Source: Triglochin maritima (lineage: Eukaryota > Streptophyta > Magnoliopsida > Alismatales > Juncaginaceae). Taken from it: a stretch of 64,000 nucleotides of DNA. Below are positions 1 through 64,000 of the stretch, one piece after another. The position numbers and the translations under genes are program-made. The stretch spans positions 2,492,501 to 2,556,500 of the forward strand of contig OY821790.1 of NCBI GenBank assembly GCA_963682175.1, read 5' to 3'. Position 1 is the stretch's first letter. Each line of letters starts with the position of its first letter. The notes beneath the pieces were generated by a model. It had not been told where the DNA came from. It saw only the letters and a list, made by a program, of their open reading frames with translations, and made no database searches.

Positions 1-1330
1 GACCGTTCATCCTATCTATTTTGCCTGTTAGAAATCAGTCGACCGACATATACATTTTGTTCGACCGTTTCTTCATATCTTGTTTTACTGTTATATTTCG
101 ATCGACCGAAATAGTTGTTCTGTTCGACCGTTTCACCTTGTCGAGTGAGAAATTATTTTACCAAATACAAATCTTTCAGCCTATCTCTTATCGACACGTG
201 TCCTCTGAGTGGGACTTTCGGTCGACCGAAAGTTCATATCTGTTCGACCGATTGTTTTCCGTATTTGTATTTATTATTACTGTTATACTTGTCGTATACT
301 CCAATGGTCGTATACACATTTTCCTAACTAACCCAAGTTTGGATTTAGTGTTTCAGTCAACCGGACTTCCCTTTACGGTCGACCGTCTTGATTCTTCCCT
401 GTCTCATTTTTACTGGGCATTTTCGGTCGAACTTTGCACTTACCTCGTTCGACCGATTACACTTGTTGTTATCGGGTCTTAAATCAAACATGTCAACCGG
501 TCGACCGAAACTCTATTCACGATCGACCGAAACTTAAGTCTTTTCCAGACCCAGTGCTACTATCTCTTTTCGGTCGAACTGGTATTCCAAACCGTTCGAC
601 CGATCACTTAAGTTCGAGCCAAGTTGGATCGACCGTTAGCATCTTCGTTCGACCGAACCAAGCACTGCTTATAATCGGTCGACCGTGTAACGCGATCCGG
701 TCGACCGTTTGTCGCTAGAAATCTGTCCTGCAATTTCTGATTTGTGTTTTCTTACACATCTTTCCATCACTTCAATCCCAACGGCTAGAACTTATTTGGA
801 GCTTATAAATAGAGCTTAGAACACTCATACAAGGTCACCAATCTTTCTCTAAGTTCAAAATCTCATTACTACTTCCAAATTGCTCTAAACCCTTGTGCTC
901 ATAATCTTCTCACTTGAAACCATCTTCATTAGATTGCATCATCCATTTCAAGTGCCAAGATTAGTTGCTGAAGTTTTATTCTTCAAGAGTTGTACAAGCT
1001 TCCGGAGTGAAGCTCTTCTCGGGTTGTGAGAAGGTGGTCCAAGCAAGGCGAGGGTGTTCGCAAAGCTTGTGGTGTAAAGGCGTGATCTCGGCCCGCAACG
1101 GAGATCGGATTAGTGGAGGACGCGAAGTTGCTCGAGTAAGAGCAATTCCTAAGAGAGGACTAGGATCCGGTGGTTGGATCCAAACCTCTATACACCCGGA
1201 GTAGTGGTTTGTTTGTTCTCTCTTTAATATTATTGTTTGATCTTTGAATTTGGCATAGTTATCTTTATTACCGTAATTAGTCTATTCACCCCCTCCCCTA
1301 GTCTAAATTTAGGGGCTAGTAGATCCTACA
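1..1330 (+). repeat. LTR of a SIRE-like copia element, 3' part (family L1)
   Basis: The window opens inside the U3 of an LTR. U3 (1-720) is packed with TCGACCG-type palindromes, often in pairs 22 bp apart (for example 219 and 241, 676 and 698). A TATA box follows at 804-811. The R/U5 leader (about 1000-1210) contains 'aggcgagggtgttcgcaa', also seen in the other SIRE-like LTRs of this window. The LTR ends 'gatcctaca' at 1330. A reverse-strand relative lies at 34165-35552 and fragments at 37093-37758. No primer-binding site follows, so this is a 3' LTR, a solo LTR or a truncated piece. Translated frames here (repeated RSTD/FGRP words) are by-products of the palindrome, not genes. Confidence 0.75.
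804..811 (+). promoter_or_regulatory. TATA box of the L1 LTR
   Basis: TATAAATA sits between the palindrome-rich U3 and the conserved R/U5 leader, the usual place of an LTR promoter. An mRNA start about 30 bp downstream is inferred. Confidence 0.55.
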
Positions 1331-1334
1331 CGAA

Positions 1335-2275
1335 GTCGGTCTAAAATGTGTCCAGAATAAGTCTAGAATCGTGTCCATAAAGAATGTGTCCAGAATCAGT
1401 CCAGATTGTGTCCAGAATCAGTCCATAATGTGTCCAATCCAGAAAGGACATAGTTCTGGACACGCTTGTCCAAACTCAGTCCAAAATGGACATAGTTCTT
1501 GACTCTATCCAAACTTAGTTCAGAACTGTGTCCATTCTGGATGAGTCAGGATTGAGTCAGGACTGAGCTTAGACAAGCGTGTCTAGAACCGTTTCCATTC
1601 TGGACGAGTCTGGATTGAGTCTAGACGGATTGTGGACAAGCGTTTCCAGAACTATGTCCATTCTGGATAGAGTTTGGAAAGAGTTTGGACGAGTCTGGAT
1701 GGAATCTGGACGAGTCTGGAAGTGTTTGGACAGAGTCTGGACTGAGTTTGGAGGAGTTTGGACAGAGTCCAGAACTGTGTCCATTCTGGACTGAGTTTGA
1801 ACAAGCGTGTCTAGAACTGTGTCCTTTCTAGAAGAGTTTGGACACACTATAGATTGATTCTGGACACAATCTGGACTGATTCTGGACACATTCTTTATGG
1901 ACACGATTCTGGACTTATTCTGGACATGAATTTGCACACGATTTTGGACTGAATCTTGACAAGATTTTGGACACGATTCTGGACTGACTCTGGACATGAT
2001 TCTGGACACTATCTAGACAGATTCTGGACACATTCTTTATGGACACGATTCTAGACTGACTTTGTACACGATTCTGGACACGATTCTGGATTGATTCTAG
2101 ACACATTATGGACTTACTTTGAATACGATTCTGGACACGATTTTGGACTAAATTTGGACAAACTCTGGACTAAGACTAGACACGATTCTGGACACACTAT
2201 GGACACCATTTTAGACTAAATTTGGACTGATTCTGGACTAACTTTGGATACGATTCTGGACACGAATGTGAACAG
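1335..2275. repeat. Degenerate TCTGGAC / GTCCAGA repeat field
   Basis: About 940 bp consist of diverged short words built on TCTGGACA or its complement, at irregular spacings of roughly 12-25 bp. The left part (about 1340-1450) carries mainly the GTCCAGA orientation. After a mixed zone (about 1450-1560) nearly all copies read TCTGGAC. It starts directly after the L1 LTR end. Long open frames through it encode only low-complexity SRMDTVLD/VQNQS-type peptide and are not credible genes. I do not recognise the repeat. Confidence 0.8.
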
Positions 2276-2418
2276 CCGTGTCCTTTTTCGGAAACAAATT
2301 GTTTTCTTATCGGGAATCATAAATTATTGGTGATTTAAAACGAATGATTCGCCTTTATGGGAAGATGCCTTGGCAACTGACATTGCAGCTCACACGACAC
2401 GCGTCCGTGTATCACGAC

Positions 2419-3960
2419 CTAGTCATCAATAAAGGTAACAAAATACTTTTGTCCTGTAAAACATGGATTGAAAGGTCCACACACATCCGTATGAATCAAA
2501 TGTAGAGTACTTTGGCATCTTGTGGCATCTTTCCGGTATGTGTTGGTTGTCTTTGCCTTTATACAATCAACACAGGTGTTAAAATCAACGAAATCTAATG
2601 ATCCCAAAAGACTATTTTTCACTAATCTCTTCACCCTCTTTTGGGATATATGTCCTAACCTTTTATGCCACAACATACTTGAGTTACCCTGTAACTGCAT
2701 CTTTTATTAGAAACCAAAGAGACATCATGTTGCCAACTTAAAGACATATTAAGTCTAAATAGGCCATCAATAATACATGTCCCAATGGGCTTAGAACCTT
2801 TAATTAAAGACAGTCCTGAATCAGTAAACAAAGCATTGTAATTGTCTTTAACTAATTTAACAACAGATATTAAGTTTCTCTGCAATGATGGAACATAAAA
2901 ACAATCTTTTAAATTTAAAGTCTCTCCAGAATCTAACGTAATAGTGTAGTCTCCCAGTGACTTGACATGCAATCACATTTGGTTGCCCAAAACGACAAAC
3001 TTTTCACATTCAGCAAGAGGTCGCCTTATCAGGAACCCCTGCAATTTAGTTGAAATGTGCATTGTGGCAACTGAATCAATCCACCAAATTGATACAGGAA
3101 CAGAAGCTAAATTTGATTCATGGCATGCAACAAAGATTATATTACCTGAATTCCTTTTCTTTAGCCATTGTTGATACTTAGCACAATCCTTCTTTAGATG
3201 TCCAGATTTCTTGCAGAAGTAGCATTTGACCTTATTGATGGGCTTGCTAGCCACACCGAGAGAATGCTTCCTCTCAGAATTGTTCTGAACCTTTTTCCTT
3301 TTGGATTTCTGGCCTTTTATCCCATGAAAAACCAAATTCACGGCATTCATCTTATCACAAAGTTGTCTCTCTTCCTCTTGAACACACTTAGTCAACAATT
3401 CAGTGATTGACCATTCATCCTTATGTGTGTTATAAGAAACCTTAAAAAGATCATACTCAGTTGGCAATGTATGTAAGATGAAGTGGACCAAAAAAGAATC
3501 AGCAATGGTAATTTTCATGTCATTTAGCTTTCCAGCAACATCTCGCATGCTCATAATATATTCTCTTATATTTCCTTTCCCAGTATAGCGCATGGAAGTG
3601 AACCTTTGAATCAGGGCACTTGCCTTTGCCTTGTCAGATCCAACAAACTATTTTTCGATAGTACCCAGATACACAGTCAATGAGGTGTCAGGTGTCACAG
3701 GACTCCTGATATCCCTAGGCACATGTTGTAGCATGTACTGCAAAGACAGTCTATTGGATCTTTCTCATTTCTCAAAAAACGCATTTACATCCACATTGCT
3801 TTCGTTTGTAAGTGCAGCCGGCGGAGCTGGCACTCGAAAGCAAAGGTCGAGATCAAGCAAACCCAATTGGAACAAAATTGACTCTTTCCACTCAAGGAAG
3901 TTTGTGTCATTCAACAAAGGCACACGAACCAAACCCTTTTCAACTGAAAAAATTAAAATT
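2419..3960 (-). pseudogene. Copia-type gag-pol pseudogene fragment, reverse strand
   Basis: Read on the minus strand from about 3960, the translation gives a copia Gag N-terminus (a NFLEWKESI-type segment), the middle of Gag, a zinc knuckle CYFCKKSGHLKKDC at about 3190-3240, a protease region, the GAG-pre-integrase motif LWHKRLGHIS, and the start of the integrase core ending VTFIDD at about 2419, where homology stops. It is dead. In-frame stops occur where Trp, Tyr and Arg codons would be expected (near 3775, 3650 and 2973), and there is a frameshift near 2700. The protease signature reads DSV instead of DSG. Reverse transcriptase and RNase H are absent. No LTR or primer site belonging to it was recognised. 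Confidence 0.85.
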
Positions 3961-6891
3961 TACTCACATAAATAATTTTATTTAAACATATAAACCAGAT
4001 CCACACATGTTTAATATTAACAAAATGCATTGTCACTACTTCTACATTGGCAGAAATAACAACATGCTAGTAGTTAATCAAAGTAACATGAAATCAATTT
4101 CACTTACATCAAGGTCTATGCAACATAACTTCGTTGGAAGTTTAAATATTACATATTCATTACATAAGTAAAACCATTTCACCCATTTAGATACGAGCAT
4201 AACCTATTCACGTTGGTGAAGATTAGCTAATCTCATTTATCTAAACGCAACTAGAACGTCAACCTCATGTAACCGAGACAATCAATTCTTCCTACCTGGT
4301 GTCACATAGGTGAGATGCCAAGTCATCCGAATTAAAAGCTCTTACAAACTTTCACGAAGTTTTCTTACACAATTTAGGTTAAAAATTGAATAACGACATA
4401 ATAATGCTAAACAACAATTTAAGGCATGATAAACATAGCTTAAATATCCTTTAATAGTATTGTAGTCTAAATATTTAAAGTCTGTCACAAAACAGTCCAA
4501 ATTGTCCTAATATGCAAAGAAAACTACTGCTGTCAGGTCCAATTTGTCCTTATATGTAATTTCGAAAAATATAATTATCCTGATACAAATAAATTCCGCA
4601 AAAAATACACAGACCATTTCATATTTCAGATTATATACTACTAATTTTTCGGTCCGAAATTCCTTGTAAAATGCGTTGTAGAAAAACCTTAAACAATGCA
4701 CAAGATAAGGACTAAAAATTAATTTCAGAAAGTAATTGATGTTTCTGAAAATTCCAGCAGCATAATTCTGAAAAAATGACAAATTAACATGCTAACTCGT
4801 AATTAAAACAAGAAAATTAACATGTCAGGATGACCTAATAGCAAGGTAGATATTTTGAATTCAAAAACTATAGCACATGCATAGACCAAACATGCATAAT
4901 ATTGACTTTATGGGTGAATTTGCAAACGTCATATGATTATTCATTTAATTAACAGCAAAATGGATTTGTCCCAAATCCATATAATAATGAAATCATATCA
5001 TTTGCATTGTGACAATAGATCTAGGAATAATTACCTAAAGAAAACGTTCCACATAAATGGAAAGTCATTATCTAATGTCAATCAATGATATAAATTATCA
5101 TTCGCTTACCAAATAAAGAGTAATAGTTAACGTTATAGAAACTAATGCACCCAATTAAAACATGCAAATATGTTAACTATTCGATAAATAAAAAAGAAAA
5201 CTCACGTTTGAAATATCCAAAACGTTTCCAATTCCAAAAGTTGCCAAAAAAATAACATTACCTTGAATAAGGAAAGAGACATTAAACTTTCCAAACAAAC
5301 CTTCCTTATTGTTTCCAAATCTAGTTCCAACTTTGACAGGGAAAAGGCAAAATAACGTAATTTGCCAATGCTTGGAGATAACCTCTTCTTTGATGCACTT
5401 TATCAAGAAAAAAAGGTAACATCCAACAAATTACAATTGCAACAGGCCTTCTTCATAAACGAAAATAACCACAAGAAGCAAAACGTGGTCATATAAGTCG
5501 ACTTTAACAGTAAACGGAAAACGATGAAATTAAGCAAATCATGCATAGGCAAACTCCACGTGATTCAATGAATTTAACATCTCTTGTGAATTAACAACGT
5601 GAAGGTCACAAAAACATGCAAGAAATGCCAAAGTTTTCGTATCAATTCACACACCTTTACGGGATGCCGAGAACTTTCAATTTTACCCCAAATCCGTAAT
5701 ACGTTCAACCACATAAATATGTCCCATGAATACGAAAATCGGAAAACAAAAGACAGATTCTAAGTTTACGAAACATGAATCTTTTGCAACATGTGAAAAA
5801 ACTTCGATAAAAAATCAAGAGAAAAACGACACAAACCGTAGCTCTTCGTTGATGGAACATTATGGAACTTACTTGACGATGTCATGTCGTTCTTCTCAAT
5901 ACCCGGTTGAAGTCTTCTCGCAATCCCCACAAACACCGCCTCTGAACTCCTTTGGGTCGAGCCTCTCTCTCACAGAGATGATGGAGATCACACAAGGGAT
6001 GTATGCAGTGTTGTGTTGAAACTTGAAACCCTAGAGCTCTTTATATAGCACGTCACATAACGTGTTATAATACACCCTACTACCACTTTACCTTAGCGTG
6101 TTTCCTAATAGGCTAGCTTACTTAATCGATTAAGTTAGTTAAGTCACCTTTAGTTTGACATCAGGACTTAGGTCCAACAAAACATATAATATGTTTGATC
6201 ATAGCAAACTGAATTTTGTGTTACATAAGCTCACATTATCTTAAATAATATGTTACAAACTTGAACCTATTCAATCTTTAAACCATGCATCCTCTCACCA
6301 AATGAGCTTAATAATATTATTGTTTATCTAAACAGCTGTAGTTATATAATGTGTAAAAATCGCTTTTGAAGTTGAGATTTAATACCGGTTGTCGGGTGAT
6401 TTTGGACACAATCTGAATTTTTGGGGTCTGAATATTTCATAACTTGAAATAACCATACATGACCTACTGGATTCGATTTAGGTCGGTTTTCGGTTAAATC
6501 CATCCTGATGTACACCCCTACTTAGTTACAAGTCACATAATCTCAAATTTCCAACTTATAAGACCATAATAAGAGATATATTTGCAAGTTGCAAATACCT
6601 GTTAGCTTCTAAAAATTGTCTCTAACTTATTCTGTTTATTTACATGCAGAAAAGCAAAAGAAAGAATATGATGAACTACCTCTGTTGTTGCAAGGCCTGA
6701 TTTACAGGAAACAAATTACAGTTTAATGATAATGTTATGGTTCCATTAAAGCTGCAGATCAGTTTCATGAATCTTGTAGTGTTTTCTTGTGCTACACAGG
6801 TTATAAAAAATATTGCAACAGTGTGATTATTTTTCCCATAAAAAATACAAGTTTGTGAGATCATAATTGTGGAACTTTCTTGATGGGTTTA
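3961..6891. other. AT-rich stretch without recognisable genes
   Basis: Almost 3 kb with only short shadow frames. A TATATAAA box on the minus strand (6040-6047) precedes a leader-like reverse-strand segment, 'ctctagggtttcaagtttc', which could be the promoter of a decayed element or gene. I could not attach a coding region to it. Confidence 0.5.
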
Positions 6892-7563
6892 TGTAACATC
6901 TCGAAACAGCGAAAATTTAAAATTTTAAACAATCAAGAGATTACCCAGATAAAATCATCCACGAGAATGTCACTCAAATAAATTAACAGTCGGTGCACCA
7001 ATAATACAACAGAGTTTGTCAAAAGACGTGATTACAACAATACAATGAAAAGACAGATAAAGCAATCACGACGGCCTCGAAGAGTCCGATGAGGATCCTG
7101 ACCCAAAAATGTGTGTGTCCGCTGTCACCACCCGACAGAACCTACTACGGTCCTGAAACATGAATCAAACAACGATGCCTGAGTTTCCCATTAGGAAACC
7201 TCGTATGTCAAGTTCACCTATATGCATGCAATAGTACGGTAAATGAATCTATCATACTAGTAGCATGTCATGTCACATCTGCAATGCATCAACTCCCTCA
7301 AAAGGTAAACGAGACCTCAGTCCAACAACAACGACCCTCAACAGGGTCCACAAGGACATCAGTCCAGCAACAACAACGGGTCTCCCTCGGAAACCTACCG
7401 TAGGCACATACGGTCTTACGGACAGTACGCGACGCGTCCCCCCACACGCGACTACTCGAGCCAAAGGGATCGGTGAGGAGCATCCGCACTTCCGCGCAAG
7501 GAACCACGTGGTCTACACCACCTTCGACGGAGCCGTAGCCCGGTCGGTCAACATCCCAGGATA

Positions 7564-7790
7564 GGTGCCCAATCGGGGATCATCGCTGGCACAACATCAG
7601 CGGCATTGTCGGCACAACATCGGCGGTACAACATACATCCGACACAACATCGGACGGTACAACCACAAGTCAGAACATCGTCGGCACCATCATCGCCTGC
7701 AAAACCTCGGCGGCATCGCCGACACAACCTTGGCGGTACAGCATACGTCCGGCACAACATCGGACGGATCCAGACCGTAGTCTGTAGGGT
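7564..7790. repeat. Minisatellite of CGGCACAACAT-like units
   Basis: Imperfect direct repeats built on 'cggcacaacatcggcggtac', with roughly 10-45 bp periodicities (7590-7640, 7690-7770). Both strands stay open through it only because of this composition. Confidence 0.6.
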
Positions 7791-8061
7791 CATCATGCTC
7801 CACGAGCCATGCGTCACACGCATTGGGATCCGTGATCCCTCAGGTCTGCTACTCATCAGAGAGTAAGGCAACAACACGTCACACCACGTCCAATACGTAG
7901 GTGGCGCGACCCAAGTGTCCACACTCTTCCACACGGCGGTCCCTGGGCGGCACGAGCACGTGCCCGCCGTCACCTCCCGGCTCACGCTCTAAGCGAGAAC
8001 ACGGTTTTCTGTGGACAGAGTTGACACAAACACAAGACCAAGAATCCAGTTCTGCACACAA

Positions 8062-8560
8062 ACGGTCGACCGAAAAAGCCTAACCGGTCGACCGTCCCCA
8101 ATAGGTCTGGTCGACCGGAAGTCTACAATGGTCGAACTATTCTGCGCATCACTAAAGTCCAAACGGTCGAACAACAGTCTAAAACCGGTCGACCGAACAC
8201 GAGGTCAAAATCCGGAGTTGGTGAAAATCACCAAAGACTATTCGGTCGACCGACTCAGGGGTCCCGGTCGACCGAAAACTACCACGGTCATCCTAATAGT
8301 CTACGTCATATAACAGTCGAACAATATACATAAAACGGTCGAACAACATGCATAAATATCAAGTACACTTAAGTTCCGGTCGACCCAAAAGCAAGGAACG
8401 GTCGACCAAAATCCAACAGCAAGCCTCCAACTCACCAACACATAAGCAATCGGTCGACCGCCACTCTGACATCGTTCGATCGGTGATGGTTAAAGTCTGG
8501 CAAAAAGGTAAAACCGGTCGATCGCCCGAAGGTACCGGTCGACCGTTGGTCGACAGCAAC
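8062..8560. repeat. Paired CGGTCGACCG palindrome cluster
   Basis: At least ten copies or near copies, many in pairs with a 12-bp spacer (for example 8063 and 8085, spacing 22 bp). Variants include CGGTCGAACA and CGGTCGACCC at the partner position. This is the same module found in the copia LTR U3 regions elsewhere in the window. Confidence 0.85.
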
Positions 8561-9055
8561 CTTGCGTCAGCCAAGGATTTTACGCCGTATCTCGTCGCCG
8601 GCGAGGTCTCCGACCTCCCGCGACCAACCCAAACTTCCCACCAACATGGGGAACAACAAAACCAAACTAATAAGTCGGCATACCTCGACGAGAAGACGGA
8701 GCACACCGGAGTTCGCTCGACGTCAACGCTCGACAGCACCCTCCGATCCGCGACCGCACGCGGGCCTCCTCGTACCCGACCTCCGCGCCTCACGCCGGAG
8801 CAACCTCCACGCCTCCTGGTCGCCGGAAGAGAAGAAGAAAGGGTGAGAGAATGCAAGAGTGAGAGAGAGAGAGGGATGTGTGGTTTTCTCTCTAACCAAG
8901 CACAACACCCAACCAAACTCATCACCCTACACTCCTATCCCATCACACCATACAGCCCACCATTATTCACCTCCTCTTCCCCATGTTAATCCCCCACTAA
9001 TCATGGGATTAACCCAAAACAAGGTTAAGGACTTAACACTTTCAGTGGGCTCAAC

Positions 9056-9922
9056 CTGAAATTCATGTCTTGGATCACAAATGATAAATCCTAACTACGC
9101 ACCATAAGAATTGAATGAAACTGCAAGTTCTACTGCTGATGAGTTTCAGAACTATCATAACTCATCGATCTCATGTAATGTCAGTACGAATTGCTTATCT
9201 CCTAAAACTAAAATCACCCTAATGGCCTGAGAATAGTTGAAGTAAATAGTAAATCAGATGGAACTCATGAATTCCTAATAAATGAAATCATTCTCATGTT
9301 TTTTTTCTTTTTTCTTTTTGACAATTTTTTATACTTAAAAACTTTCTCCTTGTATAACAAATATTCATTACTGAACACACCTAAACTTCTTTTTTTGTTT
9401 TTTTCAAGTGGGAAATGATTTTGAATGTGACAATTTAGACTTGCTCCACTCTGCATCGTAGGACTCGGTTGGTTTCTTGGTCTTTGTACTCAAAACTTCT
9501 GGATTATATAATGTAGTCCAATCAAGGAGAGTCAAGTACAAGTACATATCTGATAAATTATTGGATTTTAGGAAAAAAATTATCCCCTCATTGCTGTTTC
9601 AGGTTGAGGAAATTTGTGGCATTTAGTGAGATGCCTTGATGTTTTGGTTACTCATCTGGTCTACAATTAAGTATAATTTTGAGATATTTGTTTCCTTTTA
9701 CTCTTGAGTCTCTGAGATTGCAAAAATTCAGATGTAAACAACCAATAAAGCACATGTCTATACGTTTTCGAGTATTTTAATTTTCTAAAAAAGGTCAACA
9801 TCACACAAATATATTTTTATCATATTTACGAAAATGCATAAGCATATACCATAGTGCGGGTAAAATGCTTATAGAATGAAGAAATTTCTTCACAGAGACA
9901 TGAATAGAGAGTAAAATACAAA
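9056..9922. other. AT-rich spacer, nothing recognised
   Basis: Homopolymer-rich intergenic sequence with T-runs at 9299-9325 and 9390-9403 and no credible frame. It ends at the CATAC target duplication of the next element. Confidence 0.6.
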
Positions 9923-9927
9923 CATAC
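9923..9927. repeat. Target-site duplication CATAC, left copy
   Basis: CATAC directly precedes the 5' LTR. The identical 5 bp (15709-15713) follow the 3' LTR, which fixes both borders of the copia element between them. Confidence 0.85.
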
Positions 9928-10423
9928 TGTTGTTGTTTACCTTGAATATGTGTTTAAAGTATTAATGCAGAAAACCAGACGATCGGTCGACCAGAAGAAG
10001 TGTTTCGGTCGACCAGATGTGTGTTGGATTGTCCAGCAAAGTGTCTGTCGTTTTTTGGTCGACCGGAATCTAGGATTCGGTCGACCGGGCACACAATTGG
10101 AGTTGGGCAAAAGTTACTGTCAATTTTCGGTCGACCGGAAACATTCGAGGAGCTGGGAGAAAAGTGCTTGTTGAATTTCGGTCGATCGGAACTTAAGTGT
10201 ACGGTCGACCGCGTATGCACTCGCGCAAGCCAGAAAAGTTTCTGTCGTTTTTCGGTCGACCGGTACTCCAATTTCGGTCGACCGGTAAAAGCTGGTTCGC
10301 GATACGGTTATTGGATCGGTCGACCGAAGCACCCGTTTGGTCGACCGTTTGGACCCAGTTCTGCCCACGTTTTGCATATTTCTCCACACGATTTTGGTGC
10401 AATTAATACTTGTTTAGGCCTAC

Positions 10424-10431
10424 TATATAAA
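10424..10431 (+). promoter_or_regulatory. TATA box of element A 5' LTR
   Basis: TATATAAA lies downstream of the palindrome cluster. The same box is kept in the 3' LTR at 15349-15356. Confidence 0.7.
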
Positions 10432-10492
10432 GGCAATTTCGTTCCCATTTGTTTAAGGTTAATTCATATTGTCTACTTTGCATTCTTGAGAG

Positions 10493-10496
<4 letters not shown>

Positions 10497-10535
<39 letters not shown>
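10497..10535 (+). repeat. (AG)n microsatellite in element A leader
   Basis: About 19 AG units in the transcribed leader. The 3' LTR has a much shorter tract (about 15421-15439), so it changed after insertion. Confidence 0.85.
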
Positions 10536-10536
<1 letters not shown>

Positions 10537-10804
10537 ATCCTTGTGATTCGGTGGGAGAGATTTGAGCCGGGTTTATTTCGTCGGTTCGTTCGCGTCTCCT
10601 GTAAGCATCTCTTGTAATACGTTTCTTTATAGTGGATTTGGAGTTGTGTCGTCCGTGGTTTTTCCCTGATTGGATTTCCACGTTAATCTTGCGTGTTTTG
10701 TGTGGTTTGGATTTTGGATTTGCGTTTTATTCTCAAGTTTAGCCAATTGGATTTGCGATTTCTGTTCGGCTGCGTATTTGAGATTGGTTTTAATTCCTAA
10801 CAAC

Positions 10805-10816
10805 TGGTATCAGAGC
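10805..10816 (+). promoter_or_regulatory. Primer-binding site (initiator tRNA-Met type)
   Basis: TGGTATCAGAGC, the standard plant copia primer site complementary to the 3' end of initiator tRNA-Met, two bases after the LTR end. Confidence 0.9.
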
Positions 10817-10865
10817 ATTTGGTCTGAATTTTAGGGATTTTTCATCAATCTTTTGTCAAGTACAC

Positions 10866-13800
10866 ATGGCGAATCATTGGAAGATTGAGAAGTTGAGCCG
10901 AGATGTGAATTTCGGTTTGTGGCAAGTCAAGATGCATGCAATTCTGGTGCAGCAAGAGGTGGAGGACGTTCTTGAGGGTAAGGGCAAGTTGCCAAAAGAA
11001 ATGTCCGATCAAGATAGGCAAAAGCTTGATCGTAAGGCGATGTCAACAATTAAGTTATCGCTGTCTGACGAAGTTCTGAGAGAAGTGATGAAGGAGAAGA
11101 CGATTGCAAGTATGTGGAAGAAATTAGAAGAAGTCTACATGAAGAAGTCACTTGCAAACCGGATTATCTTGAAGAAGAAGTCGTTCCTATTCAAGATGAA
11201 GTCGGGTATCTCCCTTCAACAACACTTGGATGATTTCAATGCAATCATCATGGACTTGGAGAAGGTTGAAGTAAGGTTTTCTGATGAGGATCAGGCGATC
11301 CTTTTACTTTGCTCGATGAGTTCTTCATATGATCACTTCATGGAGACGATGATGTATAGCAGGACCGACATCTCTCTTGCGGATGTCAAAAACGCACACT
11401 CCTCCAAATCTGATATGGAGAAGAGGTCTGATGGTTCTGAGTCAAGCAAAAGTGAAGCACTTGTTGCTCGTGGTAAGGGGAAAGAGAGGAGTTTCTCAAA
11501 GAACACCTCTAAGACCAAGTCGAGGGACAAAGATATTATTTGTCATTACTGCAAGAAGAAGGGTCACAAGATATCAGAATGTTTTAAGCTACAGAACAGA
11601 GAGAAGCAAAGGGGTTCTAGTAGTGGTGATCAGTCAGGTTCGAATGTTGCGGAGTCTGATTCTGATTTTGTGTTGGCAGCTACAGGTTCTTCTGAAGCTT
11701 CCGACGGTTGGGAGATTGACACGGGCAGCACATTCCACTTAACTCCGAATAAACACTGGTTTTCATCTTATGAAACAATGTCAGGTGGAATGGTTGTGAT
11801 GGGCAATGGTGACAGGTGTGAGGTTGCAGGAATTGGTTCTGTCAGATTGAGGACCCATGATGGCCTAGTCAAGATTTTATCGGATGTGCGACATGTTCCG
11901 AAGGCGAACAAGAATCTGATTTCAGTAGGTAGCCTAACTGCAATGGGTTACAAATTCAGTGGTGAGGATGACTGCATATCCATCACCAAAGGATCACTTA
12001 TTCTGATGAAGGGGAAGAAGCTTGGACCCGGCAAACTTTATATGCTTAAAGGAGAAACGGTTGTGGGTGACGCAGTTGTAGCGTCATCGTTGTCTGGTGA
12101 GGAGAATGCACAACTTTGGCATATGAGATTGGGGCACATGAGCGAGAAAGGCATGGCAGTGTTGAACAAACGTGGTTTGTTTGGAAGTCAGAAAATCGGC
12201 AGTCTGGACTTCTGTGAATTTTGTGTTTTTGGGAAGCAGAAGAGGGTTAGCTTCTCAGCAGCTAAGCACACCACCAAGACCACTTTAGATTATGTCCATT
12301 CTGATTTATGGGGACCTTCTCAGGTTCCATCAAAAGGTGGAGCTCGCTACATGCTCACATTTATTGATGATTTCTCCAGGAAGACTTGGGTTTATATTCT
12401 GAAACAAAAGAGCGATGTGTTTCAGAATTTTCAGCACTGGAAGGTTATGATTGAGAATCAAACAGGAAAGAAAATTAAGGTTCTAAGGACGGATAATGGT
12501 TTGGAGTTTTGTTCCTCAGAGTTTAACGATTTTTGCAAGGATGAAGGAATCGTGAGACACCGAACCGTACGTCACACACCACAACAGAACGGAGTAGCGG
12601 AACGTCTGAATCGAACTCTCTTGGAGAGAGCTAGATGTATGCTTCTGAATGCTGACCTGACTAAGGATTTTTGGGCAGAAGCAGTGTGTACCGCTTGTTA
12701 TTTGGTGAACCGTTCACCTCACACTGTTTTGGATATGAGAACACCGGAAGAAGTTTGGACAGGTGGAGCTTCAGATTTGTCCAAGTTAAGAGTCTTCGGT
12801 TGTCCAGCGTACGCACATGTAGATCAAGAAAAGTTGAATGCTCGGTCGTTGAAATGTATATTCCTTGGCTACGATTTGGGTGTGAAGGGTTATCGACTGT
12901 GGTGCAAGGAATCTCAGAAGCTCATGGTTGAAAGAAATGTTGTCTTTAATGAGCTTGCTATGTTACCTTCCAGGAAAGACACTGTTATTTCTACTCCCGT
13001 GTCAAGTGGGACTCCAGTTCAGGTGGAGCCACCGGTAGTGACTGTTGATGAGGATACCGGTGTGACACAAGGAGAGAGTTCAAAATCTGAGGAAGATGAA
13101 GAGTATTTGTTGGCAAGGGACAGAGAGAGGCGGCTGACCAAGAAACCCCGTAGATATGTCGAATCAGTCCTTGCATATGCTCTTAGTGCAACTGGAGATA
13201 TTAGAGCCTCTGGTGAGCCGAGCAAGTATTCAGAGGCAATTTTGGCACCCGATTCAGCTGCTTGGGTGGGTGCAATGAATGAAGAGATAGAGTCTCTTCA
13301 CAAGAACCAAACTTAGAAGTTGGTAGAACTTCCAAAAGGAAAAAGGGTCGTTAGCTGCAAATGGGTCTTCAAGAAGAAAATCAAGGGTCTCTCAGATGTA
13401 AGGTACAAAGCTCGATTGGTTGCTCGTGGTTTTAGTCAGGTGTAGGGTGTGGATTATAGCGATATTTTCTCACCCGTTGTGAAGCATACTTCTATTCGTG
13501 TTTTGTTGAGTTTGGTTGCAATTCATGATTTACAGTTAGAGCAACTAGATGTGAAGACCGCTTTCCTACATGGAGAATTAGAGGAGCAAATTTACATGTC
13601 CCAGCCGGAGGGCTTTGTGGTCGAGGGTAAGGAGAATCAGTTTTGTTTGCTGAAGAAGTCGTTTTATGGGTTAAAGCAGTCACCTCGACAATGGTATAAA
13701 AGATTTAATTCTTTTATGGTTGGACATGGGTACAACAGGTCCCAGTATGACTGCTGCGTTTACCGAAAGGTATTTTCATATGGCTCTCTCGTTTTGTTAT

Positions 13801-14771
13801 TACTCTATGTAGATGATATGTTGATAGCAGCTAAGGACAAGTCTAAAATTTCTGAGCTTAAGGAGTTGTTAAAGGCTGAGTTCGAGATGAAGGATCTCGG
13901 ATCAGCAAAGAGGATTCTAAGTATAGAGATACGTCGCGATCGTACATGCAAGAGTTTGTTTCTCTCCCAGCAGCAATATATTGAGAAAGTCTTGCATCGT
14001 TTTGGCATGGAGGATGCCAAGTCTGAAAGAATTCCTCTCGCCGTGCATTTTAAGCTCTCGGTAGACTTGTGTCCCAAGAAGGAGGAGGATAAGGCATACA
14101 TGTCACGTGTGCCTTATACTAGTGCAGTTGGCAGTTTGATGTATGCTATGATATGCACTTGTCCAGATATAGCTCAGGCAGTTTGTGTGGTGAGCCGCTA
14201 TATGTCGAATCCAGGAAAGGAGCATTGGTCAGCTGTGAAGTGGATTCTCCGGTATCTAAAAGGTACAACTAAGCTATCTCTGAAATTTGGTCGATCTTCG
14301 TATTCGTTAATGGGGTTTGTTGATGCCGATTACGCGGGAGACCGCGATAGACGAAGATCTATGACTGGTTATGTGTTTACTGTTGGGAGCACGGCTATTA
14401 GCTGGAAAGCGACGCTGCAACACATTGTTGTTTTGTCTACAACGGAGGCAGAGTATATGGCAGCTACCGAGGGTATCAAGGAAGCTCTTTGGCTGAAAGG
14501 TTTATTTGGAGAGCTTATTCCAGGTCAGAATACAGTGGTTGTTTATTGTGATAGTCAGAGTGTCATTCATCTGACGAATGATCAGATGTATCACGAGAGG
14601 ACGAAGCATATCGACGTCCGTTATCACTTCAATTGGGAAGTTGTTGTTGAAGGAGGTGTAGTGGTGAAGAATGTGGGCACTGAAGATAATCTGGTTGATA
14701 TGTTAACGAAGCCAGTTATTTCGACTAAGTTCATGGTATGCGTGAACTTGGTTGGTTTGAGTTCCGAGTAG
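10866..14771 (+). pseudogene. Copia gag-pol polyprotein with two in-frame TAG codons
   Basis: One reading frame of 1,302 codons. Gag with zinc knuckle CHYCKKKGHKISEC lies near 11545-11590. The aspartic protease (WEIDTGSTFHLT) is near 11710. The integrase has its HHCC finger (LWHMRLGHM...CEFCVFGK), core DDE residues in HSDLWGP, RTDNGLEF and NGVAERLNR, and spans about 12100-12960. Reverse transcriptase shows QLDVKTAFLHGELEE, FYGLKQSPRQWYK and the catalytic YVDD (about 13807). RNase H shows FVDADYAGD, STTEAEYMA and YCDSQS. The frame is broken by TAG at 13314-13316 (a Trp is expected) and TAG at 13443-13445, both at the start of reverse transcriptase. Both are explicable as single C-to-T or G-to-A changes. 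Without readthrough no reverse transcriptase is made, so the copy is probably defective, though it could be mobilised in trans. Confidence 0.93.
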
Positions 14772-14837
14772 GTGGAGCTAAGACGACGACACAATGAGGA
14801 AGGAAGTGTTCCTTCAAAGATTTCTGGGGGCTATTCA

Positions 14838-14853
14838 AGGTAAAGGTTGAGAT
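14838..14853 (+). promoter_or_regulatory. Polypurine tract of element A
   Basis: Purine-rich 'aggtaaaggttgagat' immediately before the 3' LTR, the position of the plus-strand primer. Confidence 0.65.
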
Positions 14854-15708
14854 TGTTGTTGTTTACCTTGAATATGTGTTTAAAGTATTAGTGCAGAAAA
14901 ATAGACGATCAGTCGACCGGAAGGAGTGTTTCGGTCGACCGGATGTGTGTTGGATTGTCCAGCAAAGTGTTTGTCGTTTTTCGGTCGACCGGAATCTAGG
15001 ATTTGGTCGACCGGGCACACAATTGGAGTTGGGCAAAAGTTACTGTCGATTTTCGGTCGACCGGAACCTTGGATTCAGTCGACCGGAAACATTCGAGGAG
15101 CTGGGAGAAAAGTGTGTTGAATTTCGGTCGACCGGAACTTAAGTGTACGGTCGACCGCGTATGCACTCGCGCAAGCCAGAAAAGTTTCTGTCGTTTTTCG
15201 GTCGACCGGTACTCCAATTTCGGTCGACCGGTAAAAGTTGGTTCGCGATACGGTTATTGGATCGGTCGACCGTTTGGACCCAGTTCTGCCCACGTTTTGC
15301 ATATTTCTCCACACAATTTTGGTGCAATTAATACTTGTTTAGGCCTACTATATAAAGGCAATTTCGTCCCCCTTTGTTTAAGGTTAATTCCTATTGTCTA
15401 CTTTGCATTCTTGAGAGAAAAGAGAGAGAGAGAGAGAGCACATCCTTGTGATTCGGTGGGAGAGATTTGAGCCGGGTTTATTTCGTCGGTTCGTTCGCGT
15501 CTCCTGTAAGCATCTCTTGTAATACGTTTCTTTATAGTGGATTTAGAGTTGTGTCGTCCGTGATTTTTCCCGCATTGAGTTTCCACGTTAAATCTTGCAT
15601 GTTTTGTGTGATTTGGATTTTAAATTTGCGTTTTGTTCTAAAATTTAACCAATTGGATTTGCGATTTCTGTTCGGCTGCGTATTTGAGATTGGTTTTAAT
15701 TCCTAATA
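14854..15708 (+). repeat. 3' LTR of element A
   Basis: 855 bp. Relative to the 5' LTR it has one extra palindrome unit at 15054-15075 and lacks one near 15263. It ends CCTAATA where the 5' LTR has CCTAACA, so the terminal CA has become TA. The CATAC duplication follows. Confidence 0.92.
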
Positions 15709-15713
15709 CATAC
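15709..15713. repeat. Target-site duplication CATAC, right copy
   Basis: Identical to 9923-9927, on the other side of element A. Confidence 0.85.
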
Positions 15714-16059
15714 ATATATTTGGCATGACATATTTGGCATGGACAAATCACAAATATCACGATGTTACAACAATTTATGAAATCTTATCTCAAAAGGCAG
15801 AGCGTATCAGAGGGAAATATTAAAATCAGAAGCCTAAAAACAAGAAAAGGAGATACAAATTCAAGCAATCTAGACTGGCCACATTGATATAAAAACAACA
15901 TTCAGCTACGTATTCTTATGAACAAGGCAACTTGCTAAGCTCATTTTTCATATGTTCTCTCGCCCTCGTAAACAACATCGAAAAATCTGCAATAGATCTT
16001 TGAGTGGTTGTGTGCATCTTCGATGTGCTTCTCTCTTTGATACACTTGTTGCTAGAACC

Positions 16060-19000
16060 TCACGTCTCCAAGTCGGCCGTGCCCAAAAAGGAGTAATTTG
16101 CCTCGCCAGACTCCAGGAGTGGAACGTACTCCGATCCTCTAACATGCACACTGAAGCAAGCTGAAAGAAAGAAAAAGAATGTTAATGCAGATATTTCTAA
16201 ATGCAATTGCTCTCAAACATAGTAGTTTCTATAGGAAATATTCTATGTTGGCAGGCATAATTCCTTGTACAATGTAATTATACATTCCCATTTCGCAAAC
16301 ACTATCTATGTATGTATGACAATAATCATATATGTAGTTCTAATCAACCATACATCAGATACGCAGTGGACTAGCAAATTTGAAGTTCATTGGGAAGATG
16401 TTTATGAACTCGAGAAGTAAAATGTTCTATTGGAACTTATACCATAAGGTTTTACGACATAATTTTAACAATTTAACTGTATAAATTTTATGAAATAAAT
16501 ATTTAAAATCTCATAATTTATCTATGATCATATTTATCGTAATCTGTTGTCTGGTATAACTCATTTCGTCTCCTCTTTTTCCTTTATACAGAAAATCTTT
16601 TAGTCTGTTTAAGACCACAGAATGATGATATCACAAGTACTAATATTTGATTTGATGATCAATGCTAATGCATCAGTTATTTGTCACGATAGAATGACTA
16701 CAGTTTATATTGCCGTTGACTATTTTATAATTTAACGAAATTCAGAGACAAAGTAGATAAACATAAACTAAGAAACCTTTAAAATTTCTTTCAAAAACTT
16801 TGGTAAAAAAATGGAGTACCATTCTCAATTTTCACAACACTCTGAAGCATGACGTCCATCTTCTTTTTCATTTCAAAATTATCATCCATGTTGGGTACCA
16901 CAAGCATCAGCTCTCTGTATATCTCACGAACAAATTTGCAAATTCTCTCGGCATAATCAAGTTCACCATCTGATATTCGACCAATGGCGAGTCTCATTAG
17001 TTCCCCTGTTACGTCAGCAAGCTACACATGCAAATGAGCTCTTTTCTTTAAATGAATATCTTTCTATAAAAAGAAGAAACTGGAAAATATTAGCGCTTAT
17101 TTTAAACTCACGCATGAAAACCCCAGTCGCCAGTAGGTAAAAGATCAGGATAGAGGCAGAGTTTTTTATTATTATGACCAAGTGAGAACAGAAAATTACC
17201 CCCAAAAGGTAGTCAAGAACGTTTATCTTCAATGGCTCAACGGATTGAGTGTTAAGTGGTAACAATGAGTCATTGATCTCGCCAAGGTTCAAGAGTGTTC
17301 CTGTCTTGCAAAATTTATATAGAGTTGCAGCTTCAACATATTCCTGAATCTGCACTGAGAAAAATGTTAATATATATATATATATATTTTTTTAAAAACT
17401 AGTATATGGCAGAGAGAATACTAACTCCTGGGGAATATGCTCTTCTAAGCTTCCAAAAGTCAGTTCCTTGCAATTCTTTAACTAGTCTAGACATGTACTG
17501 GTTTGTTACTGCTGCCAGATCCTTTTCAGCCTTGTCCAAAACTTCTTCCTTGTTTTGTTTATTCAATCTAAAAAATAAACATTATGTTAACACGAAGAGG
17601 TATAATGATGATAAATCAAATTAAGATAAAGATATCATTCCATATGCTTCACTTCTAAATGTGTAATTGTACAATACATAACTCACAAATTCATAATGCA
17701 TCATATAATGATCATGGTGCTTATAAAAAAGAAAGCAAAAGCCAATTGAAAAAAGAACACAAAATCTACCTGAATCAGAAACTCACTCATGGGAAACCTA
17801 ACTTTAAAAAGAACATGGAAGTTCAGAGGCATGATTCATGGAATTAGGGAACAAAAGACTAACAATTTTTATAGCAGCTCACTAGCAAGTAGCAACATAC
17901 ATTTATGATGGGGTGTATATAGTTGAAAAATATTGATTTGAATTTGGAAATAAGTTTCAATTACAAAGGGAACAATTTCAACCAACGCAAGTTAAAAATG
18001 GATATGAAATTATGAATCATCATATACATATGTTATAAGTAAGCTACCATGAAATTGCAAAACTTTTCCTTTCTAGTTTAATGAAGCACAGGTACTAGCT
18101 TGGCATCCAGTACATTATTTTAAGGCTAGGTTGTTACAAGTACATATTTGATTTCCACTTTATTTTCTTTCTTGAAAAGTATGGTAACAACTTAACACTC
18201 AGTCAACTTCATATATCAAAATATTTAGTTTTGCGCCAAAGCAAGATATACATCAGTAGAACATACACTGCTAGAAGCAATTATTTTTATTACCTCCAAT
18301 AGGTGATGTAGCAATGATGAACACTCAATCTTATTGAGAAAATGATATGCACAAACAATGACAATTGGATAGGCGACATAGCAACCTACATATTGCACAT
18401 CGATGTGGACTACAATGGATCATCTAGTAACAAGATAATACACTTCAAAAGAATAACTCTACTTCCTAAATCTCTAAACATCACTAGTCATTGATTGCAG
18501 CCAAGTATACGCAAAGACATAGGATCCCACATGCATAAACTATTGTCCCTTATATCTTAGGTACATTGACTCTTGGAGTGTCTTCAGGATTTGTGGTCTC
18601 CACATTCAAGTTTATGCTGCCATAGTAGTGTCTTAAAAGAGTCGCATACACATTTTTTTACTGAAGTCGCAATTTATTCTAGCAGTGTCATGTCAATGAG
18701 GAATTGTTTTCCTGATTGACTAGAAATGAATGAACCACCAGTTACTATAAATCTACACCCACATAGTATAAATAAAAAATAAAAAATAGTACCAAATACA
18801 ACAATATCGCAACAGAAAAAATCATACTTACCTATGGACCTGGAATATCACCTTCTTACTATTTATGGTAATGTCACGGCTAGCCTTCACAACTCTTTCT
18901 CGTTTTTCATTCTACATGAAAGATGGCACTATTACAATTTAAATAAACACAAAATAATGATTTATGAAAATTTCATTGTAAAATACAACTTATTATTCAA

Positions 19001-20943
19001 AAAAACTTTTACTCTAGAGCTCATACTCCAATACACAAAATAATCGCAACAACTTTCTCATTTCTTTTAGTAAACCTTTGTGTCGTAGATTAAACACAAA
19101 ATAATATAAATCAACATGAAATAGAAATATAGAACGTGCCTAACTATAACTATACTTACATGACATCAATTCCATTCGTCTTGTTTTTGATATGTATGTT
19201 CAAATGTTCATACAAACGCACAAAATTTACCCAAGGAGTTTGAAGAGAAAAGATTTTGTACACAGATTGATAATCTCAACAATAGACACGGGATCTTCAA
19301 ACACCCGTCAACAAAAATCAAGCTAAACGAAAATGGAAGTAAGAACAATAAATAACAGCTTGAAGGATATCATTCTATTGAACTCAAAACTCCCAAGTGT
19401 AAAGACAAGCGATTCACAACATCCTCATCCATCCCAACTTTAAGCACTGGACGCCAAAAGAACTTTCCAAAAAACCAAAAGCAAAAACATAAAATTAGGA
19501 ATTGGGTCATACAAGATTGTTGAGATACTTTTTTTATAATTGGTAGTTTTTTAACAGTGGGCATCCCATCAACCATGGGGTTTTACGAGGCGAGGTGCTG
19601 ACCCACATCCCACAGATTCCACAGTACAAGTAACAGCTGAGATACACAATAGTGTTAAGATACTTCATGTATCTCTTTTTTTTTGATCGGCAGATACTTC
19701 ATGTATCTCAAAAAACCATACTACAGTTACACTTGTAAGATGAGCCACCACCACCACATTCATTTTTTTCATAGATATGGACAAAAGGTATTTTTTTCGT
19801 AAGAAGATCCAAACCCACCATATAAATTGAAACCATATCGACGATTTGTTTGACAAGTTGGGGAAAGCAAGGCTTTTCACGAAGATGGATTTGAAATGTG
19901 GAAATTTGGGGGCTTTAAGCAATCCAGAGTAAGTAAATCCCAAACCCCAACTAACCACGACAACAAAAAAACCATTTTCCCCCAAAACCAAACCTAATAT
20001 ATGGATTAGAGATCCGGGCCATCACCAAAATATCCACATAATCAGCTTAGCTCACAAATGAAAGCGAAAAAGAATCAAACCAACAATAAACATCCCAAAC
20101 CCCACTAGTAACCAAAAAATCATAATAAAAGAAATCAAACTTTCACCCAAAACCAAAGCTAAAGCATAGATTTAGGATTTGGGTCGTCACCAAAATCTCC
20201 ACACAATCACCTTTGCTCTCAAATGAATATACAAACCCCACTAATCACCCAAAAAAAAACTTTGGCCCAAAACCAGACTTAAAACACGAATCTCTTAGCT
20301 CTCAAATTAATAACACAAACTCTACTAATCACCCGAGAGAAAAAAACAAACTTTCACCCAAAACCAGAGCTAAAACACTGATTTAGGATTTGGATCGTCA
20401 CCAAGCTATTGTCATAATCATCTATAAACATAGAAGTAGGAAAAAATATTAACAAGAAAGAAAAAAACACCCCTAAATCTACATATCACCAAAAAAATAA
20501 AAAACTTTCACCCAAAACCAGAGCTTAGAATTTGGGTCGTCACCAAATTATTTTCATAATCATCTCTAAACATAGAATTAGATTAAAAAAATTAATAACA
20601 AGAAAAAACAGAACACAACCCAAACCTACAAATTACCCTAAAAAAACAATCTTTCACCCAAAACCAGAGTTAAAAGACGAATTAAAGAAATGGGTAATGA
20701 CCAGTTGGTTGAGATACTGCGCGTATCTCTCGAACCCGTCCTTCATGGAAGAAGCAGAAGCAGAAGCAGAAGCGGAAGCGGAAACAGAAGTGGAGAGCGT
20801 TCTCTGCTTCTTAGCCGAAGCCGCGAGCTGAGTCCCTCCAACAACTGTGCCAATGGATTGGGGTTAGGGGACGTAGAAGAGAGGAGAAATTAGTTAGGGT
20901 TTGGAGGGTTTTACTTACCTTGAAGAATGGGTTTGGAGGTCAT
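16060..20943 (-). CDS. TRAX: Translin-associated factor X (TRAX), seven exons, complete
   Basis: TRAX pairs with translin in the C3PO complex, a nucleic-acid-binding ribonuclease assembly (family knowledge). Minus-strand coding exons: 20943-20919, 20844-20702, 18911-18832, 17567-17426, 17349-17200, 17021-16820, 16160-16060. They total 843 nt with every phase consistent, giving 280 aa and stop TGA at 16062-16060. Introns are GT..AG. Family motifs in order: ERVVKASRDIT (exon 3), GTDFWKLRRAYSPG ending at residue 130, QEYVEAA and LLNLGEIN (exon 5), INVLDYLLG, TGELMRLAIGRISDGE (about 185-200), RELMLVVPNMDD, KMDVMLQSVVKIEN, and VHVRGSEYVPLL in the last exon. Exon 2 encodes a Ser/Ala-rich stretch from a GAAGCA repeat. 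The Met in SSMKDGFERYAQYLNQL is an alternative start, but the 25-nt first exon (MTSKPILQ) splices in frame. Nothing looks broken. Intron 2 (18912-20701, 1.8 kb) is the longest. Confidence 0.92.
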
Positions 20944-21312
20944 CGAAGAAGAAAGACTCCTTAACGCCCACATCAAACACAAATTACTTGTGTTTCTTTC
21001 CGGCTTATCTTTTTTTTCTCTCTTTATGTTTGTGAAAATAATATTACCCGTAAATGTTTTTACAAAAATACTAAATCACTAATTATAAATTCGACAATTT
21101 TACACGATACACAACACCCAAAAATCATTTTTTGGTTTGAAGTTTTTGTGTGAACAAAATTCGTGTCATTGTTTACATTTAGCATTTAGCAAACACGAAA
21201 ATTTCAAGAAATTTTCCATAGAACATGATAATCGTGAATTCCATAGAACTTCAGTTGAGTAAGCGGAATGTAACACTTACTTAAGCTTAAATAAAGTCAT
21301 GTGTTTTTCTAT
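20944..21312. promoter_or_regulatory. Upstream region of TRAX
   Basis: AT-rich sequence between the TRAX start and the truncated PRMT3 head. No clear TATA box was assigned. It contains the left arm of an inverted repeat (about 21085-21175) whose partner is at about 25195-25290. Confidence 0.4.
21085..21175 (+). repeat. Left arm of inverted repeat flanking the hAT region
   Basis: 'cgacaattttacacga' and the following 'ttggttt...gtgtc' part resemble the reverse complement of 25195-25290, about 4.1 kb away. Similarity is imperfect with indels. Confidence 0.5.
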
Positions 21313-21610
21313 CATTAGTCATTACCTTAATTAAACATCTATACTAATACATGTGTACAATTTATAAAATTAAGAATTACAATCTATAAATTTAAGAATT
21401 AATAATACTAAAGGAGTGAAGTTGACATGATTTAGAGGGGTGAAGTACTCAAGTTTATATTTTCTTTTTTAACCCGTAATAAAAAAATGGTCGGCTTCAG
21501 CAAGAACAAAACAACTTAGAACCCTAAAATCCACCACATTTTCTAAGGTTTCCGAATCGATGGATTTCTCCAAATTCCCGTCACCGTTGTCCTCAGGAGA
21601 GGGTTTCGGT
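21313..21610 (+). pseudogene. Truncated duplicate of the PRMT3 promoter and first codons
   Basis: This stretch matches 25296-25530, including 'taattaaacatctatacta', the 'gaggggt' and 'ggtcggctt' blocks, 'aggtttccgaatc' and the start MDFSKFP. Its ATG is at 21560. The frame diverges after MDFSKFPSPLSSGEG and stops at once, and no zinc-finger coding sequence follows. It is a 5'-only relic. The intact gene starts 3.9 kb further right, beyond the hAT element. Confidence 0.8.
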
Positions 21611-22654
21611 TAGGGTTTCTTTGATATTCTTGAGAAGAAAGGGTTTCGTCAGATTAGGAAATTGGGTAAGTTTAATTGGGTAATTTTGTTAATTTGATAA
21701 TTGGATAGTTTGATAGTTGGGTAATTTGATACATGGTAATTAGGTAGTTGGGTAATCGTGTATTCGTGTACTTTTGCATGTAGCCGTATACGACATGTGA
21801 TACGCGAAATCTAGGGGTGTCAGTGGATAATTCGAATATCCGAGCATCCGTTCATATCTGTATTCCAATTCGGACATTCGATCCGCGAAAAAATATTCGT
21901 AAGACCGTATTCGTATCCGATCCGTAAAGTCGTGGAACGGATATGGTTATTGGTACATCCAGATCGGATATCCGTAGTACAACATTCGTATTCATATCCG
22001 TATTCGAATCCGTATTATATATAGTTATTCTTTAAATTAATGAAATATTTATATGTTAAGTATTTTTTCTATAAATTACCCAAGTATATAACCTATCCTA
22101 AATTCCTAACCCTAAACCTACCTAAAGTCCCCCAAACACAACTCCAGTCGCCACATCCCTCTCTCCTCCCTTTCTTCTAGCAATCCAGCCCCAACCTCCC
22201 TCCCTCCTCCCATTCTTCCGGCAGCAACTTCCCTCCCCGTCGTCGGCCTCGCCTCTCCGGGAACGCACTTGTCTGGATCGCTACCTTGTTTGATTCGTGA
22301 GTTTTCTGAACTTTGTGCGCATTTAATTTGAAATGAGTATCTCTACGTGTTTCCTTTTTTACTAATCAAAATAAACAAACTAGGATGCCCAGTTTCATGA
22401 TTATGGACTTTAGAGATTGGTCATACTCATACCTCAGAATTCAAATATCTAGATGATTGTTTAATGGAAGTACTCGGTGAAACTTCTTATGCTGGGAAAA
22501 TTTATACTTGTCAACCTTATCAAGGCAATAAGATATCAACGATCATGTAAGAGGTTCACTGCACTGGGCATAATCTTTGATCAAGAGATCGGTTTTCTTT
22601 ATGAAAGTTTCAGTGTAGATGCAACATAACAGCAGGCTAATAGAGTTAAAAAGA

Positions 22655-22662
22655 ATCCAAAT
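22655..22662. repeat. 8-bp target-site duplication ATCCAAAT, left
   Basis: Perfect match to 23363-23370, flanking the 700-bp MITE. Confidence 0.85.
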
Positions 22663-23362
22663 CAATGTTAACGCACCGTCTAGGCGACAGGGTGCGTCCC
22701 GTCACCTGGGCGATCGCCCAACTCTGGGCGGTCATTTTTTAATATTTTTTAATCAATTACATTTGATGAAATAGTTAAAAAATCAGGAAAATTGGAAAAA
22801 ATAGAAAAAAATGTACAAATATTATCTAAAAATACCATACATGTTTAGGCTTCAAAAAGACACCGAGTTCCTTGATCAAGGTGTCGTCACTAGGCACCCT
22901 CTCTACCCACGTAGGTATACAATTTATTGCTTAGTAGTACGATTACAAAAGTAGTTAACTTTCCACCTAAAAGAGAAGTTAGAAAGAGTGCACTTGATTT
23001 TGGCGATTGAAGAATGAAGAATCGGATCAGAGACTTTACTTTCCAACTTCAAAACTAAGCACTAGACTAGAGACTTAATTGCGAAAACTTGAAGATTAGG
23101 AAACTAGAAGATTAGAATAGAATGATGAAGAATAAGAGAATGAGATATGTGTGAAAAATAAAGAAGTTTGAAGGAGTTTATATAGGATTTGGGGTAGTGG
23201 CAATATTGTAATTTTTAAAAAAATAAAAAAGGAGTCCCCAACGGCTATCGCTTAGGTGGTCGCCTAGGCTAGGAGACCGCCTATTTCGCCCAACTTTGCT
23301 GGGCGAAAGGCAATGGTCGCCCAAGCGACCACCGCGAGTGGTGATCGCCTACCTAAACATTG
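22663..23362. mobile_element. Non-autonomous hAT-type MITE nested in the hAT element
   Basis: 700 bp bounded by imperfect inverted ends (CAATGTTAACG... and ...CTAAACATTG), with TAGGCGAC/GTCGCC-rich subterminal words. It is flanked by a perfect 8-bp duplication ATCCAAAT, the length made by hAT transposases. It has no coding capacity. Confidence 0.82.
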
Positions 23363-23370
23363 ATCCAAAT
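23363..23370. repeat. 8-bp target-site duplication ATCCAAAT, right
   Basis: Right copy, directly after the ACATTG terminus of the MITE. Confidence 0.85.
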
Positions 23371-23904
23371 AAATAAAGATGTTATGCTTTGGACAAAGTT
23401 TTCGTTTAAATTCTGAACAAGTATACTTTACTTCCCATAAAATATTAATCTAATAAGTATGACCGTATATATCTTGTTATTAGTAAAAAATTATTACTTA
23501 TTTGTAATTGACAACTTTTCAAAATCCACCCGGTATTGTTTATGATTGATATGTAATGTTAAGTACTTATTAATCTGCTAATCTCATAGGAATTTGTAAT
23601 TAGTAATGAATGAGAAAATCTAACCCCAGCTGGTAGGCATCGTTAACTAGTTTTGAACTAGGGTTCGCAATATAGCATCGTTAACTAGTGTAATAAATTG
23701 CATGAAATATTTTACAACAAATAGCTAATTAATGTCATATGTGACACAACCTGTTTGAACAAGACAGTAGGCAAGAGGCGTGTGATTGGATATTGTCGTG
23801 CGTTTCAAATTGTAGTCATTGATTTATCTGAATTTTGGTTATCATTGGTTTATAATTTTATGGTAATATGACTTATTTACTTACCATGAATTCTTCTTTT
23901 TTCA

Positions 23905-24530
23905 GCATGGAAGAATGTGTTTCTGCTCCAATTGTCATTGGTCCTCTCAGTCAAAGTTCCAATCCAACTGATGTTTTTGATAACATTTGTTGAATATGCA
24001 AATCGTCGCTTGTTTGGTTTGTGTGCTGATGGTAATATTGAAAGGATCAATAGTAAACTCAAGGCATTGTTTTTGGAGTATTTAGAGGTAGATGTTGCTG
24101 AAATTGGTAGTTCTAATATGATAACGGAAGAAATGAGTGTTGATGATAGTGACCCTTTCATGGGAGGATTCATAGGATATGCAACCATACAATAACATAT
24201 TGAATTAAGTGCCACGAAATCAGAACTGGAGCAGTATTTAAAGGAGCCGTTATATCGTTTGAATAAGGATGATGAGTCATTTGATATTTTGCATTGGTGG
24301 AGTCAGCATGGACCTAGGTTCCAACACTTGCAAAATTGGCTCGTGATATCTTGGCAATTCCGGTCACAACAATTGCATATGAATCTGCTTTTAGTAGTGC
24401 ACGTAGGGTCATTGATGATACTCGATCTTGGTTGGGTATGGATGCTGTAGAAGCTTTAATTTCCACAAAAGATTGGTTGCCATTTTTAAATCTTGGTAAG
24501 TTTTATTCTTTTTCGTGTTTAAGTTTTAAT
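23905..24530 (+). pseudogene. hAT transposase, C-terminal remnant
   Basis: The first part (to 24195) ends in a stop. The next part encodes a TKSELEQYL, FDILHWW segment and then, after a frameshift near 24320, RDILAIPVTTIAYESAFSS followed by RRVIDDTRS and EALISTKDWLP. This is the classic hAT C-terminal dimerisation domain. The catalytic N-terminal two thirds and the BED finger are missing, so the protein is non-functional. Confidence 0.88.
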
Positions 24531-25194
24531 TTCTATTTCATTTTTATGTCTTTACTCACTTGATATGATTTTTTCATGATAGGTGAAATTGACAAAGATG
24601 ATTGATTTTGGATTTAGTAAGAAAAGTTGAAGATGACTTTGAATTTCAGCATCAGAATGAAGTGTTGGAAATGGAACTTTGAATTTTATCTTGAAATTTG
24701 TCTTAAGTAATTTGTACTTTAAGCTTTTGTTTGCAAAAAAAACTTGTATTTATATTCGTATTTTTGTATGATGTTAAAACTTAGAACAATGATTTGTGAT
24801 GTTAAAGCATGGATCGTTCTTCATATTTTGTGGTGATGTTAAAACTTAAAAGATTGTTAGTTTGTTATATGGATTTGTGTTATTGTGTATCATTATATGA
24901 TTATATCTTAGGTGTAAAAACAAATTTTTAGGGGGATCATTTTCACATGAATTAGGATATTTGGGTATTATTGTGTCAAAAAATTGGAACGGATATCTGA
25001 ATCAGATAATGATTTTAAATACGGATATTTATATCCGGATATGGATAATATCCGTATTCTATCCGTATCCGACGGATTCTAAAATGGATATTCAATTTAA
25101 TACGGATCCGGATACGGATGTAGCATTTGTTCCGCGGATACGGATATTGGTAGATCCGGTCCATATTCGCTCCGTTGACAAAATCATTTCGTGT

Positions 25195-25290
25195 TCCTCT
25201 AGCACGACACAAACATGACACGAAACACGAAATCTTTAAACCAAAATACGGATTTTTCGTGTTGTATTTTGATATTCCGTGTCAAATTGT
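25195..25290 (-). repeat. Right arm of inverted repeat flanking the hAT region
   Basis: Reverse-complement relative of 21085-21175 (words 'gtgtcaaattgtcgg', 'aaaccaaaata', repeated 'cacgaaacacgaaa'). Confidence 0.5.
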
Positions 25291-25295
25291 CGGGT

Positions 25296-25482
25296 ATAAT
25301 CATTACCCTAATTAAACATCTATACTAAGACACATGTGTACAATCTATAAAATTAAGAATTACTAAAACTAAACGTAAAAGGGGTTAAGTTAAGTTAAGT
25401 TAAGATGAAATTAGAGGGGTCAATAAAAAAGGTCGGCTTTAACAGCTCAAAACCCTAAACCTTTTCTAGGGTTTCCGAATCC
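25296..25482 (+). promoter_or_regulatory. PRMT3 promoter/5'UTR region, duplicated at 21313
   Basis: Immediately upstream of the PRMT3 ATG. It ends 'ctagggtttccgaatcc', typical of a plant 5' leader. No TATA box was assigned. The proximal part is shared with the truncated copy on the far side of the hAT, so only about 190 bp of original upstream sequence remains attached to the intact gene. Confidence 0.5.
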
Positions 25483-28400
25483 ATGGATTTCTCCAAATTC
25501 CCTCCGCCGTCGTCCTCGTCGGAGGAGGAAGAGGTCGGCGGATGGGACGACTGGGAGGAGGGGTCCCACCGCGAGTGCCTCTGCTTGTTCTGTGACAAGA
25601 AGTTCTCCGACGCGAGGAATTTGTTCGAGCACTGTGGTTGGGAGCATGGGTTCGATTTCGGGAGGGTTGCGGAGGAGCAGGGATTGGATTTCTACGGGAA
25701 GTTCAGGTTCATCAACTACGTCAGGGAAAAGGTGATCAAGCCTTTTAGTCAATGTCGTGATATTCCAAATTGTTTGTTTTTATGGATTTGTATTGATAAT
25801 ACAAAGTGATTCGATGGTAACATTGGTTTTGTAGCTTTCCTGAAAGTTTTTTTCGACTTTGGTAAAACATTGTTTTTTACCAATGTTTATGATGAGGAAA
25901 AACTTGACAAATTTCGAGGTGATCAAGCATTTTAGTCAATTTTGTGTTGTTCCAAATTGTTGCTTTTAATGATCTGTATTGATGGTATGGAGCGATTCGA
26001 AGTAGTAAAATGTTGTTTTTTAAGCTTTTCCAAAAGTTTTCCGTTCTTTCATGATTTTTTTTTGTAATGACTTTGATTTGGTTGGAATGCAATCACATAC
26101 TAATGTAATTTGATTTGCAGGTTAACAACAACAAATATTGGAGGTTGGGGTCAGATTTTAGTAAACATGATTGGGAGTCTGAACGATATTTGAAGCCTTT
26201 CTTGTTGGATGATGCACTCTTGCATTGTTTTGCCGATGACGAATTTGATGAAGATGAGGGATGTAGTGTGCCCATTGATGAAGAAGAGCTGGCCGGGTTA
26301 ATTAAAACCATGGACATTGGGGAAGGCTCGAGTTGCTCCCCTTTGGAGCTCAATGACATAAATGGAGTTGTTGAGGAGGCTGCTCCAGTTAATGGAGTTG
26401 CTAACAAGCCTGATCATTTGAAAGAAGATAATTGCTCTTCCCAACGTACACTAGATGGGAATGATAAACAACTAAAACTTGCTTTTGCCAATGTTGCTGC
26501 AAAAGATTTGAAAAATGTAAATGAGTACTACTTTGGTGCCTACGGTTCTTATGGTATACACAGGGAGATGATAAGTGACAAGGTAAATATCTTGATTGCA
26601 GTTTTTTTCTCTAGACAAATGGTTAACGTACTTGTTAAATTTAAATTGATATTGAATATTAGATGTACAATCTGAAAAGAATCATAATATTATATTATCA
26701 GTGTTATAATCTCCAATTTTCCTGGTGGCAAAGTTACCTCCCAAGTTTGAGGTTCTTAATTGAAGATATTGTTGTTGGATGTACATGAAAACATTAAACA
26801 GATGTAACCTAATCCTTATTTCACTAGCTTCTTTCTTGCATTGACACAATTTCACTAGCTTTGAAAATAAATATATTTGAGTTTATATTATGTTCAGCAG
26901 TATTAAAAAGTTAAATGTCCTTTTGTTCTTAATTTTTCTTCAGTGTACTTGTTGCATGTAGGTAAGAATGGATGCATACAGGGGAGCCATCTTAAATAAT
27001 CCTTCGCTTCTGAACCAGGCAACTGTGATGGATGTTGGTTGTGGCACGGGAATTCTTAGGTATTTTCCATAAACGTTTCTTAGTTTTAATTTCTGTATAT
27101 ACAAAAGAATTAACATATCCATGTTCAATATGTATAAGCTGGAAGGCTGACACTACTTGACAAAATTAAATTTTCTGATTTCATCACATTGAATGCTTGT
27201 TTATTGAAATGCATTCTGAAAACTGTATTGTGCTACTAAATACTTTTATTATGATTCCGACTTGTGTTTCGGGTTTTGGATATCATGCACAACAATTCTA
27301 TAGTTGCACTATATAGAGACTGTGTGTTATATCATAAAGGAATAACTAATGAAATATATTATTTTGGACTGACCAACTGAGAGAATGCTGATTAGTGGTT
27401 ACTTATTGTTAGCCGGAACTTGTAAGTCCAGAAAAAATGTTCTATTTTCTATCATCGAATGTTGTGTTATGTTTTTATAGTAAAATTACTTATAATGTTT
27501 ATAGATAATAAGTTCCTGCAGTCTTTTTGCTGCCCAGGCTGGGGCATCAAAGGTCTTTGCTATAGAAGCAAGCAAGAAAATCTCCAGCATGGCTAAGCAG
27601 GTAGATGCCAGTGTTTGTTAGTTTTTGAATTTACCTTGTCAAGTTTAAAGTTCTAACATCATCCAAACTGTTAACATCGATGTAGATTGTAAAGCACAAT
27701 GGCCGATTGGCAGACGAGATGCAGAGTAAAGAAGACCAAAAAGGAGTAATAGAAGTGGTGCAGGGCATGGTTGAGGATCTTGACAAAATTATGAAGGTTC
27801 CACCCCACAGCATCGACGTGCTTGTGAGTGAGTGGATGGGCTATTGTTTGTTGTATGAAACTATGCTTGGTTCAGTTCTCTATGCTCGTGATCGTTGGTT
27901 GAAACCTGGTGGTGCTATTCTTCCGGACACTGCAACTATAGTATGGCCCCTCCTCATTTTCTCAAAATTGTGCTTGTCTCGGGGTTTGAATTTTGTAGTT
28001 AGATTTTTTCCTCAGTTTGTTGCAGGATTTGGCAAAGGCGGAACCAGCATCCCTTTCTGGGAAGATGTATATGGGTTTGATATGTCCTGCATTGGAAAGG
28101 AACTTCTAGAGGATGCCGCACGTGTTCCCATTGTCGATGTTGTCAACAGTAATGACATTTTGACAGACTCGGTTACTGTCCAGGTATATATTTTAATATT
28201 ATGGACATTAGACATACAATTATAGATTGTTGTGTAGGTGGCTACATATAAATTTAATCTTTATATTGAAAATTTTATGGCCTAATCTAACTTGTCTACC
28301 ACATGAATTGTCGTTTTGTGATTGGTCTCAATCATGCAATCAACATTGATATTGTCAGACTGATAAAAAAACAGAGAATGATCAATACCCGACAAGTAAT

Positions 28401-29230
28401 TCTACAGAAAACTACAATCTAAAAATGTACCTTACTATGGTTGTGCTCCCCAAGGATGACTTTTTTGAGGTTGCACCGATAAAAGAAACCCATGGTGCAT
28501 GAAATAGTATAAGTCGCTTTTAGTTGTCATGAAAAAAAATACATCGACAATTGTGTTTAGCATATTGTTGTTGAATTACTTTGTCTTCCCGATAATAAAA
28601 GAACATTGTCTTCAGGAAGAGGATAAAAGAAGAGAAGGTCCTGACGAAGTATAAGTAATCCAATTAATGTTTTGATCAAAGTCTTAAAATTTGAATTGCA
28701 TAAAATGACATGGGATCTCATTTTTTCTGTACTCCCACTTTTGATGATTATTTATGGTATCTGCTGCTTGTGTTCAGACTTTCGATATGGCAACAATGAA
28801 GCCAGAGGATGTGGATTTTACTGCTAATTTTGAGCTGAAATTAAAATCTGCTCCTCAAGAGAACTCATCATGTGTAGTCAAAGGCATCAACTGGTGTTAT
28901 GGAATCGTATTGTGGTTTGAGACTGCGTTCACAAGCAGGTTCTGTAAGGAGATGCCAACAGTTCTGTCGACATCGCCATACGGTCCCAAAACTCATTGGT
29001 CTCAAACCATCTTCACATTTCAGCAGCCCATAGCATTAACACCATCGGATTGTGTGTGTCAAGAGTCCACCGTCGTTGGTACAAAAGCCTGCCCTGCAGT
29101 CCGTCTTGAGTCTCGCATTAGCATTGCGAGGGCTTTGGTTCATCGCAGCATAGACATATCGTTGGAGGTAACTGGTGTAGACGCAAATGGGCGGAAACAC
29201 GGTTTTCCCATTCAGGTTTTTAATCTATGA
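25483..29230 (+). CDS. PRMT3: Protein arginine N-methyltransferase 3, seven exons, complete
   Basis: Transfers methyl groups from S-adenosylmethionine to arginine. PRMT3 is the zinc-finger type I enzyme, known for acting on ribosomal protein substrates in the cytosol. Exons: 25483-25731, 26121-26582, 26962-27059, 27522-27600, 27686-27940, 28016-28183, 28778-29230. Total 1,764 nt, 587 aa, all GT..AG. Domains: acidic N-terminus; C2H2 finger C34, C37, H50, H55; linker; SAM motif VMDVGCGTGILS (260-270); double-E loop SEWMGYCLLYE with E345 and E354; THW loop at 509-511; beta-barrel to the C-terminal FNL. Length fits plant PRMT3 (about 600 aa). Every catalytic signature is present. An antisense frame at 27631-27813 is a shadow. 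The gene lies head to head with TRAX, separated by the hAT insertion. Confidence 0.95.
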
Positions 29231-32200
29231 CTATTAGATCTGGAAATATAGTCAAGTAATAGACCATCCTTTGTTGTAACATTATCATAATTATTAAATT
29301 GTTGTTTTAGTTACAACCTAATTTAATGGTCTTTTTGACGGTTACAACTTTTTCAGAGTTTTGGAAAGGGTGTTATAAATGTTTGCAGATGCTTGAATTC
29401 ATCGACGTTTCAAGCTGTCGTGTAGTATGAGTAAAGCCTGAACTGTTAAAATTATATCACGCCTTATTATTCTTGGGAAATTACAGTTTATTTTCATGAA
29501 AAAATTCCTTGAATTCAAAATTCTCGTTTAAAAATCCTCTGATGTACTACCACTGAACTACTTACCCTTGTCAAGTTTTTTTTCTTCAGCACTTGAGAAA
29601 CAAACCTTTACCACCACTAAAGACATGATACAAGACTACAAACATCAACATGTAAATCATTCTTGAATTGTGTCTAAATCATATGAAGGATTCATAAAAC
29701 ATTTAGGCATCAACACGTCAATATTTGTAGATTCATATTAATATGTCAACATGTGGGTTGCGTCGTGAATTCATGTCAAGGGGGTCAAAAATGATTCCAA
29801 ATTCCAACTTCATTTGGGTGGTCATGGAAGACTCCTCCTGATCTTTTACTCAGAGGCTCAAATATAACTGTGTTTCAGTTCTTTCCCAGGGGAATAAAAC
29901 GATAAAAGAAGTGAAATACAAATATACAAATAATATGAAACACGAAAGAAGTTTTTCTTGTTTTTTCACCAAATGAGAGTAATTGTGAAACAAAATTTGG
30001 TTAAGAAAAATGAGAAAGTATGCAATTCCACTCATGTAATTTTTTTTTTTACTTTGTTCTGAATTGTTAGATAGAATATGGTAGGCAATGGGTGATATGT
30101 GACCATACTAAATTCACAATTTATTCCTAAGTGCTCAAGTAACATAAGATCCTAATTAATAAACTCGAAAACAATATTGATTTGTAGAATTGTTCTTTAG
30201 CTTGTACCTGATTCAAAGCTTCTTTAAATATTCCAATTTAATCCTTTTCACTTCCAAGAGTTTATATTGAGATTCAGTAGATTTTCTTTTATGCTTGATT
30301 GCTCTTTATATAGACTTATAATCATTGCAGTTCAAATATTTTCTATATGTTTGATGTGATTCTCATCTAAATAACGCATCTCAACTCAAGCAAATATATA
30401 GTGTTTTATTTATTATCTGTTATCATCAAAATCAGTTGTATTTAGGTTTTGCAAATTCCAACAGTAAACACATAACATTACATATAGTGATGTTACCCAC
30501 ATCCATTTTTACATAAATTAAATTATATATATGCTTTCATACTAAAAGAGTGATCTTTGCAAGAAAAAAACATAAAAACAAACTAGATTTTATGTTCATT
30601 GTTAATGGAGAGATCTAAGAACTGAAAATTACTTGTTTGGTTTGAGTTTTTGAGCGATTTTTTAGTACCTTCTAAAATTTATGATTAAGAAGCATTAATA
30701 GAAGATCAAGGTTTGATTCAGTTCTCCTAATTATGATAATTATATCGTCTGTTGCAAAATCTGAGCAGCTGTTGGGATTAATAACTGAGTATGGCCTGCC
30801 TGTTATATTAATAACCAAACATGTGAGTCCGAATTTTACTTCCACTTTTTTACCTAAATGGGAACTCAAATAACTGAACTAAATATAGGTTCTAAATGGT
30901 CCTAAGTAAGTTCTAGAGGTGGGTGAATAGATCAAATGCAATAAAGCAAAAAATTACATAATCCATATCATCAGATCAATGGAACCAAAATTTACTTTCG
31001 AACACATTCTGAGATGTTCAGCTCAAACTACATTTCAATTACCTGATACATTCCTGATTACACATCAAATTTTAGCAAGTTTCCAAAACTCAAATCACAA
31101 TTTCGATCCCAAAGCTAAATGGAACACATCATATCGAGGTGATCCATCAGTCGTTCTGCGCATTCTTGGATATCTTTAACTTTGAAACACCACAGACTCC
31201 ATCTGAAAATGAAACAAAATTAGTATATTCAATCTGTCCGTCGAAAACTAACCGATTAGAGACAAGTCATAAGATGATGATGATTCAGTGACTTATCTAT
31301 CATCATGAAAAGAACTAATAACACTAATGACAAATCTTATTGTGTATTGGCGAAAAGGAAACGATGAAATCTGAACATGGTTAGGATAATCTTCGTGAAG
31401 TAAATGTTGTGGGTATGTTTGCACCCTGCTATAGGCCATGTTCGATATGTGTATGAAATCATTCACCTGCAAAATTTGACCATGCTCGTTATATTATTCG
31501 TGAAATTGTTCACCGGCATAAACGAAACATTTTTAAATCTCAAACGGTCGATACGATCACTCAACTCATACGTAACAAATACCATATAACATTTGAAATT
31601 CACTCACTAAACCGTGTTCACAATCACAAGTTCTGAAGATACTTTCGCTAATTCATGGCTGAGCAATACTTTAACAGACTAAAATGTTGTTTATAGTATG
31701 GGCAAGACATTTTACCAAAAAACTACGTGTTCAAATAATCTATTAATAAAAAATTTACGTGGTCGATTATTACGATCACATTTTATGAATTCATATTCCT
31801 TAAACTAATCAGTCGGCAAAATATGATCATATCCAACATCACTTAACCATTTCAAGATGATTGGGAGACAAAACCGTTGGACCCAAAGTCCTAATGCCCA
31901 ATTATAGGTGACTTGACTAACATAATCGATTTGAGTAGGGTAGCCTATTAAGGAACACATTAAGATAAAGTGGTAGTGAAGTATATTATAATGAGTTATG
32001 AGGTGTGCTATATAATGGATTTCGGGGTTGCAACACAACACTACAGTTATCCTTGTGTGATCGCGATTTCAGGATTTCAGGCTTTATAGAACAATTCATG
32101 TTTATAGAACTCGACAAGGCAAACAAAGTGCAACCCAAGTGTTGAGTTCTATATACTTAAGCACGACAAAACAAAGTACCGAGTGCTATAAACTGGAAAA

Positions 32201-32390
32201 CTTGAACTCGGCATACAAAGTGCAAAGTTCATTGTTACAGAACACGATAACCCTAGTGTCGAGTTTTGTTTAAACAAATTTGGAATTCCAATCACTAATT
32301 CGACGATAAGTCATTTTCCGTTAAAAAAATAATTCGAAGACATACATCAAATGAAAATCACAGTAGTAAAACCCAAAATTGGGAAGATAT
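29231..32390. other. PRMT3 3' flank and AT-rich intergenic sequence
   Basis: No credible coding region in about 3 kb. Short frames of up to 78 codons lack domains. Around 32100-32260 there are repeated 'cgagt..tata' phrases of unknown nature. Confidence 0.5.
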
Positions 32391-32689
32391 ACACTAAACA
32401 CAAACAACCACAATAAAACCAAAATAATATCCACAAAAACAACTAGTTAAACATTTTGAAATCATAACTAAACTAACACTAATATAGTAATATCGTTTCG
32501 TATTGAAATAACAATATTTTTTTAATACAACCAAATATCCTAGGACACGTCCTATACTATGGCCGCGACCACCACATCGTCGGGCATTTGCAGTCTCTCC
32601 CGTTTCTTGAGTAAGACCCCATCTCCACCTTTTGCAGTACGTAGCTTGAAAATCATCAATCGTAGCGTAGGGTCGTGCACACCAAAGCA

Positions 32690-33120
32690 TCATCTTCTTC
32701 TTCCACCGGATCCTGACTCAATCGTAGTGTAGGGTCGTGCACACCAAAACATGCCAGAAAGGTCATCTAGATCTGCAATAAAACATCTAGAACAAAAACA
32801 TGCCAGAACGTATCCTTCAGCTTCACACTGAGTATCGTGGAGCCTTCCTATATCACTATGTGTATTTTGTGGAGTTCCTCGTGGACCTGTAGCAAAAGTT
32901 GCATTAGTAAAATATCAATTAGAAGTATTAAAAAAATGCAATCGCAAAGCAGAAATTAAAGTCATACCATTTATCATTTTCTCCTCGCCCGTGGTTAGTA
33001 CGTCACCGGTTAAGAAACTGCAATATTTTATACAATCCACCATATTGTAATGTTCCAATAGCATTCCATATATAATCAATAGCTGTCTTCTAGACTGGTA
33101 CCCAACATTGGAAGCTGGGC
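32690..33120 (-). pseudogene. Unrecognised coding relic, copy 1 of a direct duplication
   Basis: The stretch is similar to 33300-33665 (shared 'gtagggtcgtg', 'tattttgtggagttc', 'tgttccaat', 'cccaacattggaagctg'). On the minus strand it translates in pieces, including a YIEKIMPSFQCWVPV segment and KTAIDYIWNAIGTLQYGGL, with in-frame stops. The piece between the copies (33120-33300) reads ADEEILIEVNSGSNRCQLAG on the same strand. I do not recognise the family. The broken frames and shared exon-like blocks suggest a duplicated gene fragment. Confidence 0.45.
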
Positions 33121-33299
33121 ATGATCTTTTCTATGTAAAAAAGGGCATTTACACCAGCCAATTGACATCTGTTTGACCCTGAGTTGACTTCAATAAGTAT
33201 CTCTTCATCGGCTATGGAGAAGACCAAATTGCTGCATTAACCCGGTCCGAACAATGCATTACCACCTCCCCAAAGTTGATAAACTAGCTCAACCGTATT

Positions 33300-33700
33300 T
33301 ATGAATCTTTTGTACCGTAGGGTCGTGGGCACAAAAACATGTCAAAAAACCCTTCATCCTATTCTTCAGCTTCACAGTAAGTGTGGAGCCTTCCTTAATC
33401 ACTCCATGTATTTTGTGGAGTTCATCGTAGAACTTGTAAACTTGATGGACATGTAACGAAAGATACATTAGTAAATTATCAAACACATTGCAATTACAAA
33501 GTGGAAACATTTCTCGTTCTCTCCCCACCTGTGGTCGGTACGTCATCGGTTGAGAAATCACAGTATTCTGTACAATCCACCGTACTGTGATGTTCCAATT
33601 GTATTCCATATATAATTGACGGCTATTTTCTGGACTGATACCCAACATTGGAAGCTGAGACTGGATCCAAGTAGATATGAAGCCTTTTCAACGCGTTGGA
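33300..33700 (-). pseudogene. Unrecognised coding relic, copy 2 of a direct duplication
   Basis: Partner of 32690-33120. One open frame of 119 codons (33648-33289) includes VYKFYDELHKIHGVIKEGST. The matching part of copy 1 has stops. An exon-intron pattern is possible (GT/AG near the block edges). Function unknown. Confidence 0.45.
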
Positions 33701-34164
33701 GAAGATCACTAACTTTTAGGGGCAACATCAAGACTTCCACATTGGAAATCTACATAAATGAGTTGGATACACAGGAGATGGATCAAGTGACGTGCGTTGG
33801 TTTTTTGGCTAATACTCTTTAATCCTATTGATGATGATAGCCTATCAATTTAAATACATGTTAATCTACAATGAGTAGCATGAGAACTTCCCTTATCTAA
33901 TAGCTCCTCCTATTTAATAGCTCCCCTACCTATATCAGTAATCATGGTATATAGATATCTCTCCCCCTTTGACATAATAAAAAAATAGTCATGAATCTAA
34001 CATATAATTAAAACATATCATGACAATGGAATGGAAGCACAATATGTATGCCCAAAAAAGAGACAACAATGTAAGATAGAGTCATTTAAATACACATCTA
34101 ATATGATAGTTATATATATATATATATCCAAAAGTCAAAGTTCAAAAAGATTAAGAGAGCTACC
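33701..34164. other. Spacer with retroelement-like internal words
   Basis: Contains 'ctcccccttt gacat'-type words also found near the purine tract of the gag-only elements, and a (TA)n run near 34114-34128. No gene. Confidence 0.4.
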
Positions 34165-35552
34165 TGTAGGATCTAACTAGCCCTAGAATTAGTCTAAAGG
34201 AGGGTGAATAAACTAAATGTACTCTTAAAAACTTAAGCAAGTAATACAATAGAACAATAATAATATAAAGTCAGAGAGTGAGAAATGCAAATCACAACAC
34301 TGATGTATAGAGGTATAAATTCCCAAACTGGATCCTAGTTATCTCTTACAAATTGCTCCTTCTTGAGCAACTTCGTGTTTTCCACTAATCCGTCTTCCCG
34401 TTCCGGACTGGGAGATCTTGCCTTTACACTTCAAGCTTGCGAATACCCTAGCCAAGGTTGAACCACCTTCTCACAATCTGGGAATAACATCACTCCGGAA
34501 GCTATTACAACACTTTGTAGAAGATTTCTGATAAACACTTCTAATCTCAAGCACTTGAATGATTGGTGAAAGAAAAGAATGATTCAAGTGAAAAGATTAA
34601 TCATAAAGAGAAGTTTTAGAGCATAAGTAAGCAGTATGAATATGAGTTCTATGGAGAAAGGGTTGATAACTTTGTAAAGTTATTCTAGGCTCTATATATA
34701 GGACATAAACTTAATCTAGACGTTGAGATTGATCTGGTAAAGATTTGTGTAAGATACATAAAACAGAAAAGGGTAAAACTCAAATCTGGACACCAACGGT
34801 CAATCGGTACATGCAAAGTGGTCGACTGTTATCTTATAAATAAGAAAATGTTTGAGCTGAAGTACAAGCCGGTCAAACCAGTAAGGCTAGAACATGAGTG
34901 AACGGTCGAACATGGTATAAAGGCGATCGACCGTTCTGAAGGTTTTGGCAAGGAAAATAAAAAAGAAACGAGGTAACGGTCAAACACCACAGGAATCATA
35001 TCCAACCGAAAATATCAGGAACTTTTCAAGCACATGTTCGTCTACATCTGGTCGACCACCGTCGCATCGTTCGATCGGTGACCAAAAACAAATTAGGGGT
35101 TAGGTGAAATATATGTATACAACCATTGTAGAATATGACAAGTATAACAATTATATTAAATAAGTACGAGTGCAATGGTCGAACCAAAATAAATTTTTGG
35201 TCGACCGATTTGCACACTACTCACGACTTCAAACAACATGCTAACAATTGAATTGGAATGATAGATCAGTTGACCATTTTAAATAGGAACAAGAGTCTAT
35301 TAATTCAGTCAAACCAGATAGTCTACCGATCGACCGAATGTAGTAGAAACTCTGTTCCAAAGAGAATTTCTATGTGTAATCGGTCACATAAGAGAGTCGG
35401 TTTGATATGAAATTTTGTATGAGACTTATATAGGTTTTCTATGGACCATGCATTGTAAATCAATAAGAGTTCAAGCCCTAAGTTACATTTGAATCCTAAG
35501 TACAAGAAACATAAATCTTATACTATTCTTTAACTTTGATTTCTTGTCTTGT
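34165..35552 (-). repeat. L1-family LTR, reverse strand
   Basis: Read on the minus strand it is a relative of 1-1330 and ends TGTAGGATC at 34165 in plus coordinates. The R/U5 leader (about 34300-34520) and a degraded palindrome-rich U3 (34800-35340) are visible. It is interrupted on the right by the L2 LTR. Confidence 0.65.
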
Positions 35553-37059
35553 ATCTGTTAGGATCGACGACCCTCTAATCACCAAACTAAACGCAGAATT
35601 AAAACACTAAGTAAACGATGAGGAGATAAGAACGTGCAAACCACAAAATCGTCGACACCAGAGTTTAGAGAGGTTCGGCACCGTACCCGGTCCTAGTCCT
35701 CCTCGCAAGCCTCGCTCGATCCCCCGAGCCTCGCTTATAGTTCCACTAACCGATCTCCGTTCCGCGGAGAGATCAACGCCGTTTACAATACCGAGCATCG
35801 TGAACAATCCTCGCATTGCTTGTGTCTCCTTTCACAACCTGAGAAGGAACTTCCTCGAAGCTTTACAACTTGGTGATTCTTGAATATGGAAATGGAATCA
35901 CAATCTTACTAACACTTTATACTTGAGCACACTTGGATATTGATATGGAATGAATATGCAAGTGGTGAAGTTAGGCTTGAGTGTAGAAGAATGAGAGGTT
36001 GAAGATGAAAATGATTTGGCTTTGAGTATGGGATTGATAGGAAGTGTTCAAGTGATCTAAAACCAACAAATGTGATCCTATTTAAAAGCCTTCCAACTCT
36101 AATAGCCGTTTGGGAGTAGGTGGGATATGGACCAATGAGAAGAAATGATTTACTTAATGCTTGGTCATATTTTTATGTAGTTTGGTCGATCGTTGATAGA
36201 ACGGTAGTCCGAAACGTGAAGGTTAGATTGGTCTGAATTAAACATACGGTTGACCGAATAGGGTTCGGATCACTGTTCAAAAACTTCCAATAACTATTTT
36301 CAATTCTGCCATATTTAATTTCGGTTCCCCATTCCAAGGGGTACAATAAGATTGTTTGGGCTCTGATTACTCAAGTTCGGTTGACCGTGTATACTTTGGT
36401 TGATCGAGGTTAGTGCGGGTTTTGAGCTGACAGTTAAGGCTCAAATAGTCGTTGAGTACAACGGTCAAGTGTCACAAGTAAATAGCCGTTCGACACCTAA
36501 AGCGAAGAAGGACTCGGTTGAGCAATAGTCATTCCGTCATCCGAAAAAAGTAAAATCAATTGGGCTCTAAGGCTCGATTCAAATGTGACCGTTGAAGCAA
36601 AGTCCAAAAATGGTCCAAGACTATTCGGTCGACCAAAGGTGTTTCACTCGTCCGTTGGGACAATTCCAGAGAGCATCCTATGTTTTACTGATGGGAAGGA
36701 TTTGGTCATCCGATAGGTGTTTGGTGGACCGAACTAGAAATGTTTTGGTTGATTGTGAAGGGTTTGGTTTACCGAATCTAGACGGGATATAATCCTAGTG
36801 CTCAAGTTTACATAAAACTTTATGGACTCAATTAATATAAAATTACATGTCTTGGTCCAAAGCTTTGATTACAAGTCTTGATGTCTTTGTCCTAATGCTC
36901 ATTTTCTTGATTTTCTTGATCAACCTATTAAGATGATTGCAAGTATACAAGTATGTATGCAATGCATGTAATCGTGTTGGCTCACTTTGATTGATTAAAA
37001 TTAGTTTGATTAATCATCAAAATTAATATAGATTAATGACAAAACCAATAGTATCAACA
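35553..37059 (-). repeat. L2-family LTR, probably solo, inserted in L1
   Basis: Reverse-strand LTR starting TGTTGATACT at 37059, with inner end CCTAACA at 35556. CTTGT occurs at 35548-35552 and 37060-37064, a possible 5-bp duplication, but three bases (ATC) separate the left copy from the LTR end, so the call is tentative. U3 (36180-36780) carries decayed palindrome pairs with a 9-bp spacer. The duplicated segment described below begins inside this LTR at 36442. Confidence 0.55.
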
Positions 37060-37092
37060 CTTGTCTCATGAAATGATTAGTAAAACAAAATA

Positions 37093-37758
37093 TATGTACA
37101 TATGTGCATATTGTAGGATCTAATAACCCAACAATTAGTCTAAAAGGAGGTGGTGAATAGACTAAAAGCACTCTTAAAACTTAAGCAAGTAAAACTATGG
37201 AATAATAACAAAATAAAGTTACAAAGTGAGAAACGCAAACCACAACACCAATGTATAGATGTTTGGATCCACCCACGGATCCTAGTCATCTCTTACGAAT
37301 TGCTCCTACTTGAGCAACTTTGCATTTTCCACTATCTTATTGATTTATATTTCTTGTACTTAGGATTCAAATGTAACTTGGGCACTTGAATTCTTATTCA
37401 TTCACATTGTATGGTTCATAGAAAACCTATAGAAGTCACTTGCAAAATTGCATATCAAACCGACTCTCTTAGGTGATTGAATACACGTAGAAATTTCCTT
37501 GGAACAGAGTTTCTGCTCCAGTCGGTCGACTGGTACAATATCTGGTTCGATTGAATTTAACACTCTTGTTCCTTCTCAAAGCGGTCGACCGATCTTTTAT
37601 CCTAGTTCGACCGTTAGCTTATGTTGTTTGAAGTCACGATTAGTGTGCAAATCAGTCGACCGAAGACTAATTTTGGTTCGACTGTAGTACACTTCATATT
37701 TGTCTTTAATATGACTGCTATACTTGTAGTATTCTACAACTGTCATATATACATTCTT
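37093..37758. repeat. Chimeric fold-back L1 LTR fragments
   Basis: 37093-37340 is the L1 3' end in reverse orientation (like 34165-34400). At 37341 it switches to L1 U3 in forward orientation, the reverse complement of the 35525-to-about-35100 region. The joint is therefore head to head, not a normal LTR. Confidence 0.6.
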
Positions 37759-38993
37759 TGTTGGATCGTATGGGGCTTAGTTTTAATCACTTTTAACCTT
37801 AACTACCTACTTGTTTAATCAATCAAAGAATGCATAGCGGAATTAAAACAAATAAACAAGCAAGCAAGGTAAAAGGAAGGAAATATGCAAACCACAAAGA
37901 GACGGGGGATTTTTATAGAGGTTCGGCACCCCACCCGGGTCCTAGTTCTCTCTTGCAAGCTCCGCTCAGATCACCGAGCTCCGCTAACGACTTCAGTAAC
38001 CACTCCTCGTACCGGGCCGGGAGAGAACACCTTTACAAGTCTTCAAGCTTGCGAACAACCCTTGCCGAGCTTGACTCCTCCTCTCACAATCCGAGAGGGA
38101 TACTTCGGGCTTTCACCGAAACCTTTACTTGACTTTGACAACAATAAACTTGAGTGAGACAATTACTCTCTAAACTTGAGAACACTTAACAAATATTTGG
38201 CTATGATCAAAGGTGTGGAATTTAGGCTTAGAGTGTAGGATTGAGAAATTTGGAGCTTGGGAGTTTCTCTCTAGTGTATATGACAAATGGAAGTGTGAGA
38301 GGTGTCTAATTGTGCCATGGGAACACCTATTAATAGAGTCCTAAGGTGTTATAGCCATTGGGGGTTAAGTGTGGTAAGTTGTTGTGTAAGAAACACAATA
38401 GAAATCTGTAGCACACATTTCAGAACAAATTCGGTCGACCAGATGGGTCAAATGGTCGACCGTTTGGAAATTTGGAACTCCGTTTGGTCGACCGATAAAG
38501 GTGTGGTCGACCAGATAAGGCTATAACTTAGGTACACTTAAGTTAGCGGTCGAACACTGAATAAGGTTCGGTCGACCGAAAACTAACATGCTCTACGGGG
38601 TTGACAAACATGATCATATTCGGTCGACCGAAACAAGGTCCACGGTCGACCAAAAACCAACAAGCAGTTTGGGTTTGTCGAGACATCTTCAATTCGATCG
38701 ACCGAATAAGGTCCTCGGTTGACCGATAGGAAAAATATTTTGGGCTATTTGTAAATAATACGAATACGACTGTTGGTATTATACGACAATTCTAATGGTC
38801 GGAAATTTATGTTACACGGTCGACCAAAACCGGGCAGTAAAACACTAACTGGATAATTGATTACTCGGTAGACAGTTCAGGTTAAGTGTTTAGTGGTTTC
38901 CAGTCTAAGTTTGAGTGATCTATTGAAGTCCAAATTATATGAAATTTTGTGTGTGACTTCTATAGGGAACCTAGTGTGTTTTTGAGTAGATTT
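37759..38993 (-). repeat. LTR of gag-only family, reverse strand, interrupted
   Basis: Starts (plus coordinates) TGTTGGATCG with the conserved U5/R leader (37880-38110) and a palindrome-rich U3 (38430-38840). It is cut at 38993 by a second LTR of the same family. The flank GATTT (38989-38993) may be one copy of that insertion's target duplication. Confidence 0.65.
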
Positions 38994-40309
38994 TGTTGGA
39001 TCATATAGGTCGGCTATGCTAATCACTTTTAATCTAATTACCTACTTGTTTAAACAATCAAAGATATGCAGCGGAATTTAAAACAAACAAGCAAGTGAAG
39101 GGAGAATAAAACAAACCACAATGGACACGGGGGATTTTTATAGAGGTTCAACACCCCACCCGGGTCCTAGTCCTCTTTTGCAAGCTCCGCTCGGATCACC
39201 GAGCTCCGCTCACGACTTCACTAACCACTCCCCGTTCCGGGCCGGGAGAGAACGCCTTTACAATCTTCAAGCTCGCGAACAACCCTCGCCGAGCTTGGCT
39301 CCACCTCTCACAATCCGAGAGGGATGCTTCGGGCTTTCACCGAAACCTTTACTCTTCTTTGACAGCAACAAACTTGAGTGGGACAATCACTCTCTAAACT
39401 TGAGCACACTTGAGAAGGATTGGAATTGATCTTAAGTGTGGAAATTGGAGGCTTGGAGTGTTTGGGATGATCTCTCTAATGTAGGAGGCAAATATGTGTG
39501 GGAGAGTTGTGTTAAAATGTGTTTTAGAACTCTATTTATAAGCATTATAGAGAATAAAGTCGTTGGGGTTGATTGGGTATGAGTTGGTGTAAGATACACA
39601 AAACAGAAACTTGTAGGACCCAATTCGGCCTAAAAACGGTCGACCGAAACGGGTATGTCGTTCGACCGTTTGGTCAACATTCAGCTTTGACTCAAGTTCA
39701 CTTAAGTTAACGGTCGAACGGGCTCAGGGGATTGGTCGACTGAATAAGTCCAGGCACTTCTGGGAGACCAAATTGTGTTGGTTCGGTCGACCGCTAGGAA
39801 AGTTTCGGTCCACCGGATGTTTGGTAATTTTGGGGTATTTGGGAATAATATGAATACGAACGTTGGGTATAATACGACAAAACAAACGGTCATGTGACAC
39901 GTGTGAACGGTCGACCGAAAATGTTTAAACGGTCGACCGATTTGGTCCAGGCAGTTCAAGTTTTGTTTAGGTGTTTTCCGGTTCTAGTTTGGATGATCTA
40001 TTGAAGTCCAAATTATGTGAAATTTTGTGTGTGACTTCTATAGGGAACCTAGTATGTGGTTGATTAGTTTTTAGCTCAAGTATGCTCAATTACACAAGGT
40101 TCCTAAAGACTCAAAGAAATACATGACTTCAAATGAGCTTGATTACATGTCTTGACTTGATTTCCTTTCTTCCTTGAGTCTTGATCACCTGTAGAAGTTA
40201 GCACAAAACAATATATATGCAATGCAACATGTGTGCTACTCTACATGACCATAATTAAGATTAGGTTGATTAAATCATCAAAACATAGATTAAGGCCAAA
40301 AAGCCAACA
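38994..40309 (-). repeat. 3' LTR of a reverse-strand gag-only element
   Basis: 1,316 bp from TGTTGGC (40309) to the CCAACA end (38994). A reverse TATAAATA lies at 39533-39540. Palindrome pairs include 39908/39930 (22 bp). The adjoining 'aaaaggggagat' on its upstream side is the purine tract. It belongs to the same family as 43322-48586. Confidence 0.8.
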
Positions 40310-41532
40310 ATCTCCCCTTTTTGATGATGACAACCTATATCTTAACTATATCATAATACAAGGAATTTTTATATGTAAACTATGCATATTAATGCTCCCC
40401 TATGGATGTGCATAGTTTTTGTACAATTTTGTGATCAAATTCCAAGTTACCCCCTTAATTATCTCTCCCCCTTTGACATCCATCAGAAAATGATATTTAT
40501 CAAGAAAAAATTATATGATTTAAGTTCAATGTGGATGTCTTGTAATGAAGTGGCTCCCCCTATTTTCACTTCATTACTCTAATAAAATGATATTCAATAA
40601 GCTCCCCCTATCGATATGAATATGATTTGTCAATGAAGTTCATTTTTATTTCTTCCCTATTAACATCAAGCAACTACTACAATTAAGCATGTGATGTTTT
40701 TGTTTCCCTTTTTTTACATCCATTTAAAAAATTTGACTCTAAAACTATGGATGTTTATTCAAACATTTAAGATTTGCAATGAATGAATAAATGATATGTC
40801 AATTAAGCATATAAAACCTAGACTAGAACCAATTTATTCAAAAATTTAGAGGATAAGTAAATTATACCAACTTGAAGCTTGAATTGGTTCCAATCTCATT
40901 TGGTGATGCAACCGGATTTGAATTTGACTCTTGAGCTCACCAGGTCACCACTGATTCCCTCCTCAAGCATCTACAAGTGTAGATTTAGGTACCCAAACGA
41001 CTTTGGGTCCTTCAATATTAGCTTTGGGAATCCAAACCATTTTGGTTTTGAGAGCCCACACACTTGAAGAATTATGATTAATGAACATATGCTTGCCATT
41101 TAGTGTAGTGTGAGATACATGGTTTTTCAATTTAGAATTGTATTCTAAACCATGTTTTTGCAAAGATTGTCTTTGACTACCTAATAGCATGTTAAGCATT
41201 TTAGTTCCATTAGTGAATCTTTCTAAATCTTTTCTTAATTACACATTGCAAGCTTGAAGATTTAGTTGTTCACAATCTATAGGTGTTGCTTTCAATTTAT
41301 CAATAGTTGATGTATTATTTTCAAATTTAGCAAGAACCTCATTCTTCTCATTCATGCATGTTTCAATTTGACTTTGGAGATCTTTGATTAGCTTCCTAGC
41401 ACTTTTGTTCTTTTCACAAATGATCTCATATTGTTTAACTAAGTCATGAAATGCATTTTGAAGCTCATCATGTGTATAATTTTCGTTATTTCCACTAGAG
41501 TTTGAGCTATCACTATAATATGACTTAGTTGA
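40310..41532 (-). mobile_element. Internal region and gag C-terminus of gag-only element, truncated
   Basis: Reverse strand. 41199-40963 encodes the gag C-terminal tail (PKANIEGPKVVWVPKSTL), and 41532-41239 encodes a coiled-coil-like gag segment (THDELQNAFHDLVKQYE). There is no protease, integrase or reverse transcriptase. The 5' part of the element is missing because the sequence jumps to sulfotransferase at 41533. The intact continuation is visible in copy 2 (63877-64000). Confidence 0.8.
41239..41532 (-). pseudogene. Gag-derived tail of the chimeric sulfotransferase frame
   Basis: 97 codons of gag C-terminal region, rich in Ser, Asn, Glu and Lys (STKSYYSDSSNSS, then THDELQNAF). Identical in copy 2 (63583-63876), where it continues into genuine gag upstream sequence instead of sulfotransferase. 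Confidence 0.85.
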
Positions 41533-42180
41533 CATCAATCCACCATGGGAGTGTCCTCGGCAAAATAAATCAAAACCCTCCTCTAAGGACAAAGTAGATT
41601 TTTGGTTATGATATTTTTTCAAAATTTTATCGGAGAAATAGTAACCTGAAACAAAGACATCCTTTGGATCTCTCCACACGTAGACTATTTTACATTGAGA
41701 TTCCAATATGGATTTAGGCAGTGATGGGTAAGGAATGTGGGATGAAAATAGTCTAGGAGAACTTACATTGCTCATGTCTGAAATCATACCTTTCAAACAT
41801 ACTTGATCTTCAAGGTTCGGAACGACATCATGTGGAGCTATATTGGTCATGGAATTGTAGGAATTAGACATGCGATTGATGGTTGCGAAGAGAAGAGACA
41901 TAGTCCATGTTGTCCCTGACTTTGGGTAACTACATAGGATCACATCACTTCGACATGCTTTAAAGTGATGTTCTAGTACAAGGGTGCTAATCATGCTATT
42001 CATGTGGAAATACCAATCATGTATGGGATGTTTGTATAGGAAAGTTGAGAATACCTTACATTTTGGTAAGGTGACAACTAGTTCTCTATGACGGACGTAC
42101 AGGACTTCGGCTTTCTCCTGATCTTTTACTTGGGGTTGTGGTGATTGCTTCACTAAGGTAGGGTTGTGAAATGAAGCCAT
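41533..42180 (-). pseudogene. Cytosolic sulfotransferase, 3'-truncated and fused to gag
   Basis: Start ATG at 42180-42178. The first 216 codons encode a plant cytosolic sulfotransferase: PKSGTTW (residues 86-92, the 5'-phosphosulfate loop), IPYPSLPKSI, and VYVWRDPKDVFVSGYY (3'-phosphate-binding Arg/Ser region). Family members are usually about 320-350 aa and end in a conserved PAPS-binding C-terminus, which is absent here. At 41533 the frame passes without a stop into retroelement gag (97 more codons to 41239), giving a 313-codon chimeric frame. The catalytic N-terminal half is intact in sequence, but the missing core makes enzyme activity unlikely. Confidence 0.88.
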
Positions 42181-42429
42181 GTGTGGTTGGGTTCCGTCCT
42201 GTATATGGGAATTAGAGAATTGTAGTAGTTGTAGTTGTAGTTTTTCATGTTAGGGAATTGTTTGGCTCTTGGAGATTATGTGGGCATGAACCATGGCAAT
42301 TTTTAACGTCATTTGCACCTTTTTTTTATCACACGTTAGTCTGGTTTAAGATGTTACTGTTGTTGGTCTCAATTATTGGAATTTTTTTAAGTTGATGTAT
42401 GGTTCATGATTGGAATGGCATTTGACTAT
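42181..42429. other. Upstream flank of the broken sulfotransferase
   Basis: AT-rich, with no TATA box assigned. It borders the inverted-repeat element starting at 42430. Confidence 0.4.
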
Positions 42430-42670
42430 GAGTAATTTGCTAAGCACCTTGCAGTCTAATTGGCGATATGCACTTGGATTTTTGTTATTGTCGGATGTAC
42501 ACATGTAAATCAAATATATTTGCTCATATGCACATCTACCGTTAGGATGACCACTCCGTCATTGTTTTCATCCAACACTGTTAGACAATTTACAAATTAA
42601 ATCTCATAAAATATAAATATCTTTAATATTAAAAACAAAAAAATATAAAAGTTGAAAACATAAAAAAAAC
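42430..42670 (+). repeat. Left terminal inverted repeat of a large element
   Basis: 'gagtaatttgctaagcacc', 'ctaattggcgatatg', 'ctcatatgcac' and 'actgttagacaattt' match, in order, the reverse complement of 48862-49087. Length about 230-240 bp with scattered mismatches. Confidence 0.75.
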
Positions 42671-43184
42671 TACACGCCTTCTCCTTCTTCCACAAACTCT
42701 CTCTCATCCATTTCAAGGCTCTCTCTCCTCCCTTCCACGTCCTCCTCTCCAAAGCAACCCTTCTCCCCCACCAAACCAAAACCCTCTCTCATACCAACAT
42801 ACAATGAGGTTCAGACACTTACGATGGCTTCAATTTTTTGGGTAAAATTAGGATCTAATTGGACATGGTTCAAATTAGTATTAATGGTTAGTGAAAATTT
42901 TAGTAGAGGTTTCCTTTTCCTCAATTGTGAATCATTTTTCCATGTAAGGTCTTGATGAGAAATGGATGGTGATTGGTGGATATTAGAACTTTAATAACCA
43001 AGCGGGATGTTGGAAATTAGGTGTTGTAGCTTAATCTTTTCTGACATTTAATGCTAAATGAGTTAATGTTAGCATAGTCAAATTTAACATCATACAACTT
43101 ACAAGGATATTCCGTTGTATCCAGCATCATGTTGTTCTCTGGAGTCATAAGTGACATTCCGTTGGAGCATAGAGTCGAACAGGT

Positions 43185-43321
43185 GGCAGGTGTGGGGGAG
43201 GAGGGAAAGATTTCCAAGAGCAGAGAGGGCGTGGTTGAGGAGAGGAATGGAGTTGGGGAGGCGAGGGAGGAGGAGGACGGGGAGCGGAGATGGACGACAA
43301 CTTGGATGAGGTGGCAGAGGA
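43185..43321 (-). pseudogene. Possible PPR-like gene fragment
   Basis: On the minus strand a short frame reads SIPLLNHALSALGNL and HLFDSMLQRNV, reminiscent of pentatricopeptide-repeat proteins (LFDxMxxRNV). It is cut by the LTR at 43322. Too short to be sure. It may be cargo of the inverted-repeat element. Confidence 0.3.
43316..43320. repeat. Candidate target-site duplication AGAGG, left
   Basis: AGAGG lies one base before the LTR start at 43322. AGAGG also occurs at 48588-48592, one base after the 3' LTR end. The one-base offsets make this plausible but unproven. Confidence 0.5.
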
Positions 43322-44765
43322 TGTTGGCGTTTTGACATTAATCTATGTTTTGATGATTTAATCAACCTAATCTTAATTATGATCATGTAGAGTAGCACAC
43401 ATATTGCTTTGCATATATATATTGTTTTGTGCTAACTTCTACAGGTGATCAAGACTCAAGGAAGAAAGGAAATCAAGTCAAGACATGTAATAAAGCTCAT
43501 TTGAAGACATGTAATTTTGCATTTCTTTGAGTCTTAAGAACTTTGTGTAATTGAACATAATTGAGCTAAAAACTACTCAAACACACACTAGGTTCCTTAT
43601 AGAAGTCACACAAAAAACATCATATAATTTGGACTTCAATAGATCACCCAAACTTAGACCGGTAAACACTAAACCAAAACCTAAACAGTCTGCTCACATT
43701 CGGTCAACCGAGTGATCATATATTATGTTAGTGTTTTACTGCCCAAGTTCCGTCGACCGTCCAGACCTTTTCGGTCGACCGAGTCAACATATTTTTCCGA
43801 TCGTTTGTTTTGTCGTTTATACCCAACGGTCGTATTCGTATTATTTCTAAATACCCCAAATACATTTAGAGTATCGGTCGACCGAACTAAGATATCTCGA
43901 AAAACCTAGAATGCCTGTTGAAATTCGGTCGACCGTGGATCTTGTTTCGGTCGATCGAATATGATCTTGTTTGTCAACCTTGTAGAGCCTGTGATAAATC
44001 GGACGACCGAACCTATGTCGGTGTTCGACCGATAACTTAAGTGTACATAGAACATAGCCTTTGACGGTCGACCGTTCCCTAATCGGTCGACCGAACTAAG
44101 TTCAAATTTGCCAAATGGTCGACCGTTCAACCCGATCCGGTCGGCCGAACTTATCCAGAGTTGGGTCATACAAGTTTCTATTTTGTGTATCTTACACCAA
44201 CTCTTACCTAATTAACCCCAACGGCTATATTCTCTCTAGTGCTTTGTAAAACACATTTTAACACAACTCTCCCACTACTATTTGTCCAACACATTAGAGA
44301 GAAACTCCCAAGTCTCCCAATCCCTAAATCCTACTCTCCAAGCTTAAACTTCCACATCTTAGCTTCAATTCCACATCCCAAGCTAAGTGTGCTCAAGTTA
44401 GAGAGTGTGTGCCACTCAACATTGTTGTCCAAGGAAGCAAGGACTTCAGTGAAAGCCCGAAGTGTTCCTATGGGATTGTGAGAGAAGAAAGTCAAGCTCA
44501 CGAGGGTGTTCGTGGAGCTTGTTTTTTAAAAGGCTTAATCTAGGCCCGGAACGAGGTTGATAGTGAAGACGCGAGTGGAACTCGAGGGAGATCGAGCAAA
44601 GCTTGCAAGAGAGGAAGTAGGCGGGAGGCCGAACCTCTATAAAATCCGGTGTCACCAGTGTGGTTTGCTTTACTTGCTTGTTTTTGTTTATTTCCGCTGC
44701 ATATCTTTGATTGTTTAAACAAGTATGTAATTAGTTTAAAATGATTAGAATAAGAGACCATCCCA
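43322..44765 (+). repeat. 5' LTR of element B
   Basis: 1,444 bp starting TGTTGGC. U3 palindromes lie at 43700-44150. Relative to the 3' LTR it lacks about 11 bp containing the TATA box (near 44240) and one 21-bp palindrome unit near 43875. Confidence 0.88.
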
Positions 44766-44769
44766 CATT

Positions 44770-44781
44770 TGGTATCGGAGC
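44770..44781 (+). promoter_or_regulatory. Primer-binding site of element B
   Basis: TGGTATCGGAGC, one mismatch (A to G) from the usual tRNA-Met primer site, four bases after the LTR. Confidence 0.85.
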
Positions 44782-44821
44782 CTTGTGTGCTAAATTTCTT
44801 TACTTAACCGTAATTTTTAGC

Positions 44822-46490
44822 ATGGCTTCAACTTCTAATCATGTAGAGGGTTTGTGCACAACTAGACCTCCTTTGCTAAATGAGTCAAATTATGATTATT
44901 AGAAGAATAGGATGAAAATATTCATAATATCTAATGACCTCAAGTATTGTATGTTTCTTCAAAATCCATACACACCCCCAAATGAAGATGAATTAGATTC
45001 ACTTAATATGCCCAAAATGAAAGAAATTGAGATGAACTCAAAAATCATAAACATTCTTTATTGTGGCCTTAATGAGGGTGAATACAATAGAATTAAGGGT
45101 TGTGAAAGTGCATATAAAATATGGCATAGATTGCAAATGCATCTTGAGTGTGATAGCAAAACTAAGCAAACCCGCATTAGTCTCCTCATGCATAAATATG
45201 AGATATTTTCAATGCAAATCGGTGAAAACATAAGTGAAATGAACACTCACTTCACCGATATTACTAACACTCTTTTGGTTCATGGAAGAAAACTAAATGA
45301 AGGAGAGATGACAAGGAAATTCCTCCGGCCGCTAAGCAACGATTGAGAAGATAAGGTAGTCGCGATTGAAGAAGCACACGACCTTTCCCAACTCAAGATG
45401 GAGGAGTTAATTGGAAATCTCATGGCTTATGAGCTCCAAATTAACCATCGGAAGGAGAAGAAAGCATCCAAGAACAAACCTACCTTGGGATTACATGCAA
45501 ATATTGAGTAACCAAGGAGGAGTGTAGAAGACGAGGACATTGAAGTCCTAGCCAAAGACTTCTTCAAATACCTCAAGACGGATAAGGGAGAAAAGAATGA
45601 AAGGAGAGGTAGAAGAAGTGAGAAAAGAGAAAAAGAAAAGGAGAAGGAGGAGAGCGAAAATGAGAGAAGAAAATGAGAGAAGAAAAAGGAGAGAAGGGAG
45701 AGGAGAAGAGAAGAGAAAAGGAGAAGAGCAAGAGAAGAGAAAGGAAGGAGGAAGCTCACAAGGCTACATGGGATGACTCTTCATCACCATCATCATCACC
45801 ATCATCATCATCATCATCATCTTCCTTGCAAAGTAGAAGAGAGGTTGCCCATTCATGCTTCATGGCTATTGAAGATAATCAAAGTGAGGTAGACTCTAAT
45901 TCTTGTTCTATTAGATCATGCTCAACTAAGTCTTATTATAGTGATAGCTCAAATTCTAGTGCAAATGATGAAACATATACACATGATGAGCTTCAAAATG
46001 CATTCCATGACTTAGTTAAACAATATTAGATCATTTGTGAAAAGAACAAAAGTGCTAGAAAGCTAATCAATGATCTCCAAAACCAAATTGAAACATGCAT
46101 GAATGCGAAAAATGAGGTGTTTGCTAAACTTGAAACTAATGCATCAACTATTGATAATTTAAGAGGAAAACTATAGATGTTGAACAATTAGATCTTCATG
46201 TTTGCAATGTGCAATTAAGAAAAAATCTATAAAAGTTCACAAATGGAACTAAGATGCTTCATATGCTATTAGGAAGTCAAAGATAATCTTTGCAAAAACA
46301 TGGTTTAGGATATAATGCAAAATTGAAAAACCATGCATCTCATATAACCTTAAATGGAAAACACTTAGTTGTAAAGCATAGCTCTTTAAGTGTATGTGCT
46401 CCAAAAACCAAACTGGTTTGGGTTCCCAAAGCTAACATTCAAGGACCCAAAGTTGTTTGGGTACCTAAATCTACACTTCTAGGTGCTTGA
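44822..46490 (+). pseudogene. SIRE-like gag of element B, broken
   Basis: ATG at 44822. It encodes the UBN2-type gag (MASTSNHVEGLCTTRPPLL, then IFIISNDLKYC, YEIFSMQIGENISEM and HGRKLNEGEMTRK). A tryptophan codon is replaced by a stop at about 44900 (before KNRMKIF), another stop lies at 45344-45346 (after LRPLSND), and others follow. From 45590 to 45760 the sequence is an almost pure purine tract (GAGAAA repeats), then a TCA/ATC run at 45781-45825. The frame returns as DDSSSPSSSP and THDELQNAFHDLVKQY and ends with VWVPKSTL (46460-46490). No CCHC finger and no pol. Confidence 0.85.
45590..45830 (+). repeat. Purine tract plus (ATC)n in element B gag
   Basis: About 170 bp of almost only A and G, followed by a CATCAT-type tract. 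The run shifts frame relative to the flanking gag parts and gives misleading long Ser/Leu frames on the reverse strand. Confidence 0.85.
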
Positions 46491-47096
46491 GAAGGAAATC
46501 GGTGGTGACCAGGCAAGCTTAAGAGTCAAATTCAATGCCGGTTGCATCACCAAATGGAGACTGAAACCAATTCAAAGGTTCAAAGTGGGTATAATTTCTT
46601 ATCCTCTAAATTTCTTGAATCAATTGGTTCTAGTCTAGGTTTTATATGCTTAATTGACAAATCATATAATCATTCATTGCAAATCTTTAAATTTGAATCA
46701 CATCTAATGTTTTAGTGTCAAAATTATAAATGGATGTCAAAAAGGGGAACTTATACATGACATGCTTAATTATAATATTTGCTTGATGTTAAAAGGGGAG
46801 AATAAGAATTGAACTTAATCAAAAAATCATATTCATATTGATAGGGGAGAGCTTAATGAATATCATTTTCTTAGTGTAATGAAGTGCAAAATTTAGGGGG
46901 AGCAACTTCATTACAAGACATCCAAATTTCAAATGCTTAAATCATATAATTTTTTATGGATTCAAAGGGGAGAGATAATTAAAAGGGTAACTTGAAATTT
47001 GATTATAATTGAACAACAATGCACATCCATAGGGGGCATTTATATGCATAGTTTACAACTAAAAATTTAAAGTATTAAGATATAGGTTGCCATCAT
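46491..47096 (+). other. Non-coding internal region of element B
   Basis: AT-rich, with recurrent 'aggggag' words (46795, 46850, 46900, 46970). No frame. In the same place autonomous relatives would carry pol. Confidence 0.6.
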
Positions 47097-47111
47097 AAAA
47101 AAAGGGGAGAT
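47097..47111 (+). promoter_or_regulatory. Polypurine tract of element B
   Basis: 'taaaaaaaggggaga' runs up to the 3' LTR start. The same tract is found next to the reverse-strand relatives. Confidence 0.8.
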
Positions 47112-48586
47112 TGTTGGCTTTTTTGCCTTAATCTATGTTTTTATGATTTAATCAACCTATCTTAATTATGATCTTGTAGAGTAGCACACATATTGCTTTG
47201 CATATATATTGTTTTGTGCTAACTTCTACAGGTGATCAAGACTCAAGGAAGAAAGGAAATCAAGTTAAGACATGTAATAAAGCTCATTTGAAGACATGTA
47301 ATTCACATTTCTTTAAGTCTTAGGAACTTTGTGTAATTGAGCATACTTGAGCTAAAAACTACTCAAACACACACTAGTTTCCTTATAGAAACACACACAA
47401 AATTTCATATAATTTGGACTTTAATAGATCACCTAAACTTAGACTGCTAAACACTAAACCAAAACCTAAACAGTCTGCCCACATTCGGTCGACCGAGTGA
47501 TCATATATTATGTTAGTGTTTTACTGCCCAAGTTCGGTCAACCGTCCAGACCTTTTCGGTCGACCGAGTCAACATATTTTTCCAATCGTTTGTTTTTTCG
47601 TTTATACCAACGGTCGTATTCGTATTATTTCTAAATACCCCAAATCAATTTAGAGTATCGGTCGACCGAGGACCTTGTTCGGTCGACCGAACTAAGACAT
47701 CTCGACAAACCTAGAATGCATGTTGAAATTCGGTCGACCGTGGATCTTGTTTCGGTCGACCGAATATGATCTTGTTTGTCAACCCTGTAGAGCCTGTGAT
47801 AAATCGGTCGACCGAACCTATCTCAGTGTTCGACCGATAACTTAAGTGTACCTAGAACATAGCCTTTGACGGTCGACCGTTCCTTAATCGGTCGACCGAA
47901 CTAAGTTCAAATTTGCAAAATGGTCGACCGTTCAGCCGGATCCGGTCGGCCGAACTTATCCAGAGTTGGGTCATACAAGTTTCTATTTTGTGTATCTTAC
48001 ACCAACTCTTACCTAATTAACCCCAACGGCTATATTCTCTCTAGTTCTTATAAATAAAGTTGTAAAACACATTTTAACACAACTCTCCCACTACTATTTG
48101 TCAAATACATTAGAGAGAAACTCCCAAGTCTCTCAATCCCCAAATCGTACTCTCCAAGCTTAAACTTTCACATCTTATCATCAATTCCACATCCCAAGCT
48201 AAGTGTGCTCAAGTTAGAGAGTGTGTTCCACCCAACATTGTTGTCCAAGGAAGCAAGGACTTCGGTGAAAGCCCGAAATGTTCCTCTGGGATTGTGAGAG
48301 GAAAGTCAAGCTCACGAGGGTGTTCGTGGAACTTGTTTTTTAAAAGGCTTAATCTCGAGCCGGAATGAAGTTGATCGTAAAGACGCGAGCGGAACTCGAG
48401 GGAGATCGAGCGGAGTTTGCAAGAGAGGAAGTAGGCCGGAGGCCGGACCTCTTTAAAATCTGGTGTCACCATTGTGGTTTTCTTTACTTGCTTGTTTTTG
48501 TTTAATTCTGCTGCATATCTTTGATTGTTTAAACAAGTAGGTAATTAGTTTAAAAGTGAATAGAATAAGAGAGCCTCACGATCCCA
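47112..48586 (+). repeat. 3' LTR of element B
   Basis: 1,475 bp. Palindrome pairs include 47535/47557, 47659/47680 and 47731/47753. An intact TATAAATA is at 48049-48056. The conserved leader spans about 48250-48480. The end is set at CCCA (48586) by comparison with the 5' LTR, with a small indel near the end. Confidence 0.85.
48049..48056 (+). promoter_or_regulatory. TATA box in element B 3' LTR only
   Basis: TATAAATA. The corresponding place in the 5' LTR has lost it by a deletion of about 11 bp. Confidence 0.7.
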
Positions 48587-48587
48587 T

Positions 48588-48592
48588 AGAGG
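48588..48592. repeat. Candidate target-site duplication AGAGG, right
   Basis: Partner of 43316-43320. Confidence 0.5.
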
Positions 48593-48861
48593 GTGGGGTC
48601 ATCCGGGGATGGTGGCAGGGTGGGAGAGGAAGGCGGAGGATTCTAATTAAGGTTTTGATTTTGGGGTTCAAATTTAGATATCAAAATTAATTTGTTTGAA
48701 ACATATAATAAAATAAAATTTATTATGATTGGCTGGGGGAGGTGGAGGGTGGTGGTGAGGGCGAGGAGGGAGGGGAGGTTGGTGGGGGTGGCGATGGGTG
48801 GAGGGGAGAATGGTGAGGAGTAGGAAGAAGAGGGGGACTAGACGTGTTGGTTTGGCGTTAG

Positions 48862-49087
48862 GTTTTATGTCTTTAACTTTTTGATTTTAATATTAAAAAT
48901 ATTTGTATTTTACGAGCTTTAATTTGCAAATTGTCTAACGGTGACAGTGATGATGTGGGCCCCACTAATGACAGAGGTGCATATGAGAAGATATGTTCGA
49001 TTTACAGGTACACATCCGATAATAGTGAAAACTCAAGTACATATCGCCAATTAAGTAACTTGAAAGGCGCACCTTAACAAATTACCC
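48862..49087 (-). repeat. Right terminal inverted repeat of the 42430-49087 element
   Basis: Reverse-complement match to 42430-42670, ending AAATTACCC at 49087. Confidence 0.75.
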
Positions 49088-49887
49088 TTTAGTATCAACT
49101 TTGACACTACGTGGATACATTTCAACTTTCATTTTTCTTACATTTTATTATTGAATTTCAAAAATTATTCAATAGTAAATTACCGAATATGAGTTAAATA
49201 CTCTGAAGTGCGAACAAGAAAAATATAAATTATTTTTATAAAAACAGAAAATTCTAGAGAATGGAAAAGAGATTATTTGAAGACTAAAATCCTTCCGGAG
49301 GTAAGTACGAAGGTTTTCATATATAACATTTGCAAGATGTCACCAAACACCAAAGAAAAGAGATTTCTAGAGACAGAAAGTGACTAAAAAAAATTCCTTT
49401 CAAGAAAATGTATTTTTTTAAATATTTTTCTTGAAATTGTCTCTTCGACAATCTCTCGTTTGCTCTATAAATATTTTTGTTTCGCAAACTCCTGAGAAAA
49501 AGAAAAATAAATAAATAAATAATTATTTCTAAAACATAATGCAATTTCCTAGACAAACCACTACAAAGACGAAGAAAGGGTGTAATGACGTGGATGGACA
49601 AATATGTGAAGTTGTATGCCAAGTTAATTGCAACTGAAATTTTAGACAATTTGCAACAAAAACACCATGTTTCCGCATACTGTATTGTACAAAATTACAT
49701 AATTTGTTTATCTTTAATTAATGTTAATTTAATGGTAACTACTATTCGTCGCCGGAAAACTACTTAAATCGCCCCAAAAATGACTTTTTTGCCCTTAACA
49801 AATCAATTAATACTCATTTCGTCTCGTGTCTTTAAACAAGATGTTTGATTCAGTTTTACTCACATTCCTAGTACCAACACCACGAAA
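49088..49887. other. AT-rich spacer before the MULE
   Basis: No credible gene; short frames only. A MULE terminal inverted repeat was looked for here but not recognised. Confidence 0.5.
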
Positions 49888-52184
49888 ATGTCTAGCGAAG
49901 CACTTGAATCCGGCGAGGTAACGGGGGTGAAATTTTTTTCCCGACTCGGGCGTCTGGCTAAGCCGCCTCCACCAAGGTGGAGGCGTCTGGATAAGCCGCC
50001 TCCACATAGGTGGAGGGGGTTTAGCCAGACACCTCCACCTATGTGGAGGCGTCGTAGACGGACGCCTCCACTAGGGTAGAGGCGTCTGCCTAACACGCCT
50101 CGACATACGTGGAGGCGTGTTAGCCAGCCGCCCGTTTTTTTGTTTTTTTTAATTTTTTGTTAAATTCAATTTTTTCAGGTTCCGTTGCAAGATTTCGGTG
50201 GTGATGGAGTAGATTACAGTGAGCTTTTTGACAGTAAAGAAATATTTACAGCAATCGAGGAAGCTTGTAAATGGGCGAAACAAGTTGCACTAGGAGCCGG
50301 ATTTTTTTTGTTATATCATCATACAAACCAAAAGCATATAACCGGATGGATTGTTACCTGAGATGTGATCGCAGACGTGAGATGAGTTCTCGTGATACGA
50401 GTATTGCACTGCGAAAGAATACGAAAAGAAAAGGTTGCGGTTGTCGATTTTTGGTAAAAGTGGTGGAGCGACGGGATCGTGATGGATGGGTCATTGTTTC
50501 TAGTAGCATCTATGGGCAGCACAACCACCCACTTGCAGTTTATTTAGAGGGTCACCGACAGGTCAGCGGACTTAGTGCTGAGGCAAAGCAAATTGTTCGT
50601 GATATGACAGAGGCACAAGCAAGACCCCGTAACATTTTGTTGGCGGTAAAGAAGAAATTCCCGGACGATAATCCGAATCAAAGACACATTTATAACTTCA
50701 GAGAGTACATGAGGAGGACGAAATCTAAGACAGGAATCCCACGCAGTAGTTTCTTAGGGAGGCAGTGCAGCATAAGTATTTGCATTGGATTGGATTGTGG
50801 CAGATGAAGAAACTAATGTCTTGACTCACGCATTTTTGGCACATCCGACTTCAGTTCAGTTGTTGCGTACATACCCATTCGTAATCTGTATGGATTCGAC
50901 GTATAAGACGAACAAGTACAAGATGTCTTTGTTTGAGATGGTTGGGGTTACTCCAACAAACATGAATTTCCTCGTCAGATATCCAATTTTGCAGGATGAG
51001 ACTGAGTCTAGTTACCGGTGGGTGTTGGAGAGATTGCTAGATCTGTTATTGGATATTGTTTGCCCGACTGCAATAATTACGGATCGAGAGATGGGTCTGA
51101 TGCGACCAGTGGCAGAGGCTTTTCCTGAGTCTGCTCATTTACTATGCACCTGGCATATCAACAAAGACGTGTACAACTACGCATACCACCTATTCGGCAA
51201 GGAGAAGCAGCTTGCAGAGAGTTTTAGGCGTGGAAGGTGGAGGAGAGTCATGCTTTCTGATTCACAGACGGATTATGATAGAGCATTCCGTAATCTGAAG
51301 GATTCTTACAGTTCCTGGCCAGTGCTGACGAAGTATGTGGAAGACACGTGGTTGGTGCATAAATAAAATTCGTGTTGAATTGGACGAATCAAGTTTTTCA
51401 TTTCGGCAACACTACGAACTGCAGGGTGGAAAGTGCACATTCGGCTCTGAAAGAGTGGATCACTACATTGACTGCCGCTCTCGACACTCTTTTCGACCGC
51501 GTGAACTCGTCTATTGAAATGCAGTTGACGAATATTCGGAACTTTCTTGAAGATTCGAGACGTCGAAATTTGGCACAGTACATAGGTGCTCTGTTTCAGC
51601 ATATAAATGACCGAGTTTCGCATCACTGCTTGTCGTTAATGACTCAGGAGTTGAAGAGAATGGAGGACTTAAGTGATGAAATTGAATATCGTTGTGGGTG
51701 TGCTTTCCTGACAACATATGAGATTCCTTGTGCTTGTACCATGTACGAGTGTTTGGCGTCAGGTGATGGAATTTATTTAGAGCAGATTCATCCATTCTGG
51801 AAAACACTTGTTATCGGAGAAGGAGTCCAGATGTCAGAGTTTGTTGATCGGTCAGCACAAGACGCCGAGCATTTTCGGAAGCTAGTGGATGAGATCTCGC
51901 AGAGCGACCCTGCAGTAATTCGTAGTGCTTCTCGTATTTTATACGAACAGTTACACCCCGATCAGTCGAACTATGGAGAACCCGAAGAAAATACTAAGGT
52001 ACGAGGTCGACCTAGGGGAAAGTCGACACGTCGGGACCCGAGTGCCTTCGAGTATGGTGAGCGAGGTCGTGGTCGGTCTGGCAGTAGTGGGAGCAAGGGT
52101 CGTGGTCGGTCTGGCAGTAGTGGGAGCAGAGGTCGTGGTCGGTCTTCAAATTCGTCTCGATCGTCCATGAATACGGGCACATGA
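49888..52184 (+). pseudogene. MULE transposase (FAR1-like), frameshifted
   Basis: Exon 1 (49888-49917, MSSEALESGE) can splice to 50179 (GT at 49918, acceptor ttttttcag). Then come the N-terminal FAR1/WRKY-like zinc domain (KGCGCRFLV...YGQHNHPLA), the MULE catalytic core with CMDSTYKTNKY, TDREMGLM and CTWHINKDV, the later VESAHSALKEW, and a SWIM-type zinc finger (RCGCAFLTTYEIPCACTMY). The tail is a Gly/Arg/Ser-rich repeat (GRGRSGSSGS). There are at least three frame breaks: a T-run near 50300, about 50770 and about 51366. A captured or cellular FAR1 gene is less likely given the decay and the neighbouring plant-mobile-domain gene. Confidence 0.85.
49964..50117. repeat. Five-unit array of 33-bp hairpin repeats in the MULE intron
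   Basis: Units start at 49964, 49997, 50030, 50063 and 50096, exactly 33 bp apart. Each is a 22-bp inverted repeat (CGCCTCCAC...GTGGAGGCG type) plus 11 bp of linker. Mismatches differ from unit to unit, but stems stay mostly complementary. Confidence 0.88.
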
Positions 52185-52194
52185 TCGTCCATGA

Positions 52195-53242
52195 ATACGC
52201 CTCCAATAAGTCGCGTAGTCTCACTCTGGAACCGCTATTGTTGACAAAAAAGACGCAGCCTAGCAGTAAGAAGAGGTAAGCAGTCATCTGTGTATCCTCA
52301 GTCCGTGGTGGTCGCCCCCGTATGCAACACTCGTCTACAGCATCGATACTAACACCACCGCCACTCCAAAATGAGCTATCCCGCCCAAGACCCTCCAGGC
52401 TAACGCCCAACAACTCAGATACATATAACTTCAGCTCAGATGTCGGCGCCTACGCACTCACCATAGGACCCTCAACAGGAATGTGCAGAATCTGAAAGAC
52501 GTCATGCAACATGATCGTCATCTCTCCGAACGGCAAGTGGAAAGTGTTGGTGTCAGACTGCCACCGCTCCACGAATGCCGAAATCAACGGCATGTCGATG
52601 CAAGAAAACATGTTGTATGACAAGTGACCCAATCCACTGTCAACCACGGTCACCGTCATATCCTCAGTCATCATTGAACGCCATAACTGCAATGTTCGTA
52701 CAGGCTCTGTGCCGATTATGGCACTTCAAAACCTTCCGCTCCTCGCCATCCCAGATGCGTCTGGCAACGTGGCCTCCGAAACTCGGAATGACGTTGCCAT
52801 CAGGACCACCGGGTATAATATCTGTGACGATCCAAGACTCGTCCTCACCCCTCTTCTTCTTCTGAGCTCGGGCGTCTGCAGTGCACGAACTCGAATCACC
52901 GGTCACAAACCGGCCACCTCGATCCTTCCTAATGACCCACTCAGCTGAAGGACCACAATGTCGGCTCCGTCCTCGACCGGACTGATGTACCGCCTCCTCT
53001 TGTGGCCCCAAGTCGTATCGGCCCCCATCGTCACTCTCGTCGTGACTCCTCACCTCATCCGAATCATCCTCATCGTCGAAAGAATCTCCAGGTGTCTGAC
53101 GACGACGTAACAAATCTCTCTCTCTCCTAACTGAAGCAGAAATACCACGTGTACGTGGATGACGAGGACCTGACTCGTCTGCTATACTACGTACCTCGCG
53201 TAAGGGAATTGATTTTCCTTTTCCTCCACGGTAACCCGATGA
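52195..53242 (-). pseudogene. Plant mobile domain (PMD/MAIL-like) gene, broken
   Basis: Reverse strand. An exon may start at 53242 after a TAG acceptor; the first Met is at 53113. An acidic N-terminus (SFDDEDDSDEV) is followed by RRIWDGEERKVLKCHNR. After a frameshift near 52680 come SGLGHLSYNMF, PLISAFVERWQ, TFHLPFGEMTIMLHDVFQI, a stop at 52450, then AYLFLLLGCVFF. This is the plant mobile domain as in MAIN/MAIL proteins, which also occurs inside transposons. The C-terminal half is absent: its end runs into the MULE tail, which is transcribed convergently. It was probably carried by the MULE. Confidence 0.82.
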
Positions 53243-53585
53243 CTATTAATTCAATTTTAAAAAAAAATTATAAATGGATTTACTAACATAATTAAACTAA
53301 TTATTAACTTAATAATCGATTTATTTAGCAATTATCACAATTAATCAATAATCCTTTACTAAAATCGTACACAACTAATTACTAACATAATAATCAATTT
53401 ATTTAGCGATTTATTTATTAATTATCACAATTTATAATCAATAAAGGATTTCCTAAACTAATTTAACTCATTATTAACATAATATTCAATTTATTTTAAT
53501 TTTATCACAATTTATAATCAATTTTAAAAAAATAAAAAAAACAAATTCGGGGTTATCACATTTAATTTTTCTCCCTCTTGCTATC

Positions 53586-53860
53586 CTAGCATACTAGAAA
53601 TCGCCCTGATTATGTCGGATATGAAACTCGGACGTGATATTAGGCGTACCACGTTGGTCGTAGAAAATCCGACATGAATGTTCGAGTTACCACGTAGGTC
53701 ATAGAAAATCCAATGTGGTATTAGACGTACCACGTCGATTGTCAATAAATCGACATGGTTTTAGGATTACCACGTCGGTTCGTAGGAACCCGACATGGTA
53801 TATAGGGATTAATCACATCGTTTTATAGGTAAACCGACGTTGTAAACTGTAATTTTTTTT
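53586..53860. mobile_element. CACTA-like terminus with subterminal repeat array
   Basis: CATACTAGAAAT at about 53590 resembles a mutated CACTACTAGAAAT terminus. It is followed by ACCACGT-type units at 53648, 53689, 53729 and 53769 and a fifth near 53808, period about 40 bp. Each has complementary arms (ACCACGTCGGT and its complement-like CCGACATGGT). No transposase nearby and the other end was not found. Confidence 0.5.
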
Positions 53861-54261
53861 GTAAATTATAATGCATTTTCACTTTTAATTTTCAACCAAA
53901 AATCAAGCACACAAACCCAACGAGCTAGCCAAACCCGATAGACCTCATCCCTTTGCCACCCAAGTTGGCCCACCCGACCAGCCTTGCCCGAGTTGCCCTG
54001 CCCGATCGACCAACCATGCCTATTCAGCCCCGGCCGTCCAACCCCGACCATCCTTCAAATCCAGCACTTGCTAAAGATGGTACTTGTTTTTCTTGATGTG
54101 TAGAAAAATATTGATCAATATTGGATTTTTCAAGTCGATTGAGTTATGAATATGAGACCGCGGGATTGATAATTTTTTAGAGTTTGCTCATAAGAATACA
54201 AATGTTAAAAATGAAAGAAATGTATTATGTTAATGTAAGAATTATTGTAACATGTTCTTAT
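53861..54261. other. Spacer without recognised features
   Basis: Pro-rich nonsense frames (53900-54060) on the plus side reflect C-rich composition. No gene. Confidence 0.5.
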
Positions 54262-55890
54262 TGTTGGCTTTTTGGCCTTTAATCTTAATTTGGATGATTA
54301 ACAAAATAATATTATGCACATCTTCAATTAGAACATCACACACATCATACTGTCAAATTGCATAGATATTGTGTATTCCTAACAATGTAGGTGATCAAAC
54401 CAAAGGACTAATCAACTTCAAGATCAAGGCTCATGACTTGTAATCAAAGCTCAAGGACTTCATATGTAATTTTCTATTTATTTGAGTTATAGGATCAAAT
54501 GTACACTTGATGCACAAAAGATAAACTCGTCTCTGTTGGTCGACCGTTTGCCTCTCGGTCTACCAAACCTGTTCCCAACGGATGACCGAGTGACTCTCGG
54601 TGAACCGTGTTCCTAGAGTCAGTAATGACTTGATCTTCCTGGAAACCTTGTGTCGGTTTGCCGACCTTACCCGGTCAACCGTTTCCTTATCCCCAGTAGC
54701 TTCGAAATTTCTCTGGATATCTCTATTCGGTGTACCAAACGAGTATCGGTCATCCGAACATCACTTGTGTCTTTTGGCCTAAACGATTTCATCTTATTGG
54801 CCCACGTGGCACAAACTAACTCCAACAAACTTATCTTTTGTCGTTTCGCAACAAGCTTTGAAACGTCCATATCGGTCTACCGATTAATTGAAACGTCCAT
54901 ATCGGTCTACCGATTACCCTTCGGATTACCGAAGGCTTGTTGTCAATCAAAACGTAATGGCTATTTTTCCACGTAATATTTCAACCGTTATCGATAAACC
55001 ACTTTCCCAGGCAATGTCAGCAGAAAACCCGCACATGTATCGGTCAACCAACCTTTCCACACGGTATACCAAACAAGATCACCAAGTCACAACAATTCTT
55101 TACTGTCCAATTGGAACGGTGAACCGAAGTGTTCTCGGTCAACCAAATTTAATTGCTCAATATTAGGAAAAACTTACTGGAAGTTGGTGAACGGTTATCC
55201 GACCTATAGTCGATCAACTGAGTGCTTCATTCTGACCAATTAACCCACTTTATGTCGAACGACCGTTGGTCTCCCGGTCGGCCGAAGTTGCCCCGAATTC
55301 TGCCCGAGCTTAAGTCACATCTTGTTTCTTATTGGTCCAAACCTCACCAACTTACCATAATGGCTCTATTTGTTTTGAAGACTATATAAGCTTCACTTAA
55401 GAGACACATTCACTTCTCTTCTTTCCAAAAATCAATCCTACTCTTGTGCTCTCAATCTTCAAGCCTTCAAAGCTCCACCAACTCTCAAACTTCAATTAAA
55501 TTCACTCCAAGCTTAATTCCAATCCTTGAGTGCATTCAAGTTAGAGTTCAACAATCTCATTCAATTTCCATTGTGTTCTAAAGCTTCGAGGAAGCACCCT
55601 CTCGGGTTGTGACAGGAGATCCCAGCAAGGCGAGGGTGTTCGCAAGGCTCCGATTGTAAGAGGGTTTATCTTCGACCCGAAACGAAGATAATAGTGAATT
55701 CTTAAGTAGGGATCAGAGGATCGATCGAAACTTGAGGAGAGTACTAGATCACGGTGGTGTGATCGAACCTCTATAAATCTCCGGAGTCATCTTGTGGTTT
55801 GCATTCTTTCTCTTACTATTTTAATTGTGCAATTGTTTAAGAAAATTAGGACATAATCAATTCGTTCCCTCTAGATTAGTGATCGATCAA
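54262..55890 (+). repeat. 5' LTR of SIRE-like copia element C
   Basis: Starts TGTTGGCTTTTTGG. U3 (54535-55290) contains many decayed GGTCGACC-like sites (CGGTCTACC, CGGTCAACC, CGGATTACC), typically in pairs 19 bp apart (54537/54556). TATATAAG is at 55384-55391 and the conserved leader at about 55600-55790. The end is set by the primer site. Confidence 0.75.
55384..55391 (+). promoter_or_regulatory. TATA box of element C LTR
   Basis: TATATAAG downstream of the paired-site U3. Confidence 0.6.
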
Positions 55891-55898
55891 CTTATATT

Positions 55899-55910
55899 TG
55901 GTATCAGAGC
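55899..55910 (+). promoter_or_regulatory. Primer-binding site of element C
   Basis: TGGTATCAGAGC, the tRNA-Met type, about eight bases after the proposed LTR end. Confidence 0.85.
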
Positions 55911-55939
55911 ATATGCTTACTTATCTAATCCATTTAGCC

Positions 55940-58785
55940 ATGGAGAGTAACACTAATTAACTTAGAGAAGGATTATCTACCACTAGACCCCATTTGCTTA
56001 CCGGAAATAATTATGCACATTGGAAGAATAGAATGAGAATCTACATCCAATCAATTTGCTTAAAATGTGGATATTTCTTGGTAGTAAATATGTTCCACCC
56101 ACTAGTGAACAATTAGCAACATTAACCGATCTAATAATTGCTAATGCCAAGATGAATGCTAAACTCATGAACATATTTGCTTGTGGAGTTGATACTCAAG
56201 AATATGGTAGGATTAACGGATGTGATACCGCTTATCAGATATGGAAATTACTTGAATCTCATCATGAAGGATCATCTAGAATGAAAAAAACTAGGGTTGA
56301 TATATTTGTGCGTAAATATGAATTATTCTCTATGCAACCTGGTGAAAGTATAAGCGAGATGCACACTCGCTTCACCGAGATTACTAAAATTTGAAAAATC
56401 ATGGTAAGAAGGTGAATGAAGGTGACAAGGTGCGGAAGATTCTTCGATCTCTCTCAAGCGATTGGGAGAAAAAGACAACCGCCATTGAGGAGGCTCAAGA
56501 TCTCAACAAATTGTCAATAGAGGATCTCATCGGAAGCCTTATGGATTATGAGATTCAAATGAATGAGAGAAAAGAGATGGAGAGCTCGAAAAAGAAAGAA
56601 AAAGTTATTGCTCTCAAGGATAACTTTGAATCCAAAAAGTCGGACGACGAGGAGAGTGATAAAGAGCTTGCAATGATGGTCAAAAGATTCAAGAAGCGAT
56701 AGGTGAACGAAAAATTTCAAAGAAAGATAAGGGTGATGGAGAGAGCTCAAAAGGTCTTATTTGTTATGGATGTGATAAAGTTGGACAAATAAAGAAAGAT
56801 TGTCCCTTAATCAAATCCAAGCAAAGAAAAGAGAAAAAAAGAAGAGAGAATGAGGAAAAAGAAAGGAGATTCAAAAGAAGAGAGAAGTATAAGGAGAAGA
56901 AAAAGGCCATCAAGGCAACTTGGGATGGATCATCTGATTCATCCTCCGGTTCTTCAAGTGAGTTGGAAAATGAAGAAACTCATCTATGTCTATACACTCA
57001 AGAAGAAGTCGATGGAGAATTAGGTAGTGCATCTTCATCAAGCGAGCAAGACGATCCCAACACTTGCAATGTCGCCAAAGATGGAGAAAAAAAGGTAGTT
57101 TCAACTCATGAATCAAACTCATATGATGAATTACTTGATGCATTTCATGAATTGCTTGAAAAATGTGACATATTGAGGCATAAAAGTAAATTATCTAGGA
57201 AAGCTAATCATGATCAAGCTTGTCTAAGTGAATCATTGTCAAATGAAGTTGATAAGCTTGTGTTGGAAAATAAAGGCTTAAAAGAACTCAATGTTGAATC
57301 TCATGCTAAAGAAATACATGATCTTAGAGAATGCAATAAGCAATTGAGAGTTGATTTTGAGAAATTCACAAAAGGAAAGAAGATGCTAGACATGTTACTT
57401 GGTAGTCAAATTCAATCATTAGAAAAGCATGGCTTAGGATACATGAATGAAAATAAAAACTTTAAGAGTTATTTTGTGCATGCTTTAAATGGTGTAGTGA
57501 AAAAGAAATTTTCTTCAAATGTTTGGGTACCTAAGACCAAACAAGTTTGGGTACCTAAAGCTAACCCCAAAGGATCCAAACAAATATGGGTACCAAACTT
57601 ATCTTCTTCTTCTTTGAATGTCGGTGAAAAAAGAAAGGAAAGTGGATCGTAGATAGCGGATGTTCGAGGCATATGACGGGAGACCACTCCATGTTCAAAA
57701 CATTGAAATCAAAGAAAGGTGGAACCATCATATTTGGGGATAATTCTAAAGGTCATTATTGGCATCGGCGATGTTGGTAATAATTCTAATACCCAAATAC
57801 AAAATGTGCTTCTTGTGGATGGTTTGAAACATAATTTGATTAGTGTGAGTTTATTAACCGATAAAGGATTCTTAGTGCTCTTTGATCAACATATTGTACA
57901 CATTATTTCTAAATGTAGTTTGGAAACCACTTTTAAAGGCTATAAATATGGAAATGTTTATGTTGTGCATGTTGATAAAATTGACTCATTCTCTAAGCAA
58001 ACATGCTTAGTTGCTTTAAATGACGAATCTTGGTTATGACATAAGAGGTTAGGCCACATTAGTATGAGTCAACTTCATAAACTTGATAAATTTGACTTGG
58101 TAAGAGGATTGCCCAAATTGGATTTCAAGAAAAATAAGTTTTGCAATGCTTGTGAATTTGGAAAACAATTTAAAAGTTCTTTCAAATCAATTAACATGGT
58201 TTCTACTTCAACACCTTTGGAACTCTTGCATATGGATCTCTTTGGTCAATCTAGAACTTTTAGTCTAGGTGGCAAGAGATATGCATTTGTCATCATTGAC
58301 GATTTTACTCGATTTACTTGGGTTTTGTTTCTTGCAAACAAGAATGAAGCTTTTAAGGAATTTGAGAAATTTACAAAACGAATTCAAAGAGAAAAAAGAT
58401 CTTTGATTTTGAAATTCATAGTGATCATGATGGTGAATTTGAAAATGAAGGTTTTGAAGAATTTTGTGATTCTAATGGTATTGAGCATACATTTTCTTTC
58501 CCAAGAACTCCTCAACAAAATGGGGTAGTTGAAAGAAAGAAAGAAAGAAAGAAAGAATAGAACTCTTCAAGAAATGTCAAGAACAATGCTTTGTGAAAAT
58601 GATTTACCAAAGTATTTTTGGTGTGAAGCGGTTAACACGGTTTGTTACATTCTTAACCGTGTTTTGATTCGACCAAATTTAAATAAAACTCCTTTTGAAC
58701 TTTGGTTTGGCAAACCCCTAAAAATTTCCTATTTCAAAGCTTTTGGTTCTGAATGTTTTGTTCTCAATACCAAGGATAATTTAAA
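55940..58785 (+). pseudogene. SIRE-like copia gag-pol, truncated in integrase (element C)
   Basis: ATG at 55940, with a stop already after six codons. Gag continues (QYIWK-type region, YELFSMQPGESISEMHTRF) with a frame break near 56391. The zinc knuckle CYGCDKVGQIKKDC has Gln in place of the metal-binding His. Protease WIVDSGCSRHMTGDHSMF at about 57645 is intact in motif. A frameshift follows near 57755. Integrase shows HKRLGHIS, LHMDLFG, a frameshifted catalytic segment near 58400-58520, then NGVVER. A GAAA run at 58531-58554 adds 16 bp beside the catalytic Glu codon. The sequence stops abruptly at 58785, before reverse transcriptase, where the 5.1-kb duplicated segment starts. Confidence 0.88.
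58531..58556 (+). repeat. (GAAA)6 microsatellite in integrase
   Basis: The VERKNR region normally needs two GAAA words; six are present, a 16-bp gain that shifts the frame. Confidence 0.85.
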
Positions 58786-59403
58786 CAAATAGTCGTTGAG
58801 TACAACGGTCAAGTGTCACAAGTAAATAGCCGTTCGACACCTAAAGCGAAGAAGGACTCGGTTGAGCAATAGTCATTCCGTCATCCGAAAAAAGTAAAAT
58901 CAATTGGGCTCTAAGGCTCGATTCAAATGTGACCGTTGAAGCAAAGTCCAAAAATGGTCCAAGACTATTCGGTCGACCAAAGGTGTTTCACTCGTCCGTT
59001 GGGACAATTCCAGAGAGCATCCTATGTTTTACTGATGGGAAGGATTTGGTCATCCGATAGGTGTTTGGTGGACCGAACTAGAAATGTTTTGGTTGATTGT
59101 GAAGGGTTTGGTTTACCGAATCTAGACGGGATATAATCCTAGTGCTCAAGTTTACATAAAACTTTATGGACTCAATTAATATAAAATTACATGTCTTGGT
59201 CCAAAGCTTTGATTACAAGTCTTGATGTCTTTGTCCTAATGCTCATTTTCTTGATTTTCTTGATCAACCTATTAAGATGATTGCAAGTATACAAGTATGT
59301 ATGCAATGCATGTAATCGTGTTGGCTCACTTTGATTGATTAAAATTAGTTTGATTAATCATCAAAATTAATATAGATTAATGACAAAACCAATAGTATCA
59401 ACA
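58786..59403 (-). repeat. Truncated L2 LTR in copy 2
   Basis: Only the first 618 bp (U3 side, reverse strand) of the 1.5-kb L2 LTR is present; the rest is missing because copy 2 begins here. Confidence 0.75.
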
Positions 59404-59436
59404 CTTGTCTCATGAAATGATTAGTAAAACAAAATA

Positions 59437-60102
59437 TATGTACATATGTGCATATTGTAGGATCTAATAACCCAACAATTAGTCTAAAAGGAGGTGGTGA
59501 ATAGACTAAAAGCACTCTTAAAACTTAAGCAAGTAAAACTATGGAATAATAACAAAATAAAGTTACAAAGTGAGAAACGCAAACCACAACACCAATGTAT
59601 AGATGTTTGGATCCACCCACGGATCCTAGTCATCTCTTACGAATTGCTCCTACTTGAGCAACTTTGCATTTTCCACTATCTTATTGATTTATATTTCTTG
59701 TACTTAGGATTCAAATGTAACTTGGGCACTTGAATTCTTATTCATTCACATTGTATGGTTCATAGAAAACCTATAGAAGTCACTTGCAAAATTGCATATC
59801 AAACCGACTCTCTTAGGTGATTGAATACACGTAGAAATTTCCTTGGAACAGAGTTTCTGCTCCAGTCGGTCGACTGGTACAATATCTGGTTCGATTGAAT
59901 TTAACACTCTTGTTCCTTCTCAAAGCGGTCGACCGATCTTTTATCCTAGTTCGACCGTTAGCTTATGTTGTTTGAAGTCACGATTAGTGTGCAAATCAGT
60001 CGACCGAAGACTAATTTTGGTTCGACTGTAGTACACTTCATATTTGTCTTTAATATGACTGCTATACTTGTAGTATTCTACAACTGTCATATATACATTC
60101 TT
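59437..60102. repeat. Copy 2 of the fold-back L1 fragments
   Basis: Same head-to-head joint as 37093-37758. Confidence 0.6.
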
Positions 60103-61337
60103 TGTTGGATCGTATGGGGCTTAGTTTTAATCACTTTTAACCTTAACTACCTACTTGTTTAATCAATCAAAGAATGCATAGCGGAATTAAAACAAATAAA
60201 CAAGCAAGCAAGGTAAAAGGAAGGAAATATGCAAACCACAAAGAGACGGGGGATTTTTATAGAGGTTCGGCACCCCACCCGGGTCCTAGTTCTCTCTTGC
60301 AAGCTCCGCTCAGATCACCGAGCTCCGCTAACGACTTCAGTAACCACTCCTCGTACCGGGCCGGGAGAGAACACCTTTACAAGTCTTCAAGCTTGCGAAC
60401 AACCCTTGCCGAGCTTGACTCCTCCTCTCACAATCCGAGAGGGATACTTCGGGCTTTCACCGAAACCTTTACTTGACTTTGACAACAATAAACTTGAGTG
60501 AGACAATTACTCTCTAAACTTGAGAACACTTAACAAATATTTGGCTATGATCAAAGGTGTGGAATTTAGGCTTAGAGTGTAGGATTGAGAAATTTGGAGC
60601 TTGGGAGTTTCTCTCTAGTGTATATGACAAATGGAAGTGTGAGAGGTGTCTAATTGTGCCATGGGAACACCTATTAATAGAGTCCTAAGGTGTTATAGCC
60701 ATTGGGGGTTAAGTGTGGTAAGTTGTTGTGTAAGAAACACAATAGAAATCTGTAGCACACATTTCAGAACAAATTCGGTCGACCAGATGGGTCAAATGGT
60801 CGACCGTTTGGAAATTTGGAACTCCGTTTGGTCGACCGATAAAGGTGTGGTCGACCAGATAAGGCTATAACTTAGGTACACTTAAGTTAGCGGTCGAACA
60901 CTGAATAAGGTTCGGTCGACCGAAAACTAACATGCTCTACGGGGTTGACAAACATGATCATATTCGGTCGACCGAAACAAGGTCCACGGTCGACCAAAAA
61001 CCAACAAGCAGTTTGGGTTTGTCGAGACATCTTCAATTCGATCGACCGAATAAGGTCCTCGGTTGACCGATAGGAAAAATATTTTGGGCTATTTGTAAAT
61101 AATACGAATACGACTGTTGGTATTATACGACAATTCTAATGGTCGGAAATTTATGTTACACGGTCGACCAAAACCGGGCAGTAAAACACTAACTGGATAA
61201 TTGATTACTCGGTAGACAGTTCAGGTTAAGTGTTTAGTGGTTTCCAGTCTAAGTTTGAGTGATCTATTGAAGTCCAAATTATATGAAATTTTGTGTGTGA
61301 CTTCTATAGGGAACCTAGTGTGTTTTTGAGTAGATTT
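60103..61337 (-). repeat. Copy 2 of the interrupted gag-only-family LTR
   Basis: Equivalent to 37759-38993, with the same leader and palindrome cluster (60775-61165). Confidence 0.65.
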
Positions 61338-62653
61338 TGTTGGATCATATAGGTCGGCTATGCTAATCACTTTTAATCTAATTACCTACTTGTTTAAACA
61401 ATCAAAGATATGCAGCGGAATTTAAAACAAACAAGCAAGTGAAGGGAGAATAAAACAAACCACAATGGACACGGGGGATTTTTATAGAGGTTCAACACCC
61501 CACCCGGGTCCTAGTCCTCTTTTGCAAGCTCCGCTCGGATCACCAAGCTCCGCTCACGACTTCACTAACCACTCCCCGTTCCGGGCCGGGAGAGAACGCC
61601 TTTACAATCTTCAAGCTCGCGAACAACCCTCGCCGAGCTTGGCTCCACCTCTCACAATCCGAGAGGGATGCTTCGGGCTTTCACCGAAACCTTTACTCTT
61701 CTTTGACAGCAACAAACTTGAGTGGGACAATCACTCTCTAAACTTGAGCACACTTGAGAAGGATTGGAATTGATCTTAAGTGTGGAAATTGGAGGCTTGG
61801 AGTGTTTGGGATGATCTCTCTAATGTAGGAGGCAAATATGTGTGGGAGAGTTGTGTTAAAATGTGTTTTAGAACTCTATTTATAAGCATTATAGAGAATA
61901 AAGTCGTTGGGGTTGATTGGGTATGAGTTGGTGTAAGATACACAAAACAGAAACTTGTAGGACCCAATTCTGCCTAAAAACGGTCGACCGAAACGGGTAT
62001 GTCGTTCGACCGTTTGGTCAACATTCAGCTTTGACTCAAGTTCACTTAAGTTAACGGTCGAACGGGCTCAGGGGATTGGTCGACTGAATAAGTCCAGGCA
62101 CTTCTGGGAGACCAAATTGTGTTGGTTCGGTCGACCGCTAGGAAAGTTTCGGTCCACCGGATGTTTGGTAATTTTGGGGTATTTGGGAATAATATGAATA
62201 CGAACGTTGGGTATAATACGACAAAACAAACGGTCATGTGACACGTGTGAACGGTCGACCGAAAATGTTTAAACGGTCGACCGATTTGGTCCAGGCAGTT
62301 CAAGTTTTGTTTAGGTGTTTTCCGGTTCTAGTTTGGATGATCTATTGAAGTCCAAATTATGTGAAATTTTGTGTGTGACTTCTATAGGGAACCTAGTATG
62401 TGGTTGATTAGTTTTTAGCTCAAGTATGCTCAATTACACAAGGTTCCTAAAGACTCAAAGAAATACATGACTTCAAATGAGCTTGATTACATGTCTTGAC
62501 TTGATTTCCTTTCTTCCTTGAGTCTTGATCACCTGTAGAAGTTAGCACAAAACAATATATATGCAATGCAACATGTGTGCTACTCTACATGACCATAATT
62601 AAGATTAGGTTGATTAAATCATCAAAACATAGATGAAGGCCAAAAAGCCAACA
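61338..62653 (-). repeat. Copy 2, 3' LTR of the reverse-strand gag-only element
   Basis: Equivalent to 38994-40309. It carries three of the four substitutions seen between the copies (61545, 61971 and 62635). Confidence 0.8.
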
Positions 62654-64000
62654 ATCTCCCCTTTTTGATGATGACAACCTATATCTTAACTATATCATAA
62701 TACAAGGAATTTTTATATGTAAACTATGCATATTAATGCTCCCCTATGGATGTGCATAGTTTTTGTACAATTTTGTGATCAAATTCCAAGTTACCCCCTT
62801 AATTATCTCTCCCCCTTTGACATCCATCAGAAAATGATATTTATCAAGAAAAAATTATATGATTTAAGTTCAATGTGGATGTCTTGTAATGAAGTGGCTC
62901 CCCCTATTTTCACTTCATTACTCTAATAAAATGATATTCAATAAGCTCCCCCTATCGATATGAATATGATTTGTCAATGAAGTTCATTTTTATTTCTTCC
63001 CTATTAACATCAAGCAACTACTACAATTAAGCATGTGATGTTTTTGTTTCCCTTTTTTTACATCCATTTAAAAAATTTGACTCTAAAACTATGGATGTTT
63101 ATTCAAACATTTAAGATTTGCAATGAATGAATAAATGATATGTCAATTAAGCATATAAAACCTAGACTAGAACCAATTTATTCAAAAATTTAGAGGATAA
63201 GTAAATTATACCAACTTGAAGCTTGAATTGGTTCCAATCTTATTTGGTGATGCAACCGGATTTGAATTTGACTCTTGAGCTCACCAGGTCACCACTGATT
63301 CCCTCCTCAAGCATCTACAAGTGTAGATTTAGGTACCCAAACGACTTTGGGTCCTTCAATATTAGCTTTGGGAATCCAAACCATTTTGGTTTTGAGAGCC
63401 CACACACTTGAAGAATTATGATTAATGAACATATGCTTGCCATTTAGTGTAGTGTGAGATACATGGTTTTTCAATTTAGAATTGTATTCTAAACCATGTT
63501 TTTGCAAAGATTGTCTTTGACTACCTAATAGCATGTTAAGCATTTTAGTTCCATTAGTGAATCTTTCTAAATCTTTTCTTAATTACACATTGCAAGCTTG
63601 AAGATTTAGTTGTTCACAATCTATAGGTGTTGCTTTCAATTTATCAATAGTTGATGTATTATTTTCAAATTTAGCAAGAACCTCATTCTTCTCATTCATG
63701 CATGTTTCAATTTGACTTTGGAGATCTTTGATTAGCTTCCTAGCACTTTTGTTCTTTTCACAAATGATCTCATATTGTTTAACTAAGTCATGAAATGCAT
63801 TTTGAAGCTCATCATGTGTATAATTTTCGTTATTTCCACTAGAGTTTGAGCTATCACTATAATATGACTTAGTTGAGCATGAATGTGATTTTCTAGAGTA
63901 AGAGTTAGAAGATACCTCACTTCCTTCATCTTGAATTGCCATGTAGCACATATGTGCATATTCCTTTGTTGATGAAGGTACGGTTGATTTGGATGATGAT
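62654..64000 (-). mobile_element. Internal region of gag-only element, running off the window
   Basis: Reverse strand. The gag C-terminal tail is at 63543-63307 and the gag middle segment at 63951-63583. The latter continues past the duplication border into FMAI-like sequence (MCYMAIQDEGSEV), matching element B's CFMAIEDNQSEV. This shows that copy 2 preserves the original element structure at this border. It extends beyond 64000. Confidence 0.82.

What the first reader, a model, noticed from the sequence alone, without database searches (positions are those of the whole stretch)
1..62300. Paired palindrome module CGGTCGACCG-N12-CGGTCGACCG across several LTR families
Seen directly: the 10-bp palindrome CGGTCGACCG, or a near copy, fills about fifteen clusters (1-710, 8062-8560, 9984-10350, 14910-15275, 38430-38840, 39640-39950, 43700-44150, 47480-47960 and others). 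Sites come as pairs whose starts are 22 bp apart, while the 12-bp spacer sequence varies freely. Checked examples: 219/241, 676/698, 8063/8085, 9984/10006, 10056/10078, 10253/10275, 10317/10339, 38621/38643, 39908/39930, 47535/47557 and 47731/47753. The partner is often the variant TGTTCGACCG. Fixed spacing with free spacer sequence points to two protein dimers bound on one face of the helix (22 bp is about two turns). The clusters sit upstream of the TATA boxes in the U3 of both a Tork/Tnt1-like element and SIRE-like elements. Inference: a shared enhancer or silencing-related module that spread or converged between copia lineages. I do not know a described factor for it.
Basis: partly seen in the sequence, partly recalled or inferred. 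Interest (0 to 1): 0.87.

Follow-up and report, generated by a model that had tools for sequence, protein, structure and literature searches.

The report
Helix-phased palindrome arrays in retrotransposon promoters
Unrelated families of plant jumping genes carry, in the control region at their ends, arrays of the same ten-letter palindrome, mostly spaced by whole turns of the DNA helix, which suggests that they recruit one and the same kind of DNA-binding protein.

Summary
The window holds 54 exact and 63 one-mismatch CGGTCGACCG sites (at most 0.4 and 2.6 expected). The 1.06-Gb plant genome holds 359,535 exact copies (90 for the reversed pattern) and 47,017 exact pairs 22 bp apart, against 607 for distances 26-30 together. 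The motif is not new: it is the Sirevirus 'repeated motif', reported with this decamer in a Vitis element (PMC2829016). Beyond what I read there: (1) adjacent sites keep whole helical turns, best period 10.4 bp, nothing at 11; clear in Sirevirus-like and copia B arrays, weak in the gypsy LTRs. (2) The arrays are not Sirevirus-specific: they lie in both LTRs of a Ty3/gypsy element and in a second copia lineage (window 9928-15706); with motifs masked no similarity was found across lineages. (3) In two LTR pairs the motif decays faster than its surroundings, yet between diverged LTRs it is the best kept part, which points to selection on replicating elements. Best reading: a U3 enhancer, a landing strip for a dimeric CGG-N4-CCG-binding protein used by several lineages. 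The protein is unknown.

The parts
1..707 (+). array of 18 sites in the 3' LTR of Sirevirus element A (LTR runs to 1330; element begins in the left flank L026)
   Evidence: sites; LTR pair -9018..-7246 / -439..1330 at 97%; PPT and PBS junction; copia gag/pol in L026
8063..8556 (-). array of 16 sites in an LTR fragment (matches between about 6892 and 8686) of Ty3/gypsy family C
   Evidence: sites; LTR homology to L006 72-81% in four pieces; L006/L008 are LTRs of an element whose interior L028 encodes gypsy gag-pol
9928..10800 (+). 5' LTR of copia element B; array 9984-10347 (11 sites), TATA near 10424
10794..14771 (+). B gag-integrase and RT reading frames (copia: Retrotran_gag_2, rve, RVT_2)
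   Evidence: RT-RH 33% identical to Sirevirus A
14854..15706 (+). 3' LTR of element B; array 14910-15272 (11 sites)
   Evidence: flanking repeat CATAC
34797..35336 (-). decayed array (8 sites) in a Sirevirus-like LTR
   Evidence: masked similarity to the A array, minus strand
37523..39939 (-). three site clusters (37523-37662, 38432-38875, 39637-39939) in Sirevirus-type LTRs
   Evidence: PPT octamers at 40609, 40561 and 40472, minus strand
43701..44147 (+). array (12 sites) in LTR 43322-44757 of a shortened Sirevirus
   Evidence: Sirevirus-like gag remnant 44816-45598
47486..47952 (+). array (13 sites) in LTR 47111-48572, probable partner of the previous LTR (91.8% alike)
   Evidence: PPT and LTR start
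54537..55284 (+). degenerate CGGT-NN-ACCG-type array (13 sites) upstream of a PBS at 55899 and an A-like gag; not helix-phased (mean cosine 0.0, n=6)
59867..62283 (-). near-identical second copy of the 37523-39939 clusters in a 5.1-kb duplication
   Evidence: 36442-41539 = 58786-63884 at 99.88%

Best explanation
Each array is a U3 enhancer made of several to about twenty binding sites for a sequence-specific protein that reads two inverted CGGT half-sites with exactly four bases between the CGG triplets (CGG-N4-CCG), hence most likely as a dimer. Neighbouring sites tend to keep the same face of the B-DNA helix, so that dimers can touch each other or a common co-activator; the 22-bp pair is the basic unit. 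In the copia LTRs the arrays lie upstream of a TATA-like box and most probably switch on, or keep open, the retrotransposon promoter. Unrelated LTR lineages (Sirevirus copia, another copia, Ty3/gypsy) have the same sites and so probably depend on the same trans-acting protein. Shown: motif, spacing, phasing (weak in gypsy beyond the pair), positions, lineages, selection pattern. Inferred: protein binding, dimer, activation, common factor. A guess: a plant LBD/AS2-type dimeric zinc-finger factor, the only class that I can name with a described caliper-like reading of palindromes; a lead, not a finding.
For: Half-site geometry: CGG-N4-CCG 184 times against 12 (N3) and 11 (N5) in 254 kb. Phasing: nonredundant adjacent distances of at least 26 bp, n=99, best period 10.44 bp (bootstrap 10.36-10.53; block bootstrap 10.34-10.56), mean cosine 0.44 at 10.5 and -0.04 at 11, largest of 500 nulls 0.25; by group 0.53 Sirevirus-like (n=36), 0.52 copia B (n=12), 0.58 NN-type (n=16). 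Exact decamers from the genome listing: best period 10.40, n=86 (overlaps L001-L006). Whole-genome peaks and troughs. Selection: between diverged LTRs motif divergence 10.3% against 25.5% outside; within the LTR pairs of A and B 6.8% against 1.3%; odds ratio 9.5, p=5e-8. Position: 76-119 bp upstream of a TATA-like box in 6 of 7 copia LTRs examined. No similarity across lineages with sites masked. No dyad in spacers and no compensatory change, which argues against an RNA-structure role.
Against: No binding, expression or methylation data. In the gypsy C LTRs the comb beyond the 21-22 bp pair is weak and not distinct from 11 bp (mean cosine 0.22 at 10.5 and 0.21 at 11, n=21); the NN group also has 0.33 at 11; the array at 54537-55284 is not phased. 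In gypsy LTR L006 no TATA follows closely, nor in LTR 43322-44757. Inside B the 72-bp unit is partly a tandem duplication, so part of its regularity is copying. Two of the four comparisons run as near neutral (D43/D47, D39/L027) show no excess decay of the motif and were not pooled. Distances of 18-20 and 24-25 bp, off whole turns, are also common.
Confidence: 0.62

Rival explanations
1. The arrays are landing sites for a TE-encoded (or TE-derived) anti-silencing protein, as YAGTATTAY arrays are for VANC21 in Arabidopsis VANDAL elements; other TE families exploit it.
For: Dense arrays of one short motif in non-coding TE parts, growth by tandem repeats, and a VANC6 motif shared with an unrelated TE are described for VANC (PMC5735166, passages). 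Motif CpGs decay by transitions after insertion (12 of 17 motif differences in the LTR pairs of A and B), as expected of methylated DNA that an active element would need to open.
Against: No such protein was looked for. VANC21 motifs lie in the same orientation and mainly in one family, whereas this motif is palindromic and in at least three lineages.
Confidence: 0.2
2. The arrays set nucleosomes (rotational positioning or a CpG platform for methylation); the 10.5-bp comb reflects the histone surface, not a site-specific dimer.
For: Period 10.4 bp and frequent 73-74 and 147 bp distances between sites (redundant counts) would suit nucleosomal DNA; three CpGs per decamer.
Against: From general knowledge nucleosomes read dinucleotides weakly; they would not preserve ten exact letters or the N4 half-site distance, nor unequal conservation of half-sites.
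Confidence: 0.09
3. The palindromes act in RNA: neighbouring copies pair into hairpins that feed small-RNA silencing or packaging.
For: Any two copies can pair; a 22-bp pair gives a 10-bp stem with a 12-nt loop. A link between Sirevirus LTR palindromes and small RNAs in maize is recalled; only search listings were seen.
Against: B-DNA period with no signal at 11 bp in the pooled data; in 45 pairs, 48 of 75 changed stem positions break the pairing and 1 of 4 double changes restores it; spacers show no dyad. No small-RNA data.
Confidence: 0.05
4. The spacing is only inheritance: one ancestral 73-bp tandem array was copied into all these LTRs and has not yet changed.
For: B contains a 72-bp tandem unit; related LTRs share spacer remnants.
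Against: Masked arrays show no similarity between Sirevirus, copia B, gypsy C and NN arrays at E 0.01; distances differ, in the pooled data by whole turns; the motif is kept while spacers diverge by about 25%.
Confidence: 0.04

Closest known systems
Sirevirus LTR repeated motif (RM), Bousios et al. 2010 (PMC2829016)
   Same: Palindromic CGG-CCG core, the very decamer CGGTCGACCG in the Vitis element, many copies in the upper half of the LTR, upstream of TATA (abstract, part 1 of 3 of section 4, and sections 9, 10, 12, 13, 19 read, passages of others).
   Different: There said to be Sirevirus-specific and absent from classic copia elements (30 studied); here also in a Ty3/gypsy element and in a second copia lineage. 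What I read of the paper says nothing on fixed spacing or helical phase; supplements were not seen.
VANC21/VANDAL21 motif arrays, Hosaka et al. 2017 (PMC5735166)
   Same: Dense short-motif arrays in non-coding TE DNA that grow by tandem repeats; a VANC6 motif also found in an unrelated TE (passages).
   Different: Other motif, same orientation rather than palindrome, DNA transposon with its own binding protein; no occurrence of the word 'spacing' in the main text.
LBD/AS2 transcription factors ('molecular calipers')
   Same: Dimeric zinc-finger-like domain said to discriminate palindromic DNA (second-hand, PMC10118128 passage).
   Different: No binding of CGGTCGACCG is known to me; the structural paper is not held.

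Membership tests
Sirevirus repeated motif (RM) | palindrome with CGG-CCG core, at least 8 copies per element | tested here: met
   sites with up to two mismatches per array: A 21 (5' LTR), B 11, C 17
Sirevirus repeated motif (RM) | a short distance upstream of a TATA box in the LTR | tested here: met
   76-119 bp in 6 of 7 copia LTRs (A, B, L009, three of four D); not seen in gypsy LTR L006
Sirevirus repeated motif (RM) | restricted to Sireviruses | tested here: not met
   C is Ty3/gypsy; B probably a different copia lineage
Sirevirus (element A) | several AGGGGGAG PPTs in the internal part | tested here: met
   4 octamers after the 5' LTR in L026, three of them within 150 bp of the 3' LTR
Sirevirus (element A) | AT/TG attachment site and CA-ATTGG-TATCAGAGC junction | tested here: inconclusive
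   junction CA-TTTGG-TATCAGAGT, two letters off; the AT is followed by CA in this copy, while the D elements have GAGATTG
Sirevirus (element B) | AGGGGGAG PPTs | tested here: not met
   0 octamers in 4,053 internal bases; AGGTTGAG before the LTR
Sirevirus (element B) | AT/TG attachment site and CA-ATTGG-TATCAGAGC junction | tested here: inconclusive
   GAGAT/TGTTG is present and the junction CA-ACTGG-TATCAGAGC is one letter off; these two do not exclude a Sirevirus
Sirevirus (element B) | place in the RT-RH clade | tested here: inconclusive
   33% identity to A over 431 residues; no tree with reference elements
Tork/Tnt1 lineage (element B) | position in the copia RT tree | not tested
   no reference sequences used
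VANC-like anti-silencing system | TE-encoded protein that binds the motif and removes methylation | not tested
   no candidate protein searched
LBD binding site | bound by an LBD dimer | not testable with these tools
   needs a binding assay

The most novel reading that the evidence does not exclude
A genome-wide shared cis-code: retrotransposons of both superfamilies, with nothing else detectable in common in their arrays, have converged on one site grammar and depend on one trans-acting protein, possibly an anti-silencing factor supplied by one of them. The genome's retrotransposon community would then be regulated as a unit.
Probability: 0.33. Interest if true: 0.9.

Novelty: new variant of a known kind. 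Interest (0 to 1): 0.72.

Why it matters
The 2010 report left the RM boxes of Sireviruses without a known reader, and I found none. Helical phasing and the N4 half-site rule turn 'repeats of unknown role' into a specific prediction (a dimer, same face, cooperative) that one pull-down and one reporter series can test. Occurrence in unrelated superfamilies would make this a natural experiment on how transposons converge on one host or transposon factor, and on why 360,000 CpG-rich sites persist although they decay fast after insertion.

Tried and rejected
Hairpin/dyad in the 12-bp spacers: 39 of 156 against 35.9 (s.d. 4.7) expected, none. Compensatory change between paired sites: none. Common origin of the arrays: masked blastn found no cross-lineage similarity. 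Half-site asymmetry: inner halves looked more degenerate (373 against 407 of 430 matches); after orienting the arrays the main feature is that the promoter-facing half of the promoter-side site is best kept (6 of 225 mismatches against 23, 23, 27); suggestive only. Rfam: no match. L024 as a gypsy LTR with array: a 463-bp array piece is repeated 5.9 kb apart in differing flanks, no clear LTR pair, not used as evidence. Paper searches: beyond PMC2829016, the listings gave nothing on the motif outside Sireviruses or on its reader (listings are capped, and the library lacks most subscription papers), so 'not in print' is not claimed. The species was not identified. A control palindrome (CGGACGTCCG) and the 34-38 bp trough could not be counted because the server was busy (102, 106, 109, 110, 112).
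Full report
WHAT IS THERE. The window lies in a 1.063-Gb genome, a plant by its sulfotransferase, MULE and LTR content (inference). CGGTCGACCG occurs 54 times exactly and 63 times with one mismatch in 64 kb, and 359,535 times exactly genome-wide, against 90 for the reversed pattern. Of 17 stretches of 10 kb taken at base 3,000,001 of C1 and C3-C18, 5 hold sites with up to one mismatch: the sites are clustered. Arrays (called from four sites up, gaps to 160 bp) hold 4-21 sites with up to two mismatches; 34 were found.

SITE. Half-sites are fixed: CGG-N4-CCG 184 times, CGG-N3-CCG 12, CGG-N5-CCG 11 in 254 kb (20 sources: window and L009-L027; L001-L008 were left out because they were picked by the pair). 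Of 149 CGGT-NN-ACCG sites 114 have CG in the centre; arrays in L017, L018 and L022 have a free centre. So the conserved thing is an inverted CGGT pair, and CGGTCGACCG is its commonest form.

SPACING. Exact pairs 22 bp apart: 47,017, of 100,280 at distances 10-40. Distances 26-30 together: 607; 31-33: 3,143; 45-48: 10,862, many of the listed ones being sums across an inner site; 50-53: 28,483. In ranges the tool seems to count one partner per start. In local data, nonredundant adjacent distances (one per spacer cluster and distance) follow a comb of 10.44 bp anchored at zero; n=170 in all and 99 from 26 bp up; 95% interval 10.36-10.53, by whole blocks 10.34-10.56; mean cosine 0.44 at 10.5, -0.04 at 11.0, 0.05 at 10.0; largest of 500 uniform nulls 0.25 (L007 and L008 dropped as repeats of L006). 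Exact decamers listed in the first 0.8 Mb of C1 give 10.40 bp, cosine 0.50 at 10.5 and -0.07 at 11 (n=86); L001-L006 come from the same stretch, so this set is only partly independent.

PHASING BY LINEAGE (distances of at least 26 bp, cosine at 10.5 / at 11): Sirevirus-like 0.53 / -0.27 (n=36); copia B 0.52 / -0.36 (n=12); NN-type 0.58 / 0.33 (n=16); other L024 arrays 0.50 / -0.24 (n=8); gypsy C LTRs 0.22 / 0.21 (n=21); degenerate array at 54.5 kb 0.00 / 0.40 (n=6). So the comb is clear in copia arrays; in the gypsy LTRs the 21-22 bp pair is present but phasing beyond it is not shown. The period is that of B-DNA; an RNA (A-form, about 11 bp) role does not predict it.

WHICH ELEMENTS. (A) A Sirevirus spanning the left window border: LTRs 97% alike, four AGGGGGAG octamers inside, junction CA-TTTGG-TATCAGAG, copia gag-pol. 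Its AT before the 3' LTR is not followed by TG in this copy, while the D elements show GAGATTG. The hallmarks were read in PMC2829016. (B) A 5.8-kb copia element at 9928-15706 with flanking repeat CATAC, LTRs 89% alike over the blast alignment with gaps and 96% without gaps; no AGGGGGAG in 4,053 internal bases and RT-RH 33% identical to A, but with GAGAT/TG and a junction one letter off the Sirevirus one. I take it for a different copia lineage; a tree with references would settle it. (C) A Ty3/gypsy element at C1:187960-196926: LTRs of about 2.19 kb without a difference, flanking ATCTA, PBS TGGTATCAGAGC, and RVT_1, RVP_2, Ty3_capsid and Integrase_H2C2 domains inside. The window cluster 8063-8556 lies in a diverged LTR of this family (72-81% in four pieces). 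L029, between another pair of listed sites 6.6 kb apart with the same spacer, is gypsy as well, 88% identical in pol to C. L015 holds a copia element and no decamer in its 10 kb, so the motif is not universal.

ORIGIN. With sites masked, arrays of A/D, B, C and the NN group show no similarity across lineages at E 0.01 (36 pairs found among 24 arrays, all within a lineage or among Sirevirus-like and unassigned arrays). The refutation 'copying of one array' therefore fails across lineages, though copying within families is plain (72-bp tandem unit in B).

SELECTION. In the LTR pairs of A and B the motif differs at 6.8% and other array positions at 1.3%; 12 of 17 motif differences are CpG transitions, so after insertion the motif decays fast, as methylated CpG would. 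Between diverged LTRs of one lineage the relation is reversed, 10.3% against 25.5% (five of eight comparisons pooled; in all eight the motif is below the rest; Fisher p=4.7e-8, odds ratio 9.5). Two further comparisons run as near neutral were not pooled (D43/D47: 5 of 110 against 15 of 336; D39/L027: 1 of 70 against 4 of 233) and show no excess. Gap columns were left out (up to 49 of 120 motif columns, B against L009). Sites were defined alike in both classes, but comparisons share sequences and are not independent, so the p value is only a guide.

POSITION AND POLARITY. The arrays end 76-119 bp before a TATA-like box in A, B, L009 and three of four D LTRs; in LTR 43322-44757 and in gypsy LTR L006 none follows closely. 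In 45 nonredundant oriented pairs the promoter-facing half of the promoter-side site is best kept (6 of 225 mismatches against 23, 23, 27).

MECHANISM. A dimer reading CGG-N4-CCG and stacking on one face of the helix upstream of the promoter explains half-site distance, phasing, free spacers and selection together. That it activates transcription is inferred from position and from selection in replicating lineages. The protein is unknown; the LBD family is a lead only (second-hand). A transposon-encoded anti-silencing protein, as in VANDAL elements, is the main alternative.

KNOWN AND NEW. Known: the motif and its place in Sirevirus LTRs, including this decamer in Vitis. Not met in what I read of that paper or in the search listings: helical phasing, occurrence in Ty3/gypsy, and the within/between contrast. 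The library is partial and the listings capped, so priority is not claimed.

Noticed in passing
window 36442-41539 and 58786-63884: A 5.1-kb stretch is repeated 22.3 kb downstream at 99.88% identity, a very recent duplication that carries three of the site clusters.
   Followed up: no
L024 690-1152 and 6561-7023: A 463-bp array piece is 99.4% identical in two places with sharp ends and different flanks, near gypsy pol; could be a separately moving or converted module.
   Followed up: partly
window 1345-2263: Degenerate tandem repeats with units such as TGGACACGATTCTGGAC just after the Sirevirus LTR.
   Followed up: no
L026 7200-8904: Site array (7200-7872) running into an ORF (7711-8904) with a PF20167 'putative plant transposon protein' match (47.4 bits, cut-off 45), after the pol of element A, where env-like genes sit in Sireviruses; fits the published RM copies upstream of ENV.
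   Followed up: partly
G000:C2: Contig of 152,656 bp, of the size of a plastid genome; not examined.
   Followed up: no
L022 869-1963: A LOB-domain (LBD) reading frame lies about 4 kb from a CGGT-NN-ACCG array; probably coincidence.
   Followed up: no
window 41239-42249: Sulfotransferase-domain reading frame of 336 codons, minus strand; its end overlaps the edge of the duplicated stretch.
   Followed up: no
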